IMG/VR virus record: IMGVR_UViG_3300036900_000306
Location: 1 to 37,427 of that record
Direction: 5' to 3' (one strand)
Length of the DNA: 37,427 nt
From: a virus
In this document: positions 1 through 37,427 of the stretch, piece after piece
How positions within the stretch are numbered: position 1 is the first letter of the stretch
Layout: the number at the start of each line of letters is the position of its first letter
Program-made: the position numbers and the translations under genes
Notes under the pieces: model-generated
Seen by the model: the letters and a program-made list of their open reading frames with translations, nothing else
Databases searched by the model: none
Told to the model about the DNA's origin: nothing

Positions 1-38
1 AGCTCGAGCGACAGCTCAGCGAGGAGCACGCGGCGTGA
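1..38 (+). CDS. Replication-type protein, C-terminal end (partial copy)
   Basis: These bases encode only the last codons of the 436-residue protein that starts at 36028, ending at the TGA at 36-38. They are the left-hand copy of the terminal redundancy and not a separate gene. The next gene starts inside this stop codon (GTGA overlap at 35-38), the coupling style used throughout the early operon. Confidence 0.9.
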   Translation, partial: LERQLSEEHAA

Positions 39-127
39 CCCAGGTCGTCTTCGCCGCCGTCTTCCTCGGCTACCTCGGCCTGCTCATGTTCGCCTGGCCG
101 TACCTCCTCGCGCTGCGCAGCTGGTTC
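1..127. repeat. Terminal redundancy, left copy
   Basis: These 127 bases are identical to 37301-37427. They cover the last codons of the replication-type gene and the start of the next small gene, so the window closes into a 37,300-bp circle. The length of 127 equals a common maximum assembly k-mer, and the repeat falls in coding sequence. An assembly overlap is therefore more likely than a biological terminal repeat. Confidence 0.95.
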
Positions 128-349
128 GAGCGGAAGCTCGCCGCGCGCCGCGACGAGGAACCCCGCTCCTGGTTCGACCACCAGCGCTTCGTCAAAACCG
201 ACCTCGTCGACCGCGTCAAGCACTACTCGCGGCCCGTCGTGATCGAGCACCCCTGCAGCTACGGCGGCGACCTCCTCGAGTACCCCGTCACCACCGACTC
301 CGACGCGGACTTCATCCTCGACGTCCTCGGCGACATCGAGGTCCTCTGA
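35..349 (+). CDS. Small single-span membrane protein
   Basis: This 104-residue protein has an N-terminal hydrophobic segment at about residues 3-27, followed by a basic stretch and a soluble acidic tail. The pattern fits a single-span protein whose tail faces the cytoplasm. No family is recognised. The GTG start overlaps the stop of the replication-type gene, and its own stop overlaps the next ATG, so it belongs to one translationally coupled early operon. The function is unknown; early-operon membrane proteins of temperate phages sometimes act in exclusion, but nothing in the sequence proves this. Confidence 0.75.
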   Translation: MTQVVFAAVFLGYLGLLMFAWPYLLALRSWFERKLAARRDEEPRSWFDHQRFVKTDLVDRVKHYSRPVVIEHPCSYGGDLLEYPVTTDSDADFILDVLGDIEVL

Positions 350-549
350 TGCGCCGGTTGACAGCTCCGCAGCTTCGGAAGCTGCGTTACATCGCCGAGC
401 ACCCTGAGACGAGGAATCCTGGAGATCTAGCGACGACGTACAGCCTGGTGACTCGCGGCCTGGTCGAGGCGACGAAGCACGGGACATTCCCTCGAGCGTT
501 CATGACCTACCGGGTCACCGATGAGGGCGCGACGGAGCTCGAGCGCTGA
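349..549 (+). CDS. Small winged-helix-like protein
   Basis: This 66-residue basic protein starts at an ATG that overlaps the previous stop (ATGA). A helix-rich N-terminus is followed by a segment around residues 32-64 containing LVTRGLVEA and YRVTDEGATELE. That segment resembles recognition-helix and wing strands ending in the T-x-x-G-x-x-x-L pattern seen in many small winged-helix proteins. A DNA-binding role is plausible but inferred. It sits between a membrane protein and a cysteine-bearing mini-protein in the early operon. Confidence 0.75.
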   Translation: MRRLTAPQLRKLRYIAEHPETRNPGDLATTYSLVTRGLVEATKHGTFPRAFMTYRVTDEGATELER

Positions 550-749
550 TGCCGACCTGTCACCGCTGCGAGCGCGAGAACCTCCCGACCGCCGAGGTGC
601 GCCGCACGAGCCTCGGCCACGTCTGCATCGACGGCAGCAACCAGTTCTCGGCCTGCCGTAAGCGCGAGCGTGAGCTCCGCGCCGAACGCCGCGCCGCCCG
701 GCGCGCATCCATCCAAGCGACCAGGAGGGCCGAGTCATCCGCTGCCTAG
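549..749 (+). CDS. Small cysteine-containing basic protein
   Basis: The product has 66 residues. An N-terminal CHRC pair and two further cysteines (about residues 26 and 36) could form a zinc knuckle; the C-terminal half is almost all Arg, Ala and Glu. Its ATG overlaps the upstream stop. An AGGAGGG ribosome-binding sequence at 723-729 lies inside its end and serves the next gene. No family is recognised; a small nucleic-acid-binding protein would fit. Confidence 0.7.
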   Translation: MPTCHRCERENLPTAEVRRTSLGHVCIDGSNQFSACRKRERELRAERRAARRASIQATRRAESSAA

Positions 750-766
750 CGATCGTCGCCGCCGTC

Positions 767-1108
767 TTGCTCATCGGCATCTGCGTCTCGCCCGCGCACG
801 CCGCCTACCCGGGCTACTGGATCCGCGAGGCGCACTGCATCCACTACCAGGAGACCCGCTCCGGCTGGAACGCCGGCTGGTCGACCCACTACGTCTACGG
901 GACACGGATCGAGTCAGAGGACCGCGGAGGCCTCCAGATCGACGTCCGCACCTGGGCGGCCCACGCGCCGGCGCGCTGGACGCGAGATCCCGCGGCCGCA
1001 ACGCGCGCGCAGCAGCTCTTCGTCGCCTGGCGCATCTGGTGGGCGAACGGCCGCCGCTGGGGCGGCAAGCAGTGGCCGAACTCGAGCCGCGCTTGCGGGG
1101 TCGCGTGA
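767..1108 (+). CDS. Secreted Rpf/transglycosylase-like protein
   Basis: The mature part shows the layout of Rpf-like or small transglycosylase domains: an HCIHYQE segment holding a candidate catalytic Glu, a GGLQIDVRTW motif, a Trp- and Gln-rich helix, and a C-terminal WPN-x-x-R-x-CG ending. Such proteins cleave peptidoglycan outside the membrane. The only canonical start is TTG at 767, which leaves too short a signal peptide and no ribosome-binding site. Upstream, in frame, the codons at 734-766 add the missing basic and hydrophobic residues of a signal peptide ending in PAHA-A. AGGAGGG at 723-729 is well placed for a start near 737 (ATC). The true start is therefore probably non-canonical, or there is a base error. 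It could be an early lysin or wall-remodelling enzyme. Confidence 0.7.
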   Translation: MLIGICVSPAHAAYPGYWIREAHCIHYQETRSGWNAGWSTHYVYGTRIESEDRGGLQIDVRTWAAHAPARWTRDPAAATRAQQLFVAWRIWWANGRRWGGKQWPNSSRACGVA

Positions 1109-1368
1109 TCCCCGTGACCGCAGCGGATCTTCGCCGGCTTCTCGTTGAGGTCTCCGGCGACAAGCAGCAGTGGCTCGACGAACGAGGGATCGATCGTGCG
1201 GCCATGGTCGACATGGCCGAGGGGTTCAAGGGCGCTTTCATCCGCCACTTGTTCGAGACGCAGGATCTCGAACTCTCGCTTGATGGCTGCATTGGCTTTG
1301 CGTTCCAGGTGGGCTTCGAGACGTGTGCTCAGCTCCGACAGTCGAAGCCGGGCCGGACAGACGTATGA
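1105..1368 (+). CDS. Hypothetical protein (87 aa)
   Basis: The GTG start overlaps the stop of the Rpf-like gene (GTGA), with a second in-frame GTG at 1114. The product has 87 residues and looks alpha-helical and soluble, with helices around residues 4-15, 20-45 and 50-70. No motif or family is recognised. Both ends overlap their neighbours by four bases, which supports its reality as part of the early operon. Confidence 0.7.
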   Translation: MIPVTAADLRRLLVEVSGDKQQWLDERGIDRAAMVDMAEGFKGAFIRHLFETQDLELSLDGCIGFAFQVGFETCAQLRQSKPGRTDV

Positions 1369-1697
1369 GGGTCGAGCGGGGTGCTCCGGTCGTCCTGCGC
1401 CTGGCCGAGCCTGACGTCTGGCATCTGCCCGCCCGCGGCTTCTATGCCGGCTCCAAGTCGATCGAGGATGCGCTGACGCGGTTCGCGTCGACCTGGCCGA
1501 CACTCTGCGACGCCGGCCGCGGCGAGATCTTCGTCCACGGCGGCAGCATCCGCGAACGCCAGCTCTGCCCGGCGTGCGCGGCCGCGAACGGCAACCGCGA
1601 CCACCTCCTTCCCGCCGGCGAGATCGCCGAGAAGGAACGCTACGACCGGCTCGTCGAGGAGCTGCTTGGCCGCGTCGCCGAAGAGGTTGCCGCGTGA
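1365..1697 (+). CDS. Hypothetical protein with CPAC motif
   Basis: This 110-residue protein starts at the ATG inside an ATGA overlap; the frame is open further upstream, but that part lies inside the previous gene. It has a beta-rich N-terminus, a central CPAC pair, and a charged C-terminal helix. With one more cysteine at about residue 48, metal binding is possible but not shown. The family is unknown. Confidence 0.7.
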   Translation: MRVERGAPVVLRLAEPDVWHLPARGFYAGSKSIEDALTRFASTWPTLCDAGRGEIFVHGGSIRERQLCPACAAANGNRDHLLPAGEIAEKERYDRLVEELLGRVAEEVAA

Positions 1698-1996
1698 CCG
1701 TCCTCGTCGAGGTTCCGGCTGAGGAGGTTCGCGCCGGCGATCGCGTCTTCGTCAGCCGGCGGATCGGTGTCCGCCGCGTCGACGACATCCTCGAGTACGA
1801 CACGCTCGGCATGGAGCAGGTCGACTGCTTCGTGATCCTCTACGACGCGCCCGGCGCCGGCCAAGGCTGGAACAAACCATCCGGTAGCCAGGGCCACATC
1901 GGCTTCTACCGCCGCGACGTCGTCGGAACCATCCCCTACCGCCGCGGCGAGCTCGTGCTGCTCGAGCGGCTACACCTCGTCGAAAGGAGCACGTGA
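1694..1996 (+). CDS. Hypothetical beta-rich protein
   Basis: The GTG start lies in a GTGA overlap and gives 100 residues. The sequence alternates hydrophobic and polar residues, as in a small beta barrel: an opening TVLVEVPAEEVRAGDRVFV followed by a central VDCFVILYD strand and an IGFYRRDVV strand. No catalytic motif is visible. An AAGGAG ribosome-binding site for the next gene lies in its last codons. Confidence 0.7.
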   Translation: MTVLVEVPAEEVRAGDRVFVSRRIGVRRVDDILEYDTLGMEQVDCFVILYDAPGAGQGWNKPSGSQGHIGFYRRDVVGTIPYRRGELVLLERLHLVERST

Positions 1997-2694
1997 TGCA
2001 GGACGCAATGCAGCAGGTCGAGATCCCGCGCGCCGAGGCTCGGCAGTCGTATCTCGATTACCGCCGCGCCGCGAAGCGCGAGGACGACCCTGTCATTCGG
2101 AACGAGCTCGAAGCGATGGCGCGAGCGTTCCGGATCGCAGCGAAGGAAGAGCATCCGCTGATCGCGCTGACGCCGACGCTCACGCGTGGCGGCACCGTCC
2201 CGCGCACCATCGTGCAGCGCCGCGGCCGCGACGAGTACCGCACGCACTACCTGCTCCCGCGTCTCGCGGTCTGCAACGCGGCCGCGCGGTTCGTGTTCAC
2301 GCTCGGCGTCGAGCGCGACGGCGCAATCCGCTTCATCGACTCGCTCGGCCGATCCCCGCGCTACCAGCGCGGCCGCATCGAGCTCGAGACCGGCTTCGAG
2401 CTGCCCGACGGATACGAGGTCGGCAGCCAGATCAACTGGGATAGGAGCGCCTGGTCGGCGCTCGTGCCGATCGTCCCGCCGAAGCACCGGCCCGCACGCG
2501 GCGCCCTCGAGAACTTCGTCGTGCTGTGGGAAGTCGACGACTGGACGTGGCGGAGAGTGCCGGCGCCGCCCGGCGACCCGGCGCTGCTGCAGCACGTCGG
2601 CGGCGACATCTACGCGGTGCTCGCGACCTGGGATCTCTCACCGCTCGAGCAGCTCGTCCTTTCCGGCCGGAAGCTCGAGGAGGCGATCTTCTGA
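1996..2694 (+). CDS. Hypothetical protein upstream of the ParB-family gene
   Basis: This 232-residue protein starts at ATG 1996 (a GTG lies one codon earlier), 7 bases after AAGGAG. An N-terminal charged helix (about residues 1-50) precedes a mixed alpha/beta body rich in aromatic and basic residues, and the C-terminus is helical. No family is recognised. Its TGA overlaps the ATG of the ParB-family gene, so the two are made together and may work in one process, but no function can be assigned. Confidence 0.75.
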   Translation: MQDAMQQVEIPRAEARQSYLDYRRAAKREDDPVIRNELEAMARAFRIAAKEEHPLIALTPTLTRGGTVPRTIVQRRGRDEYRTHYLLPRLAVCNAAARFVFTLGVERDGAIRFIDSLGRSPRYQRGRIELETGFELPDGYEVGSQINWDRSAWSALVPIVPPKHRPARGALENFVVLWEVDDWTWRRVPAPPGDPALLQHVGGDIYAVLATWDLSPLEQLVLSGRKLEEAIF

Positions 2695-4145
2695 TGGCCG
2701 TCGCAGCCCTCGAACCCACGCTCGAGACAGGCCAGTCGATCGAGGAACTGCCGCTGTCGGCGATCGTGCCGGCACCCGACAACCCGCGTAAGCAGCTCGG
2801 CGACGTCGACGAGCTCGCCGCGTCGATGGTCGAGCTCGGGATGCTGCAGCCGCTCGTCGTCACTCCGCGCAAGGGGAAGTTCATGGTCGTCTGCGGCCAC
2901 CGCCGCCACGCCGCAGCGAAGGTCGCGAAGCTCGGAACGGCACCCGTGATCGTGCGCGAGCTCGACGAGCCGCAACGGATCAAGGCGATGCTGATCGAGA
3001 ACTGCCAGCGCACCGACCTGACAGCGCTCGAGGAGGCCCGCGCATACCAGCAGCTCGTCGAGCTGGGGCTCGGTCAGCGCCAGATCGCCGGCGACGTCGG
3101 CAAGAGCCAGGGCCATATCTCGAAGCGGCTCGCGTTGCTCGAGTTGCCGGCGATCGTGCAGGCGGAGCTCGATTCCGGCGGAATCACGCTCGAGGACGCC
3201 CGCCACTTCGCCGCCCTGAACGACATGCCGAAGCGTGCCGCGGCCGCGCTTAAGGAGGGGAAGCGCTGGGGCAGTCGCCCTGGCGACTTCGAGCGGGTAG
3301 TCCGCAACGAGCTCGCCGAGCACGAGCTCGCCGAGACGATCGGCCGAAACCGGCAGCAGCTGCAGCAGGACGGCGTGAAGATCCTCGAGTACGTGAAGGA
3401 TCAGTGGTCCGGCCGGCGACTCCCTAGCGGCGTCGCCGAGCTCGTCGGGATCAACGGCTACGCCTACGGCAACGACCAGCTCGCGCTGAACCCGAAGACG
3501 CACGCGAAAGAGCCCTGCCACGCGGCCGCGATCAGACCCCGCGACGGCGAGATCATCTACCTCTGCACGAAGCCCGCGAATCACCGCGGCGAGACCGGCG
3601 CCAAGAGCCGCACACCCGACGAGAAGAAGGCGGCAGCCGACGAGCGGGCTAAGGAACGCGCCCGCGCGCTCAAGGCACGCGAGAAGAACATCGATCTCGG
3701 CCGGCAGCTGGCCAAGAAGTTCGCGGCGCCGAAGATCGACGCCCGCAACATGCGCCTCCTCGCCGAGATCCTCGTCGACCGCTCCGCGTTCGGTGACCGC
3801 TTCATCGAGCAACTCGCGCTGCGAGGCCTCCGCTACACCGATGAGGCCTCACAGGAGGTCGTCACGCGCAAGGACGGCAGCGTCAGCAAGATCGTCCACG
3901 CCAACCATCCGCACGACGCGAGCAAGCTCCTCGCCGACCGGCTCGACGCGGCCAAGACGCCCGAAGAGATCATGGGCGTCCTGCTCCAGGCGCTCATCGC
4001 CGCCCGCTACGCCGATCGCAACGCCGTCCCTCCGTCGCAACGGAGCGGACACCTCGCCTTCATCGACAGCACCTACTACGCCGAAGACAGCGGCCTTAAG
4101 AAGACGATCGAGACGATCGCCGGCCCGATCGGAAAGGCACGCTGA
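2694..4145 (+). CDS. parB: ParB-family DNA-binding protein
   Basis: The product has 483 residues. Residues about 15-105 form the ParB N-terminal domain, with the conserved PxNPR-type segment and the GHRRH box (about residues 68-72) that binds CTP in chromosomal ParB. Residues about 105-150 hold the helix-turn-helix bundle (QRQIAGDVGKSQGHISKRL). The last 300 residues are long, charged and unlike chromosomal ParB. The start is the ATG overlapping the upstream stop; an in-frame extension lies inside that gene. No ParA is present, so classical plasmid partition is unlikely. Phage ParB-like proteins may act in gene regulation, DNA organisation or, in some families, as nucleases. One copy of the genome-wide 15-bp palindrome lies inside this gene. 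Confidence 0.93.
   Translation: MAVAALEPTLETGQSIEELPLSAIVPAPDNPRKQLGDVDELAASMVELGMLQPLVVTPRKGKFMVVCGHRRHAAAKVAKLGTAPVIVRELDEPQRIKAMLIENCQRTDLTALEEARAYQQLVELGLGQRQIAGDVGKSQGHISKRLALLELPAIVQAELDSGGITLEDARHFAALNDMPKRAAAALKEGKRWGSRPGDFERVVRNELAEHELAETIGRNRQQLQQDGVKILEYVKDQWSGRRLPSGVAELVGINGYAYGNDQLALNPKTHAKEPCHAAAIRPRDGEIIYLCTKPANHRGETGAKSRTPDEKKAAADERAKERARALKAREKNIDLGRQLAKKFAAPKIDARNMRLLAEILVDRSAFGDRFIEQLALRGLRYTDEASQEVVTRKDGSVSKIVHANHPHDASKLLADRLDAAKTPEEIMGVLLQALIAARYADRNAVPPSQRSGHLAFIDSTYYAEDSGLKKTIETIAGPIGKAR
3171..3185. repeat. Dispersed palindrome, copy 1 (inside parB)
   Basis: GATTCCGGCGGAATC is a perfect palindrome apart from its central base. Here it reads in frame as Asp-Ser-Gly-Gly-Ile in the ParB-family protein. 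The other copies lie in other frames or outside genes, so the shared feature is the DNA and not the peptide. Confidence 0.75.
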
Positions 4146-4291
4146 TGCCACGCCGCAACCGCAACGCCTGGCGCAACGACCAGGCCCGCGCCGAGATCCA
4201 GCAGGACGGCCTCTTCAACCTCGAGCAGCAACGCCGCCGCCGTCGCGGCAAGCGCGGCCGCCGCCTCGAGCAACGAAAGCGCGCCGCATGA
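4145..4291 (+). CDS. Very basic 48-residue protein
   Basis: A short reading frame starts at the ATG within the ATGA overlap after the ParB-family gene and ends at the TGA overlapping the next ATG. The product is rich in Arg and Gln, with a run of five arginines and a KRGRR stretch, so it should bind nucleic acid or another acidic partner. The four-base overlaps on both sides are the main evidence that it is real. Confidence 0.6.
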   Translation: MPRRNRNAWRNDQARAEIQQDGLFNLEQQRRRRRGKRGRRLEQRKRAA

Positions 4292-4377
4292 GCCGGCCAC
4301 CCGCCCTCTTCACACCGCGCTGGTGGCGGATCGCGTGGCTCATCCTCTCCGAGCGGTTCCACCGGGTGCCGTCGTGA
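4288..4377 (+). CDS. Mini-protein (29 aa), amphipathic or membrane
   Basis: A 29-residue frame lies between two four-base stop/start overlaps. It has a central WWRIAWLIL segment that could lie on or in the membrane. It may be a true mini-protein or simply a translation-coupling frame that carries ribosomes to the nuclease gene. Confidence 0.45.
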   Translation: MSRPPALFTPRWWRIAWLILSERFHRVPS

Positions 4378-5204
4378 GCCGACTCGCGTCTGCTGCACAG
4401 CACACGGAAGCGTCGATGCTGGCGCTGCTGGAAAAGCGATACCTTCGCGAGGTCAGGGGCAACGGCCCGGCGTGGGCGTTCGTTCCGAAGGTCCGCAACG
4501 CCGCCGGCTTCCAGGCGACCCGCACGATCGACGCGATCGCAATGTCGCTCTGGCCGTCACGCGGGCTGGAGATCCACGGGCATGAGATCAAGGTGACGCG
4601 CTCGGACTGGCTGCGAGAGTTGAAAGACCCCTCGAAGGCCGAAGCGTTCACCGATCTGTGCGACCGCTGGTGGCTCGTGGTCGGCGACGCGAAGATCATC
4701 GCGGCTGGCGAACTGCCCCCGACATGGGGGCTGATGGTCGCGAGCGGCCGTAGTCTCCGGGTCACCGTCCAGGCTCCGCAGCTCCCGGCGACTGACTCGC
4801 CCTGGATGCCGCGCACTTTCCTCGCCGCGCTACTGAGATCGGCCACTCGGACGCAGCTCGTCACTCCCGCTGAGATCGAGGCTGCCGTTGCTTCAGCGCG
4901 TGCAGAATGGGACGCCCAGCACGCCGACAACATCGAGCGGTGGCGTGAGAGCCGCGACAGCCTCCGTACCAGGCTCCGCGCTTTTGAGGAGGCGTCGGGC
5001 GTCTCGATCGATAGCTGGGTCGACCGCGACACGGCGGAGCAGGCTGCCCGCGTTGGGGCTGCCGTGCGGCTCGTCTTGGACGGCGAGGCGAAGGTCGAGG
5101 AGCTACAGCGCCGCTTTGAGCGCATCGCCACGCAGGCTGAACTGCTGGCCGAGGAAGCCCGGCGCGCGAAGGGCGTCTCGCTCGCTGAGGTAGCAGCGGC
5201 GTGA
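4374..5204 (+). CDS. PD-(D/E)XK-type nuclease (MmcB-like)
   Basis: This 276-residue protein starts at the GTG in the overlap. The N-terminal half (about residues 15-120) has the layout of restriction-like nucleases: an Arg-rich helix, an Asp in RTIDAIAM, then HEIKVTRSDWL where Glu-x-Lys gives the active-site strand, followed by a helix and WWLVVGD. This pattern is shared with MmcB-like and other phage-encoded PD-(D/E)XK proteins. The C-terminal half (about residues 175-276) is predicted coiled coil. It probably cuts or processes DNA during replication or repair, next to the ParB-family protein. The exact substrate is unknown. Confidence 0.65.
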   Translation: MSRLASAAQHTEASMLALLEKRYLREVRGNGPAWAFVPKVRNAAGFQATRTIDAIAMSLWPSRGLEIHGHEIKVTRSDWLRELKDPSKAEAFTDLCDRWWLVVGDAKIIAAGELPPTWGLMVASGRSLRVTVQAPQLPATDSPWMPRTFLAALLRSATRTQLVTPAEIEAAVASARAEWDAQHADNIERWRESRDSLRTRLRAFEEASGVSIDSWVDRDTAEQAARVGAAVRLVLDGEAKVEELQRRFERIATQAELLAEEARRAKGVSLAEVAAA

Positions 5205-5617
5205 AGCTCCCGCCGGGAGTGCGCCTGTCGGCGGGGCCGTTCGGGATCACCGTTGTGGAAGCGCATCGGCCCGTCACTGGCTATGCGCTGTTGCCGGAAT
5301 GCTTCAAGCCGCCGGTGGTGGTGGTCGGAGGTTCGTTGGTCTCGGCCGAGCAGGTGCGGACGATGTTCTCTCTACCCCGACAATCGCTCGGGGAGATCAT
5401 CGACTGGCACGGGCAGGCCACTGCGCCGTCGACGCCGGCTGAGCTGCGCCATGAGAAGGAGGCGGCGGCGCGGCACTCGCAGCAGCCGCACGGCTGGACG
5501 AATGCCTACCAGTCGGTGACGGGGCTGCGCTGGCGGTGCTGCGGGAACCGCTTTGAGGACGATCACTCGCCCTGGTGTGCAGCCAGCGGCTTCCTCGACC
5601 CGCTGCCGCCGGCGTGA
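5201..5617 (+). CDS. Hypothetical protein (138 aa) with cysteine pair
   Basis: The GTG start overlaps the nuclease stop. The N-terminal 60 residues look like a beta-rich domain; the C-terminal part (about residues 95-135) has RWRCCGNRF and HSPWCAASG, so CC and a later C could form a small zinc site with a His. No family is recognised. It is part of the coupled early operon. Confidence 0.7.
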   Translation: MKLPPGVRLSAGPFGITVVEAHRPVTGYALLPECFKPPVVVVGGSLVSAEQVRTMFSLPRQSLGEIIDWHGQATAPSTPAELRHEKEAAARHSQQPHGWTNAYQSVTGLRWRCCGNRFEDDHSPWCAASGFLDPLPPA

Positions 5618-5841
5618 AGGTGCTGATCGGGAGTGATGCGCTGCCGCGTCGCCGGTTCACGGCTCGGCTGTTGTGGGAGCCACGCGACATCTGGCTCGGC
5701 GTCTTCTGGAATCGCGTCGATGACCAGGTGATCCTGCACGCGAGTGAGACGGGCAAATCGCCTGAGTATCCCACCTACCTGCTCGTCTACATCTGTCTCG
5801 TTCCGTGCGTGCCTTTCTGCGTGGCCTGGAGGACAGCGTGA
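5614..5841 (+). CDS. Small conserved-type phage protein (75 aa)
   Basis: The GTG in the overlap is the start. The body shows the pattern WEPRDIWLGVFWN followed by a hydrophobic LLVYICLVPCVPF segment. Proteins with a similar RD-(I/L)-W-x-G-(V/L)-(F/Y)-W segment are common as unnamed small early proteins in actinobacteriophages. No biochemical role can be given. Confidence 0.7.
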   Translation: MKVLIGSDALPRRRFTARLLWEPRDIWLGVFWNRVDDQVILHASETGKSPEYPTYLLVYICLVPCVPFCVAWRTA

Positions 5842-6143
5842 GCGGCCTCGAGCTATCGATTCCGGCGGAATCGGTGGAGGCGATCGCGCGGCGCGCGGCC
5901 GAGCTCGCACTCGAGCAGCTCGCCGCCGCCGGCGAGACGCGCGAGCTGTTGACCGTCAGCGAGGCGGCCGAGTATCTGCGCTGCTCGTCGCAGCGGATCT
6001 ACGGGCTGCGCTCGAGTGGCCGTTTGCCACGCACGACTGAGGGTGGCCGCGCCCTGGTGCGCCGCTGCGATCTCGAGCAGCTGATCGTCGACGACGATGC
6101 GTTGAGCCCGGCGCTTCAGAGTCGTAGGCTCCGGAGTGCGTGA
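5838..6143 (+). CDS. xis: Excisionase-type helix-turn-helix protein
   Basis: This 101-residue protein starts at the GTG in the overlap. Residues about 36-85 form a MerR/excisionase-type winged helix (LLTVSEAAEYLRC, IYGLRSSGRLP, then a wing and VRRCDLEQLI), as in the HTH_17 family. It lies directly before the integrase and overlaps it by four bases, the classic xis-int order. It should bend attachment-site DNA and direct integrase towards excision. A copy of the dispersed 15-bp palindrome sits 20 bases after its start codon. Confidence 0.85.
   Translation: MSGLELSIPAESVEAIARRAAELALEQLAAAGETRELLTVSEAAEYLRCSSQRIYGLRSSGRLPRTTEGGRALVRRCDLEQLIVDDDALSPALQSRRLRSA
5858..5872. repeat. Dispersed palindrome, copy 2 (start of xis)
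   Basis: GATTCCGGCGGAATC is identical to the parB copy. It lies near the xis start in a different reading frame, encoding Ile-Pro-Ala-Glu-Ser. A protein bound here could block xis expression. Confidence 0.75.
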
Positions 6144-7399
6144 GCGTGCCGCGGATCCCGATTCCTGACAATCCTGGCTTCTGGCGGCGCGGCGGCTCGG
6201 TGACGTTCAAGTACCGCGATCAGCGCGGCCGCCAGCGCTGGGCGTCGGCGCGCACGCTCCGGGCGGCAAAGCAGAAGAAGGCGGCGATCGAGACCGACGT
6301 CGCTCGGGGCGAGTACCGGCAGCGCTCCGCCGTCGACTTCGCGACCTATGCGCGGGCCTGGGTCAAGACCTACCAGGGGCGCACGTCGAAGCCTGTGGCT
6401 GAGCAGACCCGCGCTGACTACGAGCGCCGGCTCGAGCAGGACGCGATCCCGTTCTTCGCGACGATGCGGCTCGGCGACATCGAGCCGCAGGACGTGAAGG
6501 CCTACGCTCACCACGTCGGCCAGCGCCGCCGGCAGAGCCGACTGAAGAAGGCGGACACGCGGCCGCTAACCGCGAACAGCGTCAGGCTCGCGCTCGCCCC
6601 GGTGAAGGCGATGTTCGCGACAGCGTTCGAGGAGGGCGTGATCCGGGTGAACCCGGCCGCCGGCGTCCGCATCGCCGTGCCCCGGACCGTCGTCGACGTC
6701 GACGAGGACGAAGCCGGCGACGTTCGCGCGCTGACCGCCGGCGAGCTCGCGGCGCTGCTCGAGGAGATCCGCTGCGAACGCTGCTGCCGCCTCGACGCGC
6801 CGGCGGCCGACTGTGAGCGGTGCCGCTTCTGGCGGCTGTTCTTCACGACGCTCGTCCAGCTCGGCCTCCGGATCGGCGAGCTCGTCGAGCTGCGCTGGCG
6901 CGACGTCGGCGCCGGCGGCGCCGGCACCGTCAAGATCCGCCGCAAGTTCTACCGCGGCACCGTCGGGCCACCGAAGTCCCGCTACGGCCGCCGCACGCTG
7001 CGGCTGCCGGCCGAGCTCGCGCGCGAGCTCTGGCAGCACCGCAAGCAGACGCGCGCCGGCGACGGAGATCTCGTCTTCGCTCTCGCCGGCGGCGTCCGCG
7101 TCGACACGTCGAACGCGATGTCGCGCGTGCTGAAGCCCGCGGCGCGTCGCGCCGGCATCGGCGAGTGGGTCGGCTTCCACACGTTCCGGCACACGTGCGC
7201 GACGCTGCTGTTCACGGTCGCGCAGTGGAACCCCAAGCAGGTGCAGCTCTACCTCGGCCACCACTCGGCCGCGTTCACCGTCGACACGTACATCCACCTG
7301 CTGCCCGGCGACGTGCCCGAACCGCCGCAACTCGCCGAGGCCGCTGCCGCGATCGCCGCCGATGAGTCGCTGGCGCCGGCGGCTACCGTCTCCGTGTGA
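6140..7399 (+). CDS. int: Tyrosine-family integrase
   Basis: This 419-residue tyrosine recombinase integrates the phage at attP. An arm-binding region (about residues 15-55) is followed by a core-binding domain (about 65-190) and the catalytic domain. The catalytic residues are visible: Arg244 (GLRIGE), a candidate Lys279, His347-x-x-Arg350 (FHTFRH), His374 (LGHH) and the nucleophile Tyr384 (DTYIHL). Odd feature: two CxxC pairs (Cys212/215 and Cys225/228) are inserted just before the first catalytic arginine and look like a small zinc loop. The GTG start overlaps xis; the tRNA-type attP core lies 300 bases downstream. Confidence 0.96.
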   Translation: MSVPRIPIPDNPGFWRRGGSVTFKYRDQRGRQRWASARTLRAAKQKKAAIETDVARGEYRQRSAVDFATYARAWVKTYQGRTSKPVAEQTRADYERRLEQDAIPFFATMRLGDIEPQDVKAYAHHVGQRRRQSRLKKADTRPLTANSVRLALAPVKAMFATAFEEGVIRVNPAAGVRIAVPRTVVDVDEDEAGDVRALTAGELAALLEEIRCERCCRLDAPAADCERCRFWRLFFTTLVQLGLRIGELVELRWRDVGAGGAGTVKIRRKFYRGTVGPPKSRYGRRTLRLPAELARELWQHRKQTRAGDGDLVFALAGGVRVDTSNAMSRVLKPAARRAGIGEWVGFHTFRHTCATLLFTVAQWNPKQVQLYLGHHSAAFTVDTYIHLLPGDVPEPPQLAEAAAAIAADESLAPAATVSV

Positions 7400-7656
7400 G
7401 CAGCACCCCGGAGCAGCAGCTCGCCGAGTTCGCGGCGGCCACCAAGAAGTTCGCGGACGAGCTCGCTGCGATTGTTAACCCGTCTCTCGGCCTCGTCGAC
7501 CGGCTGATCTGCTGGTTCGGCTACCACCGCGAGCGGGCCGCGCTCTGGCTGTTCGACGGCGACTATCGCCGCGGGGTGGTACCCAGGGTGGTACCTCGGA
7601 GGCGTCACAAGGCCGAAGATCGGGACGATGGCGGCCCGCATGGTTCTGCGGGCTGA
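7396..7656 (+). CDS. Hypothetical protein downstream of integrase
   Basis: The GTG start overlaps the integrase stop and gives 86 residues. An N-terminal amphipathic helix (about 5-25) is followed by a short hydrophobic stretch (LICWFGYH, LWLF) and a basic tail. Its last third overlaps the GGGTGGTACC repeats proposed as integrase arm sites, so some of this reading frame may be shaped by DNA-level constraint. No family is recognised. Confidence 0.55.
   Translation: MSSTPEQQLAEFAAATKKFADELAAIVNPSLGLVDRLICWFGYHRERAALWLFDGDYRRGVVPRVVPRRRHKAEDRDDGGPHGSAG
7574..7595. repeat. Tandem GGGTGGTACC repeats, attP left arm
   Basis: Two identical 10-base copies of GGGTGGTACC start 12 bases apart (7574-7583 and 7586-7595), about 105 bases before the attP core. 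Related copies lie at 7810-7827 on the other side. This arrangement fits arm-type binding sites for integrase or excisionase; the role is inferred from position. Confidence 0.6.
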
Positions 7657-7701
7657 GCGGGGTTTTTGGAGGAGACGTAATCTGGCGTAAGAGGGTGGTG
7701 A

Positions 7702-7747
7702 CGGACTTCTAATCCGCGGGTCGGAGGTTCGAATCCTCCCGGGCGCA
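7702..7747 (+). other. attP: attP core, 3' half of tRNA-Arg(UCU)
   Basis: The sequence matches the 3' half of a tRNA-Arg gene: anticodon stem-loop with loop CTTCTAA (anticodon TCT), a perfect GGAGG/CCTCC T-arm around TTCGAAT, and the acceptor strand CGGGCGC plus A. There is no matching 5' acceptor strand upstream, so it is not a complete tRNA gene. Tyrosine integrases commonly use tRNA 3' ends, and the phage copy restores the tRNA after integration. The core may be a few bases shorter at the left, where an A-C mismatch sits at the base of the anticodon stem. Confidence 0.9.
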
Positions 7748-7809
7748 TCAGGGACTTCCCTGCACGCGCCCACATGTCGTTGCCACCCAGAAAACACGCG
7801 CCGGCCAGA

Positions 7810-7827
7810 GGTACCAAAGTGGTACCC
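7810..7827. repeat. GGTACC inverted pair, attP right arm
   Basis: GGTACC-AAAGT-GGTACC is an inverted pair whose right half extends to AGTGGTACCC, nine of ten bases like the left-arm repeat unit. It lies about 65 bases after the attP core. Probably a P' arm-type binding site. Confidence 0.55.
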
Positions 7828-7876
7828 GACCGCGGCCGCAGGGACGCCGCCCGGCACGCCGAAGAACAGTCGCGCA

Positions 7877-7940
7877 GGGCTCTAAGCGCCAGAGCCCGAG
7901 ACCGCAAATCTCGGCTCCTCCCCGCCTTGGCGCTCCTAGA
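7877..7940. other. Structured element upstream of the methyltransferase
   Basis: Several mutually exclusive stems are visible. GGGCTCT (7877-7883) pairs perfectly with AGAGCCC (7891-7897). GAGCC-C-GAGA pairs with TCTCGGCTC around a CCGCAAA loop. The AGCGCC loop (7885-7890) is complementary to GGCGCT (7929-7934). The CCGCAAA loop resembles a tRNA-Cys anticodon loop but has C instead of the invariant U33, and no T-arm or D-arm exists. It may be an RNA switch, a tRNA-like relic, or part of the coding frame if the methyltransferase starts at 7774. Confidence 0.4.
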
Positions 7941-8655
7941 GCTCTACTACCGCGACCACCTGACGACCATCTACCGCGGCGACGCGCTCGCCGTCGGAGA
8001 GCTCGACCTGGTCGCCGACGTCGTCATCGCCGACCCGCCCTACAGCAGCGGCGGCCGCTCGAGCGCCGAACGCACGAGCCGGACAGCGAGCACGAAGTAC
8101 CAGTCGAGCGACGCCCAGAAGCGGATGCCCGACTTCATCGGCGACAACCGCGACCAGCACTCCCACGCGCACTGGTGCTCGCTCTGGCTCGGCGCCTGCC
8201 GGCAAACCACCCGGCCCGGCGGCCTCTGCTTCGTCTTCACCGACTGGCGGCAGGTCGCGGCAACCAGCGACGCGCTCCAAGCCGGCGGCTGGATCTGGCG
8301 CGGCATCGTCGTCTGGCAGAAACCCGGCGTCCGGCCGCAGCGCGGCCGCTTCCGCCTCGACGTCGAGTACGCCGTCTGGGGCTCGAACGGGCAGCTCCCC
8401 GTGCACCGCGTCGCCTACCCATCCGCGGTCGTGAGCGCCATGCCGCCGCGGCGCCGCTCACACATCGCGCAGAAGCCGCTCGAGGTGTACGAGCACATCC
8501 TCTCGATCGCGCCCGAGAACAGCCTCGTGCTCGACCCGTTCACCGGCAGCGGCTCCGCGCTCGAAGCAGCGCGCCGCGCAGGCCACCAGGCCGTCGGCAT
8601 CGACCTAGACGAGCGCTACTGCGCGATGGCCGCGCAACGAGTAGCCGCCCTCTAG
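7927..8655 (+). CDS. Orphan DNA methyltransferase (N6-adenine/N4-cytosine type)
   Basis: The DPPY catalytic motif comes first (about residues 36-39 from this start) and the AdoMet-binding DPFTGSGSALEAAR motif near the C-terminus, the order of the beta class of amino-methyltransferases. The protein has 242 residues from TTG 7927, which gives the usual opening ELYYRDHLTTIYRGDAL just before DPPY. The frame stays open to ATG 7774 (293 residues), but that extension is basic, crosses an attP arm site and covers a structured element. No restriction enzyme is nearby, so it is solitary. It likely modifies phage DNA to avoid host restriction or affects gene expression. Confidence 0.88.
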   Translation: MALLELYYRDHLTTIYRGDALAVGELDLVADVVIADPPYSSGGRSSAERTSRTASTKYQSSDAQKRMPDFIGDNRDQHSHAHWCSLWLGACRQTTRPGGLCFVFTDWRQVAATSDALQAGGWIWRGIVVWQKPGVRPQRGRFRLDVEYAVWGSNGQLPVHRVAYPSAVVSAMPPRRRSHIAQKPLEVYEHILSIAPENSLVLDPFTGSGSALEAARRAGHQAVGIDLDERYCAMAAQRVAAL

Positions 8656-8662
8656 CCAAGCC

Positions 8663-8720
8663 CGGCACGCAACGCGTGCCGAACAGAGGTCGGGCCGCCG
8701 GGCGCTTCGGCGGCCCGACC
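8663..8720 (+). terminator. Tandem hairpins after the methyltransferase
   Basis: CGGCACGC-AAC-GCGTGCCG (8663-8681) and a 12-bp perfect stem GGTCGGGCCGCC/GGCGGCCCGACC with a 9-base loop (8688-8720) follow directly after the methyltransferase stop. No T-run follows, as is common for terminators in high-GC actinobacteria. They probably end the rightward transcript or reduce read-through into the two small genes beyond. Confidence 0.7.
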
Positions 8721-8761
8721 GACCACAAGGATGGCCGCAACGTCGGGCGAAGAGGAGAGCC

Positions 8762-8869
8762 GTGCTTGTCGTATGGACCCTCGTGGGCGGCGTGATCGGG
8801 ATCGTCGCCTGTCTCGTCGGATTCTTCGCCGGCGGCCGCATCAACCGAGAGAGACCGCCGCGTGGCTAG
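8762..8869 (+). CDS. Mini membrane protein (35 aa)
   Basis: The GTG start lies 6 bases after AGGAGA. The product has 35 residues and is almost entirely one transmembrane helix with GxxxG-type glycines, ending in a basic tail. Its TAG lies inside the start region of the next gene (overlap at 8862-8869). The role is unknown; membrane mini-proteins of phages can be holin or exclusion components. Confidence 0.6.
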   Translation: MLVVWTLVGGVIGIVACLVGFFAGGRINRERPPRG

Positions 8870-9113
8870 TCGCGCGATCCACGTGCACCGCGCGCACCAC
8901 TGCAAGTTCGCGCCGATCGAGGAGCTCGTCGGCGTCGCCGACATCAAGGCGATCGCGCAGGCAGACCCCGGTGGCGGCCAGCCGACCGAGATCCCGCTGA
9001 ACGGGCTCGCGTTCACGGACGCCGACGGCGAGACGCACGTGTACGTGCTCGCCGACGAGGAACGGCAGATCGTGATCCGCCAGCTGACCGGCGGGATCGT
9101 CCTGCCGGACTAG
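8862..9113 (+). CDS. Hypothetical protein (83 aa)
   Basis: The GTG start overlaps the end of the membrane mini-protein. The product has 83 residues, with a His-rich N-terminus (HVHRAHHCKF), then an acidic alpha/beta body containing THVYVLADEERQIVI. No family is recognised. It is the last plus-strand gene before the convergent late operon; its TAG overlaps the end of the facing gene by four bases, so there is no intergenic gap at this convergence. Confidence 0.65.
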   Translation: MASRAIHVHRAHHCKFAPIEELVGVADIKAIAQADPGGGQPTEIPLNGLAFTDADGETHVYVLADEERQIVIRQLTGGIVLPD

Positions 9114-9310
9114 AGCAGGATCTCGGCGGCCGTCTCGGGCGTGCAGCCGCGGCCGAGGATCTCGCAGGCGAGGTGCAGGTCGGCTTCGCTCACGGCGAGC
9201 CGTCCAGCGAGCTCGACCGGATAGCCGGCTTCGATGAGGACGTGGAGGCGCCAGTCCTCGACCTTCGTGCGCTCGTCGACGACGTCGACGGGGACCGGGA
9301 CAAGCGCCAT
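9110..9310 (-). CDS. Hypothetical protein at late-operon end (66 aa)
   Basis: The ATG at 9310 overlaps the stop of the PLD-family gene. The 66-residue product is helical, with an EDWRLHVLIEAGYPVELAGRLA segment and a C-terminal CTPETAAEIL helix. The pattern recalls small unnamed proteins found near lysis genes of actinobacteriophages. No function can be assigned. It is the last gene of the long leftward operon. Confidence 0.7.
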   Translation of the reverse strand: MALVPVPVDVVDERTKVEDWRLHVLIEAGYPVELAGRLAVSEADLHLACEILGRGCTPETAAEILL

Positions 9311-9843
9311 CAGCTCGCCACCAATCGGGCGTGGTTCGCGTCGAGGGTCTGCTCGTACCAGGCGGCGATCGCGGCGCCGCGGCGGATGACGAGCTCGTTG
9401 TCCTCGAGGGCTTCGCCGTCGTGCGTCCAGTTCGTCGATCCGGAGGCGACGTAGTAGTGGTCGACGACGAGGATCTTGCGGTGGATGATCTGGCCATGCT
9501 CCGACCGGCCGACGACGACGCGGCTGTCGCCGGCCCAGCCGGCGACGAGCTTGCTCATGCTCGCGACCGCCTGCGCCTCGCTCCGGTCGAAGGTCGCCTG
9601 GAACGCGATGCCCGGCGTCGAGGCCTTCGCGTGCACGATCGCGTCGAGCGTGGCGTCGCAGTAGGTGAACATCTCGATCGAGATGGCGGTTCGCGCCGAC
9701 CCGACGAGCACCTGCAGCGCCTCGGCGACGTTGTCTCGCGGCGCGAACAGCGCGATCGTGTCGGCCGGGAAGCCGGCCGGCGGGGTGGCCGCGGCGCACG
9801 CCTTCAACTGCTGCCAGAGCAATGCGGAGCGCGTCGCGGCCAT
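9310..9843 (-). CDS. Phospholipase D-family nuclease, single HKD motif
   Basis: This 177-residue protein carries one complete HKD motif, HRKILVVD (His121, Lys123, Asp128), followed by GSTNWT, then a Glu (ALEDNELVI) as in Nuc-type PLD enzymes. Single-motif members work as dimers and usually cleave DNA without metal. The ATG start gives a normal family length; an open frame upstream is an artefact. It sits after the endolysin at the end of the late operon. It could degrade host DNA, act on DNA released at lysis, or harm competing phages; a lipase role is less likely at this size. Confidence 0.85.
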   Translation of the reverse strand: MAATRSALLWQQLKACAAATPPAGFPADTIALFAPRDNVAEALQVLVGSARTAISIEMFTYCDATLDAIVHAKASTPGIAFQATFDRSEAQAVASMSKLVAGWAGDSRVVVGRSEHGQIIHRKILVVDHYYVASGSTNWTHDGEALEDNELVIRRGAAIAAWYEQTLDANHARLVAS

Positions 9844-9856
9844 TGTGTGCCTGGGA

Positions 9857-10486
9857 TTAGGTGACGAGCACGAACGCCTGGACGTCGGACTTCGGCCGCA
9901 ACTTGAGGCACACCTCGCCACCGTTCGACTGCGATCCAGCCGAGGATGGTGATGTGTTGCCCTCGATCGCGTGGAAGTTCGTGCTGTCGACCACGTCCTT
10001 GACGAACCCGATGTGGTCTGCGATGCCGGGCGTCTCTCCGGGCCAGTCGTAACAGGCCAAGACGACATGGCCGGCGGCGAGCTCAGCCTTGACCTTCGTG
10101 AACGGGATGACCTTGAGACCGTCCTTCTCCGCGTGCGCCGCTTCGACGACTGCCGGCACGTAGGCGTACTTGAAGGCGTGGCCGACCTTCGTCAGAACCC
10201 AGGACACGAAGATCGCGCACCAGGGCTCGCCGTTGATTCCGTACCAGACGCCGTACTTCGTCTTGTTGCTGTTAGCCGGTGATTCCTTGGTGCCGATCTG
10301 GTGAGCGGCCAGCGCGATCGCCCTGGTGTAGAGCGACGTCGCCGGCGAGGGCTTCGGCTTCGGGGCGGGCTTCGGCTTGTTCGGCCTCCACACGCGCTTC
10401 CAGAACCACTGGCCGGCGCCCGTCCCCTTCTGCTGGACGCGCTTCCAGTGGACGAAGACCCAGCGACCGTTGCGGCGCTTAGACAT
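9857..10486 (-). CDS. CHAP-domain endolysin
   Basis: This 209-residue cell-wall hydrolase has a CHAP domain at about residues 55-205: catalytic Cys90 in EPWCAIFVSW, His158 in ADHIGFV, and Glu175/Asn177 in AIEGNT. CHAP enzymes act as amidases or endopeptidases on peptidoglycan. Instead of a known wall-binding domain it has a basic, Trp-rich N-terminus (RWVFVHWKRV and KRVWRPN, possibly a repeat) joined by a Pro-Lys linker. No signal peptide is seen, so release needs a holin. Small membrane-protein genes lie just upstream in the same operon. Confidence 0.93.
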   Translation of the reverse strand: MSKRRNGRWVFVHWKRVQQKGTGAGQWFWKRVWRPNKPKPAPKPKPSPATSLYTRAIALAAHQIGTKESPANSNKTKYGVWYGINGEPWCAIFVSWVLTKVGHAFKYAYVPAVVEAAHAEKDGLKVIPFTKVKAELAAGHVVLACYDWPGETPGIADHIGFVKDVVDSTNFHAIEGNTSPSSAGSQSNGGEVCLKLRPKSDVQAFVLVT

Positions 10487-10652
10487 TCGGGATCACCGCC
10501 TTGGCGAGCTGCACGAACGCAGCCGAGGCGCCGATCGCGAGCAGCACACGGACGACGACGATCGTCGCGAGCGACTTCTCCGCCTTGATCGCGTCCGGCG
10601 TGGAGAACGCCGCGAGCACGGCGAGGCCGACCTTCTTGGCCTTGGCTTTCAT
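10479..10652 (-). CDS. Small membrane protein in lysis module (57 aa)
   Basis: The ATG at 10652 follows an AAGGAGG ribosome-binding site. The 57-residue product has a basic N-terminus, an early hydrophobic patch (VGLAVLAAF), and a membrane helix at about residues 29-52. Its stop overlaps the beginning of the endolysin gene by 8 bases. Together with two more upstream membrane proteins it forms the holin candidate set. Confidence 0.7.
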   Translation of the reverse strand: MKAKAKKVGLAVLAAFSTPDAIKAEKSLATIVVVRVLLAIGASAAFVQLAKAVIPNV

Positions 10653-10674
10653 TGAGTGGGCCTCCTTCGAGGGG

Positions 10675-11025
10675 TTAGGGCAGGAAGGGCTTCGAGCAGT
10701 CCTGCTTGGCCTGCTGGATCTCGTCCGACTTCAGCCGCGCGACCAGCGCAGCGTCGTTCGCGGCTTCAGGGTTCCGGCCGCGCTTGAGGTCCTGCTTTTC
10801 AGAGGAGCGCTCGTGCTGGACGAGCGAGTCAGCGAGGTCGTTGTACTTGCGGAAGATCGCGGCGGTCTGTGGCTGGCTGGCAACGCACTCGGTGCGGACG
10901 GCCGTGTTGATGTCGGTCTTCAGGCCGCCCACGATCACGTCGACCGCGTAGAGGAAGACGGCCAGGATCGCCACGTAGGCGAGCAGCGCCTTCGCCTCGT
11001 GCATGAAGACTGGTGAGAGCTTCAT
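10675..11025 (-). CDS. Membrane-anchored protein, spanin/holin candidate
   Basis: The product has 116 residues. One membrane helix (about residues 12-34) is followed by a long charged, helical tail with two cysteines (about 47 and 109). The N-in, helical C-tail layout is like inner-membrane spanins or LysB-adjacent accessory proteins. Classical two-component spanins are not expected in hosts with a single membrane, so holin partner or wall-spanning accessory is preferred. Placed between two other small membrane proteins before the endolysin. Confidence 0.65.
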   Translation of the reverse strand: MKLSPVFMHEAKALLAYVAILAVFLYAVDVIVGGLKTDINTAVRTECVASQPQTAAIFRKYNDLADSLVQHERSSEKQDLKRGRNPEAANDAALVARLKSDEIQQAKQDCSKPFLP

Positions 11026-11028
11026 CGC

Positions 11029-11262
11029 TTACCTCACTAGGAGCTTGATGGCGAGCGCGCCGGCCACCGCGATGCCGTTGCCGATGTAGCCGGCCGCCGG
11101 CGACAGAGAGATGTGGGAGACCAGCTGGTTGCCGGCGAGAGCGACAACGAAGAGCAGACGCATCTCTGAGCGGAAGCCGGCGAGCTTGAGGTTGAGGATC
11201 TTCTCGGTCACTGGCCCATCGCCGTCGTCGTTCACTGCTTTCGGTCGATGCGAGCGATCCAC
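11029..11262 (-). CDS. Putative holin
   Basis: This 77-residue protein has a charged N-terminus of about 30 residues, then two hydrophobic segments (about residues 34-50 and 55-74) separated by a short turn, ending in a basic KLLVR tail. Size and two-helix layout fit a class II-type holin. It is the first membrane gene of the lysis module, which supports the role. Holins have little conserved sequence, so the call rests on topology and context. Confidence 0.65.
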   Translation of the reverse strand: MDRSHRPKAVNDDGDGPVTEKILNLKLAGFRSEMRLLFVVALAGNQLVSHISLSPAAGYIGNGIAVAGALAIKLLVR

Positions 11263-11289
11263 GGTTGCTCTCCTTCGAGGACTGTCTGG

Positions 11290-11745
11290 CTACTTGATGG
11301 GTGCGGGTGGTGCGGGGATCTCGAGCTCGTCGAGCGTGGCGACGTCGGGCGCGGCCGCGATCGCCGTGAAGAGGCCACGCAGTTGCTGTCGGTAGGCGAC
11401 CCTGTCCTTGGGCATCGGCGAGCCTTCTTCGACTGCGCGGGCGGCCCACTGGTCGGTCGTGGCGAGCGCGGCCTTCACGTTCTCGGCCGCCGCGTCACGG
11501 GCGAGATCGAGCGCGGCCGCCTCGCGGTCGGCCAGGTCGGCGAGCTCGTCGTCGTCGAGTGGCACGTATTCCTCGCCGCTCGGCTGGTCGGCGAGGGCGG
11601 CGTTCAGCTCCGCGGCCGCCGCGGCGGCCGCCTCCGCGTCGCCGGCCTGGACTGCCGTGGTGAGCGTCGCGAGGAGGTCCTGCGTGTCCTGGTCGGGGGT
11701 CGGCGGCGCGCAGTCGACGACCAGCTTCACTGGCGTGTCAGCCAT
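11290..11745 (-). CDS. Acidic helical tail-region protein
   Basis: This 151-residue, strongly acidic protein is nearly all alpha-helical with a long Ala run at about residues 38-50. It lies between the receptor-binding-type tail protein and the lysis module, where tail-fibre assembly proteins or chaperones are often found. No family is recognised. The ribosome-binding site AAAGGAA precedes the ATG. The function is unassigned. Confidence 0.65.
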   Translation of the reverse strand: MADTPVKLVVDCAPPTPDQDTQDLLATLTTAVQAGDAEAAAAAAAELNAALADQPSGEEYVPLDDDELADLADREAAALDLARDAAAENVKAALATTDQWAARAVEEGSPMPKDRVAYRQQLRGLFTAIAAAPDVATLDELEIPAPPAPIK

Positions 11746-11766
11746 GGTCAGGTTCCTTTCGCTGGT

Positions 11767-12360
11767 CTAGGCGGGAAGGCCGTAGAGGGTGAAGCGGGTG
11801 CCGGCGATGAAGTTGCCGGCACCTGGGAGCAGCGTGATCGAGTTGATCGCAGAGGTGCTCGCCCAGTGGCCGCCAATCAGCTGCACGACGGGCGTCCCGA
11901 TGAAGAGGTCGAGTGCGAGCAGATCTTTCTGTGCGACCGTTCCGGCGTAGTTGGGCAGGAACGCGAAAACCGGGCTGAAGACGCCGGCGGTTGCGCTCGC
12001 CGCAGCCATCGAGGCAATCCCCGCCGAGGTTTGGGCGGTGGTGACGGCTGCGCTAGCGGTCGCGCTGCTTCCCTGCACCTGCTGGGTGGAGTAGTTGGTG
12101 GCGCTGTCGCCGTTCAAGCGGAGATTGAGGTTGGTTGCCGTGGCGGCTGTGTCGCCGCGGCCTTGTCCGACGAGGAGGAGGTGCGCGAACGTCGCCGGGA
12201 TCGAGCTGAAGGCGATCGTCGCCGTGGCGCCGCCGAGTGTCGTGTCGGCGAGTTGGCGGGTGACGCCGAGGTTGAGGTTGTTCATGATCGCCGACTCCCA
12301 CAGGGAGGGCGGGAAGTTCTGGCCGACGACGACGTCGGGGACCGTGGTGAAATTCCCCAT
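11767..12360 (-). CDS. Minor tail protein, likely receptor-binding
   Basis: This 197-residue beta-rich protein is free of cysteine and has many Ala, Thr and Ser residues. The pattern FSSIPATFAHLLLVGQGR, followed near the end by INSITLLPGAGNF and SRFTLYG-like GTRFTLYGL, is typical of a jelly-roll-type domain seen in tail fibres and adsorption proteins of actinobacterial siphophages. It lies right after the tail hub gene. AAGGAGCC precedes the ATG, and a copy of the dispersed palindrome sits directly upstream of that ribosome-binding site. Confidence 0.75.
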   Translation of the reverse strand: MGNFTTVPDVVVGQNFPPSLWESAIMNNLNLGVTRQLADTTLGGATATIAFSSIPATFAHLLLVGQGRGDTAATATNLNLRLNGDSATNYSTQQVQGSSATASAAVTTAQTSAGIASMAAASATAGVFSPVFAFLPNYAGTVAQKDLLALDLFIGTPVVQLIGGHWASTSAINSITLLPGAGNFIAGTRFTLYGLPA

Positions 12361-12374
12361 CAGGGCTCCTTGGT

Positions 12375-12389
12375 TATTCCGTTGGAATC
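12375..12389. repeat. Dispersed palindrome, copy 3 (intergenic)
   Basis: TATTCCGTTGGAATC keeps the ATTCC/GGAAT arms of the palindrome with a changed centre. It lies in the 38-base gap between the tail hub gene and the receptor-binding-type gene, only a few bases before the ribosome-binding site of the latter, outside any reading frame. Confidence 0.6.
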
Positions 12390-12398
12390 AGGTCGGGG

Positions 12399-14354
12399 CT
12401 AGCCGAAGTAGTCGGTCGATCCGAACGTCGACACGCCGAACTCGAAGACGCGGGTGGCGGGGGCGCGGCTCACGCCGATCGTGGTGGATTGGTAGAGGCC
12501 GCCGGCTTTGATCTGGTGCTGGACGGATTCGACGAAGCAGTCGACGCCGGAGCTGGCGGCGATCCCGGTTTGGTAGATCGCGTTGATCCCGGCCGCGGAG
12601 ATGGCGTATTCGCACACTGCGACCTCGTCGATCTTGCCGTTGAACGCGAAGCCGCTGGCGTCTAGGCCGACCTGGAAGGTGGTCTCTGTTCCGGTGTAGC
12701 CGGCGCCAAGCAGCTTCGCCCCTTGTGAGACGCCGTTGATGAACAGCTCCGCCGTCTTCTCGACGTCGTCGTAGACGAGAGCCCAGAAGACGGTTACGCC
12801 GGTGCCGGGCCACGCGGCCGCCCAGGTCACGGGCGTGAACATGTTGAAGGTCACGTCCTCGTTGCCGGATCCGATGCGCAGTGAGACGCCGAAGGCTGCG
12901 TCGGCGAAGAGGGTGTCGGTGTCGGTGGTTGCCGTGCGGTTGGCCCAACCGAAGAATGTGCGTTGCGACCCGACGACGAACGGTTTGTACGCCGACGTGA
13001 TCTTTGCGTTCGCGGTGTTGTTGAACGCGGCGGCGGTGTCTGGGTCGCCGACGATCAGGCCGGTCTGGCCGAGCGTGACGCCGCTTCCGTAGGTGCCGGT
13101 GTTGCCGTTGCCGCTGGCGTCGGCTGCTGTTCCGGCGCCGACGGTCTCGCCGAGCCGCCAGTAGAGCTTGGGCAGGAACGCTTTGACGAGGTTGACGTAG
13201 GTGAACTCGGGTGAGCCGCCGCCGACGTTCACGCGGTCTTGCGGGTTGAGTGCCAGCATCGCGGCGAGCAGCGCCGAGGTCGCGTTGTCGACGATCGCCT
13301 GCTGCGGCGGCAGGTTGTTCTTGCTGCGGAGCAGGAGGAGATTGGCGAGGTCGGAGGCGGCCTTGTCGCTGGGGAGGTACGGGCTGGAGATCTCACTCGA
13401 GCCGCTGATCCCGTTGGTTTGCTGGCTCGGGACGTCGTTCGCGACCTGGGCGGTTCCGGTGCCTGTGCCGCCGCCGCCGGCTTCGGCGGTGACGGTGACC
13501 TGGTTGATGATCTGGTCGGCGTCGAGGCCGCTCGAGAGGCCGATCAGGGCGAGCTCGTCGAAGGACGCGAGCGCTGTTCTGCGGTTGTCGCGGGCGTAGC
13601 GGCCTTCATAGTGGAAGGCACCGTTGCCGTCGACGAAGACGTAGCCCTGCTCGGCGTCGAGGATCCCCTGCAGCAGGTCGAGTGCGGTGGTGCTGCCGTC
13701 GCTGGAGAACGTCATCGACTGGATCGCCGGTAGGGGCTCGAGGACGACCATGCTGGGGTCTGTCCAGCCGATCGCGTTGAGCAGCAGCTGCACCGCGGCG
13801 GTCGACGTGATTCCTGTCTGGACGGGGATCACGGGCGCGTTGACGCGACCGAACCAGTAGAGAAGATCCTCACACTCGATCGAGCAGACCTTCGTCTCAG
13901 GATCGAAGCTGGCTGTGCGCAGGAACCCGTAAAACAGCCCGAGCGGAGTGCCGCCGGTGCCGAGCACATACGGGGTCGCTTGGATCTGGACGGGCCGCAT
14001 CGGCACGAGCCCGGGAAACTCGACGCCGGCGACGAGCGGCGAGCTCGGGTCGTTCGGGTCGTAAAGCGACGGCGTCGCGATGTTGATGAGCTCGAAGCTC
14101 GCCTGCCCGGCCTGGATCGACGAGAACTTGGCGTCCTGGCCGCGGCTGACCGTGACCGTCGAGCCTTCCGCGACATCGAGAGTGACGTCGTCGAAGACGC
14201 CGGTGAACGCGGCCGAGAAGTTGTTGGTGAAGACGGGCGACGGCGGGGTGCCGAAGAACTTGTCGAGGTTGCTGAAGTGGAGGTTGTTGCTGAGCAGCGC
14301 GCTGAACGCGATCTTGATGCTGTAGTCCGCGATCCTGTCCGGGGTCGGCGTCAC
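12399..14354 (-). CDS. Tail hub/baseplate protein with LamG-like domain
   Basis: The product has 651 residues. Residues about 1-290 look like a siphovirus tail hub (gp27-like fold): a distal-tail-like start, GGTPLGLFYGFLRTASFDPETKVCSIECEDL, then a middle segment on data about the terminal ring. Residues about 395-600 form a concanavalin/LamG-like domain (LYWRLGE, DASGNGNTGTY, FFGWAN, LFINGV, GKIDEVAV), a fold that binds sugars. The hub then resumes (ESVQHQIKAGGLYQSTTIGVSRA). So a sugar-binding domain is inserted near the C-terminus, suggesting surface-glycan recognition at the tail tip. The start overlaps the end of the tape measure gene. Confidence 0.85.
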   Translation of the reverse strand: MTPTPDRIADYSIKIAFSALLSNNLHFSNLDKFFGTPPSPVFTNNFSAAFTGVFDDVTLDVAEGSTVTVSRGQDAKFSSIQAGQASFELINIATPSLYDPNDPSSPLVAGVEFPGLVPMRPVQIQATPYVLGTGGTPLGLFYGFLRTASFDPETKVCSIECEDLLYWFGRVNAPVIPVQTGITSTAAVQLLLNAIGWTDPSMVVLEPLPAIQSMTFSSDGSTTALDLLQGILDAEQGYVFVDGNGAFHYEGRYARDNRRTALASFDELALIGLSSGLDADQIINQVTVTAEAGGGGTGTGTAQVANDVPSQQTNGISGSSEISSPYLPSDKAASDLANLLLLRSKNNLPPQQAIVDNATSALLAAMLALNPQDRVNVGGGSPEFTYVNLVKAFLPKLYWRLGETVGAGTAADASGNGNTGTYGSGVTLGQTGLIVGDPDTAAAFNNTANAKITSAYKPFVVGSQRTFFGWANRTATTDTDTLFADAAFGVSLRIGSGNEDVTFNMFTPVTWAAAWPGTGVTVFWALVYDDVEKTAELFINGVSQGAKLLGAGYTGTETTFQVGLDASGFAFNGKIDEVAVCEYAISAAGINAIYQTGIAASSGVDCFVESVQHQIKAGGLYQSTTIGVSRAPATRVFEFGVSTFGSTDYFG

Positions 14355-17300
14355 TTGATCTTCAACGTGACGTTGCTGTCGAGGTACGGCTGCAGGTCTT
14401 TCGCGAGGTTCTTGTAGTCCTCGGGCCGCACGTGGACGATGTGGTGCTTCTCGGTGCGGTGGTGCGTCTTGTGGGTCTTCTTGTGAGCAGTCTCGCCGAC
14501 GAGAGCCGTGGTCAGAGCGGAGAGATCCTTGTGCAGCTGCCCGCCCTTGCCGGAGAGTCCGAACTCGCTTAGGACGGCGGCGAGATCGCTGAGCTTCTTG
14601 GTGCCCTTCTCGAGGCCCATCTCGAACGACCTGAGGTGCGCGTTCAGAGCCTTCTCTTCCTTGCTGCGCTCGGCCTGGTACGTCTTGACGGCCTTGGCGT
14701 AGCCGGCGTCGGCCTGTGCGCGCTGCTGGGTCGCGAGGGTTGAGAGCTTGTCCTCGGCGATCGCGCGCTCAGCCTGCTCGACCGCCTGCTTGTCGGCGTC
14801 GATCTGTTGCTGGGTGACGCTCTCGGTTCCGTCGGTGCCGCCGTCGCTGGTGCCGAGGTCGACGGCGGCGTTGTACTTGTCGCCGGCGGAGACTCGAGTG
14901 TTCGTGATCGTGCCGGGCGTGCCGGGCGTGCCGACGTTGGCCTGGTCGGTCGCGAGCTGCTGCTGCGCTTGGGTGAGCGCGTCCTGCAGCGACTGCTGCT
15001 GGTCCTGGGCTTGCATCGCCGCGAGCTGGGCCTCGGCCGGCGTCTGGCGCGCGTTGCCGTTCTCGTCGGTGCCTTGGAAGTACTTCTTCGCGAGGACGTT
15101 GTCGATGTAGTCCTGCGTCTGCTTCTCGAACGCGGCGTCGGCGTCCGAGATCAGCTTCGCCATCGGCCCCGAGATCGAGTTGGCGATCGACGCCTGCACG
15201 GCCTTGTGCACCTGTGCGATCTGGCTGTTGATCTTGCGGATCTCCTGCTCGATCGCCGCCTTCTGCTTGCCCTTCGCGGTCTTCAGCTTCTGCTCGAGAT
15301 CGTTGCGCGCAACCTCCAGATCGTGGAGCTCGTCCTCGAGCGCCTTGGTCACGTCGGCGCCGCTGCCCATGGTCGCGGCGTTCGCGTCGCGGTTGATCTT
15401 GTTGCGCAGTTTCTCGGGCAGGAGGTTGTCGCCGGACGTGATCGAGTGGTGCTTCTTCTTGGTCGTGGTGGCGCCGGGCTGGTCGGCCGGGTTGCCGGCA
15501 GGCGCGGTCGGTGGCCCATACGGGTTGCCGCCGCTGCCGCCTTTGCCGCCGGCGCCTTTCTTGATCAGGGTGAAGCGGAAGACGCCCATGACCGGATAGA
15601 TGGCGATCGCGGTCTCGTGCGACCCTTCCTGCGGGTCGCTGTACTGCATGACTCGTGCTGAGCGGCCTCTTCCGCTGGCGACGATTCCGCAGTGGCCGGG
15701 CTGCTGTTCGCGGGCGCCGGTGTTGTAGTAGACGGCGTCTCCGGGCTGCGCGTTCTCGACGCCGACGTTGTCGCACATCCAGTTAGGGCCGTGGCCACGG
15801 CTGAACTGCTGGTACTGGTCGGCTGCTGTCCCGTCGGAGACGCCCTCGAGGCCGGCCGCCGTCAGCGACTGGAAGACGAAGCCGCTGCAGTCGAGAGCTG
15901 ATCCGGGCTTGACGACGCCCTGGTGGCCGCCGCCGGACACGTATCTGCCGCCGCCGGTGCCGCCGTACTCCTCGCCGGCGGCGACGATCGCACCGCCCGC
16001 CGACTTCGACTCGGCGGCCGCCGCCTTGCCCTTCTTGTACGCGGGATTGCTGGGGTCGACATAGCCTGAGCCGCCGCCACCGGGGAAGACTCGGTGCTTG
16101 CCCTTGCCGGCGCCGTAGAAGCCGGCCTCCCACTCGAAGTAGTCGCTGGTGCCCTGCGCGTAGGGGTTCTTGCTGCCCTTCTTCGGGATCGCGTCCTGGA
16201 GGTCGTCGTGCATGTCGATGCCGTGCGACCCGGTGAGCGCGTTCACGGCCTTGATGACGATCGCGACCTGGATCAGCCGCATCGCGGCGATCGCCTTCAG
16301 CTTCCCGAGGAGGCCGCCGGCGGCCGTCTCGGCGCCGAGCAGGCCCTCGCCGCCCTTGACGCCGATCAGCGCCTTGGTGCTGGTCGTCCAGCCCTGCAGC
16401 ACGCTGGCGAACTTCAGGGCGATCAGGGCTTCGATCACGGTCTTCCAGCCGCCGAGTGCGTTGGCGAGCGGGTTGGCGACCACGAGCACGTCGTGGGTCG
16501 CGCCCTTTGCGTCCTCGAGGACGCCGGCGAGCGTGTGGACGGCCTGGCGGACGTCGTCGGTGACGCGCTGCTGGTTCTTGTCTTTCGCGAGCCAGGCGTC
16601 GACCTTGGTCAGGTAGTCGTCGACGGTCGGCAGCAGGCCCTCGCCGATGCCTTCCTCGAGGCGTTGGATCTCGGCGTGGAACTCGGCGATCTTGCCCGAC
16701 GGCGAGTTGGCGAACGCTGCGGCCTGGTTCTTGATTCGGGGCAGCAGCTCGTCGTAGAGCACCTTGCCCTTCTCCTGGCTGACCGTGATCCCGTCGAGGG
16801 CTGCCTTGTGCTTCCACTCGTCCGCGGTCAGGTCGGGGAGCGCGAGCCCGAACTGCTTGGCGGCTCGCGTGTTGCCCTCCTGGAGCAGGATCAGCGTCTT
16901 CGCCGAGGTGGCGAGATCCATGTTCTTCTCGCGGGCGAGATCCTCGGCGTCCTTCAGCTCGGCGAGGGACTGCTTGGTCGCGCCGAACGCGGTGATCAGC
17001 TCCTGCTGCGCCTCGCGCGTCTGGTCGTCGGTGAAGCCGAGCTTCTCCGCGGAGGCCTGGTAGCGGTCGAGGATCGGAGTGATGGCCGCGACGTCGGCGT
17101 GCGCGTTGACGATCGCCTTGTCGAGCTTCTCGAGGCTCTCCTGCGACGCGAGCACGACGTCGATCGACTGCTTCAGCCCTTCGAAGCCGAGGAAGCCGGC
17201 GCCGAAGAACGCGGCCTGCTTCGCGAACCCGACCGCCGAGCTCGTCGCGCCCTTGAACGCCGTGTCGCTCTCGGCCGCGGTCGTCTTGACCTGGGTGCCG

Positions 17301-17566
17301 AGCCTGCGCTGCGCTTCCGCCGCCTTCTCCGCGGCGACGATCTGCTCGTTCGACCCCTTCTCGGCTGAGTCGGCGGTGTGCTGGTAGGCGGCGGCGAGCT
17401 GCTCGAGGCCTTCGCGCTGCTTGGTGCCGGCGGCGACCGTCGCCTGCGCGGCCTTTTCGGCGTCGCCGCCGAAGCGGGCGAGCAGCGTGGAGGATTTGGC
17501 AAGGGTCCGCTCGAGCTGCGCCGCGTCGCTGAGGATCCGGACTTCTACGTCTCTCGTGGCGGGCAT
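14351..17566 (-). CDS. Tape measure protein with NlpC/P60 domain
   Basis: This 1071-residue protein sets tail length. The N-terminal 330 residues are helical and coiled-coil rich; hydrophobic segments lie at about 375-445. An NlpC/P60 peptidase domain spans about 525-665, with catalytic Cys560 (LDCSGFVF) and His625 (GHCGIVAS). A long coiled-coil and Gln-rich tail follows (about 720-1071). At roughly 0.15 nm per residue the tail would be near 150 nm, less if the enzyme domain does not count. The peptidase probably opens the host wall during DNA entry. The ATG follows the stop of the frameshifted tail chaperone directly. Confidence 0.95.
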   Translation of the reverse strand: MPATRDVEVRILSDAAQLERTLAKSSTLLARFGGDAEKAAQATVAAGTKQREGLEQLAAAYQHTADSAEKGSNEQIVAAEKAAEAQRRLGTQVKTTAAESDTAFKGATSSAVGFAKQAAFFGAGFLGFEGLKQSIDVVLASQESLEKLDKAIVNAHADVAAITPILDRYQASAEKLGFTDDQTREAQQELITAFGATKQSLAELKDAEDLAREKNMDLATSAKTLILLQEGNTRAAKQFGLALPDLTADEWKHKAALDGITVSQEKGKVLYDELLPRIKNQAAAFANSPSGKIAEFHAEIQRLEEGIGEGLLPTVDDYLTKVDAWLAKDKNQQRVTDDVRQAVHTLAGVLEDAKGATHDVLVVANPLANALGGWKTVIEALIALKFASVLQGWTTSTKALIGVKGGEGLLGAETAAGGLLGKLKAIAAMRLIQVAIVIKAVNALTGSHGIDMHDDLQDAIPKKGSKNPYAQGTSDYFEWEAGFYGAGKGKHRVFPGGGGSGYVDPSNPAYKKGKAAAAESKSAGGAIVAAGEEYGGTGGGRYVSGGGHQGVVKPGSALDCSGFVFQSLTAAGLEGVSDGTAADQYQQFSRGHGPNWMCDNVGVENAQPGDAVYYNTGAREQQPGHCGIVASGRGRSARVMQYSDPQEGSHETAIAIYPVMGVFRFTLIKKGAGGKGGSGGNPYGPPTAPAGNPADQPGATTTKKKHHSITSGDNLLPEKLRNKINRDANAATMGSGADVTKALEDELHDLEVARNDLEQKLKTAKGKQKAAIEQEIRKINSQIAQVHKAVQASIANSISGPMAKLISDADAAFEKQTQDYIDNVLAKKYFQGTDENGNARQTPAEAQLAAMQAQDQQQSLQDALTQAQQQLATDQANVGTPGTPGTITNTRVSAGDKYNAAVDLGTSDGGTDGTESVTQQQIDADKQAVEQAERAIAEDKLSTLATQQRAQADAGYAKAVKTYQAERSKEEKALNAHLRSFEMGLEKGTKKLSDLAAVLSEFGLSGKGGQLHKDLSALTTALVGETAHKKTHKTHHRTEKHHIVHVRPEDYKNLAKDLQPYLDSNVTLKIK

Positions 17567-18117
17567 TTAGGAGGCGTTCGCCTTCGCGATCGCGTCGACT
17601 TCGCGCTTGGTCGCGGCGACGTAGTGGTCGTGCTCCCAAGGCGTCAGCCGTGACATGTCCCACGGCTGCAGGTGGAAGAAGTGGGCCATCGCCGGCGAGT
17701 GGTCGAGGCGTGGGTTGCGGCTGTAGAGGCGGTCGAGCTCGCGGGGCGTTACTCGGACGAAGTCGCGGCTTCCGCGGCGGCGTCGGCCGCCTCGGCCGGG
17801 GGGCTCGGCCCGTCCTCCGGTTCAGCGTCGGGCTCTTCGCCGAGGCCAATGGCCTTGCGGTCGACGACGATGTTGTCGAGGGTCCCCCTGCGGAGCTCGA
17901 GCGGATCGCCGGCGGCGGCGCTGTGCCGGTAGGCGACAACGGCGTATGCGAGGTCGGCCATGACGTCGCCGGTGAGCTCGCCGAACGCGACCTGGCCGAC
18001 GGTCAGCTTGCAGACGCGCTTCACCTCGTCAGCGTCGTCGTAGGTCCACTGCCCCATCGGGACAGGCGGGTACTCGATCTCGTCGCCCGTCTCCGGGTCT
18101 CTGATCGTGATCTTCAC
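17567..18117 (-). CDS. Tail assembly chaperone, -1 frameshift fusion
   Basis: The upstream chaperone frame and a second frame at 17567-17797 can be joined by a -1 slip at CCCCCCG (17797-17803). The fusion is 183 residues: 107 from the first frame plus 76 from the second, which has no good start of its own and contains the PRELDRLYSRNP and HFFHLQPWDMSRLTPWEHDHY segments. Lambda G/GT-type fusions of this kind sit before the tape measure gene in most long-tailed phages and help assemble the tail around it. The slip is inferred from the reading frames and the in-frame heptamer. Confidence 0.85.
17749..18117 (-). CDS. Tail assembly chaperone, unshifted form
   Basis: This 122-residue protein is the G-like product read without the frameshift. 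It opens with a beta-rich MKITIRDPETGDEIEY segment, a helical middle (about 25-75), and an acidic Ala-Pro-Glu tail that contains the slip site. It lies between the major tail gene and the tape measure gene. A ribosome-binding site (AAAGGAG) precedes the ATG, with a dispersed palindrome and a strong hairpin just upstream. Confidence 0.9.
   Translation of the reverse strand: MKITIRDPETGDEIEYPPVPMGQWTYDDADEVKRVCKLTVGQVAFGELTGDVMADLAYAVVAYRHSAAAGDPLELRRGTLDNIVVDRKAIGLGEEPDAEPEDGPSPPAEAADAAAEAATSSE
17797..17803 (-). promoter_or_regulatory. -1 ribosomal frameshift heptamer
   Basis: On the minus strand the bases read CCCCCCG, split as C-CCC-CCG in the chaperone frame, which matches the X-XXY-YYZ slip rule. 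After slipping back one base the frame stays open for 77 codons up to 17567. Confidence 0.8.
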
Positions 18118-18128
18118 GAGGCTCCTTT

Positions 18129-18143
18129 GATTCCGCCGGAATC
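18129..18143. repeat. Dispersed palindrome, copy 4 (intergenic)
   Basis: GATTCCGCCGGAATC lies outside any gene, between the hairpin after the major tail gene and the ribosome-binding site of the tail chaperone. A bound protein could block transcription or translation of the tail genes. Confidence 0.75.
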
Positions 18144-18145
18144 GG

Positions 18146-18180
18146 GCGCGCCTCGAGCTCGACGGGGGCTCGAGGCGCGC
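18146..18180 (-). terminator. Hairpin after the major tail gene
   Basis: GCGCGCCTCGAGC (18146-18158) pairs perfectly with GCTCGAGGCGCGC (18168-18180) around a 9-base loop. On the minus strand it follows the major tail gene stop by 16 bases. No T-run follows on that strand, so it may act as a partial terminator or mRNA 3' protection that keeps major tail mRNA above tail chaperone mRNA. Confidence 0.65.
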
Positions 18181-18196
18181 TTATTCGGCTATTCGC

Positions 18197-19141
18197 CTAG
18201 ATCGCGCTGTCGCTGGTGGTGTAGACCGCGGTGATCGGCTCGTTCGTGCCGTCGAAGAGCGCCGTGAACGGCGTCGCCGCGTCGAGGATCCCGGCCTTGG
18301 CGGTGACGGGCTTCGGCCCCTCGAGCCGGCAGGCCGGCATCGTGACGACGAACGACCCGGTCGTACCGGTCCAGGTGAACACGATCGGGACGATCGTGCC
18401 GGCCGTGAACAGCGTGTAGGTCGTGTAGTCGAGGAACTCGCCGTCGAGGGTGCCGGTGACCGGGAACAGGCCCTGCGGGATCGGCTCCTTCTTCAGCGTC
18501 GACGACCGCATGAAGAAGCGGCTCATGTCGAGCTGCCGGTCGATCTTGAAGCTCGACGACTTCGAGTCGAACTCGGTGCCGTTGACGGTGATCAGCAGCT
18601 GCCCGTCGTGGAGCAGCTCCTGCGCCGCCGGATACGACGCGGTCGCGAGCGCCTGGTTCGTGACGTCGGCGTTGGCGTCGATCGTCAGGCCCAGCTGCAG
18701 GTAGGAGTCGAGACCCTGCGTGAAGGTCGCGTCGGCGATCTTGCAGCCGAGGAAGTCGTGCGGCTGCACGACCAGCGCCGGCGTCGGCTTGCCGATCTGC
18801 GTGGTCAGAGAGAGACCGACGCCGTCGGACAGCTTGTACGTCTGCACGAACGGGCCTGTGCCGGTGATGACCGGCGCGAGGCCAAACGCGTGCTTGAGGA
18901 TCATCCCGAACCCGTTCAGGCCCATGTCGAAGGTGAGAGCGCCGTTCGCGCCCTTGTTCACCGGCGACTGGTTACCGGAGCGCTGCACCTTCTGGCCCTT
19001 GCGCAGGCCGGCGCTGGCGCGGAAGTTCTCCTGGCGGGCGATCCCTTCCGAGACGAAGTCCAGGAAGCGAGTCGGCACGACACGCGTGCCGTAGGTCGTC
19101 TCCTCGGCGAAGCCGATCTGATTGTCGAGGATCGTCGTCAT
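18197..19141 (-). CDS. Major tail (tube) protein
   Basis: This 314-residue protein starts with the typical IGFAEETTYGT-x-V pattern of tail tube proteins, followed by a long beta-rich body with alternating Thr and Val strands. It precedes the tail chaperones and tape measure, the standard place of the tube subunit. It should polymerise into rings around the tape measure. It is followed by a strong hairpin, as expected for a highly expressed gene. Confidence 0.92.
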   Translation of the reverse strand: MTTILDNQIGFAEETTYGTRVVPTRFLDFVSEGIARQENFRASAGLRKGQKVQRSGNQSPVNKGANGALTFDMGLNGFGMILKHAFGLAPVITGTGPFVQTYKLSDGVGLSLTTQIGKPTPALVVQPHDFLGCKIADATFTQGLDSYLQLGLTIDANADVTNQALATASYPAAQELLHDGQLLITVNGTEFDSKSSSFKIDRQLDMSRFFMRSSTLKKEPIPQGLFPVTGTLDGEFLDYTTYTLFTAGTIVPIVFTWTGTTGSFVVTMPACRLEGPKPVTAKAGILDAATPFTALFDGTNEPITAVYTTSDSAI

Positions 19142-19515
19142 CAGGCGTTACTCCCGTCCGCCTGGCCGGCGGTGTCGTCGTCATTTGCCGCGGCCGCGAT
19201 GTGCTCGGCGACGTCGGCCTGGATGATCCGGCCGTTGGCGCCGGAGCCCTTGACCTCGGCGAGGTCGACGTCGTTCGCGGCGGCGAGCTTCTTCGCTCCG
19301 TCCGTCGCGTCGATGTCGTCGGCGCTCACGCGCTTCCACTGCGGCTGGTGCTGGGGGTCGTTCTCGGAGCTGTCGCGGCCCTGCTCGAGCAGGCCCTTGG
19401 CGAGCTCGGAGGGCAGGTCGACGGTCTGGCCGTGCTCGACGATGATCTCGCCGCCGGCGACGCTGTCGTCGGGGACCAGGACGGCTTCGAGCGGCCCGAT
19501 ATAGGTCACTTGCAT
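19141..19515 (-). CDS. Structural-region protein with E3-binding-like domain
   Basis: The product has 124 residues. The first 45 residues form a small beta domain (QVTYIGPLEAVLVPDD); residues about 63-110 resemble the peripheral subunit-binding domain of 2-oxoacid dehydrogenase E2 proteins: SADDIDATDGAKKLAAANDVDL followed by VKGSGANGRIIQADV. In enzymes this small fold docks partner subunits, so here it may be a protein-protein dock between head, connector and tail. It overlaps the start of the major tail gene. Confidence 0.7.
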   Translation of the reverse strand: MQVTYIGPLEAVLVPDDSVAGGEIIVEHGQTVDLPSELAKGLLEQGRDSSENDPQHQPQWKRVSADDIDATDGAKKLAAANDVDLAEVKGSGANGRIIQADVAEHIAAAANDDDTAGQADGSNA

Positions 19516-19557
19516 GGGGTTGTGGCTCCCTTTCTCGAGGAGGTCGTTCGCTAGGGG

Positions 19558-20088
19558 TCAGACGACGGAGAGGCCGGAGTCGCGCGCGAGCTGCTCGATC
19601 GCGAGTTGCACGGCCGGGACGAGTTGCGACTCGCCCTGGACGGCGGCCGGCCAGAGGAACGCGCGCGGGCCGACGTTGCCTTCGCCGAGCCCGAACTGGG
19701 CGATCAGGCGGGTGCCGGTGGTGCTGCGGTTTCGGATCTTGAAGCCGCTGCCGGCGTGGTTGCCGCGTGTCTGGCTGCCGCCGTACTCGTAGATCGCCGG
19801 GTAGTTGAACCCCTCGGGGTAGGCGGGGCTGACGCGGCGGGTCTTGTCGGTGATGTAGGCGTAGCTCGAGCGGAAGCCGGCCTTGATCCCGTCGATCAGC
19901 TCACCGGACTCGTAGAGGCCTTTGGAGCGGGCGATGAAGACGGCGAAGGTGGCGGCGCGGTTCGCGACCGAGATCAGGTTCTCGCGGAGCTTGCTGCGCA
20001 GGCCGCCCTGGAACTGCTTCAGGCCGGCGAGGACGTCGGTGAGGCCCTCGACGGCGATCGTGCCGGTGATCGGTGTCTCTTCGGCCAT
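19558..20088 (-). CDS. HK97 gp10-like head-tail connector/tail completion protein
   Basis: This 176-residue protein has an N-terminal VEGLTDVLAGLKQFQGGLRSKLRENL helix, a following Ala-rich helix, the SGELIDGI segment, and a C-terminal YPAIYEYGG...PRAFLWPA pattern, all features of the HK97 gp10 family that joins head and tail. It is placed between the tail terminator-type gene and the major tail region. Its ATG overlaps the stop of that upstream gene. Confidence 0.8.
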   Translation of the reverse strand: MAEETPITGTIAVEGLTDVLAGLKQFQGGLRSKLRENLISVANRAATFAVFIARSKGLYESGELIDGIKAGFRSSYAYITDKTRRVSPAYPEGFNYPAIYEYGGSQTRGNHAGSGFKIRNRSTTGTRLIAQFGLGEGNVGPRAFLWPAAVQGESQLVPAVQLAIEQLARDSGLSVV

Positions 20089-20531
20089 CAGATGCGCTGC
20101 TGGGCTCGGACGCTGACGGTGAGCAGCGCGCCGCGCGCGTTCGCGCCGGCGAGCTCGACCAGCTCGATCGGCCCTTCGATCTGAGCGACGCGCACGGTGC
20201 CGTTCACGCCGGGGTCGGTGCGGAGCTGGTCCTCGAGCTCGGCCATCAGCGTGAAGGCGCGCTCGACGACGGTCTGCTGAGCGGCGGTCGAGATGTCGGA
20301 GATCTCCGACTTGATCAGGATGGTGAGCGTGTAGTCCTCGTCACGGCTACGAGTGCGGTTGCCCATCACCGCCAAGTCCTGGTGGCCCTTCACGTCGGCG
20401 AGCCAGATGTACTCCACCTCCGGCAGCGGGCCCGGGTAGCCGTAGCTGACCTGCACGCCGTCGAGGCCGGCGCGAGCCTGCAGCTGCGTCTGCAGCGCGG
20501 CCTTGAAGGCGGGGATCGTTGAGGTAGCCAT
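20088..20531 (-). CDS. Tail terminator-like protein
   Basis: This 147-residue alpha/beta protein begins with a helix (STIPAFKAALQTQLQAR), then strands (VQVSYGYPG, YIWLADV), a DYTLTILIKSE strand, and helices, in the order seen in lambda gpU-like tail terminators. These form a ring that ends tail growth and docks to the head. It overlaps the head-tail adaptor gene and the gp10-like gene by single stop/start bases. Confidence 0.75.
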   Translation of the reverse strand: MATSTIPAFKAALQTQLQARAGLDGVQVSYGYPGPLPEVEYIWLADVKGHQDLAVMGNRTRSRDEDYTLTILIKSEISDISTAAQQTVVERAFTLMAELEDQLRTDPGVNGTVRVAQIEGPIELVELAGANARGALLTVSVRAQQRI

Positions 20532-21184
20532 CAGGCGGAGTAGCGCTGGTAACGCTTGATGCGTCGCATCGCGACGGCGGGTACGTCGTAGGTGGCTGGG
20601 ACGGTCGGCTGGACGCCGTTCTCGGCCTGCAGCGCTGGGAACTCGGTGCCGGGGTTCTGGCGCAGCCAGCTGCGGACAGTGAGCACCGCGGCGTCGCGGA
20701 CGTCGGGGTCGACGTCGGCTGTGTCCCAGAGGCCCCAGTTGCCAGTGATCTGCAGCTGCGCGTAGCCGAACCGGATCTCGAAGTTCGAGACGACGACGAG
20801 GTAGCGGCTGAGCCTGAGCCGCTGGAAACTGCCCTGCGGCGCCCCGACCGGCTCGAGTGAGTAGTCGAGGTTCGCGGTCAGCGCGAGCGGCGACACGTCC
20901 TCCGGGTGCAACACCGCCCCGGTGACCGCACGCAGGTCCCAGGGGGCGAGATCGACGAGAAGCGTCCCGTCGACCTGCGCCTCCTGGATCTTGACCCTGA
21001 CGATCCGTGCAGCGCCGTTCGTCTGCGGAGTGAGCTCACGCTCGAGCTTCTGCTCCTGGATCACGATGCTCGCGGACGTGATCAGCGTCTGAATGATCGG
21101 GTCTCGCGAGTCCGTCTCCATCTGCGGCTCGGTGGCCGCCTTAACGTCGGCGACGGTGCAGAGATCGCGCGGGTCAGCAGCCAT
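20531..21184 (-). CDS. Head-tail adaptor (gp6-like)
   Basis: This 217-residue protein opens with LCTVADVKAAT, followed by two helices (DPIIQTLITSASIVIQEQ), the usual start of HK97 gp6-type adaptors that dock to the portal. A beta-rich middle part and a C-terminal helix with RSWLRQNPG follow. Located between the capsid-associated protein and the connector proteins. Confidence 0.8.
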   Translation of the reverse strand: MAADPRDLCTVADVKAATEPQMETDSRDPIIQTLITSASIVIQEQKLERELTPQTNGAARIVRVKIQEAQVDGTLLVDLAPWDLRAVTGAVLHPEDVSPLALTANLDYSLEPVGAPQGSFQRLRLSRYLVVVSNFEIRFGYAQLQITGNWGLWDTADVDPDVRDAAVLTVRSWLRQNPGTEFPALQAENGVQPTVPATYDVPAVAMRRIKRYQRYSA

Positions 21185-21190
21185 CGGTCG

Positions 21191-21565
21191 CTACGCCTGC
21201 ATCGCCTGGACGCGGACGAGCACGACGCCGTAGACGCCGCCCGTCGCCGCGCCGGCAACCGTCATCACGGCCCGGATGAACCGCTTGCGGCCCTTGTACC
21301 CGACGATCTGGTTGGTCGCGGTCGCGAGGTTCGCGAACGTTCCCTCGAGGTCGCCGGCGGCGACGTCGCTCCAGGTCGAGTTGTCGTCCGACTCCTGCAG
21401 CTTCGGCGTGTGCGCCCCGTCGGTGATCGTGCCGACGTCGACGACTACGAGCGCGCTGCGGAAGCCGGCCATATCGCAGCTGGCACCGTTCGCGGTCGCG
21501 GTGCGAGCCTGCGGGGCAAGCGACGCAACCTGCGCCGCCGCCCTCTTGCCGTTGCCTCCACTCAT
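21191..21565 (-). CDS. Capsid-region beta-rich protein, decoration-like
   Basis: This 124-residue protein shows the pattern LVVVDVGTITDGAHTPKLQESDDNSTWSDV, followed by GYKGRKRFIRAVMTV. Similar proteins occur after the major capsid gene in many actinobacteriophages and probably decorate the head or its vertices, though no function is established to my knowledge. It lies just after a strong hairpin and may be expressed at a different level from the capsid protein. Confidence 0.7.
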   Translation of the reverse strand: MSGGNGKRAAAQVASLAPQARTATANGASCDMAGFRSALVVVDVGTITDGAHTPKLQESDDNSTWSDVAAGDLEGTFANLATATNQIVGYKGRKRFIRAVMTVAGAATGGVYGVVLVRVQAMQA

Positions 21566-21651
21566 CTGGTTCTCTCCTGCCGATCAGGGGACGTCCGCGG
21601 CCGAATCACGGCCTGCAGGCGCCACCAGGGACGGCGTTGCGGTTCGGGTGC

Positions 21652-21692
21652 GCGAGAAGCCGGCCGCTCGTTGCTGCGGCCCGGCTTCTCGC
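21652..21692 (-). terminator. Hairpin after the capsid gene pair
   Basis: GCGAGAAGCCGG (21652-21663) pairs perfectly with CCGGCTTCTCGC (21681-21692), and the loop holds an extra CCGC/GCGG pair. It lies in the 139-base gap downstream of the capsid-linked gene at 21705-22055. No T-run follows, so it may weaken but not stop transcription. Apart from the hairpin and a ribosome-binding site I see nothing else in this gap. Confidence 0.65.
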
Positions 21693-21704
21693 GATCGGCG
21701 TCGC

Positions 21705-22055
21705 TCAAGCGAGGTGCTCCTCGAGCTCGGCCTTCTTCTCGTTGACGGTCAGCTTGTCGCTCGAGAACTCGTAGCCGTACTCGTCTGCGAGCTCGTCGAC
21801 GTCGGCGTGTGTCTTCGCCTTCGCGACCTTCTCGGCCGGGGAGAGCTCGACGCTCTCGTCCGACTCTGCCGACTCGGATCCGTCGACGCGTGCGATCTCG
21901 GCGTCGACCTGGTCGATGCGGCTCTTGTAGCGGGCGACCGCGTCGCTGTCGCCGATGGCCTTCGCCTGCGCCACGCGGGCCTCGTAGCCGTCCTTTTCGA
22001 CGCTGAGCGCTTCGCGGTACGCGGCCCGCTGCTCGTCGCTTCCGTATCCGTCCAT
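21705..22055 (-). CDS. Capsid-associated acidic protein with SAP/HeH-like end
   Basis: This 116-residue protein is acidic. The first 60 residues form a helical pair; the last 35 (THADVDELADEYGYEFSSD, then KKAELEEHL) resemble a SAP or HeH-type helix-extended-loop-helix motif, a small DNA- or protein-binding fold found in phage head-region proteins. It lies directly after the capsid gene; a head completion role is likely but unproven. Confidence 0.65.
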   Translation of the reverse strand: MDGYGSDEQRAAYREALSVEKDGYEARVAQAKAIGDSDAVARYKSRIDQVDAEIARVDGSESAESDESVELSPAEKVAKAKTHADVDELADEYGYEFSSDKLTVNEKKAELEEHLA

Positions 22056-22132
22056 CAGGTTGGTCTCCCTTGTTCAGAGTCACGGCGGGAGCTGGTGGCC
22101 CCCGCCGTGTGTCAGTCGGTGCTCTGCCGGGC

Positions 22133-23626
22133 TTAGAAGCTCGGCGTGATCAGGCCGGTGCCGTCGATGACGGACGTCGCGGCCGGGAAGCGCGCGAACG
22201 TCGCTGCGACATACGAGTACACCTGGAACCGAACGCCGAGCGAGCCGGAGAGGATCTCCTTCAGCACGCGGACGTTCTGGTCACCCTCGAAGAGGATGTG
22301 ATCGCGCATCACGGTCGCGACGATCGTGTCCTGGTTCGTGCCGCCGCCGCGATTGGTCGGGATGTTCAGATCGAGGTACCACGGCACCGCGAGCACGTTC
22401 GTGACCGGGCCGTCCTGGTTGTAGGAGCCGTCCTGCAGGCCGAGCGCGTTCTGCGGCCCGTTCGAAGCCGGGATGAAGAACGGCCGGTTGTTCGAGTCGA
22501 GCTGCGAGGCGGCCCAGAACCAGCGCTGGCCGTGCGACCAGAACGCGTCGGGGACCATCTTGCGGGCGTTCGAGGCGCTGTTGAGGGCGCCGGCGAGCTT
22601 CGGCCACAGCTCGGGCACGGTCGGCGTCGCGTCCGTGTACGTGATCGCGTTGACGCCGGCGGTGTTGAGGATCCCGAGCAGCTGACCGCCCGCACCGGTT
22701 CCGCTCCACAGCTGCAGGTCGAGCTGCAGCGCGTAGTCGGCCAGCAGGTCCTGGAACATGATCTCGTCGAACGCGAGCGGCGACTGGTCGAGCAGCTGCA
22801 GCGCTGCGTCGATCTGGCCGGCGATCGTGCGCACCGGCGCGGTCACCGTCGCGGTCGTCGGATCCTGCGCCGTGACGTTCTGGTTGTCTCCGGTCTGGAT
22901 CCCGGTCAGGCCGCCGAGCGTGATCCGCGGGATGTTGATCGAGTCGGTGCCTGCCGGCAGCGGGATGTTGCGGAGCCGGTCGGCGAACGGGCGGCCGGCA
23001 CGTGCGAACGCCGCGTACTCGTCGAGCAGCCAGATCGGCGGCACGAACTCGCCGCCGGTGCCGTCGACGCGGTTGATCGCGCGCTTCTCGACCAGGTCGA
23101 TGCCGCTGCGCTGCAGCGCCCTGGCGAGGGCCGGGTTGGTCTTCTCGAGCTCGTTGACGAGCTGGTCGAGCTCACGGTTGAAGACGCGCTCGCGCGCCTC
23201 GCGCCGGTCCTTCAGCTCGACGTCGGCCTCGCGGCGGTGCGCTTCGAGCCGCTTGCGTGCGCCGGCGAGATCCATGCCCTGCCCGAACTCGTGCCGGGCC
23301 AGGTCGATCAGGAACGAGCGCTCGCTGTTCTCGCGAGCGTAGGTGAGAGGTTCGCGGACGACCTGGATCGGCGCCGGGGCGATCTCTTCCTGGCGGGCGC
23401 GCGCGACGCGCTCCCACTTCTCGACGTCGGCCTTCGCCTCGGAGACGCGCACGTCGGCGTCGTTGAAGGCCGTCTCGAGCTCGTCGAGCTCTTCCTGTGA
23501 TCGGGTCTCTTCAGCCGAGGCCGTCTCGAACGCCTCGGCGGCGGTCTTGCGCTGCTCGCGCGCCTCGTCGAGCGCGGCGCGGGCAGCCTTGAGCCGCGGA
23601 GTCTCCTCCGCCAGCATGATGCTCAT
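22133..23626 (-). CDS. HK97-type major capsid protein
   Basis: This 497-residue protein has an N-terminal delta (scaffold-like) domain of about 90-180 residues with long coiled coil, normally cut off by the prohead protease. Then comes the HK97 fold, seen from GGEFVPPIWLLDEY, through RPFADRLRNIPLPAGTDSINIPR, TAPVRTIAGQIDAALQLLDQSP, LDLQLWSGTGAGGQLLGILN to the C-terminal FEGDQNVRVLKEILSGSLGVRFQVYSYVAATFARFP segment. A second in-frame ATG lies three codons in. The protease gene precedes it and a 16-base palindrome lies before its ribosome-binding site. Confidence 0.96.
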   Translation of the reverse strand: MSIMLAEETPRLKAARAALDEAREQRKTAAEAFETASAEETRSQEELDELETAFNDADVRVSEAKADVEKWERVARARQEEIAPAPIQVVREPLTYARENSERSFLIDLARHEFGQGMDLAGARKRLEAHRREADVELKDRREARERVFNRELDQLVNELEKTNPALARALQRSGIDLVEKRAINRVDGTGGEFVPPIWLLDEYAAFARAGRPFADRLRNIPLPAGTDSINIPRITLGGLTGIQTGDNQNVTAQDPTTATVTAPVRTIAGQIDAALQLLDQSPLAFDEIMFQDLLADYALQLDLQLWSGTGAGGQLLGILNTAGVNAITYTDATPTVPELWPKLAGALNSASNARKMVPDAFWSHGQRWFWAASQLDSNNRPFFIPASNGPQNALGLQDGSYNQDGPVTNVLAVPWYLDLNIPTNRGGGTNQDTIVATVMRDHILFEGDQNVRVLKEILSGSLGVRFQVYSYVAATFARFPAATSVIDGTGLITPSF

Positions 23627-23641
23627 CAGGTTGTGTCTCCT

Positions 23642-23657
23642 CTGACCGTTCGGTCAG
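23642..23657. promoter_or_regulatory. Perfect palindrome before the capsid gene
   Basis: CTGACCGTTCGGTCAG is a perfect 16-base inverted repeat. It overlaps the stop codon of the protease gene and lies just upstream of the GAGGAG ribosome-binding site of the major capsid gene. TetR-type regulators bind operators of this look (TGACCG-NN-CGGTCA), so it may be a transcription factor site or a small mRNA hairpin. Confidence 0.45.
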
Positions 23658-24586
23658 TCGTCGAGGGCGATACGCATCCGCATCGCCGTCGCCCGGGCCT
23701 TTTGGGTGGCCCGCTCTTCACCGCCAGCTTCCGGCGCGTCGACGGTCTCCTCGCCGGCGTCGGAGGCCTCGGGGGCTTCCACTTCCGGCTCGGTGTCGTC
23801 GTCGGCCGGCGGCTCGACGGGGTTGGCGCCCGACTCGCTGTCGCGACGCTGAAGCGCAGCATTCATCCGGCTGCGCAGGGCAAGCTCGGCCGACGTCTGC
23901 GGGTACGCCCCTTGGGCGCACACGAGCACGTCGTAGAGCTCGCCGATCTGATTGATGGTGCGGAGCTCGTCCTCGAAGTCGTTCTCTTCGTCGACGTCGG
24001 ACGTGTAGGTGGCGCTCGCGATCGTGAACATGAAGCTCATCTGGTCGACGATGCCGATCGGCATCTTCTGAGCGAGCGCGAGGACGTCGGGATCCTGCGG
24101 GTTGAGGCGTGCGAAGACGCGCAGGCCTTCGCTGTCGCTGGCGAGCTCGAGGCCGCCGATCCCGTCGATGCCGGTGCGAGCGACCGGCCGGCTGAAGTCG
24201 TGCAGGAAGCTGTTGAGGTGAACGTCCGGATTCGTCTCGAGCACGGCGTCGAACGCGCCCGGCGCGATCACCTCACGGAACCTCCACCAGTTGCTGTCGT
24301 AGAGGACGGTTTCCTGGCCGTACACGGCGGCGTAGCCGGTCAGCGTGAAGCTGCCGTCGCCGGTGCCGCTCGCGTCGCGGAACTCGACGTCGCGGAGCGG
24401 GACGAGGACGTTGCGCACCTCGAGCGGCGAGATGTCGTCGACGAGCACCCGCTCTTCGACGGCGACGGCCTCGGCGTCACGTCCGGGCCAGCTCAGGTTC
24501 GCGCCCTCGGCGAGGCCGAGGCTGCGGATCTGCGCCTGCAGTCGCTGACGCTCCGCGCGAGCGGCGGAATCGATCGTCTGGGTCAC
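23654..24586 (-). CDS. Prohead protease with acidic C-terminal extension
   Basis: This 310-residue U35/S78-family protease has its core at about residues 55-240: FTLTGYAAVYGQ, FREVIAPGAFDAVL, the catalytic His129 in FLHDFSRPVART, and the catalytic Ser184 in QMSFMF. After residue 240 comes a Pro-, Glu- and Asp-rich tail and a basic end, unusual for a plain protease and possibly a built-in scaffold. The enzyme matures the prohead by cutting the capsid delta domain. It lies between portal and capsid, the normal order. Confidence 0.93.
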   Translation of the reverse strand: MTQTIDSAARAERQRLQAQIRSLGLAEGANLSWPGRDAEAVAVEERVLVDDISPLEVRNVLVPLRDVEFRDASGTGDGSFTLTGYAAVYGQETVLYDSNWWRFREVIAPGAFDAVLETNPDVHLNSFLHDFSRPVARTGIDGIGGLELASDSEGLRVFARLNPQDPDVLALAQKMPIGIVDQMSFMFTIASATYTSDVDEENDFEDELRTINQIGELYDVLVCAQGAYPQTSAELALRSRMNAALQRRDSESGANPVEPPADDDTEPEVEAPEASDAGEETVDAPEAGGEERATQKARATAMRMRIALDD

Positions 24587-24608
24587 GAGTGTGGTCTCCC
24601 TAGCCCGT

Positions 24609-25862
24609 CTAGTTGGGCTCGTCGTCTTCGTTGTCGTCGCTGCCGCCGCCAGGCTGACTGTTTGCCTTGGCGCCGACGGGGGTCTCGAGGTACTTCTCTC
24701 CGCCCGGGCGGGGCGGCATGCCGAGCTTTGCGCGGCCTTCGTTCGGGTTCAGGACGCCGACCTGGACGAGGTCGTGGATCATGGCGGCGATCGTCGCGAT
24801 GTCGCCGCGGAGGAGCTCGTCGACGTCGAAGCGGCAGTAGAGGCGTGCGCCGCGGCCGCCGGAGGGGAACAGGTCGTGATCGGCGCTGATCGCGCGCTCG
24901 ATCCGGCGCAGCCGGTGCAGCATGCTGAACCGCATGAAGATGTCTGACCAGAGCTCGACGGTCTTCGGTGGCACTGCTCGGCCGACGGCGGCGTGCAGGA
25001 GGTCGGCCGGGTAGATCCGCCACATGCGTCCGACGTCGAGCGCGACCGCGTTCATCAAGTCGACCGCCTGCGCCTCTTGCATCGTCGGCGCGATCTGCTC
25101 GATGCCCTTGACGTCTCCCCAGATCAGGCCGGGCTTGCCGGGCTGGCCCGAGTGGCGGGCTGCCCACGACTCGAGCAGTTCCTCGCGTTGTATGCGGGTC
25201 GGCTGGCTGCCGCCGGCGTCGAGGACGAGCCCCGGTGTGCCGTCGTTGTCGAGGTAGCGGCCGCGGTACTCCTCCAGCTTGTTCGCGTTGTCGAGCGGGG
25301 TGCGGTGCAGCTCGAGCTTCGAGATCCCCGTCGCGCCGCCGGGGATCGGCGACCAGCCACGCACGAAGATCACCTTGTCGGTGACGTCCTTCGTGACGCC
25401 GTCGATGCGCGCCTTGATCACTCGAGGCGCGTTCGTCTGCGGCCGCTCGACCGTGAACAGCCGCGGGTCGACGGGGACGAGCTCCATCACCTGGCGGCGG
25501 CCGCTTCCGGTCTTGTCGAGGTTCTTCCAGAGGAAGCCGCCCTGCTCGAGCTCGATCGAGGCGCCGAGGTCGCACCAGAGATCGAAGCTCGTGTCGCCCT
25601 CAGCCGGGTTCTGCAGCACCTGGGCTTGGGCCGCGTCGAATAGCGGCTCGCGGTTCTCGGCGTCACCGGTGTAGACGCGCATCACCGGGATCCCGAGCGA
25701 CTCCGAGACGAGCTGCACGGCGCACGAGACGGCTGCGACGCCGAGCTGCTGCGCGCGCAGAGCGGTCCCGGTGATCGCCATTCGTGAGCCCGGTGGCGGG
25801 ATCAGCGCCGACGCCTCGAACAGCCGCACCTCGCGGTTGCCGTTACGGCCGGAGAGGATCAC
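24609..25862 (-). CDS. HK97-type portal protein
   Basis: This 417-residue protein is a standard HK97 portal: ALRAQQLGVAAVSCAVQLVSESLGIPVMRVY at the start, a middle with LVPVDPRLFTV, the KVIFVRGWSP segment, a central helical stem (ELLESWAARHSG), YPADLLHA, and a C-terminal LRGDIATIAAMIHDLVQVGVLNPNEGRAKLGMPPRPGGE typical of the family. It forms the ring at the DNA entry vertex. The overlap with the gene before it is four bases. Confidence 0.95.
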   Translation of the reverse strand: MILSGRNGNREVRLFEASALIPPPGSRMAITGTALRAQQLGVAAVSCAVQLVSESLGIPVMRVYTGDAENREPLFDAAQAQVLQNPAEGDTSFDLWCDLGASIELEQGGFLWKNLDKTGSGRRQVMELVPVDPRLFTVERPQTNAPRVIKARIDGVTKDVTDKVIFVRGWSPIPGGATGISKLELHRTPLDNANKLEEYRGRYLDNDGTPGLVLDAGGSQPTRIQREELLESWAARHSGQPGKPGLIWGDVKGIEQIAPTMQEAQAVDLMNAVALDVGRMWRIYPADLLHAAVGRAVPPKTVELWSDIFMRFSMLHRLRRIERAISADHDLFPSGGRGARLYCRFDVDELLRGDIATIAAMIHDLVQVGVLNPNEGRAKLGMPPRPGGEKYLETPVGAKANSQPGGGSDDNEDDEPN

Positions 25863-26131
25863 AGCTGCGCGTCCTCGGCCAGGATCTCCCGGAACCAGAC
25901 TCTGCTGACCGGGATCTCGTAGATCGTGCCGCGCGGCGCCGGGTCGACGCCATGGGCGGAGTCGAGAACCTGTGGCCGCTCGAGCACGTAATGCGGGCCG
26001 CCGAGGCCCTCGGCGACGCCGGTCAGGAGGCCTTCGAAGGTCATGTCGACCTTCCCGTCCGGGCCGAGCGTCTGCAGCCGCACCATCCGTGCCGGTGGCG
26101 GCGGCTGATTCCGGCGGAATAAGGAGATCAT
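25859..26131 (-). CDS. Small protein between terminase and portal (90 aa)
   Basis: The ATG at 26131 overlaps the terminase stop; the product has 90 residues. A basic Pro-rich opening (FRRNQPPPPARM) leads into a beta-rich body ending at the portal start. No family is recognised; small genes at this place may help portal assembly or packaging. The dispersed palindrome lies in codons 4-8. Confidence 0.65.
   Translation of the reverse strand: MISLFRRNQPPPPARMVRLQTLGPDGKVDMTFEGLLTGVAEGLGGPHYVLERPQVLDSAHGVDPAPRGTIYEIPVSRVWFREILAEDAQL
26107..26121. repeat. Dispersed palindrome, copy 5 (gene start)
   Basis: GATTCCGGCGGAATA matches the palindrome at 14 of 15 bases. It covers codons 4-8 of the 90-residue gene, read as Leu-Phe-Arg-Arg-Asn, a third reading frame compared with the parB and xis copies. 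Confidence 0.7.
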
Positions 26132-27951
26132 CCTGCGCCTCCGCTGAAGCCGGAGCCGGCTTCCGGGTCGTTTTTCGGGGGTTCTTTCGCCCACTCGACG
26201 CCGCCGAGGAAGGCCTCGTCGCGGCCGATCAGGCAGCGATGGCCGACCATGACGGCCGCGGTGGCGGCGTCGATCGGCGAGTCGTCGCCGGGCTTGTCGA
26301 TCTTGTCGAACTCCTTGGTGCCGAGCGTCGACGTGACGCCGACGCAGTTGCCGAGGTGCCGGGCGAGCACCTCGTCTCCGTCGTGCGCCCAGATGCCCTC
26401 GTCGGCGCCTTTGCGGAAGGCGCGGACGGCGTCCTTCATGTCGTTCGAGCTCGGGTGCATCGGCGCGATCCGGAAGCCGGCCCGAGCGAGGTGGTTGGCC
26501 TCGGTGACGAAGTACTGGTCGTCGAAGACGATCTCGCGGATCTTGTACTTGCGGGCGAGCTCGTGGATGTACGGCTCGACGAGCTCTTCGTTGCGCAGGA
26601 TCGAGTCGCGCACATGCACGTGCGCGGGATGGGCCGGGTTCGTCGACCACACCTTCGCGCGGAGGTGGATCCGGCCGTTCGGGGCGCGCCAGGCGAACAC
26701 GACGGCGGTGCAGTCGCCGCTGTAGGCGGCGTCGACGGCGACGAAGATCCCCGCGCCTAGCGGGATCCGGGTCTCAGCGAAGAGCTGAGCCCAGACCCCG
26801 CGGCGCAGCCATTTGCGCAAGCCGCGAGTCGGCTGGTTGAGATGCAGCCGCCGCCAGGCGCCTTCGTCGGCGCCGGGCCTGTGCAGGAGCGAGATGATCC
26901 CTTTCGGGTCGAGCGCGGAGAGCGGGTTGCAAGCGCGGACGAGCGCCGGGTTTTCGATGTCGCGATCGTCGTCCTCAGGCAGCCCGTACCAGTGCATGAG
27001 CGTGCCGGACTCTTCGTCCTCGAGGATCGCGAGGCAGCCGTCGCGCTCGAGCCGCAGCTTCGGATGGTTCATCGCGGCCTGGTGGAACTCGGCCAGCATC
27101 GTCCCGTAGTCGAAGTAGGCCTGGCTGATCGCGAGCGCCCACGACTCCGGGTGCCGCTTCTGCAGCGCCTCGGTGATGGCGTTCACGCCCTCGCGCTGGT
27201 GCGGGTGCTTGAACTGCCACCACTCGTCGATGATCCCGGCGCTCGGGTTGATCCCGTGCGCGTTGAAGCCCTCCGACGAGAGGAGCGAGTACTCGCCTTC
27301 CGTCTGGCGGCAGCGGATCGTCTCGCCGCTCTTCGTGATCCAGCGCCGGAGATCGGTCGTCTTCATCGACTTGTCGATGAACTTGTGCGCGAAGCCGGCC
27401 TGCGACTTCGCGCCGGCGATCCCGTACACCTCGGGGATGTCGTCGACGGGCGGATCCACGGTCGCGTTCACGCCGAGGCCCGCCGCGAGAGGTGTCTTGC
27501 CGTTGCCCTTGGGAACACCGAAGAGCCCGAACGTGTAGACGCGGCCGCCAGACGGGTGCCGCTGCCAGAACGGCCGCACGTAGTCCTCTTGGAAACCCTC
27601 GAGCCGGAACGGCCGCCCGGCACGCGGGCCGGCGTAGTGGCGAAAGAAGCGCGGGAAGAAGTTGACGACACGGTCAGCGCTGAGCGCGGGCCCGAGGCCG
27701 TCGAGGATCTCGGGCAGGCTCTTCCGCGTCCGCTCCTGGCGAGCATGCAGACGAGGGATCTCACGCTCAAACCTGACGCTGACCCTGTGCTTCTCGAACT
27801 CGTTGTCAGCGGCCCGGTACTCCTCCTGCAGCCGAGAGAGCGACTTCCACGGCAGATCCGGGCCGGCGATCCGGTCGGCGTGCTTGCGCCGCACGAACGT
27901 GCCGTCCTCGACCAGCTCGAGCAGCGTCTTTTCCTTCCGGCCGCGAGCCAC
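26128..27951 (-). CDS. terL: Terminase large subunit
   Basis: This 607-residue packaging motor has the ATPase Walker A motif GVPKGNGKT at about 145-153 and Walker B AGIIDEWW at about 238-245 with the catalytic Glu. The nuclease domain follows at about 390-590, with acidic residues in VAVDAAYSGD, IVFDDQYF and PIDAATAAVM. The first 65 residues, charged and helical, look like a separate module of the kind seen in actinophage terminases. The start is GTG at 27951; an ATG two bases upstream is in another frame. HNH and LuxR-type genes lie upstream, but no clear small subunit is seen. Confidence 0.96.
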   Translation of the reverse strand: MARGRKEKTLLELVEDGTFVRRKHADRIAGPDLPWKSLSRLQEEYRAADNEFEKHRVSVRFEREIPRLHARQERTRKSLPEILDGLGPALSADRVVNFFPRFFRHYAGPRAGRPFRLEGFQEDYVRPFWQRHPSGGRVYTFGLFGVPKGNGKTPLAAGLGVNATVDPPVDDIPEVYGIAGAKSQAGFAHKFIDKSMKTTDLRRWITKSGETIRCRQTEGEYSLLSSEGFNAHGINPSAGIIDEWWQFKHPHQREGVNAITEALQKRHPESWALAISQAYFDYGTMLAEFHQAAMNHPKLRLERDGCLAILEDEESGTLMHWYGLPEDDDRDIENPALVRACNPLSALDPKGIISLLHRPGADEGAWRRLHLNQPTRGLRKWLRRGVWAQLFAETRIPLGAGIFVAVDAAYSGDCTAVVFAWRAPNGRIHLRAKVWSTNPAHPAHVHVRDSILRNEELVEPYIHELARKYKIREIVFDDQYFVTEANHLARAGFRIAPMHPSSNDMKDAVRAFRKGADEGIWAHDGDEVLARHLGNCVGVTSTLGTKEFDKIDKPGDDSPIDAATAAVMVGHRCLIGRDEAFLGGVEWAKEPPKNDPEAGSGFSGGAG

Positions 27952-27952
27952 A

Positions 27953-28147
27953 TCAGCTGCCGCTCTTCCGCTGAGCGCTGCGCCACGTGGAGATCGCCTC
28001 CGGATTGTCCGCAGCCGCGCGCGCCGCCTTCGTCCGCCTGCGCCGCACCAGCCGCCGCCGGCGAGCCCGCCGCTCCTCCGCGTCGCGGCGTGCTCCCGCC
28101 GACGCCTCCCACTTCCGGCGCCCGATGTCGTGCCTCTGCTTCGGCAT
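27953..28147 (-). CDS. Small very basic protein before terminase
   Basis: This 64-residue protein has over 20 arginines (ARRRRLVRRRRTKAARAA). The ATG at 28147 overlaps the stop of the upstream zinc-ribbon-like gene; a TTG one codon upstream is an alternative start. It may bind DNA or RNA. A role in place of the small terminase is conceivable from its position but not shown. Confidence 0.6.
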   Translation of the reverse strand: MPKQRHDIGRRKWEASAGARRDAEERRARRRRLVRRRRTKAARAAADNPEAISTWRSAQRKSGS

Positions 28148-28557
28148 CAACAGCCGCCGTAGCCGACCGGATATCCGCGCTCGGCGAGCTTCTCATCGAC
28201 GCGGCGCATTGGGTTTCCGATGGCCGGCGTTTCGCCACGCGCGGCCTCTTCCACCTTCTCCTGGTCATCTCGGTCTGCGAGACGACGCACGAGCTCTCTG
28301 ATCCCGCCGAAGAAGCGCATCGGCTGGTCGATCCTGTTGCAGGTGTTGTGGAAGACGGCCTGGAAGTCGATCAGGTCGAGCAGCTCGCCGCGATCGACAT
28401 AGAGAAAGTCGGCGTCCTTCGGCTTGAGCGCACCGACCGCGCCATAGACGGTGAACTCGTGGCCGCCAAGGCACTGGGCTCCCGACCCGTAGCCGGTGTC
28501 GTAGACGAGGCGCTCGCCGCAGCCGGCGATCGGGCAGCTCTCGAAGGTGCGCTTCAC
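28147..28557 (-). CDS. Zinc-ribbon-like protein (136 aa)
   Basis: The N-terminal 35 residues hold CPIAGCGERL, then CLGGHEF, a likely Cys3-His zinc site. A helical body with LLDLIDFQAVFHNTCNRIDQPMRFFGGIRELVRRLA follows. It overlaps the genes on both sides. No family is recognised; its place in the terminase operon makes a packaging or regulatory role possible. Confidence 0.7.
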   Translation of the reverse strand: MKRTFESCPIAGCGERLVYDTGYGSGAQCLGGHEFTVYGAVGALKPKDADFLYVDRGELLDLIDFQAVFHNTCNRIDQPMRFFGGIRELVRRLADRDDQEKVEEAARGETPAIGNPMRRVDEKLAERGYPVGYGGC

Positions 28558-29000
28558 TCTCCGCCTCCGCGCGGGATGAGCAGTCCGTGGTGATACGCGA
28601 GCGCGACGGCGTGGGCGCGATTGCGCGCGCCGAGCTTTCCGAGCAGGTGTTTCACGTGAGCCTTGACTGTGTCGAGGGCGATCTCGAGCTCTTCGGCGAT
28701 GTCGGCGTCTCGAAGGCCGTCGGCGATCGCGAACAGGACGGCTTCCTCGCGAGGGCTAAGCGCTCCGAAGTCGGCGTCGGGCAGCTCGAGCGGTTCATGC
28801 TCGGCGAAACGCCGGCCGCCGCCGTCGCGCAGCGTGGAGAAGTAGAGCCGAGACGCGATCGTCGCGCCGCGCTGGCACGGCTTGCACATGTTTGAGTAGC
28901 GGCCGCGCGTGGGTGCGTCGTGCTCGAGCTCGTTGGCGCAGCCGGGGACGCGGCAGTCCCCGCGGGTCTCGAGCAGCTCGTCGACGCTGTACTCACGCAT
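28554..29000 (-). CDS. LuxR-type HTH protein with zinc finger
   Basis: The product has 148 residues. Residues about 14-45 hold four cysteines (CRVPGC, CKPC), a likely zinc finger. Residues about 80-140 form a GerE/LuxR-type helix-turn-helix: LSPREEAVLFAIADGL-x-x-x-x-IAEEL, then TVKAHVKHLLGKLGARNRAHAV. It probably binds DNA and may switch on late genes or take part in packaging-site recognition. A paralogous protein is encoded 500 bases upstream. A parS-like stretch inside this gene is explained by the coding sequence. Confidence 0.8.
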   Translation of the reverse strand: MREYSVDELLETRGDCRVPGCANELEHDAPTRGRYSNMCKPCQRGATIASRLYFSTLRDGGGRRFAEHEPLELPDADFGALSPREEAVLFAIADGLRDADIAEELEIALDTVKAHVKHLLGKLGARNRAHAVALAYHHGLLIPRGGGE

Positions 29001-29079
29001 CGATGCCGCCGTGGCAGATGAAGCGCAAGCAGCCCAACCTGCTGCAGCGCGGACAGATGAAAAAACGGGCTCGCGTCAT
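28993..29079 (-). CDS. Zinc-ribbon mini-protein (28 aa)
   Basis: A frame of 28 residues starts at ATG 29079 and overlaps both neighbours by short stretches. It carries CPRC, a third Cys and CHGG, so four potential metal ligands in 28 residues. It overlaps the end of the HNH gene and the start of the LuxR-type gene, which supports coupled translation. It is too short for family recognition. Confidence 0.5.
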   Translation of the reverse strand: MTRARFFICPRCSRLGCLRFICHGGIDA

Positions 29080-29501
29080 GCGTTGTCGGTGTTGGCGACG
29101 TGTTGAGCGTCCGAAATTCGTGGTGCCCTAGGCGCGGGGCGGGCGCTCGATACCTGGCGTTGCGACCGCCCCCCGTCGAGGACTCCGTGGCAGTGCGCGC
29201 AGGACGAGACGACGTCGTCGATCGTTGCGTCGTCGTGGTTGCCCTCGAGTTCAGGGCGGAGGTGGACGCTCGTCGCGATCTCCGTGCAGCCAGGCAGTCG
29301 AAGCTGGCAGAGACGGTCGTCGCGCTCGAGCGCAGTCTCACGAAGGCGACTCCTCCAGCCGCGGCGATCGCGTCCGTGGTCGCGCTGGCGATCGTGCCGT
29401 CGGCGATCGCGGGATCGCAGCTCGTCGCAGCGGTGCTGCTCGCCTGGCATGACGATCCGCTTGCATACGCAGACCTTCCCAACGGTCGCGTGGGTGGTCA
29501 T
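29076..29501 (-). CDS. HNH endonuclease
   Basis: The product has 141 residues. The HNH core lies in the C-terminal half: CQLRLPGCTEIATSVHLRP, an Asn in EGNHDDATIDDVV, and SSCAHCHGVLDG with a zinc CxxCH. The N-terminal part adds CVCKRI and a very basic Arg-Asp stretch. In HK97-type cos phages an HNH protein next to the terminase is needed to cut DNA at cos. The position, just upstream of the terminase genes, fits that role. The start overlaps the upstream gene by four bases. Confidence 0.85.
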   Translation of the reverse strand: MTTHATVGKVCVCKRIVMPGEQHRCDELRSRDRRRHDRQRDHGRDRRGWRSRLRETALERDDRLCQLRLPGCTEIATSVHLRPELEGNHDDATIDDVVSSCAHCHGVLDGGRSQRQVSSARPAPRAPRISDAQHVANTDNA

Positions 29502-29971
29502 GCTGGAGCTCCTGCAACGCGAGACTCAACGGTGGTCTCGGTTGTGCCGGCGTCGAGCTCGTGCTCGAGCAGCTCGAGCAGTTCGTTCGCCTCGTGCCGG
29601 CGTAGATCGTTGGCGCTCTCGATCAACCTTCCGAACCTGCGTGACGCTTCCTCGAGCATGCGACGCTTCGTTGTGCGGCGCTCGAGTTCGTCGCGGACGT
29701 CCAGGTCCGAGCACTTGGCATGGAACGCGCGCAGCTGACCGTCGGTCAACTTCAGGTCGCCGGCATCTGGCCGCTCGCCGAGCAGCCCGAGCTCGTGGGC
29801 AATGTGGACGGCGGCCGTGACGTTGCGCGCGTCGAGCTTGTCGATCACCGCGGCGCGGTGATGCTTGACCGTGCCGACGGCGCGATGCAGGCGAGTCGCG
29901 GTTTCCTTCACGGTCTCGCCATGTGCCGCGCCGGCAAGGACGTCGAGCTCGAGTAGCGACAGTCTCGTCAC
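29498..29971 (-). CDS. LuxR-type HTH protein, paralogue
   Basis: This 157-residue protein starts at GTG 29971. Residues 1-65 form a LuxR-type DNA-binding domain: LSLLELDVLAGAAHGETVKETATRL, then TVKHHRAAVIDKLDARNVTAAVHIAHELGLL. A long charged helix (about residues 90-145) follows. It aligns by eye with the LuxR-type domain of the 28554-29000 gene. It lies first in the late operon, so a late activator is a good guess; a small terminase-like role is the alternative. Confidence 0.8.
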   Translation of the reverse strand: MTRLSLLELDVLAGAAHGETVKETATRLHRAVGTVKHHRAAVIDKLDARNVTAAVHIAHELGLLGERPDAGDLKLTDGQLRAFHAKCSDLDVRDELERRTTKRRMLEEASRRFGRLIESANDLRRHEANELLELLEHELDAGTTETTVESRVAGAPA

Positions 29972-29973
29972 GG

Positions 29974-30144
29974 TCAGGAAGCCAAAGCCGCCGAGACGGG
30001 GGTCAGCGCGTCTCGGCGGCCTGGGGCGCGCACGCTGGCCCTGAGGGTTAGGGCGGGCTCGCACTGGAGGAGACGAGCCTGGTGCGCGCGATCACGGCCA
30101 GCAGCCGCCGCCGGCGCGGCCGCGATCTCGAGGAACTTGGTCAT
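29974..30144 (-). CDS. Doubtful small frame upstream of the late operon
   Basis: The 252-base stretch 29972-30223 has no certain gene. On the minus strand a frame from ATG 30144 to TGA 29974 gives 56 residues rich in Ala and Arg, ending two bases before the GTG of the LuxR-type gene. No ribosome-binding site and no recognisable fold are seen. The stretch also holds a 12-bp hairpin (29987-30020) and is a reasonable place for the cos site and late promoter. Confidence 0.25.
   Translation of the reverse strand: MTKFLEIAAAPAAAAGRDRAHQARLLQCEPALTLRASVRAPGRRDALTPVSAALAS
29987..30020 (-). other. Strong hairpin before the late operon
   Basis: GCCGCCGAGACG (29987-29998) pairs perfectly with CGTCTCGGCGGC (30009-30020) around a 10-base loop. 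On the minus strand it is followed by TTTGG and lies 16 bases before the GTG of the LuxR-type gene. It may be a terminator for upstream transcripts, a leader structure, or part of the packaging site. Confidence 0.55.
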
Positions 30145-30156
30145 ATGGAGAAATGC

Positions 30157-30177
30157 AAAAGCCCGCCGAAGCGGGCT
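30157..30177 (-). terminator. Rho-independent terminator
   Basis: On the minus strand AGCCCGC-TTCG-GCGGGCT is followed by TTT and then GCATTT. A perfect 7-bp GC stem with a UUCG tetraloop and a U-run is a textbook terminator, rare in this GC-rich genome. It ends the leftward small-gene operon (32.1-30.2 kb) and separates it from the late operon. Confidence 0.9.
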
Positions 30178-30223
30178 CGAAGGCGCACGTGTGACGTGGC
30201 GGGCGGGCGGGTGTTGTCTTGCC

Positions 30224-30514
30224 CTACGGCAGCGTATCGGCAGCAGAGTCATTGGACTTGAGTCGCTCTTCACGTCGGATTAGTTCGCGCAGCGGGTCGC
30301 TGCCGGCGATCGCGCCACCAACGCCGCGACCGATCGCTGGAATGCCGCGGAGTCGGCGTGTGTCGCCGCCGGCGGTTCCGTTGCCTGGCGTGTCGAGGCT
30401 GCGCTCGAGGTCGCGCAGCTTGGCGCGCTCTTCGGCTTCTTGTCGCTCGGCGCGTTCGAGCCATGCACCAAGCACGCCCTTGAGCCGCGGGTCGTCCGTG
30501 TAGACCAGGCGCAC
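30224..30514 (-). CDS. Hypothetical helical protein (96 aa)
   Basis: From GTG 30514 the product has 96 residues: a short beta start (RLVYTDDPRLK), a long charged helix with ERAERQEAEERAKLRDLERSL, and a Gly-rich, then charged end. An in-frame CTG at 30532 overlaps the upstream stop as CTGA and adds the residues MNEGDE, giving a better-looking opening (GDEVRLVYTDDP). It is the last gene before the terminator. No family is recognised. Confidence 0.65.
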   Translation of the reverse strand: MRLVYTDDPRLKGVLGAWLERAERQEAEERAKLRDLERSLDTPGNGTAGGDTRRLRGIPAIGRGVGGAIAGSDPLRELIRREERLKSNDSAADTLP

Positions 30515-30528
30515 CTCATCGCCTTCGT

Positions 30529-30744
30529 TCAGCCCGAGCTCCTGATGAGCCGCAACAGCAGCTCGCGATCTTCAGGAGCGACCAGGAAGCCGCAGCGATC
30601 GCACGCTTTCCACGTGCGTCCCAGTCCGGTGACGTCGACCGGGACGTGCTCGCCGCATTCCCACGGCATCACGTCGCGGTAGAACATCCGCGTCTGCAGG
30701 GCAACGTGGCGGACCTGTCCCTCGCCGAACGCCGTGCCGCTCAG
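30529..30744 (-). CDS. Zinc-ribbon-like protein with probable CTG start
   Basis: The frame has no ATG, GTG or TTG near its beginning; a CTG at 30744 overlaps the upstream stop (CTGA) exactly where this operon usually has GTGA or ATGA. From CTG the product has 71 residues with ECGEH and CDRCGF, a likely zinc site, and a C-terminal helix. The first ATG (30687) would leave 52 residues and a 54-base gap. The call on the start is inference. Confidence 0.55.
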   Translation of the reverse strand: MSGTAFGEGQVRHVALQTRMFYRDVMPWECGEHVPVDVTGLGRTWKACDRCGFLVAPEDRELLLRLIRSSG

Positions 30745-31055
30745 CGTCGTCTCCGGATCGGGCCGCAGCGGACGCAGCGGAGGTGCCCGCGACGGATGGC
30801 GCTGTGAGGAACGATCGCGAGCGGCACGCCGCAGAGAACGTCGAACTCGACCGGCTTACGAAGGCGCACCAGGTCGACGAGGCCACGCCAGCCGCGACGT
30901 CGCCGGCGACTGCGGCCCACGACGTTCAAGCAGCGCTGGTTCGTGAGCAGCGGGCCGCTCGTCGGCGGATAGCGAAACCTGCGCGCCGGCCACGGGACGT
31001 CGCTCATCGAGCGCATCGAGTTGACGAACTTCCGGCGCCGCTTCGAGAGCTTCAC
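30741..31055 (-). CDS. Basic protein with C-terminal CVRC motif
   Basis: The GTG start lies in a GTGA overlap with the sigma-like gene upstream and gives 104 residues. The N-terminal 60 residues are highly basic (KLSKRRRKFVNS, RSRRRRRGWRG); the C-terminal part is LCGVPLAIVP followed by LRCVRCGPIRRRR, a likely zinc or nucleic-acid contact. The family is unknown. Confidence 0.65.
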   Translation of the reverse strand: MKLSKRRRKFVNSMRSMSDVPWPARRFRYPPTSGPLLTNQRCLNVVGRSRRRRRGWRGLVDLVRLRKPVEFDVLCGVPLAIVPHSAIRRGHLRCVRCGPIRRRR

Positions 31056-31282
31056 GAGACGATTCCTCGCTGCGCTGCGACTTCTTCGCGGATCCGCCGC
31101 TCGGCGGCTCGTAGATGGCCGCGCACCGTGGACTCATCGCAGCCCAGGATTAGCGCGCTGCGCTTCGCGCCGTGGCCGGTCGACTTCAGCTTCAGGCACT
31201 CGATCTGCTTCGGCGTGCAGACGCGCTCCATGATCACGAGCAGCTCGGGGTGGTCGACGTTTCCCCAGCCGCGGCCGCTCAT
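31052..31282 (-). CDS. Sigma-70 region 4-like HTH protein
   Basis: This 76-residue protein shows a clear region 4-type helix-turn-helix at about residues 22-65: LTPKQ-like CTPKQIECLKLKSTGHGAKRSALILGC followed by ESTVRGHLRAAERRIREE. Such small proteins in phages act as transcription regulators, for example RinA-like or ArpU-like late activators. Overlaps both neighbours in the coupled operon. Confidence 0.8.
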   Translation of the reverse strand: MSGRGWGNVDHPELLVIMERVCTPKQIECLKLKSTGHGAKRSALILGCDESTVRGHLRAAERRIREEVAAQRGIVS

Positions 31283-31455
31283 GAGCTCGCCGCCTCGACG
31301 ATCGCGCGCTTCGCGCCGCGCGGCAGCTCGTCGACGTCGACGCCTGACTCGAGCAGGAACGCGGCGGCGATCTTGGCGCCTCCGAAGTGTTCGGAGACGA
31401 GCACGAATGCCCGGTCGTAGTGGCGCTGCGCGAGCGCTCTGGAGACCTCGGCCAT
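31279..31455 (-). CDS. Hypothetical helical protein (58 aa)
   Basis: A short frame from ATG 31455 to the TGA overlapping the next ATG. The 58-residue product is helical, with HYDRAFVLVSEHFGGAKIAAAFLLESG, then a charged end. No family is recognised. The four-base overlap with the sigma-like gene argues that it is translated. Confidence 0.6.
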   Translation of the reverse strand: MAEVSRALAQRHYDRAFVLVSEHFGGAKIAAAFLLESGVDVDELPRGAKRAIVEAASS

Positions 31456-31465
31456 GTGCGCGATC

Positions 31466-31765
31466 TCAGGCGCGGAGATCGAGGTCGTCTCCAGTGGGTG
31501 GCCGGATGGTCGCGGCTTCGATGAAGAGCGGCGTGGTGGCCGCGGCGACCGTTGGCCCCGAGCTCTGGACGTTGTATCCGGAGGGGTGCGTCGCTATGAG
31601 CAGAACGCCGGCGCCGGCGAAGGCACGGCGACGGCTGATCGTCCAGCCATTGAGCTCGAGCTGCTCCAACAGCAGCTCTCCGACCGTGTCTCCGATCGGG
31701 TGAAGACCGACGGGCTCAGCGAGCGCGTCCGGTGGTTCGGCGATGTCAGCGGCGGCGTAAGACAT
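31466..31765 (-). CDS. Hypothetical protein (99 aa)
   Basis: The product starts at ATG 31765 with GAGGT upstream. An acidic, Ala- and Pro-rich N-terminus is followed by a helix (GELLLEQLELNGW) and a beta-rich part (GVLLIATHPSGYNV and FIEAATIRPP). No family is recognised. There is a 10-base gap to the next gene downstream; upstream a 129-base gap without a recognisable gene separates it from the 59-residue gene. Confidence 0.65.
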   Translation of the reverse strand: MSYAAADIAEPPDALAEPVGLHPIGDTVGELLLEQLELNGWTISRRRAFAGAGVLLIATHPSGYNVQSSGPTVAAATTPLFIEAATIRPPTGDDLDLRA

Positions 31766-31894
31766 TCGAGACCTCGATCGATCACGAACGCCCTAGCCGC
31801 GCAGCGGCCCCTCATCAGGCACCGCAAGGATGCGCTAAAGCACGGACGACGGCAATAGGCCAGATGGCCCGACTTTGCGACGCTGCAGGCCTAG

Positions 31895-32074
31895 CTACGA
31901 GTCGCGATCGTCGCTGATTCCGGTGGAATCAGAGTCGTCCGGGTCGTCGAGTTTCTTCACGAACTGTTCGGCGAGCTCGCGCGCCTCGGGTGACGGACGG
32001 ACGCGCTCGTGCGTCCACGTCTCCTGCAACTCATCGTCCGTGAACAGCAGCTCGACCCGTTTGTGACGCGGCAC
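31895..32074 (-). CDS. Small acidic protein (59 aa), first gene of block
   Basis: GTG 32074 lies only 7 bases after a -10-like TACGCT, so the mRNA may be leaderless, a common arrangement in actinobacteria. The product has a basic start (PRHKRVELLF), a helical middle, and an acidic DDPDDSDSTG tail that contains a dispersed palindrome. No family is recognised. Confidence 0.6.
   Translation of the reverse strand: MPRHKRVELLFTDDELQETWTHERVRPSPEARELAEQFVKKLDDPDDSDSTGISDDRDS
31916..31930. repeat. Dispersed palindrome, copy 6
   Basis: GATTCCGGTGGAATC, arms identical to the consensus, lies in the last codons of the 59-residue gene. Confidence 0.7.
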
Positions 32075-32080
32075 GACGAA

Positions 32081-32109
32081 AGCGTAGCCTGCTAGGACGC
32101 TGTTGTCAG
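32081..32109 (-). promoter_or_regulatory. Promoter of the leftward small-gene block
   Basis: On the minus strand CTGACA (32109-32104), a 17-base spacer and TACGCT (32086-32081) give a reasonable sigma-70-type promoter that would start transcription almost at the GTG of the 59-residue gene. It is a prediction by motif and spacing. Confidence 0.5.
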
Positions 32110-32121
32110 CCGTGCAGCTTG

Positions 32122-32436
32122 CTAGCCGGGACGAGGGCCGTGCCCGGCGGGCACGAGGTCGCGCTGGCAGTGCGGGCAGACGAACGCGCCGGCGTGGATG
32201 TCCTCGAAGCAGAAGGGACACTTGGCATCGCGCTGGCTCGCGTTGAGCTGGTCGGCGGTGCGAGCGGCTGCCCAGCCCATGTAGAGGCCTCTGGCGATGA
32301 AGTAAGCGCCGATCCCGTGCAGGAACGGGTTGAAGATCGAGTCCGAGGCCTCGGCGTGCTCCGTCAGCAGGTACGCGCCCGCGCCGACCGAGATCAGGGC
32401 GGCGAGGATCGGAAGCCACAGCGACGTGCTCTTCAC
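32122..32436 (-). CDS. Two-helix membrane protein with C-terminal zinc ribbon
   Basis: This 104-residue protein starts at GTG 32436. Two membrane helices (about residues 7-25 and 38-58) are followed by a zinc ribbon with CPFC and CPHC (about 73-90). Membrane proteins with a cytoplasmic zinc ribbon are found in many bacteria without a known role. Near the immunity region, such a gene may act in superinfection exclusion; that is inference. Confidence 0.75.
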   Translation of the reverse strand: MKSTSLWLPILAALISVGAGAYLLTEHAEASDSIFNPFLHGIGAYFIARGLYMGWAAARTADQLNASQRDAKCPFCFEDIHAGAFVCPHCQRDLVPAGHGPRPG

Positions 32437-32499
32437 GCCGGGAAGTCTCTACCACTCCCGTCGAGTTGACAAGCGAGAGCTGGGGCGCGAGCTAAAGCG

Positions 32500-32528
32500 C
32501 GCAGAGCGCCCCTAGGAGACGCTCTGCG
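32500..32528 (-). terminator. Hairpin terminator after the secreted-protein gene
   Basis: CGCAGAGCG (32500-32508) pairs perfectly with CGCTCTGCG (32520-32528) around an 11-base loop. On the minus strand it lies 55 bases after the metalloprotease-like gene and is followed by GCGCTTTAGCT. It probably separates the repressor transcript from the next operon. Confidence 0.65.
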
Positions 32529-32583
32529 GCTGGTTCGGTGTCGGCGAAGTTCAGGGGGTAACTGCCCTTCGCCGCCCGGGACT

Positions 32584-33123
32584 CTAGCGACCGTAGCCGT
32601 GATGGAAGCGGCCGGTGAAGTCCAGCCGCTGACTGGCCTTGTGCGGCTCGAAGTAGCGGGGCAGCACGAAGTCGGAGACGCGCACGCCGGACTGCTTGTA
32701 GCTGTACAGCCAGCCCTCGACGGGGTCGCATACCTCGTGCCCGTCCAAGGTCGGATCGGCCAACGCCTCGAGGATCTCGTGCGAGAACGAGATCGAGAAC
32801 TGACCCGGCGTCACGACGAGCGTCGGCTGCGTTCCGTCGTAGCCGTGGCAGCCGGTGGCGTCGTCGCCACAGACGTCGCGGTCGCGGGTGACGAGGACAG
32901 GCCACCCGCCGGCCGCGAACCTGATCAGCGGCGTCCCATACCAGCGCCGAAGATCCTGCGCTTGAACGGTGACGGCGCGTTCGACGCGCGCGAGAACCGG
33001 CGCTGACACGCCAGCCGCGTTCACGACGGTCAAGACCTGGACGGGCTCAGTCGCCGTCCGTGCCTGGGCTGATCCCGCCGCCATGGCCGCGACAACGACC
33101 AGCACGATGACAGCAGCGATCAC
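32584..33123 (-). CDS. Secreted metalloprotease-like protein
   Basis: From GTG 33123 the product has 179 residues with a strongly hydrophobic N-terminal helix ending in GSAQA, a signal peptide. The mature part contains SHEILEALADP, an HExxE-type metal site, followed by HEVCDPVEGW and VSDFVLPRYFEP. This combination recalls a family of secreted bacterial proteins of zincin-like appearance; catalysis is not proven. The frame stays open to TTG 33249, but that part overlaps the plus strand. It lies just after the repressor in the same direction, so it could be a lysogenic conversion gene. Confidence 0.75.
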   Translation of the reverse strand: MIAAVIVLVVVAAMAAGSAQARTATEPVQVLTVVNAAGVSAPVLARVERAVTVQAQDLRRWYGTPLIRFAAGGWPVLVTRDRDVCGDDATGCHGYDGTQPTLVVTPGQFSISFSHEILEALADPTLDGHEVCDPVEGWLYSYKQSGVRVSDFVLPRYFEPHKASQRLDFTGRFHHGYGR

Positions 33124-33190
33124 CTGCTTCGCTATTGCCCCGATCGGGCGATTGTGAGGAGCATCGGTTCCCGTTAAAACAGCGGCGGGG

Positions 33191-33379
33191 GTGACGAGAG
33201 CCGAACTCGAGCTGCTCGATGATCTGATGCGAACCGTCGCCACGATCAATCGTTCCCTGACGCACGTCGAGCAGGCACTTCAGGCTCTGACAGATCCGCG
33301 AGTTCGCGCCGGGCCGACGCCGCTTCGGATCGTGCCACCCCCAGAGCCTCAGCCTGTTCCGCCGGAACCAACAAGCTGA
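33191..33379 (+). CDS. Possible antisense small gene
   Basis: A plus-strand frame of 62 residues from GTG 33191, with GGCGGGGG just upstream, overlaps the 3' end of the repressor gene on the other strand by 134 bases. The product has a clean amphipathic helix (AELELLDDLMRTVATINRSL) and a Pro-rich end, more protein-like than usual for a shadow frame. It may be real, or the repressor tail may be the real one; both could be true. Confidence 0.3.
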   Translation: MTRAELELLDDLMRTVATINRSLTHVEQALQALTDPRVRAGPTPLRIVPPPEPQPVPPEPTS

Positions 33380-33713
33380 GCAGCCCCTCGATCGCCGCCA
33401 GCCGGTCGTCGATCGAGTCGAGCCGTTCGACGACGGACATTTCCTCCTCATCATCACCGTGAAGGAACCACTCGACGGGCCTGTCGAGCAGCTTCGAGAT
33501 CTCACGCATCTGCCTATACGGGATCGTCGCGCCGCGTTCGTAGTCAGATAGCGACCGCTTCGAGAACGTCGCCATCTCAACGAGCTCGTCTTGAGTCAGC
33601 CCAGCTTCGTTGCGCGCTCGGGCAATCCGCTCGCCGATCTCCTTCGCCTCGAGCTGCGCCACGAGAAGGAACCTACGGAACTCGCGTCGATCTGTCGTCG
33701 CAGAAATCTGCAT
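33246..33713 (-). CDS. XRE-family phage repressor
   Basis: This 155-residue protein starts at ATG 33713 with AGGTGA upstream (GTG 33719 also possible). Residues about 22-85 form the XRE/Cro-CI helix-turn-helix: GERIARARNEAGLTQDELVEMATFSKRSLSDYERGATIPYRQMREISKLLDRPVEWFL. The C-terminal part is helical, with a possible dimerisation helix (VERLDSIDDRLAAIEGLLSLL), and no RecA-cleavable peptidase domain. It faces a Cro-like gene across a two-operator region, the standard temperate switch, and should keep the prophage silent. Confidence 0.92.
   Translation of the reverse strand: MQISATTDRREFRRFLLVAQLEAKEIGERIARARNEAGLTQDELVEMATFSKRSLSDYERGATIPYRQMREISKLLDRPVEWFLHGDDEEEMSVVERLDSIDDRLAAIEGLLSLLVPAEQAEALGVARSEAASARRELADLSEPEVPARRASGND
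33356..33368. repeat. Dispersed palindrome, variant copy 7
   Basis: GTTCCGCCGGAAC keeps the TTCCGCCGGAA core found at 18129 but changes the outer arms. It lies in the 3' part of the repressor gene. A weaker member of the family. Confidence 0.45.
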
Positions 33714-33723
33714 CCTCACTCAC

Positions 33724-33740
33724 CTGCGGGTTGACTACGT
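33724..33740. promoter_or_regulatory. Operator 1 of the immunity switch
   Basis: CTGCGGGTTGACTACGT agrees with the second operator (33773-33789) at 14 of 17 positions, in direct orientation 49 bases apart. Its TTGACT is also the -35 box of the rightward promoter, so a bound repressor should block Cro-side transcription. Confidence 0.75.
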
Positions 33741-33759
33741 CCGGTCTGCTGTTTATCTT
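33731..33759 (+). promoter_or_regulatory. Rightward early promoter (PR-like)
   Basis: TTGACT (33731-33736), a 17-base spacer and TATCTT (33754-33759) form a good sigma-70-type promoter reading into the Cro-like gene and the early operon. Confidence 0.75.
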
Positions 33760-33783
33760 CATGGCAGAGTAACTGCGTGTCAA
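33755..33783 (-). promoter_or_regulatory. Leftward repressor promoter (PRM-like)
   Basis: On the minus strand TTGACA (33783-33778) with a 17-base spacer leads to a poor -10, GAAGAT (33760-33755). It overlaps the -10 of the rightward promoter face to face. The weak -10 suggests help from a bound repressor or a low rate. Confidence 0.5.
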
Positions 33784-33789
33784 CTACGT
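33773..33789. promoter_or_regulatory. Operator 2 of the immunity switch
   Basis: CTGCGTGTCAACTACGT, the partner of operator 1. Its GTCAAC covers the -35 box of the leftward promoter. Cro-like binding here would stop repressor synthesis. Confidence 0.75.
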
Positions 33790-33800
33790 GAGAGGACGTG

Positions 33801-33998
33801 ATGGTGGCAAAGACGCTCGGAGCGCGGATCAGAGAGGCACGGGAACGGCGGATCCTGACTCAAGCCGAGCTCGCCAACGAGCTCGGCGTCCATGTCCGTT
33901 CGATCCAGGACTACGAGGCCGATAGGGCCACACCGCGCCAGGCGCTCCGCCGTCGCATCCTCTCCTGGCTCGCCGACGCAGAGCAGATCCCCGCGTGA
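33801..33998 (+). CDS. Cro-like HTH protein
   Basis: This 65-residue protein consists of little more than an XRE helix-turn-helix: GARIREARERRILTQAELANELGVHVRSIQDYEADRATPR. ATG 33801 is preferred over GTG 33798 because AGAGGA lies at a normal distance. It is the first gene after the rightward promoter and divergent from the repressor, so it likely acts as Cro. Confidence 0.88.
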   Translation: MVAKTLGARIREARERRILTQAELANELGVHVRSIQDYEADRATPRQALRRRILSWLADAEQIPA

Positions 33999-34156
33999 CG
34001 TTGCGGCTCATCCTTGGCCTGAGCATCGCCTGCCTGCTCCTCGGCTTTTCGCTGGCAGGGATGCTCGAAGACCTGTCCTGGTGGCTGCGCGATCGCCGCC
34101 GGCGACGTCGGGCGCAGCGGCGTCGCGGAACCGTCGATCTTCGGAGCCGGCCGTGA
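33995..34156 (+). CDS. Small membrane protein (53 aa)
   Basis: The GTG start overlaps the Cro-like stop. The product has one membrane helix (about residues 4-23) followed by a short acidic turn and a very basic Arg-rich cytoplasmic tail. It is not recognised. Its stop overlaps the next GTG. Immediate-early membrane proteins of temperate phages may protect against superinfection. Confidence 0.65.
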   Translation: MTLRLILGLSIACLLLGFSLAGMLEDLSWWLRDRRRRRRAQRRRGTVDLRSRP

Positions 34157-34749
34157 GCGCGGCGGATCGCGCAGCTGACGTCGGGATGGAGCAGGCGCTT
34201 CAGGCCGAAAGCAACGCGGCCTGGATGGACCGGGCGGATCGCTGGCTGGCCGAGCAGCCCCGCGGGAGGCTCTTCTCGTCGGACGACATCGTCGCTGCGA
34301 TCGGGCGTCCGCATCAGATCGCGGCGGGCAAGAACAACGTGATCGGGGCCTGGACGAATTCGCGTGCCCGCCTAGGTCGGATGGAGGACACCGGCCGCAT
34401 GGTCAGGAGCAAGCGGGTCGAAGGGCATGGCAACAAGCAGGCTCTGTGGCGGGTGCAGGTACCCGAGGATCAGCATCGGGTTGGAGGAGACGCCGGTGAT
34501 CGCGACGCGCCCAGGGTCGCCGCCGGTGCCGGTGAGATCGACCTGCCGGCGCGCGCCGGCGTCTCCTCGAGCCCATTGCGATCGGGCGATGAATCGGCGG
34601 CGGCCGTGGGTCAGGATGCCGTGTCGAGCTCTGGGCCTAGCCTCCTTACTCGGTCTGAACTCGAGCGAGCCGCCGCCGACGGTCTGGCCGATGCCCCCCC
34701 CGGTGGGCCGCCTGACGTGGGCGAACAGTTGCGTCTCGAGGCGGCCTGA
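34153..34749 (+). CDS. Winged-helix-type early protein
   Basis: The GTG overlap start gives 198 residues. Residues about 18-105 look like a winged-helix DNA-binding domain: WMDRADRWLAEQPRGRLFSSDDIVAAIGRP, then NNVIGAWTNSRARLGRMEDTGRM and a wing ending in KQALWRVQ. The last 90 residues are low complexity, Ala-, Gly- and Ser-rich. It may regulate or assist replication. Beyond its stop lie 111 bases without a clear gene up to the convergent Ku gene. Confidence 0.7.
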   Translation: MSAADRAADVGMEQALQAESNAAWMDRADRWLAEQPRGRLFSSDDIVAAIGRPHQIAAGKNNVIGAWTNSRARLGRMEDTGRMVRSKRVEGHGNKQALWRVQVPEDQHRVGGDAGDRDAPRVAAGAGEIDLPARAGVSSSPLRSGDESAAAVGQDAVSSSGPSLLTRSELERAAADGLADAPPGGPPDVGEQLRLEAA

Positions 34750-34860
34750 GCGATGGCCGCCGCATCTGGTTTCGAGGCCTTCCGGCCGCACGTTGGAGAC
34801 GACCGCTCGCGGCTGGTCGATCGCGACGAGCAGGCGACGCTCACGTGGGGGCTGTTGCGG

Positions 34861-35685
34861 CTAGCGCGTCGTCGTCGCTTTGCCGCGCTTGCGTCGCGGC
34901 GCTTGCTTGACGCTGCGCTTGAGGGTGCCGGCGAGGTCGGCGGTCAGGGGCCGCTCGTCCTCCTGCACGGGCTCGGGCCGGACGATCGGCTCCTCGGCGA
35001 GCAGCTTCTCGAGGAGGCGTTGAACGTTGCGCCGCTGGTGGCTGACGAGGTCGTCGGGCTGCCGCGGCCGCGTGTGGCGATCGACGAGCTCGCGCGCGAG
35101 GTTGAGCAGCCGGTCGTCGATCTGGCCGTGCGTGTCGGCGATCGCGCGCACCTCGTCTCCGACGCCTTCGACGAGGTCTTCGAGCGGGTCGAGGATCGCG
35201 AGCTCGAGAACGCCGGCCCGGCTGGTGATCGCGCCGAGCTGTTCGTTCTTCCGCAACGCGAAGCGGACGACGCCGGCGACGTCGAGGTCGGCGATCGCCG
35301 CGACGAGCAGCGCGTAGGCCTGCGTCCCGATGGTGGTCGACGGGACAAGGTGGTAGCGCTTGCGGACAAGCGGCGGCGGGATCTCGTCGACAGTGACGAA
35401 GCCGCTGATCGGGATCCGGCGCGAGTCAGGCGGCTCGATCACGGCGAGCGCGTCGCCGTCGACGGGCAGGAACTGGCCGGGGCTTGCCTCGAAGGCGCGC
35501 ACGATCTCGTCGGGCTCGAGGAGCTTCTCCTCGAGCGCGCAGTAGCTGCGCTGCGCGATCGGCGTCTTGCACGCCCGGTGCAGGAGCCGCAGCTGTTCGC
35601 GGCCGTCGCGGACAGTGGAGGCGAGACCGACCGGGATCACGAGCTCGCCGAGCTCGAGCGTCCCGTTCCAGAGCGTCCTGATCAC
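34861..35685 (-). CDS. ku: Ku-family DNA end-binding protein
   Basis: This 274-residue protein starts at GTG 35685 (ATG 35709 possible), giving the usual Ku opening RTLWNGTLELGELVIPVGL. The Ku core follows: LRLLHRACKTPIAQR, the PDEIVRAFEASPGQFLPVDGD segment, RRIPISGFVTVDEIPP, KRYHLVPS, YALLVAAIADLDVAGVVRFALRKNEQLGAI and LELAILDP. A basic C-terminal tail (KRSVKQAPRRKRGK) resembles the DNA-binding extensions of actinobacterial Ku. Bacterial Ku binds DNA ends and recruits LigD for end joining; mycobacteriophages Omega and Corndog use their own Ku with host LigD to close their genomes. Here it runs against the early operon and no ligase gene is present. Confidence 0.93.
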   Translation of the reverse strand: MIRTLWNGTLELGELVIPVGLASTVRDGREQLRLLHRACKTPIAQRSYCALEEKLLEPDEIVRAFEASPGQFLPVDGDALAVIEPPDSRRIPISGFVTVDEIPPPLVRKRYHLVPSTTIGTQAYALLVAAIADLDVAGVVRFALRKNEQLGAITSRAGVLELAILDPLEDLVEGVGDEVRAIADTHGQIDDRLLNLARELVDRHTRPRQPDDLVSHQRRNVQRLLEKLLAEEPIVRPEPVQEDERPLTADLAGTLKRSVKQAPRRKRGKATTTR

Positions 35686-35726
35686 CGTGCAAACGGTAGT
35701 CCTGCACATGGACGGAGCCGCAAGTG

Positions 35727-35819
35727 ATGCCGCGGCTGGATCTGTTCGTCCTCGTGTTCTGGATGGCCGTGCTTGCCTTCGATGCCGCGCTCGCCTACTG
35801 CCTGTGGAGTGTCGCGTGA
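35727..35819 (+). CDS. Mini membrane protein (30 aa)
   Basis: A 30-residue frame from ATG 35727 (GTG 35724 possible) to TGA 35819, nearly all one membrane helix (LFVLVFWMAVLAFDAALAYCLW). It overlaps the next gene by four bases. It lies on the plus strand just beside the divergent Ku start. Confidence 0.5.
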   Translation: MPRLDLFVLVFWMAVLAFDAALAYCLWSVA

Positions 35820-36028
35820 GGGCCGCGACGATGGCCGAGGTTCGGGAGGCGGTCGTGCGGGTCGGCGCGTATCAGTGCGCTGCCGGCTGCAGCCTCCAGG
35901 AGGCGGTCGACGTCGTCTGCGACCGGATGGGGATCCCGCGCGACCGCGACCGGCGGATCGTCCGTAGGTTCGTCCTGCACGGCCACGTGTCGAGGATCCG
36001 CGACCTTGCCGAGAAGGCGGTCGGCTAG
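35816..36028 (+). CDS. Small helical protein (70 aa)
   Basis: The GTG start overlaps the mini membrane gene. The product has 70 residues, helical, with CAAGCSLQEAVDVVCDRMGIPRDRDRRIVRRFVLHGHVSRIRDLAEKAV; this may be a small HTH-like fold, but no family is certain. Its TAG overlaps the GTG of the replication-type gene, which supports co-translation. Confidence 0.65.
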   Translation: MRAATMAEVREAVVRVGAYQCAAGCSLQEAVDVVCDRMGIPRDRDRRIVRRFVLHGHVSRIRDLAEKAVG

Positions 36029-37338
36029 TGGGCTACCGCGTCACGGCCGAGGTGTTCGAGCACTCGCGGCAGAAGGGCGGGAAGCTGCTGATCCTGCTCG
36101 CGATCGCGGAGAAGGCGTCGAACGACGACAGTGTCGCCTTCGGGATCGATCAGGGCTGGCCGCGCGAGGAGCGCAGCGCCCGCAAGAAGCGTGAGACGAT
36201 CGCCGGCAAGGCGCGCCTGAACCCGGCGACGGTCTCACGGTCGATCCAGGAGCTGATCCGAGACGACGAACTCGAGGTTCGTTGGGTCAGACAAGGGCAG
36301 GCGCGCTGGGCGGTCTACCGGATCGTCATCGGCGAGTACCGGCAGCGCGAGGTCGATGTCGAGTTCCTGGAGCGGCACGGACAGCTCCTCGATCGGCCGT
36401 TCTCGACGCCCGCCGAGTTGTTGTTGCCGTGGTCGAAACGGCCTGGGAACAGGGCCGTAGAGCCACAAGAAGTACCTGACGTTTTGTCAGGTACTTCCGA
36501 GGGCGACCACCTCGCAAAAGATCAGGTCGCACCTGACGAAATGTCAGGTGGCCACCTGACATCCGCGCACGGTGACACCTCTTATCCGCGCGCGCGCGGG
36601 TCCAGAACAACCGTCCAGCAGCAGGTCCATGAAGACCTCAGACCTAGCCCGGAAGATCGGGAGGATCCTGCTGCTGCAGAAGCGCCGCCGACGAGGACTG
36701 AGGTCTCCGAGATCGTCGGCCGGCTGCGTGGCGCCGACGCGGGCAGCGAGCGGACGGTCTGGATGCTCGCCTGCCAGCTTCCGCGGGAAGCGTTCGTCGA
36801 GATCGTCTCGACCGTCCGCGATCGCGCCCGCACGGGCCGCATCGCGAATCCTTGCGGGCTGCTCGTCTCGCTCTTGAAGGTCGACCTGGCCGAGCGTGCG
36901 GCGAACGCCGCGGTCGCGTTCGCCGAGGCGATCGACGAGAACACGACGCGGTATGTGCCGGCGCCGTGGGTCTCGGACGAGCTCGTGCGCTGGGCGCCTG
37001 GCCTCTACGTTCGCCAGCTCGCCGAGCACGTCGACGACGCCGATCTCCGCGCCCGCCTTGAGCCGCACCATCCCGGCGAGATTCCCGAGCTGCTCGAGCT
37101 CGCTGCAGCCGTCCGCGACGGCGAGATCCCCGCCGCAGCAGCTGAGACGCCCGAGCAGGCACGAACGCGCTGGGTCGACGACCGCGCCTCCGACCCGGAC
37201 TTTCCGATCGAGGAGATCGAGCTCGTTGTCCAGGGATGGGTTGAGGTCGACGACGTCGAACGTGCGGAACACCTCGACCGGGCCGCGAGAGTCCGGGCCG
37301 AGCTCGAGCGACAGCTCAGCGAGGAGCACGCGGCGTGA
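36028..37338 (+). CDS. Replication initiator-like helix-turn-helix protein
   Basis: This 436-residue protein has an N-terminal winged-helix domain (about residues 1-110): FEHSRQKGGKLLILLAIAEKAS, then LNPATVSRSIQELIRDDELEVRW and YRIVIGEY, as in phage replication proteins with HTH_36-type domains. A linker at about 140-215 is encoded by a cluster of inverted repeats that look like iterons. The C-terminal half is helical. Lambda O-type initiators also carry their origin inside the gene. The replication role is inferred from fold, place in the early operon and repeats. GTG 36028 overlaps the upstream TAG. Confidence 0.75.
   Translation: MGYRVTAEVFEHSRQKGGKLLILLAIAEKASNDDSVAFGIDQGWPREERSARKKRETIAGKARLNPATVSRSIQELIRDDELEVRWVRQGQARWAVYRIVIGEYRQREVDVEFLERHGQLLDRPFSTPAELLLPWSKRPGNRAVEPQEVPDVLSGTSEGDHLAKDQVAPDEMSGGHLTSAHGDTSYPRARGSRTTVQQQVHEDLRPSPEDREDPAAAEAPPTRTEVSEIVGRLRGADAGSERTVWMLACQLPREAFVEIVSTVRDRARTGRIANPCGLLVSLLKVDLAERAANAAVAFAEAIDENTTRYVPAPWVSDELVRWAPGLYVRQLAEHVDDADLRARLEPHHPGEIPELLELAAAVRDGEIPAAAAETPEQARTRWVDDRASDPDFPIEEIELVVQGWVEVDDVERAEHLDRAARVRAELERQLSEEHAA
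36469..36560. other. Iteron-like repeat cluster, candidate replication origin
   Basis: Six copies of ACCTGA(C) or its complement lie in 92 bases. GAAGTACCTGAC (36469-36480) pairs with GTCAGGTACTTC (36486-36497) across 5 bases. CACCTGAC (36530-36537) pairs with GTCAGGTG (36543-36550). GTCAGGTGGCCACCTGAC (36543-36560) is a perfect 18-base palindrome. The 19-base units ACCTGACG-NNN-TGTCAGGT match at 16 of 19 bases. Placed inside the initiator-like gene, this is a strong candidate for its binding site and origin. Confidence 0.7.
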
Positions 37339-37427
37339 CCCAGGTCGTCTTCGCCGCCGTCTTCCTCGGCTACCTCGGCCTGCTCATGTTCGCCTGGCCG
37401 TACCTCCTCGCGCTGCGCAGCTGGTTC
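37301..37427. repeat. Terminal redundancy, right copy
   Basis: Identical to bases 1-127; joining the two gives the circular genome of 37,300 bp. Confidence 0.95.
37335..37427 (+). CDS. Small membrane protein, N-terminal part (partial copy)
   Basis: The right-hand copy of the beginning of the 104-residue membrane protein gene at 35-349. It is cut by the window end after 31 codons. It is not a second gene. Confidence 0.9.
   Translation, partial: MTQVVFAAVFLGYLGLLMFAWPYLLALRSWF

Follow-up and report, generated by a model that had tools for sequence, protein, structure and literature searches.

Dispersed 17-bp palindromes in a tailed phage as probable loading sites for its own ParB protein

The window, that is, the whole stretch of DNA analyzed here, is an IMG/VR virus record of 37,427 bases and 68% GC with a tailed-phage gene set (terminase, integrase, portal and tail proteins), and it carries six dispersed copies of a palindrome. 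Very probably, these copies act as parS-like nucleation sites read by the phage's own ParB, the product of a gene with Pfam ParB_N and HTH_ParB domains at 2694 to 4145 on the plus strand. A ParB reader is favored because the motif goes with ParB, diverges with ParB and sits conserved inside the parB gene, in such a way that the idea of scattered parS sites read by a ParB-family protein, proposed in a preliminary description of this DNA, has been strengthened.

A search of the window with ATTCCNNNGGAAT gave six matches (starts at 3172, 5859, 12376, 18130, 26108 and 31917), and none was found when the motif was read backwards. The chance expectation in 37 kb is about 0.01-0.07, and 1,000 shuffles of the synonymous codons and intergenic letters of the window gave 0.067 matches on average and at most one, supporting that the count does not follow from codon use. 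Allowing up to three mismatches, 14 strand-matches were found, against a mean of 2 and a largest value of 7 in dinucleotide shuffles. The repeat had been described as a 15-bp palindrome; it is indeed palindromic, but bases outside the letters searched are also constrained. Of 84 half-sites taken from ten phages, 73 have G as the first base outside these letters and 81 a pyrimidine (C/T) as the second, while the center is G/C in 66 of 84. As both the outer bases and the center are constrained, the true palindrome extends over 17 bp, YGATTCCGSCGGAATCR, two arms of eight bases around one central base (8+1+8). Seven places had been listed, and those at 3171, 5858, 12375, 18129, 26107 and 31916 fit ATTCCNNNGGAAT. 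At 33356 (TGTTCCGCCGGAACC), nothing but the inner TTCCNNNGGAA is shared, a pattern with 1.2 occurrences expected by chance, and the place aligned to it in the relative G002 (TGCTCAGCCGGAACA) has no palindrome; being weak, at chance level and not conserved in G002, this copy was dropped.

The six sites were placed with gene calls from our own codon-usage gene finder, which is crude. Site 1 (CGATTCCGGCGGAATCA, 3170 to 3186) lies inside parB, on the codons for Asp-Ser-Gly-Gly-Ile, and site 2 (CGATTCCGGCGGAATCG, 5857 to 5873) inside a xis-like HTH_17 gene (5805-6143). Two sites are intergenic: site 3 (TTATTCCGTTGGAATCA, 12374 to 12390), 22 nt upstream of the start of a tail-region gene (11767-12360, minus strand), and site 4 (TGATTCCGCCGGAATCG, 18128 to 18144), 19 nt upstream of the start of the gene at 17749-18117 (minus strand). 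Site 5 (TGATTCCGGCGGAATAA, 26106 to 26122) is located between terL (26128-27951, minus strand) and a small gene preceding the portal gene, and site 6 (TGATTCCGGTGGAATCA, 31915 to 31931) near the 3' end of a small gene (31895-32074, minus strand). Four copies had been said to lie within about 40 bases of a start codon, which holds for those at 12375, 18129 and 26107, found 19-28 nt upstream, but not for that at 5858, which is about 60 nt inside its gene.

Protein searches provided two relatives of the window, G001 (37,374 bp, ParB 57% identical) and G002 (32,080 bp, terminase 76% identical); INPHARED showed no near DNA relatives when positions 1-20000 of the window were used as the query. The motif is present in both, with four copies in G001 and two in G002. 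The copy in parB is kept in G001, and that at 18129 is matched in G002, where 19 identical bp stand as an island in the corresponding intergenic position. G002 also has a counterpart of the 31916 copy, lying at the same distance from an aligned block, about 242 bp past it. The 5858 copy has been lost from the aligned place in G001, and the remaining copies are lost or moved, so among these relatives copy number and spread are better kept than exact positions. The preliminary description had suggested looking in related phages for the same motif at the same places, and this was borne out for the motif and for the parB and 18129 places, most others being different.

Selection appears to act on the DNA itself, as had been claimed, since copies occur in coding and intergenic DNA alike and the copy in parB retains rare codons. 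This copy occupies the same Asp-Ser-Gly-Gly-Ile codons in eight phages, with ParBs around 30-48% identical to that of the window, and is always spelled GAT TCC GGC GGA AT[C/A], even though GAT represents 3-41% of the Asp codons and GGA 4-11% of the Gly codons in those phages. The product of the codon frequencies is 1e-4 to 4e-3 in each of the eight, and ParBs without the palindrome at that place have other residues there. Taking 15 phages together, 29 of 88 sites were intergenic against 8.6 expected (binomial, with our own gene finder), and 29 of 88 were at most 40 nt from a predicted start against 10.3 expected, with the rest in genes; the excess of sites close to starts speaks for an effect on transcription. 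Within phages the sites are also spaced more evenly than random (combined P around 6e-6, 11 phages; for G061 taken by itself, P 0.0002 and gaps of 4.0-7.2 kb), which argues for coverage of the whole genome.

The window ParB is a 483-amino-acid protein in which a ParB_N fold (residues 15-105) is followed by HTH_ParB (108-185), an arrangement detected by Pfam, NCBIfam, the structural model and Foldseek that places it in the ParB/Spo0J/Noc superfamily (TIGR00180, 125 bits against a cut-off of 58). Its sequence matches in the PDB are Spo0J, ParB, Noc and KorB, and its PHROG match is 6218, 'ParB-like partition protein'. In the AlphaFold model pLDDT exceeds 90 over most of residues 20-190, the C-terminal third, including the dimerization region, being poorly modeled; Foldseek matched the model to ParB and Noc with E values around 1e-12 and to KorB with 2e-10. 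The recognition helix is Noc-like (GKSQGHISKRL), although the protein falls below the cut-off of the Noc family itself (TIGR04285, 137 bits against 315) and carries Q, R, E and E at the Noc specificity positions Q173, K179, K184 and R201 (PMC7383237), retaining only the first. From its intact C and P boxes (GxRR and ENxQR, here GHRRHAA and ENCQRTDL), we infer that the protein would bind CTP. It also has a C-terminal CHAA...C....H module, and a CHxx...C...H stretch after the HTH is conserved in most family members.

As far as the sequences compared indicate, the motif goes and changes with ParB across phages. When IMG/VR was scanned for GATTCCGNCGGAATC and the copies were then counted over whole records (G003-G050), eight records had at least three copies, and seven of them encode ParB_N, with E values no worse than 1e-16. 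In the eighth, G038 (a 24-kb fragment carrying 15 copies), no ParB was seen; G014 and G043 likewise gave no ParB match, these three records being fragmentary or read in part. Among records with one or two copies, ParB_N was above the cut-off in 5 of 40; G048, one of the five, is a member of the same ParB group and contains near-copies of the motif. Phage contigs unrelated to the window carry 3-11 copies.

The search was also run from the protein side, with an alignment of nine ParBs from motif phages as the query, and 80 loci were fetched. This yielded new motif phages: G053 and G054 (four copies each), G057 (two, imperfect) and G075 (11). In all motif phages the recognition region has Gln162, Gln173, Lys178 and Arg/His179, by alignment to Caulobacter ParB and Bacillus Noc. 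Among ParBs with the Q173...K178-R/H179 helix, 11 of 20 records had at least two copies, compared with 0 of 38 without it (P 7e-7, kinship ignored; the association tests all involve related proteins, and many records are fragments). Several ParBs with the signature helix (e.g., L241) come without a recognizable palindrome. More distant ParBs without this helix are found in Gordonia phages Kiko and Bunker, Arthrobacter phage Maja and Siphoviridae ctl617; the motif is absent from the Kiko and Maja genomes, and none of the four showed a clear palindrome that could take its place. Two Acidimicrobiia genomes also encode ParB relatives (L260 and L261); residue 173 is Ala in both, and the motif was not found up to 10 kb away. 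In a Blast of all ORFs, ParB was the only gene with a homologue in 13 of 13 motif phages; some of these had been picked through ParB, and the phages retrieved with the motif alone are those free of this circularity.

In records without an exact copy, palindromes were counted de novo, limiting the counts to arms with at least three A/T because without this filter GC-rich codon artefacts (CGTCGA, GCTCG) dominated them. Where ParB had diverged, so had the palindrome, mostly keeping the 17-bp frame: TGATGCCGNCGGCATCA in G061 (8-9 copies, eight of them exact), GATTCGNNNCGAATC / CGATTCGNNNCGAATCG in G072, TGATTCYGNCRGAATCA in G058 and GATTGCCCNGGGCAATC in G063, while G075 prefers the form GATTCCTNAGGAATC. 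In both G061 and G065 position 172 is Asn instead of Ser, and the same half-site position has changed from T to G, in G065 in one variant copy at the start of parB. A scan for YGATGCCGNCGGCATCR produced mostly chance matches plus G136, in which the sites are laid out as in G061, without making it an independent case; the Ser172Asn link is thus based on G061/G136 and a single G065 site.

The half-site TGATTCCG can be compared with those of known readers, TGTTTCAC for parS and TATTTCCC for NBS, having TG.TTC in common with the former and TTCC with the latter. A ParB dimer would bind the 17-bp palindrome through its Noc-like helix-turn-helix. Once bound, ParB would take CTP, close into a clamp and slide kilobases away, and with one loading site per 4-10 kb, clamps from neighboring sites could cover the whole genome. 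ParB probably loads at the dispersed sites and clamps spread between them, coating the phage DNA. The window gave no CbiA/ParA match, and none of the phage ParBs compared has a ParA-binding motif, which is why the outputs considered likeliest are two. KorB-like long-range control of phage transcription is the leading candidate, at a little under even chances, and Noc/ParB-like organization, anchoring or protection of replicating phage DNA is a somewhat weaker one, put at about one chance in three. At the level of the family, the balance tilts slightly towards a widespread group of phages in which a ParB clamp bearing the C-terminal CH...C...H module is paired with lineage-specific, evenly spaced 17-bp sites; such clamps would form a genome-coating, CTP-powered layer of control or organization unrelated to partition.

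Active partition is the strongest of the other explanations, and still an improbable one: an extrachromosomal (plasmid) prophage would be segregated from dispersed centromeres with the help of a host ParA. It would account for a ParB accompanied by dispersed palindromes, and N15 SopB does use four IR sites (PMC7205306). Like the phage of the window, N15 is temperate and combines a ParB-type protein with separate palindromic sites, its four IR centromeres; however, the N15 prophage is a linear plasmid and has SopA, whereas the window has an integrase, lacks ParA and a ParA-binding motif, and belongs to another ParB lineage with other sites. Far less credence is given to operators or stoperators of the Xre-type immunity repressor encoded in the window (33246-33719), which would block transcription from dispersed sites in the manner of L5 gp71. 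The enrichment of sites between genes and just upstream of starts speaks for such a repressor, and L5 also has many short sites dispersed over a temperate phage genome, but the L5 stoperators are asymmetric sites read by the repressor, whereas those found here are symmetric palindromes that change with the ParB recognition helix. Moreover, the repressor gene is not common to the motif phages, whereas parB is, and neither the repressor as reader nor the comparison with L5 stoperators, both put forward earlier, is supported.

A host-encoded regulator or nucleoid protein, also named as a possible reader, is slightly less likely again. Nearly all motif phages are GC-high and may have related hosts, but ATTCCGNCGGAAT was found only three times in around 50 Mb from ten actinobacterial genomes (0-1 copies in each). 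Besides, different ParBs go with different palindromes, and with a host factor as reader no copy would be expected within the phage parB. Least probable, to the point of being negligible, is a restriction-modification or methyltransferase recognition site: the sites are palindromic and an N4/N6 methyltransferase gene is present (7774-8655), but 12-17 bp is far too long, the gene is not common to the motif phages, and neither even spacing nor conserved rare codons fit with it.

Loading by the phage ParB, the preferred explanation, has its closest functional model by analogy in KorB, a ParB-fold CTPase that loads at OB sites, slides and silences promoters kilobases away (PMC11790492). As in the KorB-OB system of plasmid RK2, a protein with a ParB fold and a structural match is accompanied by several sites spread over a mobile element, but the phage system is phage-encoded, has another site sequence, no KorA seen and the CH...C...H module at the C-terminus of its ParB, and sequence similarity to KorB is low (E 8e-8). 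Noc-NBS of Bacillus is similar in its Gln at 173, the TTCC in the half-site and the many sites across the replicon, and Noc is among the best structural and NCBIfam domain matches; in contrast, the palindrome here is odd (8+1+8) where NBS has 16 bp, the phage ParB has no known membrane helix, and Arg201, which Noc uses for C6, is replaced by Glu. With chromosomal ParB-parS the phage shares the ParB_N and HTH_ParB domains, the CTP boxes and a site inside parB, as B. subtilis spo0J itself contains a parS site, but it differs in having neither ParA nor a ParA-binding motif and in a genome-wide arrangement instead of a near-origin cluster.

A literature search of incomplete coverage returned no dispersed ParB sites described in phages apart from N15, and as far as we found the link of ParB to such sites in phages of this kind appears new. 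The function of phage ParB-fold members was only guessed at in a 2025 survey (PMC12704722). For one phage ParB subfamily, a DNA target can now be predicted, its arrangement over the genome is described, and natural variants of specificity are available, such as Asn for Ser172 together with G for T in the half-site, which opens binding, sliding and silencing to direct tests. The selection for whole-genome coverage suggested by the even spacing would represent a novel role for CTP clamps in viruses. ParB-like proteins are frequent in phages, and they are usually annotated as 'ParB-like nuclease' or 'partition protein'.

After its HTH, the ParB of the window carries an H...CHxx...C....H pattern (positions 3501-3590, residues 270-297 of the protein) that is conserved in relatives in two ParB alignments (A2 and A3), being present in most of the ParBs from the motif-bearing phages, and that was not found in the more distant ParBs of the Gordonia and Arthrobacter relatives. 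This stretch is possibly a zinc-binding module. An additional ParB_N protein, the second in the window relative G001, is encoded at 2849-4300 of that genome (locus L007), and it appears to be fused to a DNA methyltransferase; ParB-methyltransferase fusions are a class mentioned in PMC12704722.

On G038, a 24-kb fragment found by the motif alone (L168/L169), fifteen exact copies of ATTCCNNNGGAAT were detected, and several of these precede a predicted start codon by 17-20 nt. The fragment itself showed no ParB.

The window also encodes an N6/N4 DNA methyltransferase (7774-8655, + strand), immediately following the integrase region, and a predicted protein (9310-9843, - strand) in whose translation an HxK...D motif (HRKILVVD) was seen by eye, which is suggestive of a phospholipase D-type nuclease. 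At 34861-35709, the - strand encodes a Ku-like DNA end-binding protein with a match to PHROG 4873 (E 2e-21), and among the 13 motif phages only G001, G017 and G027, the latter two from the IMG/VR motif scan, have homologues of it.
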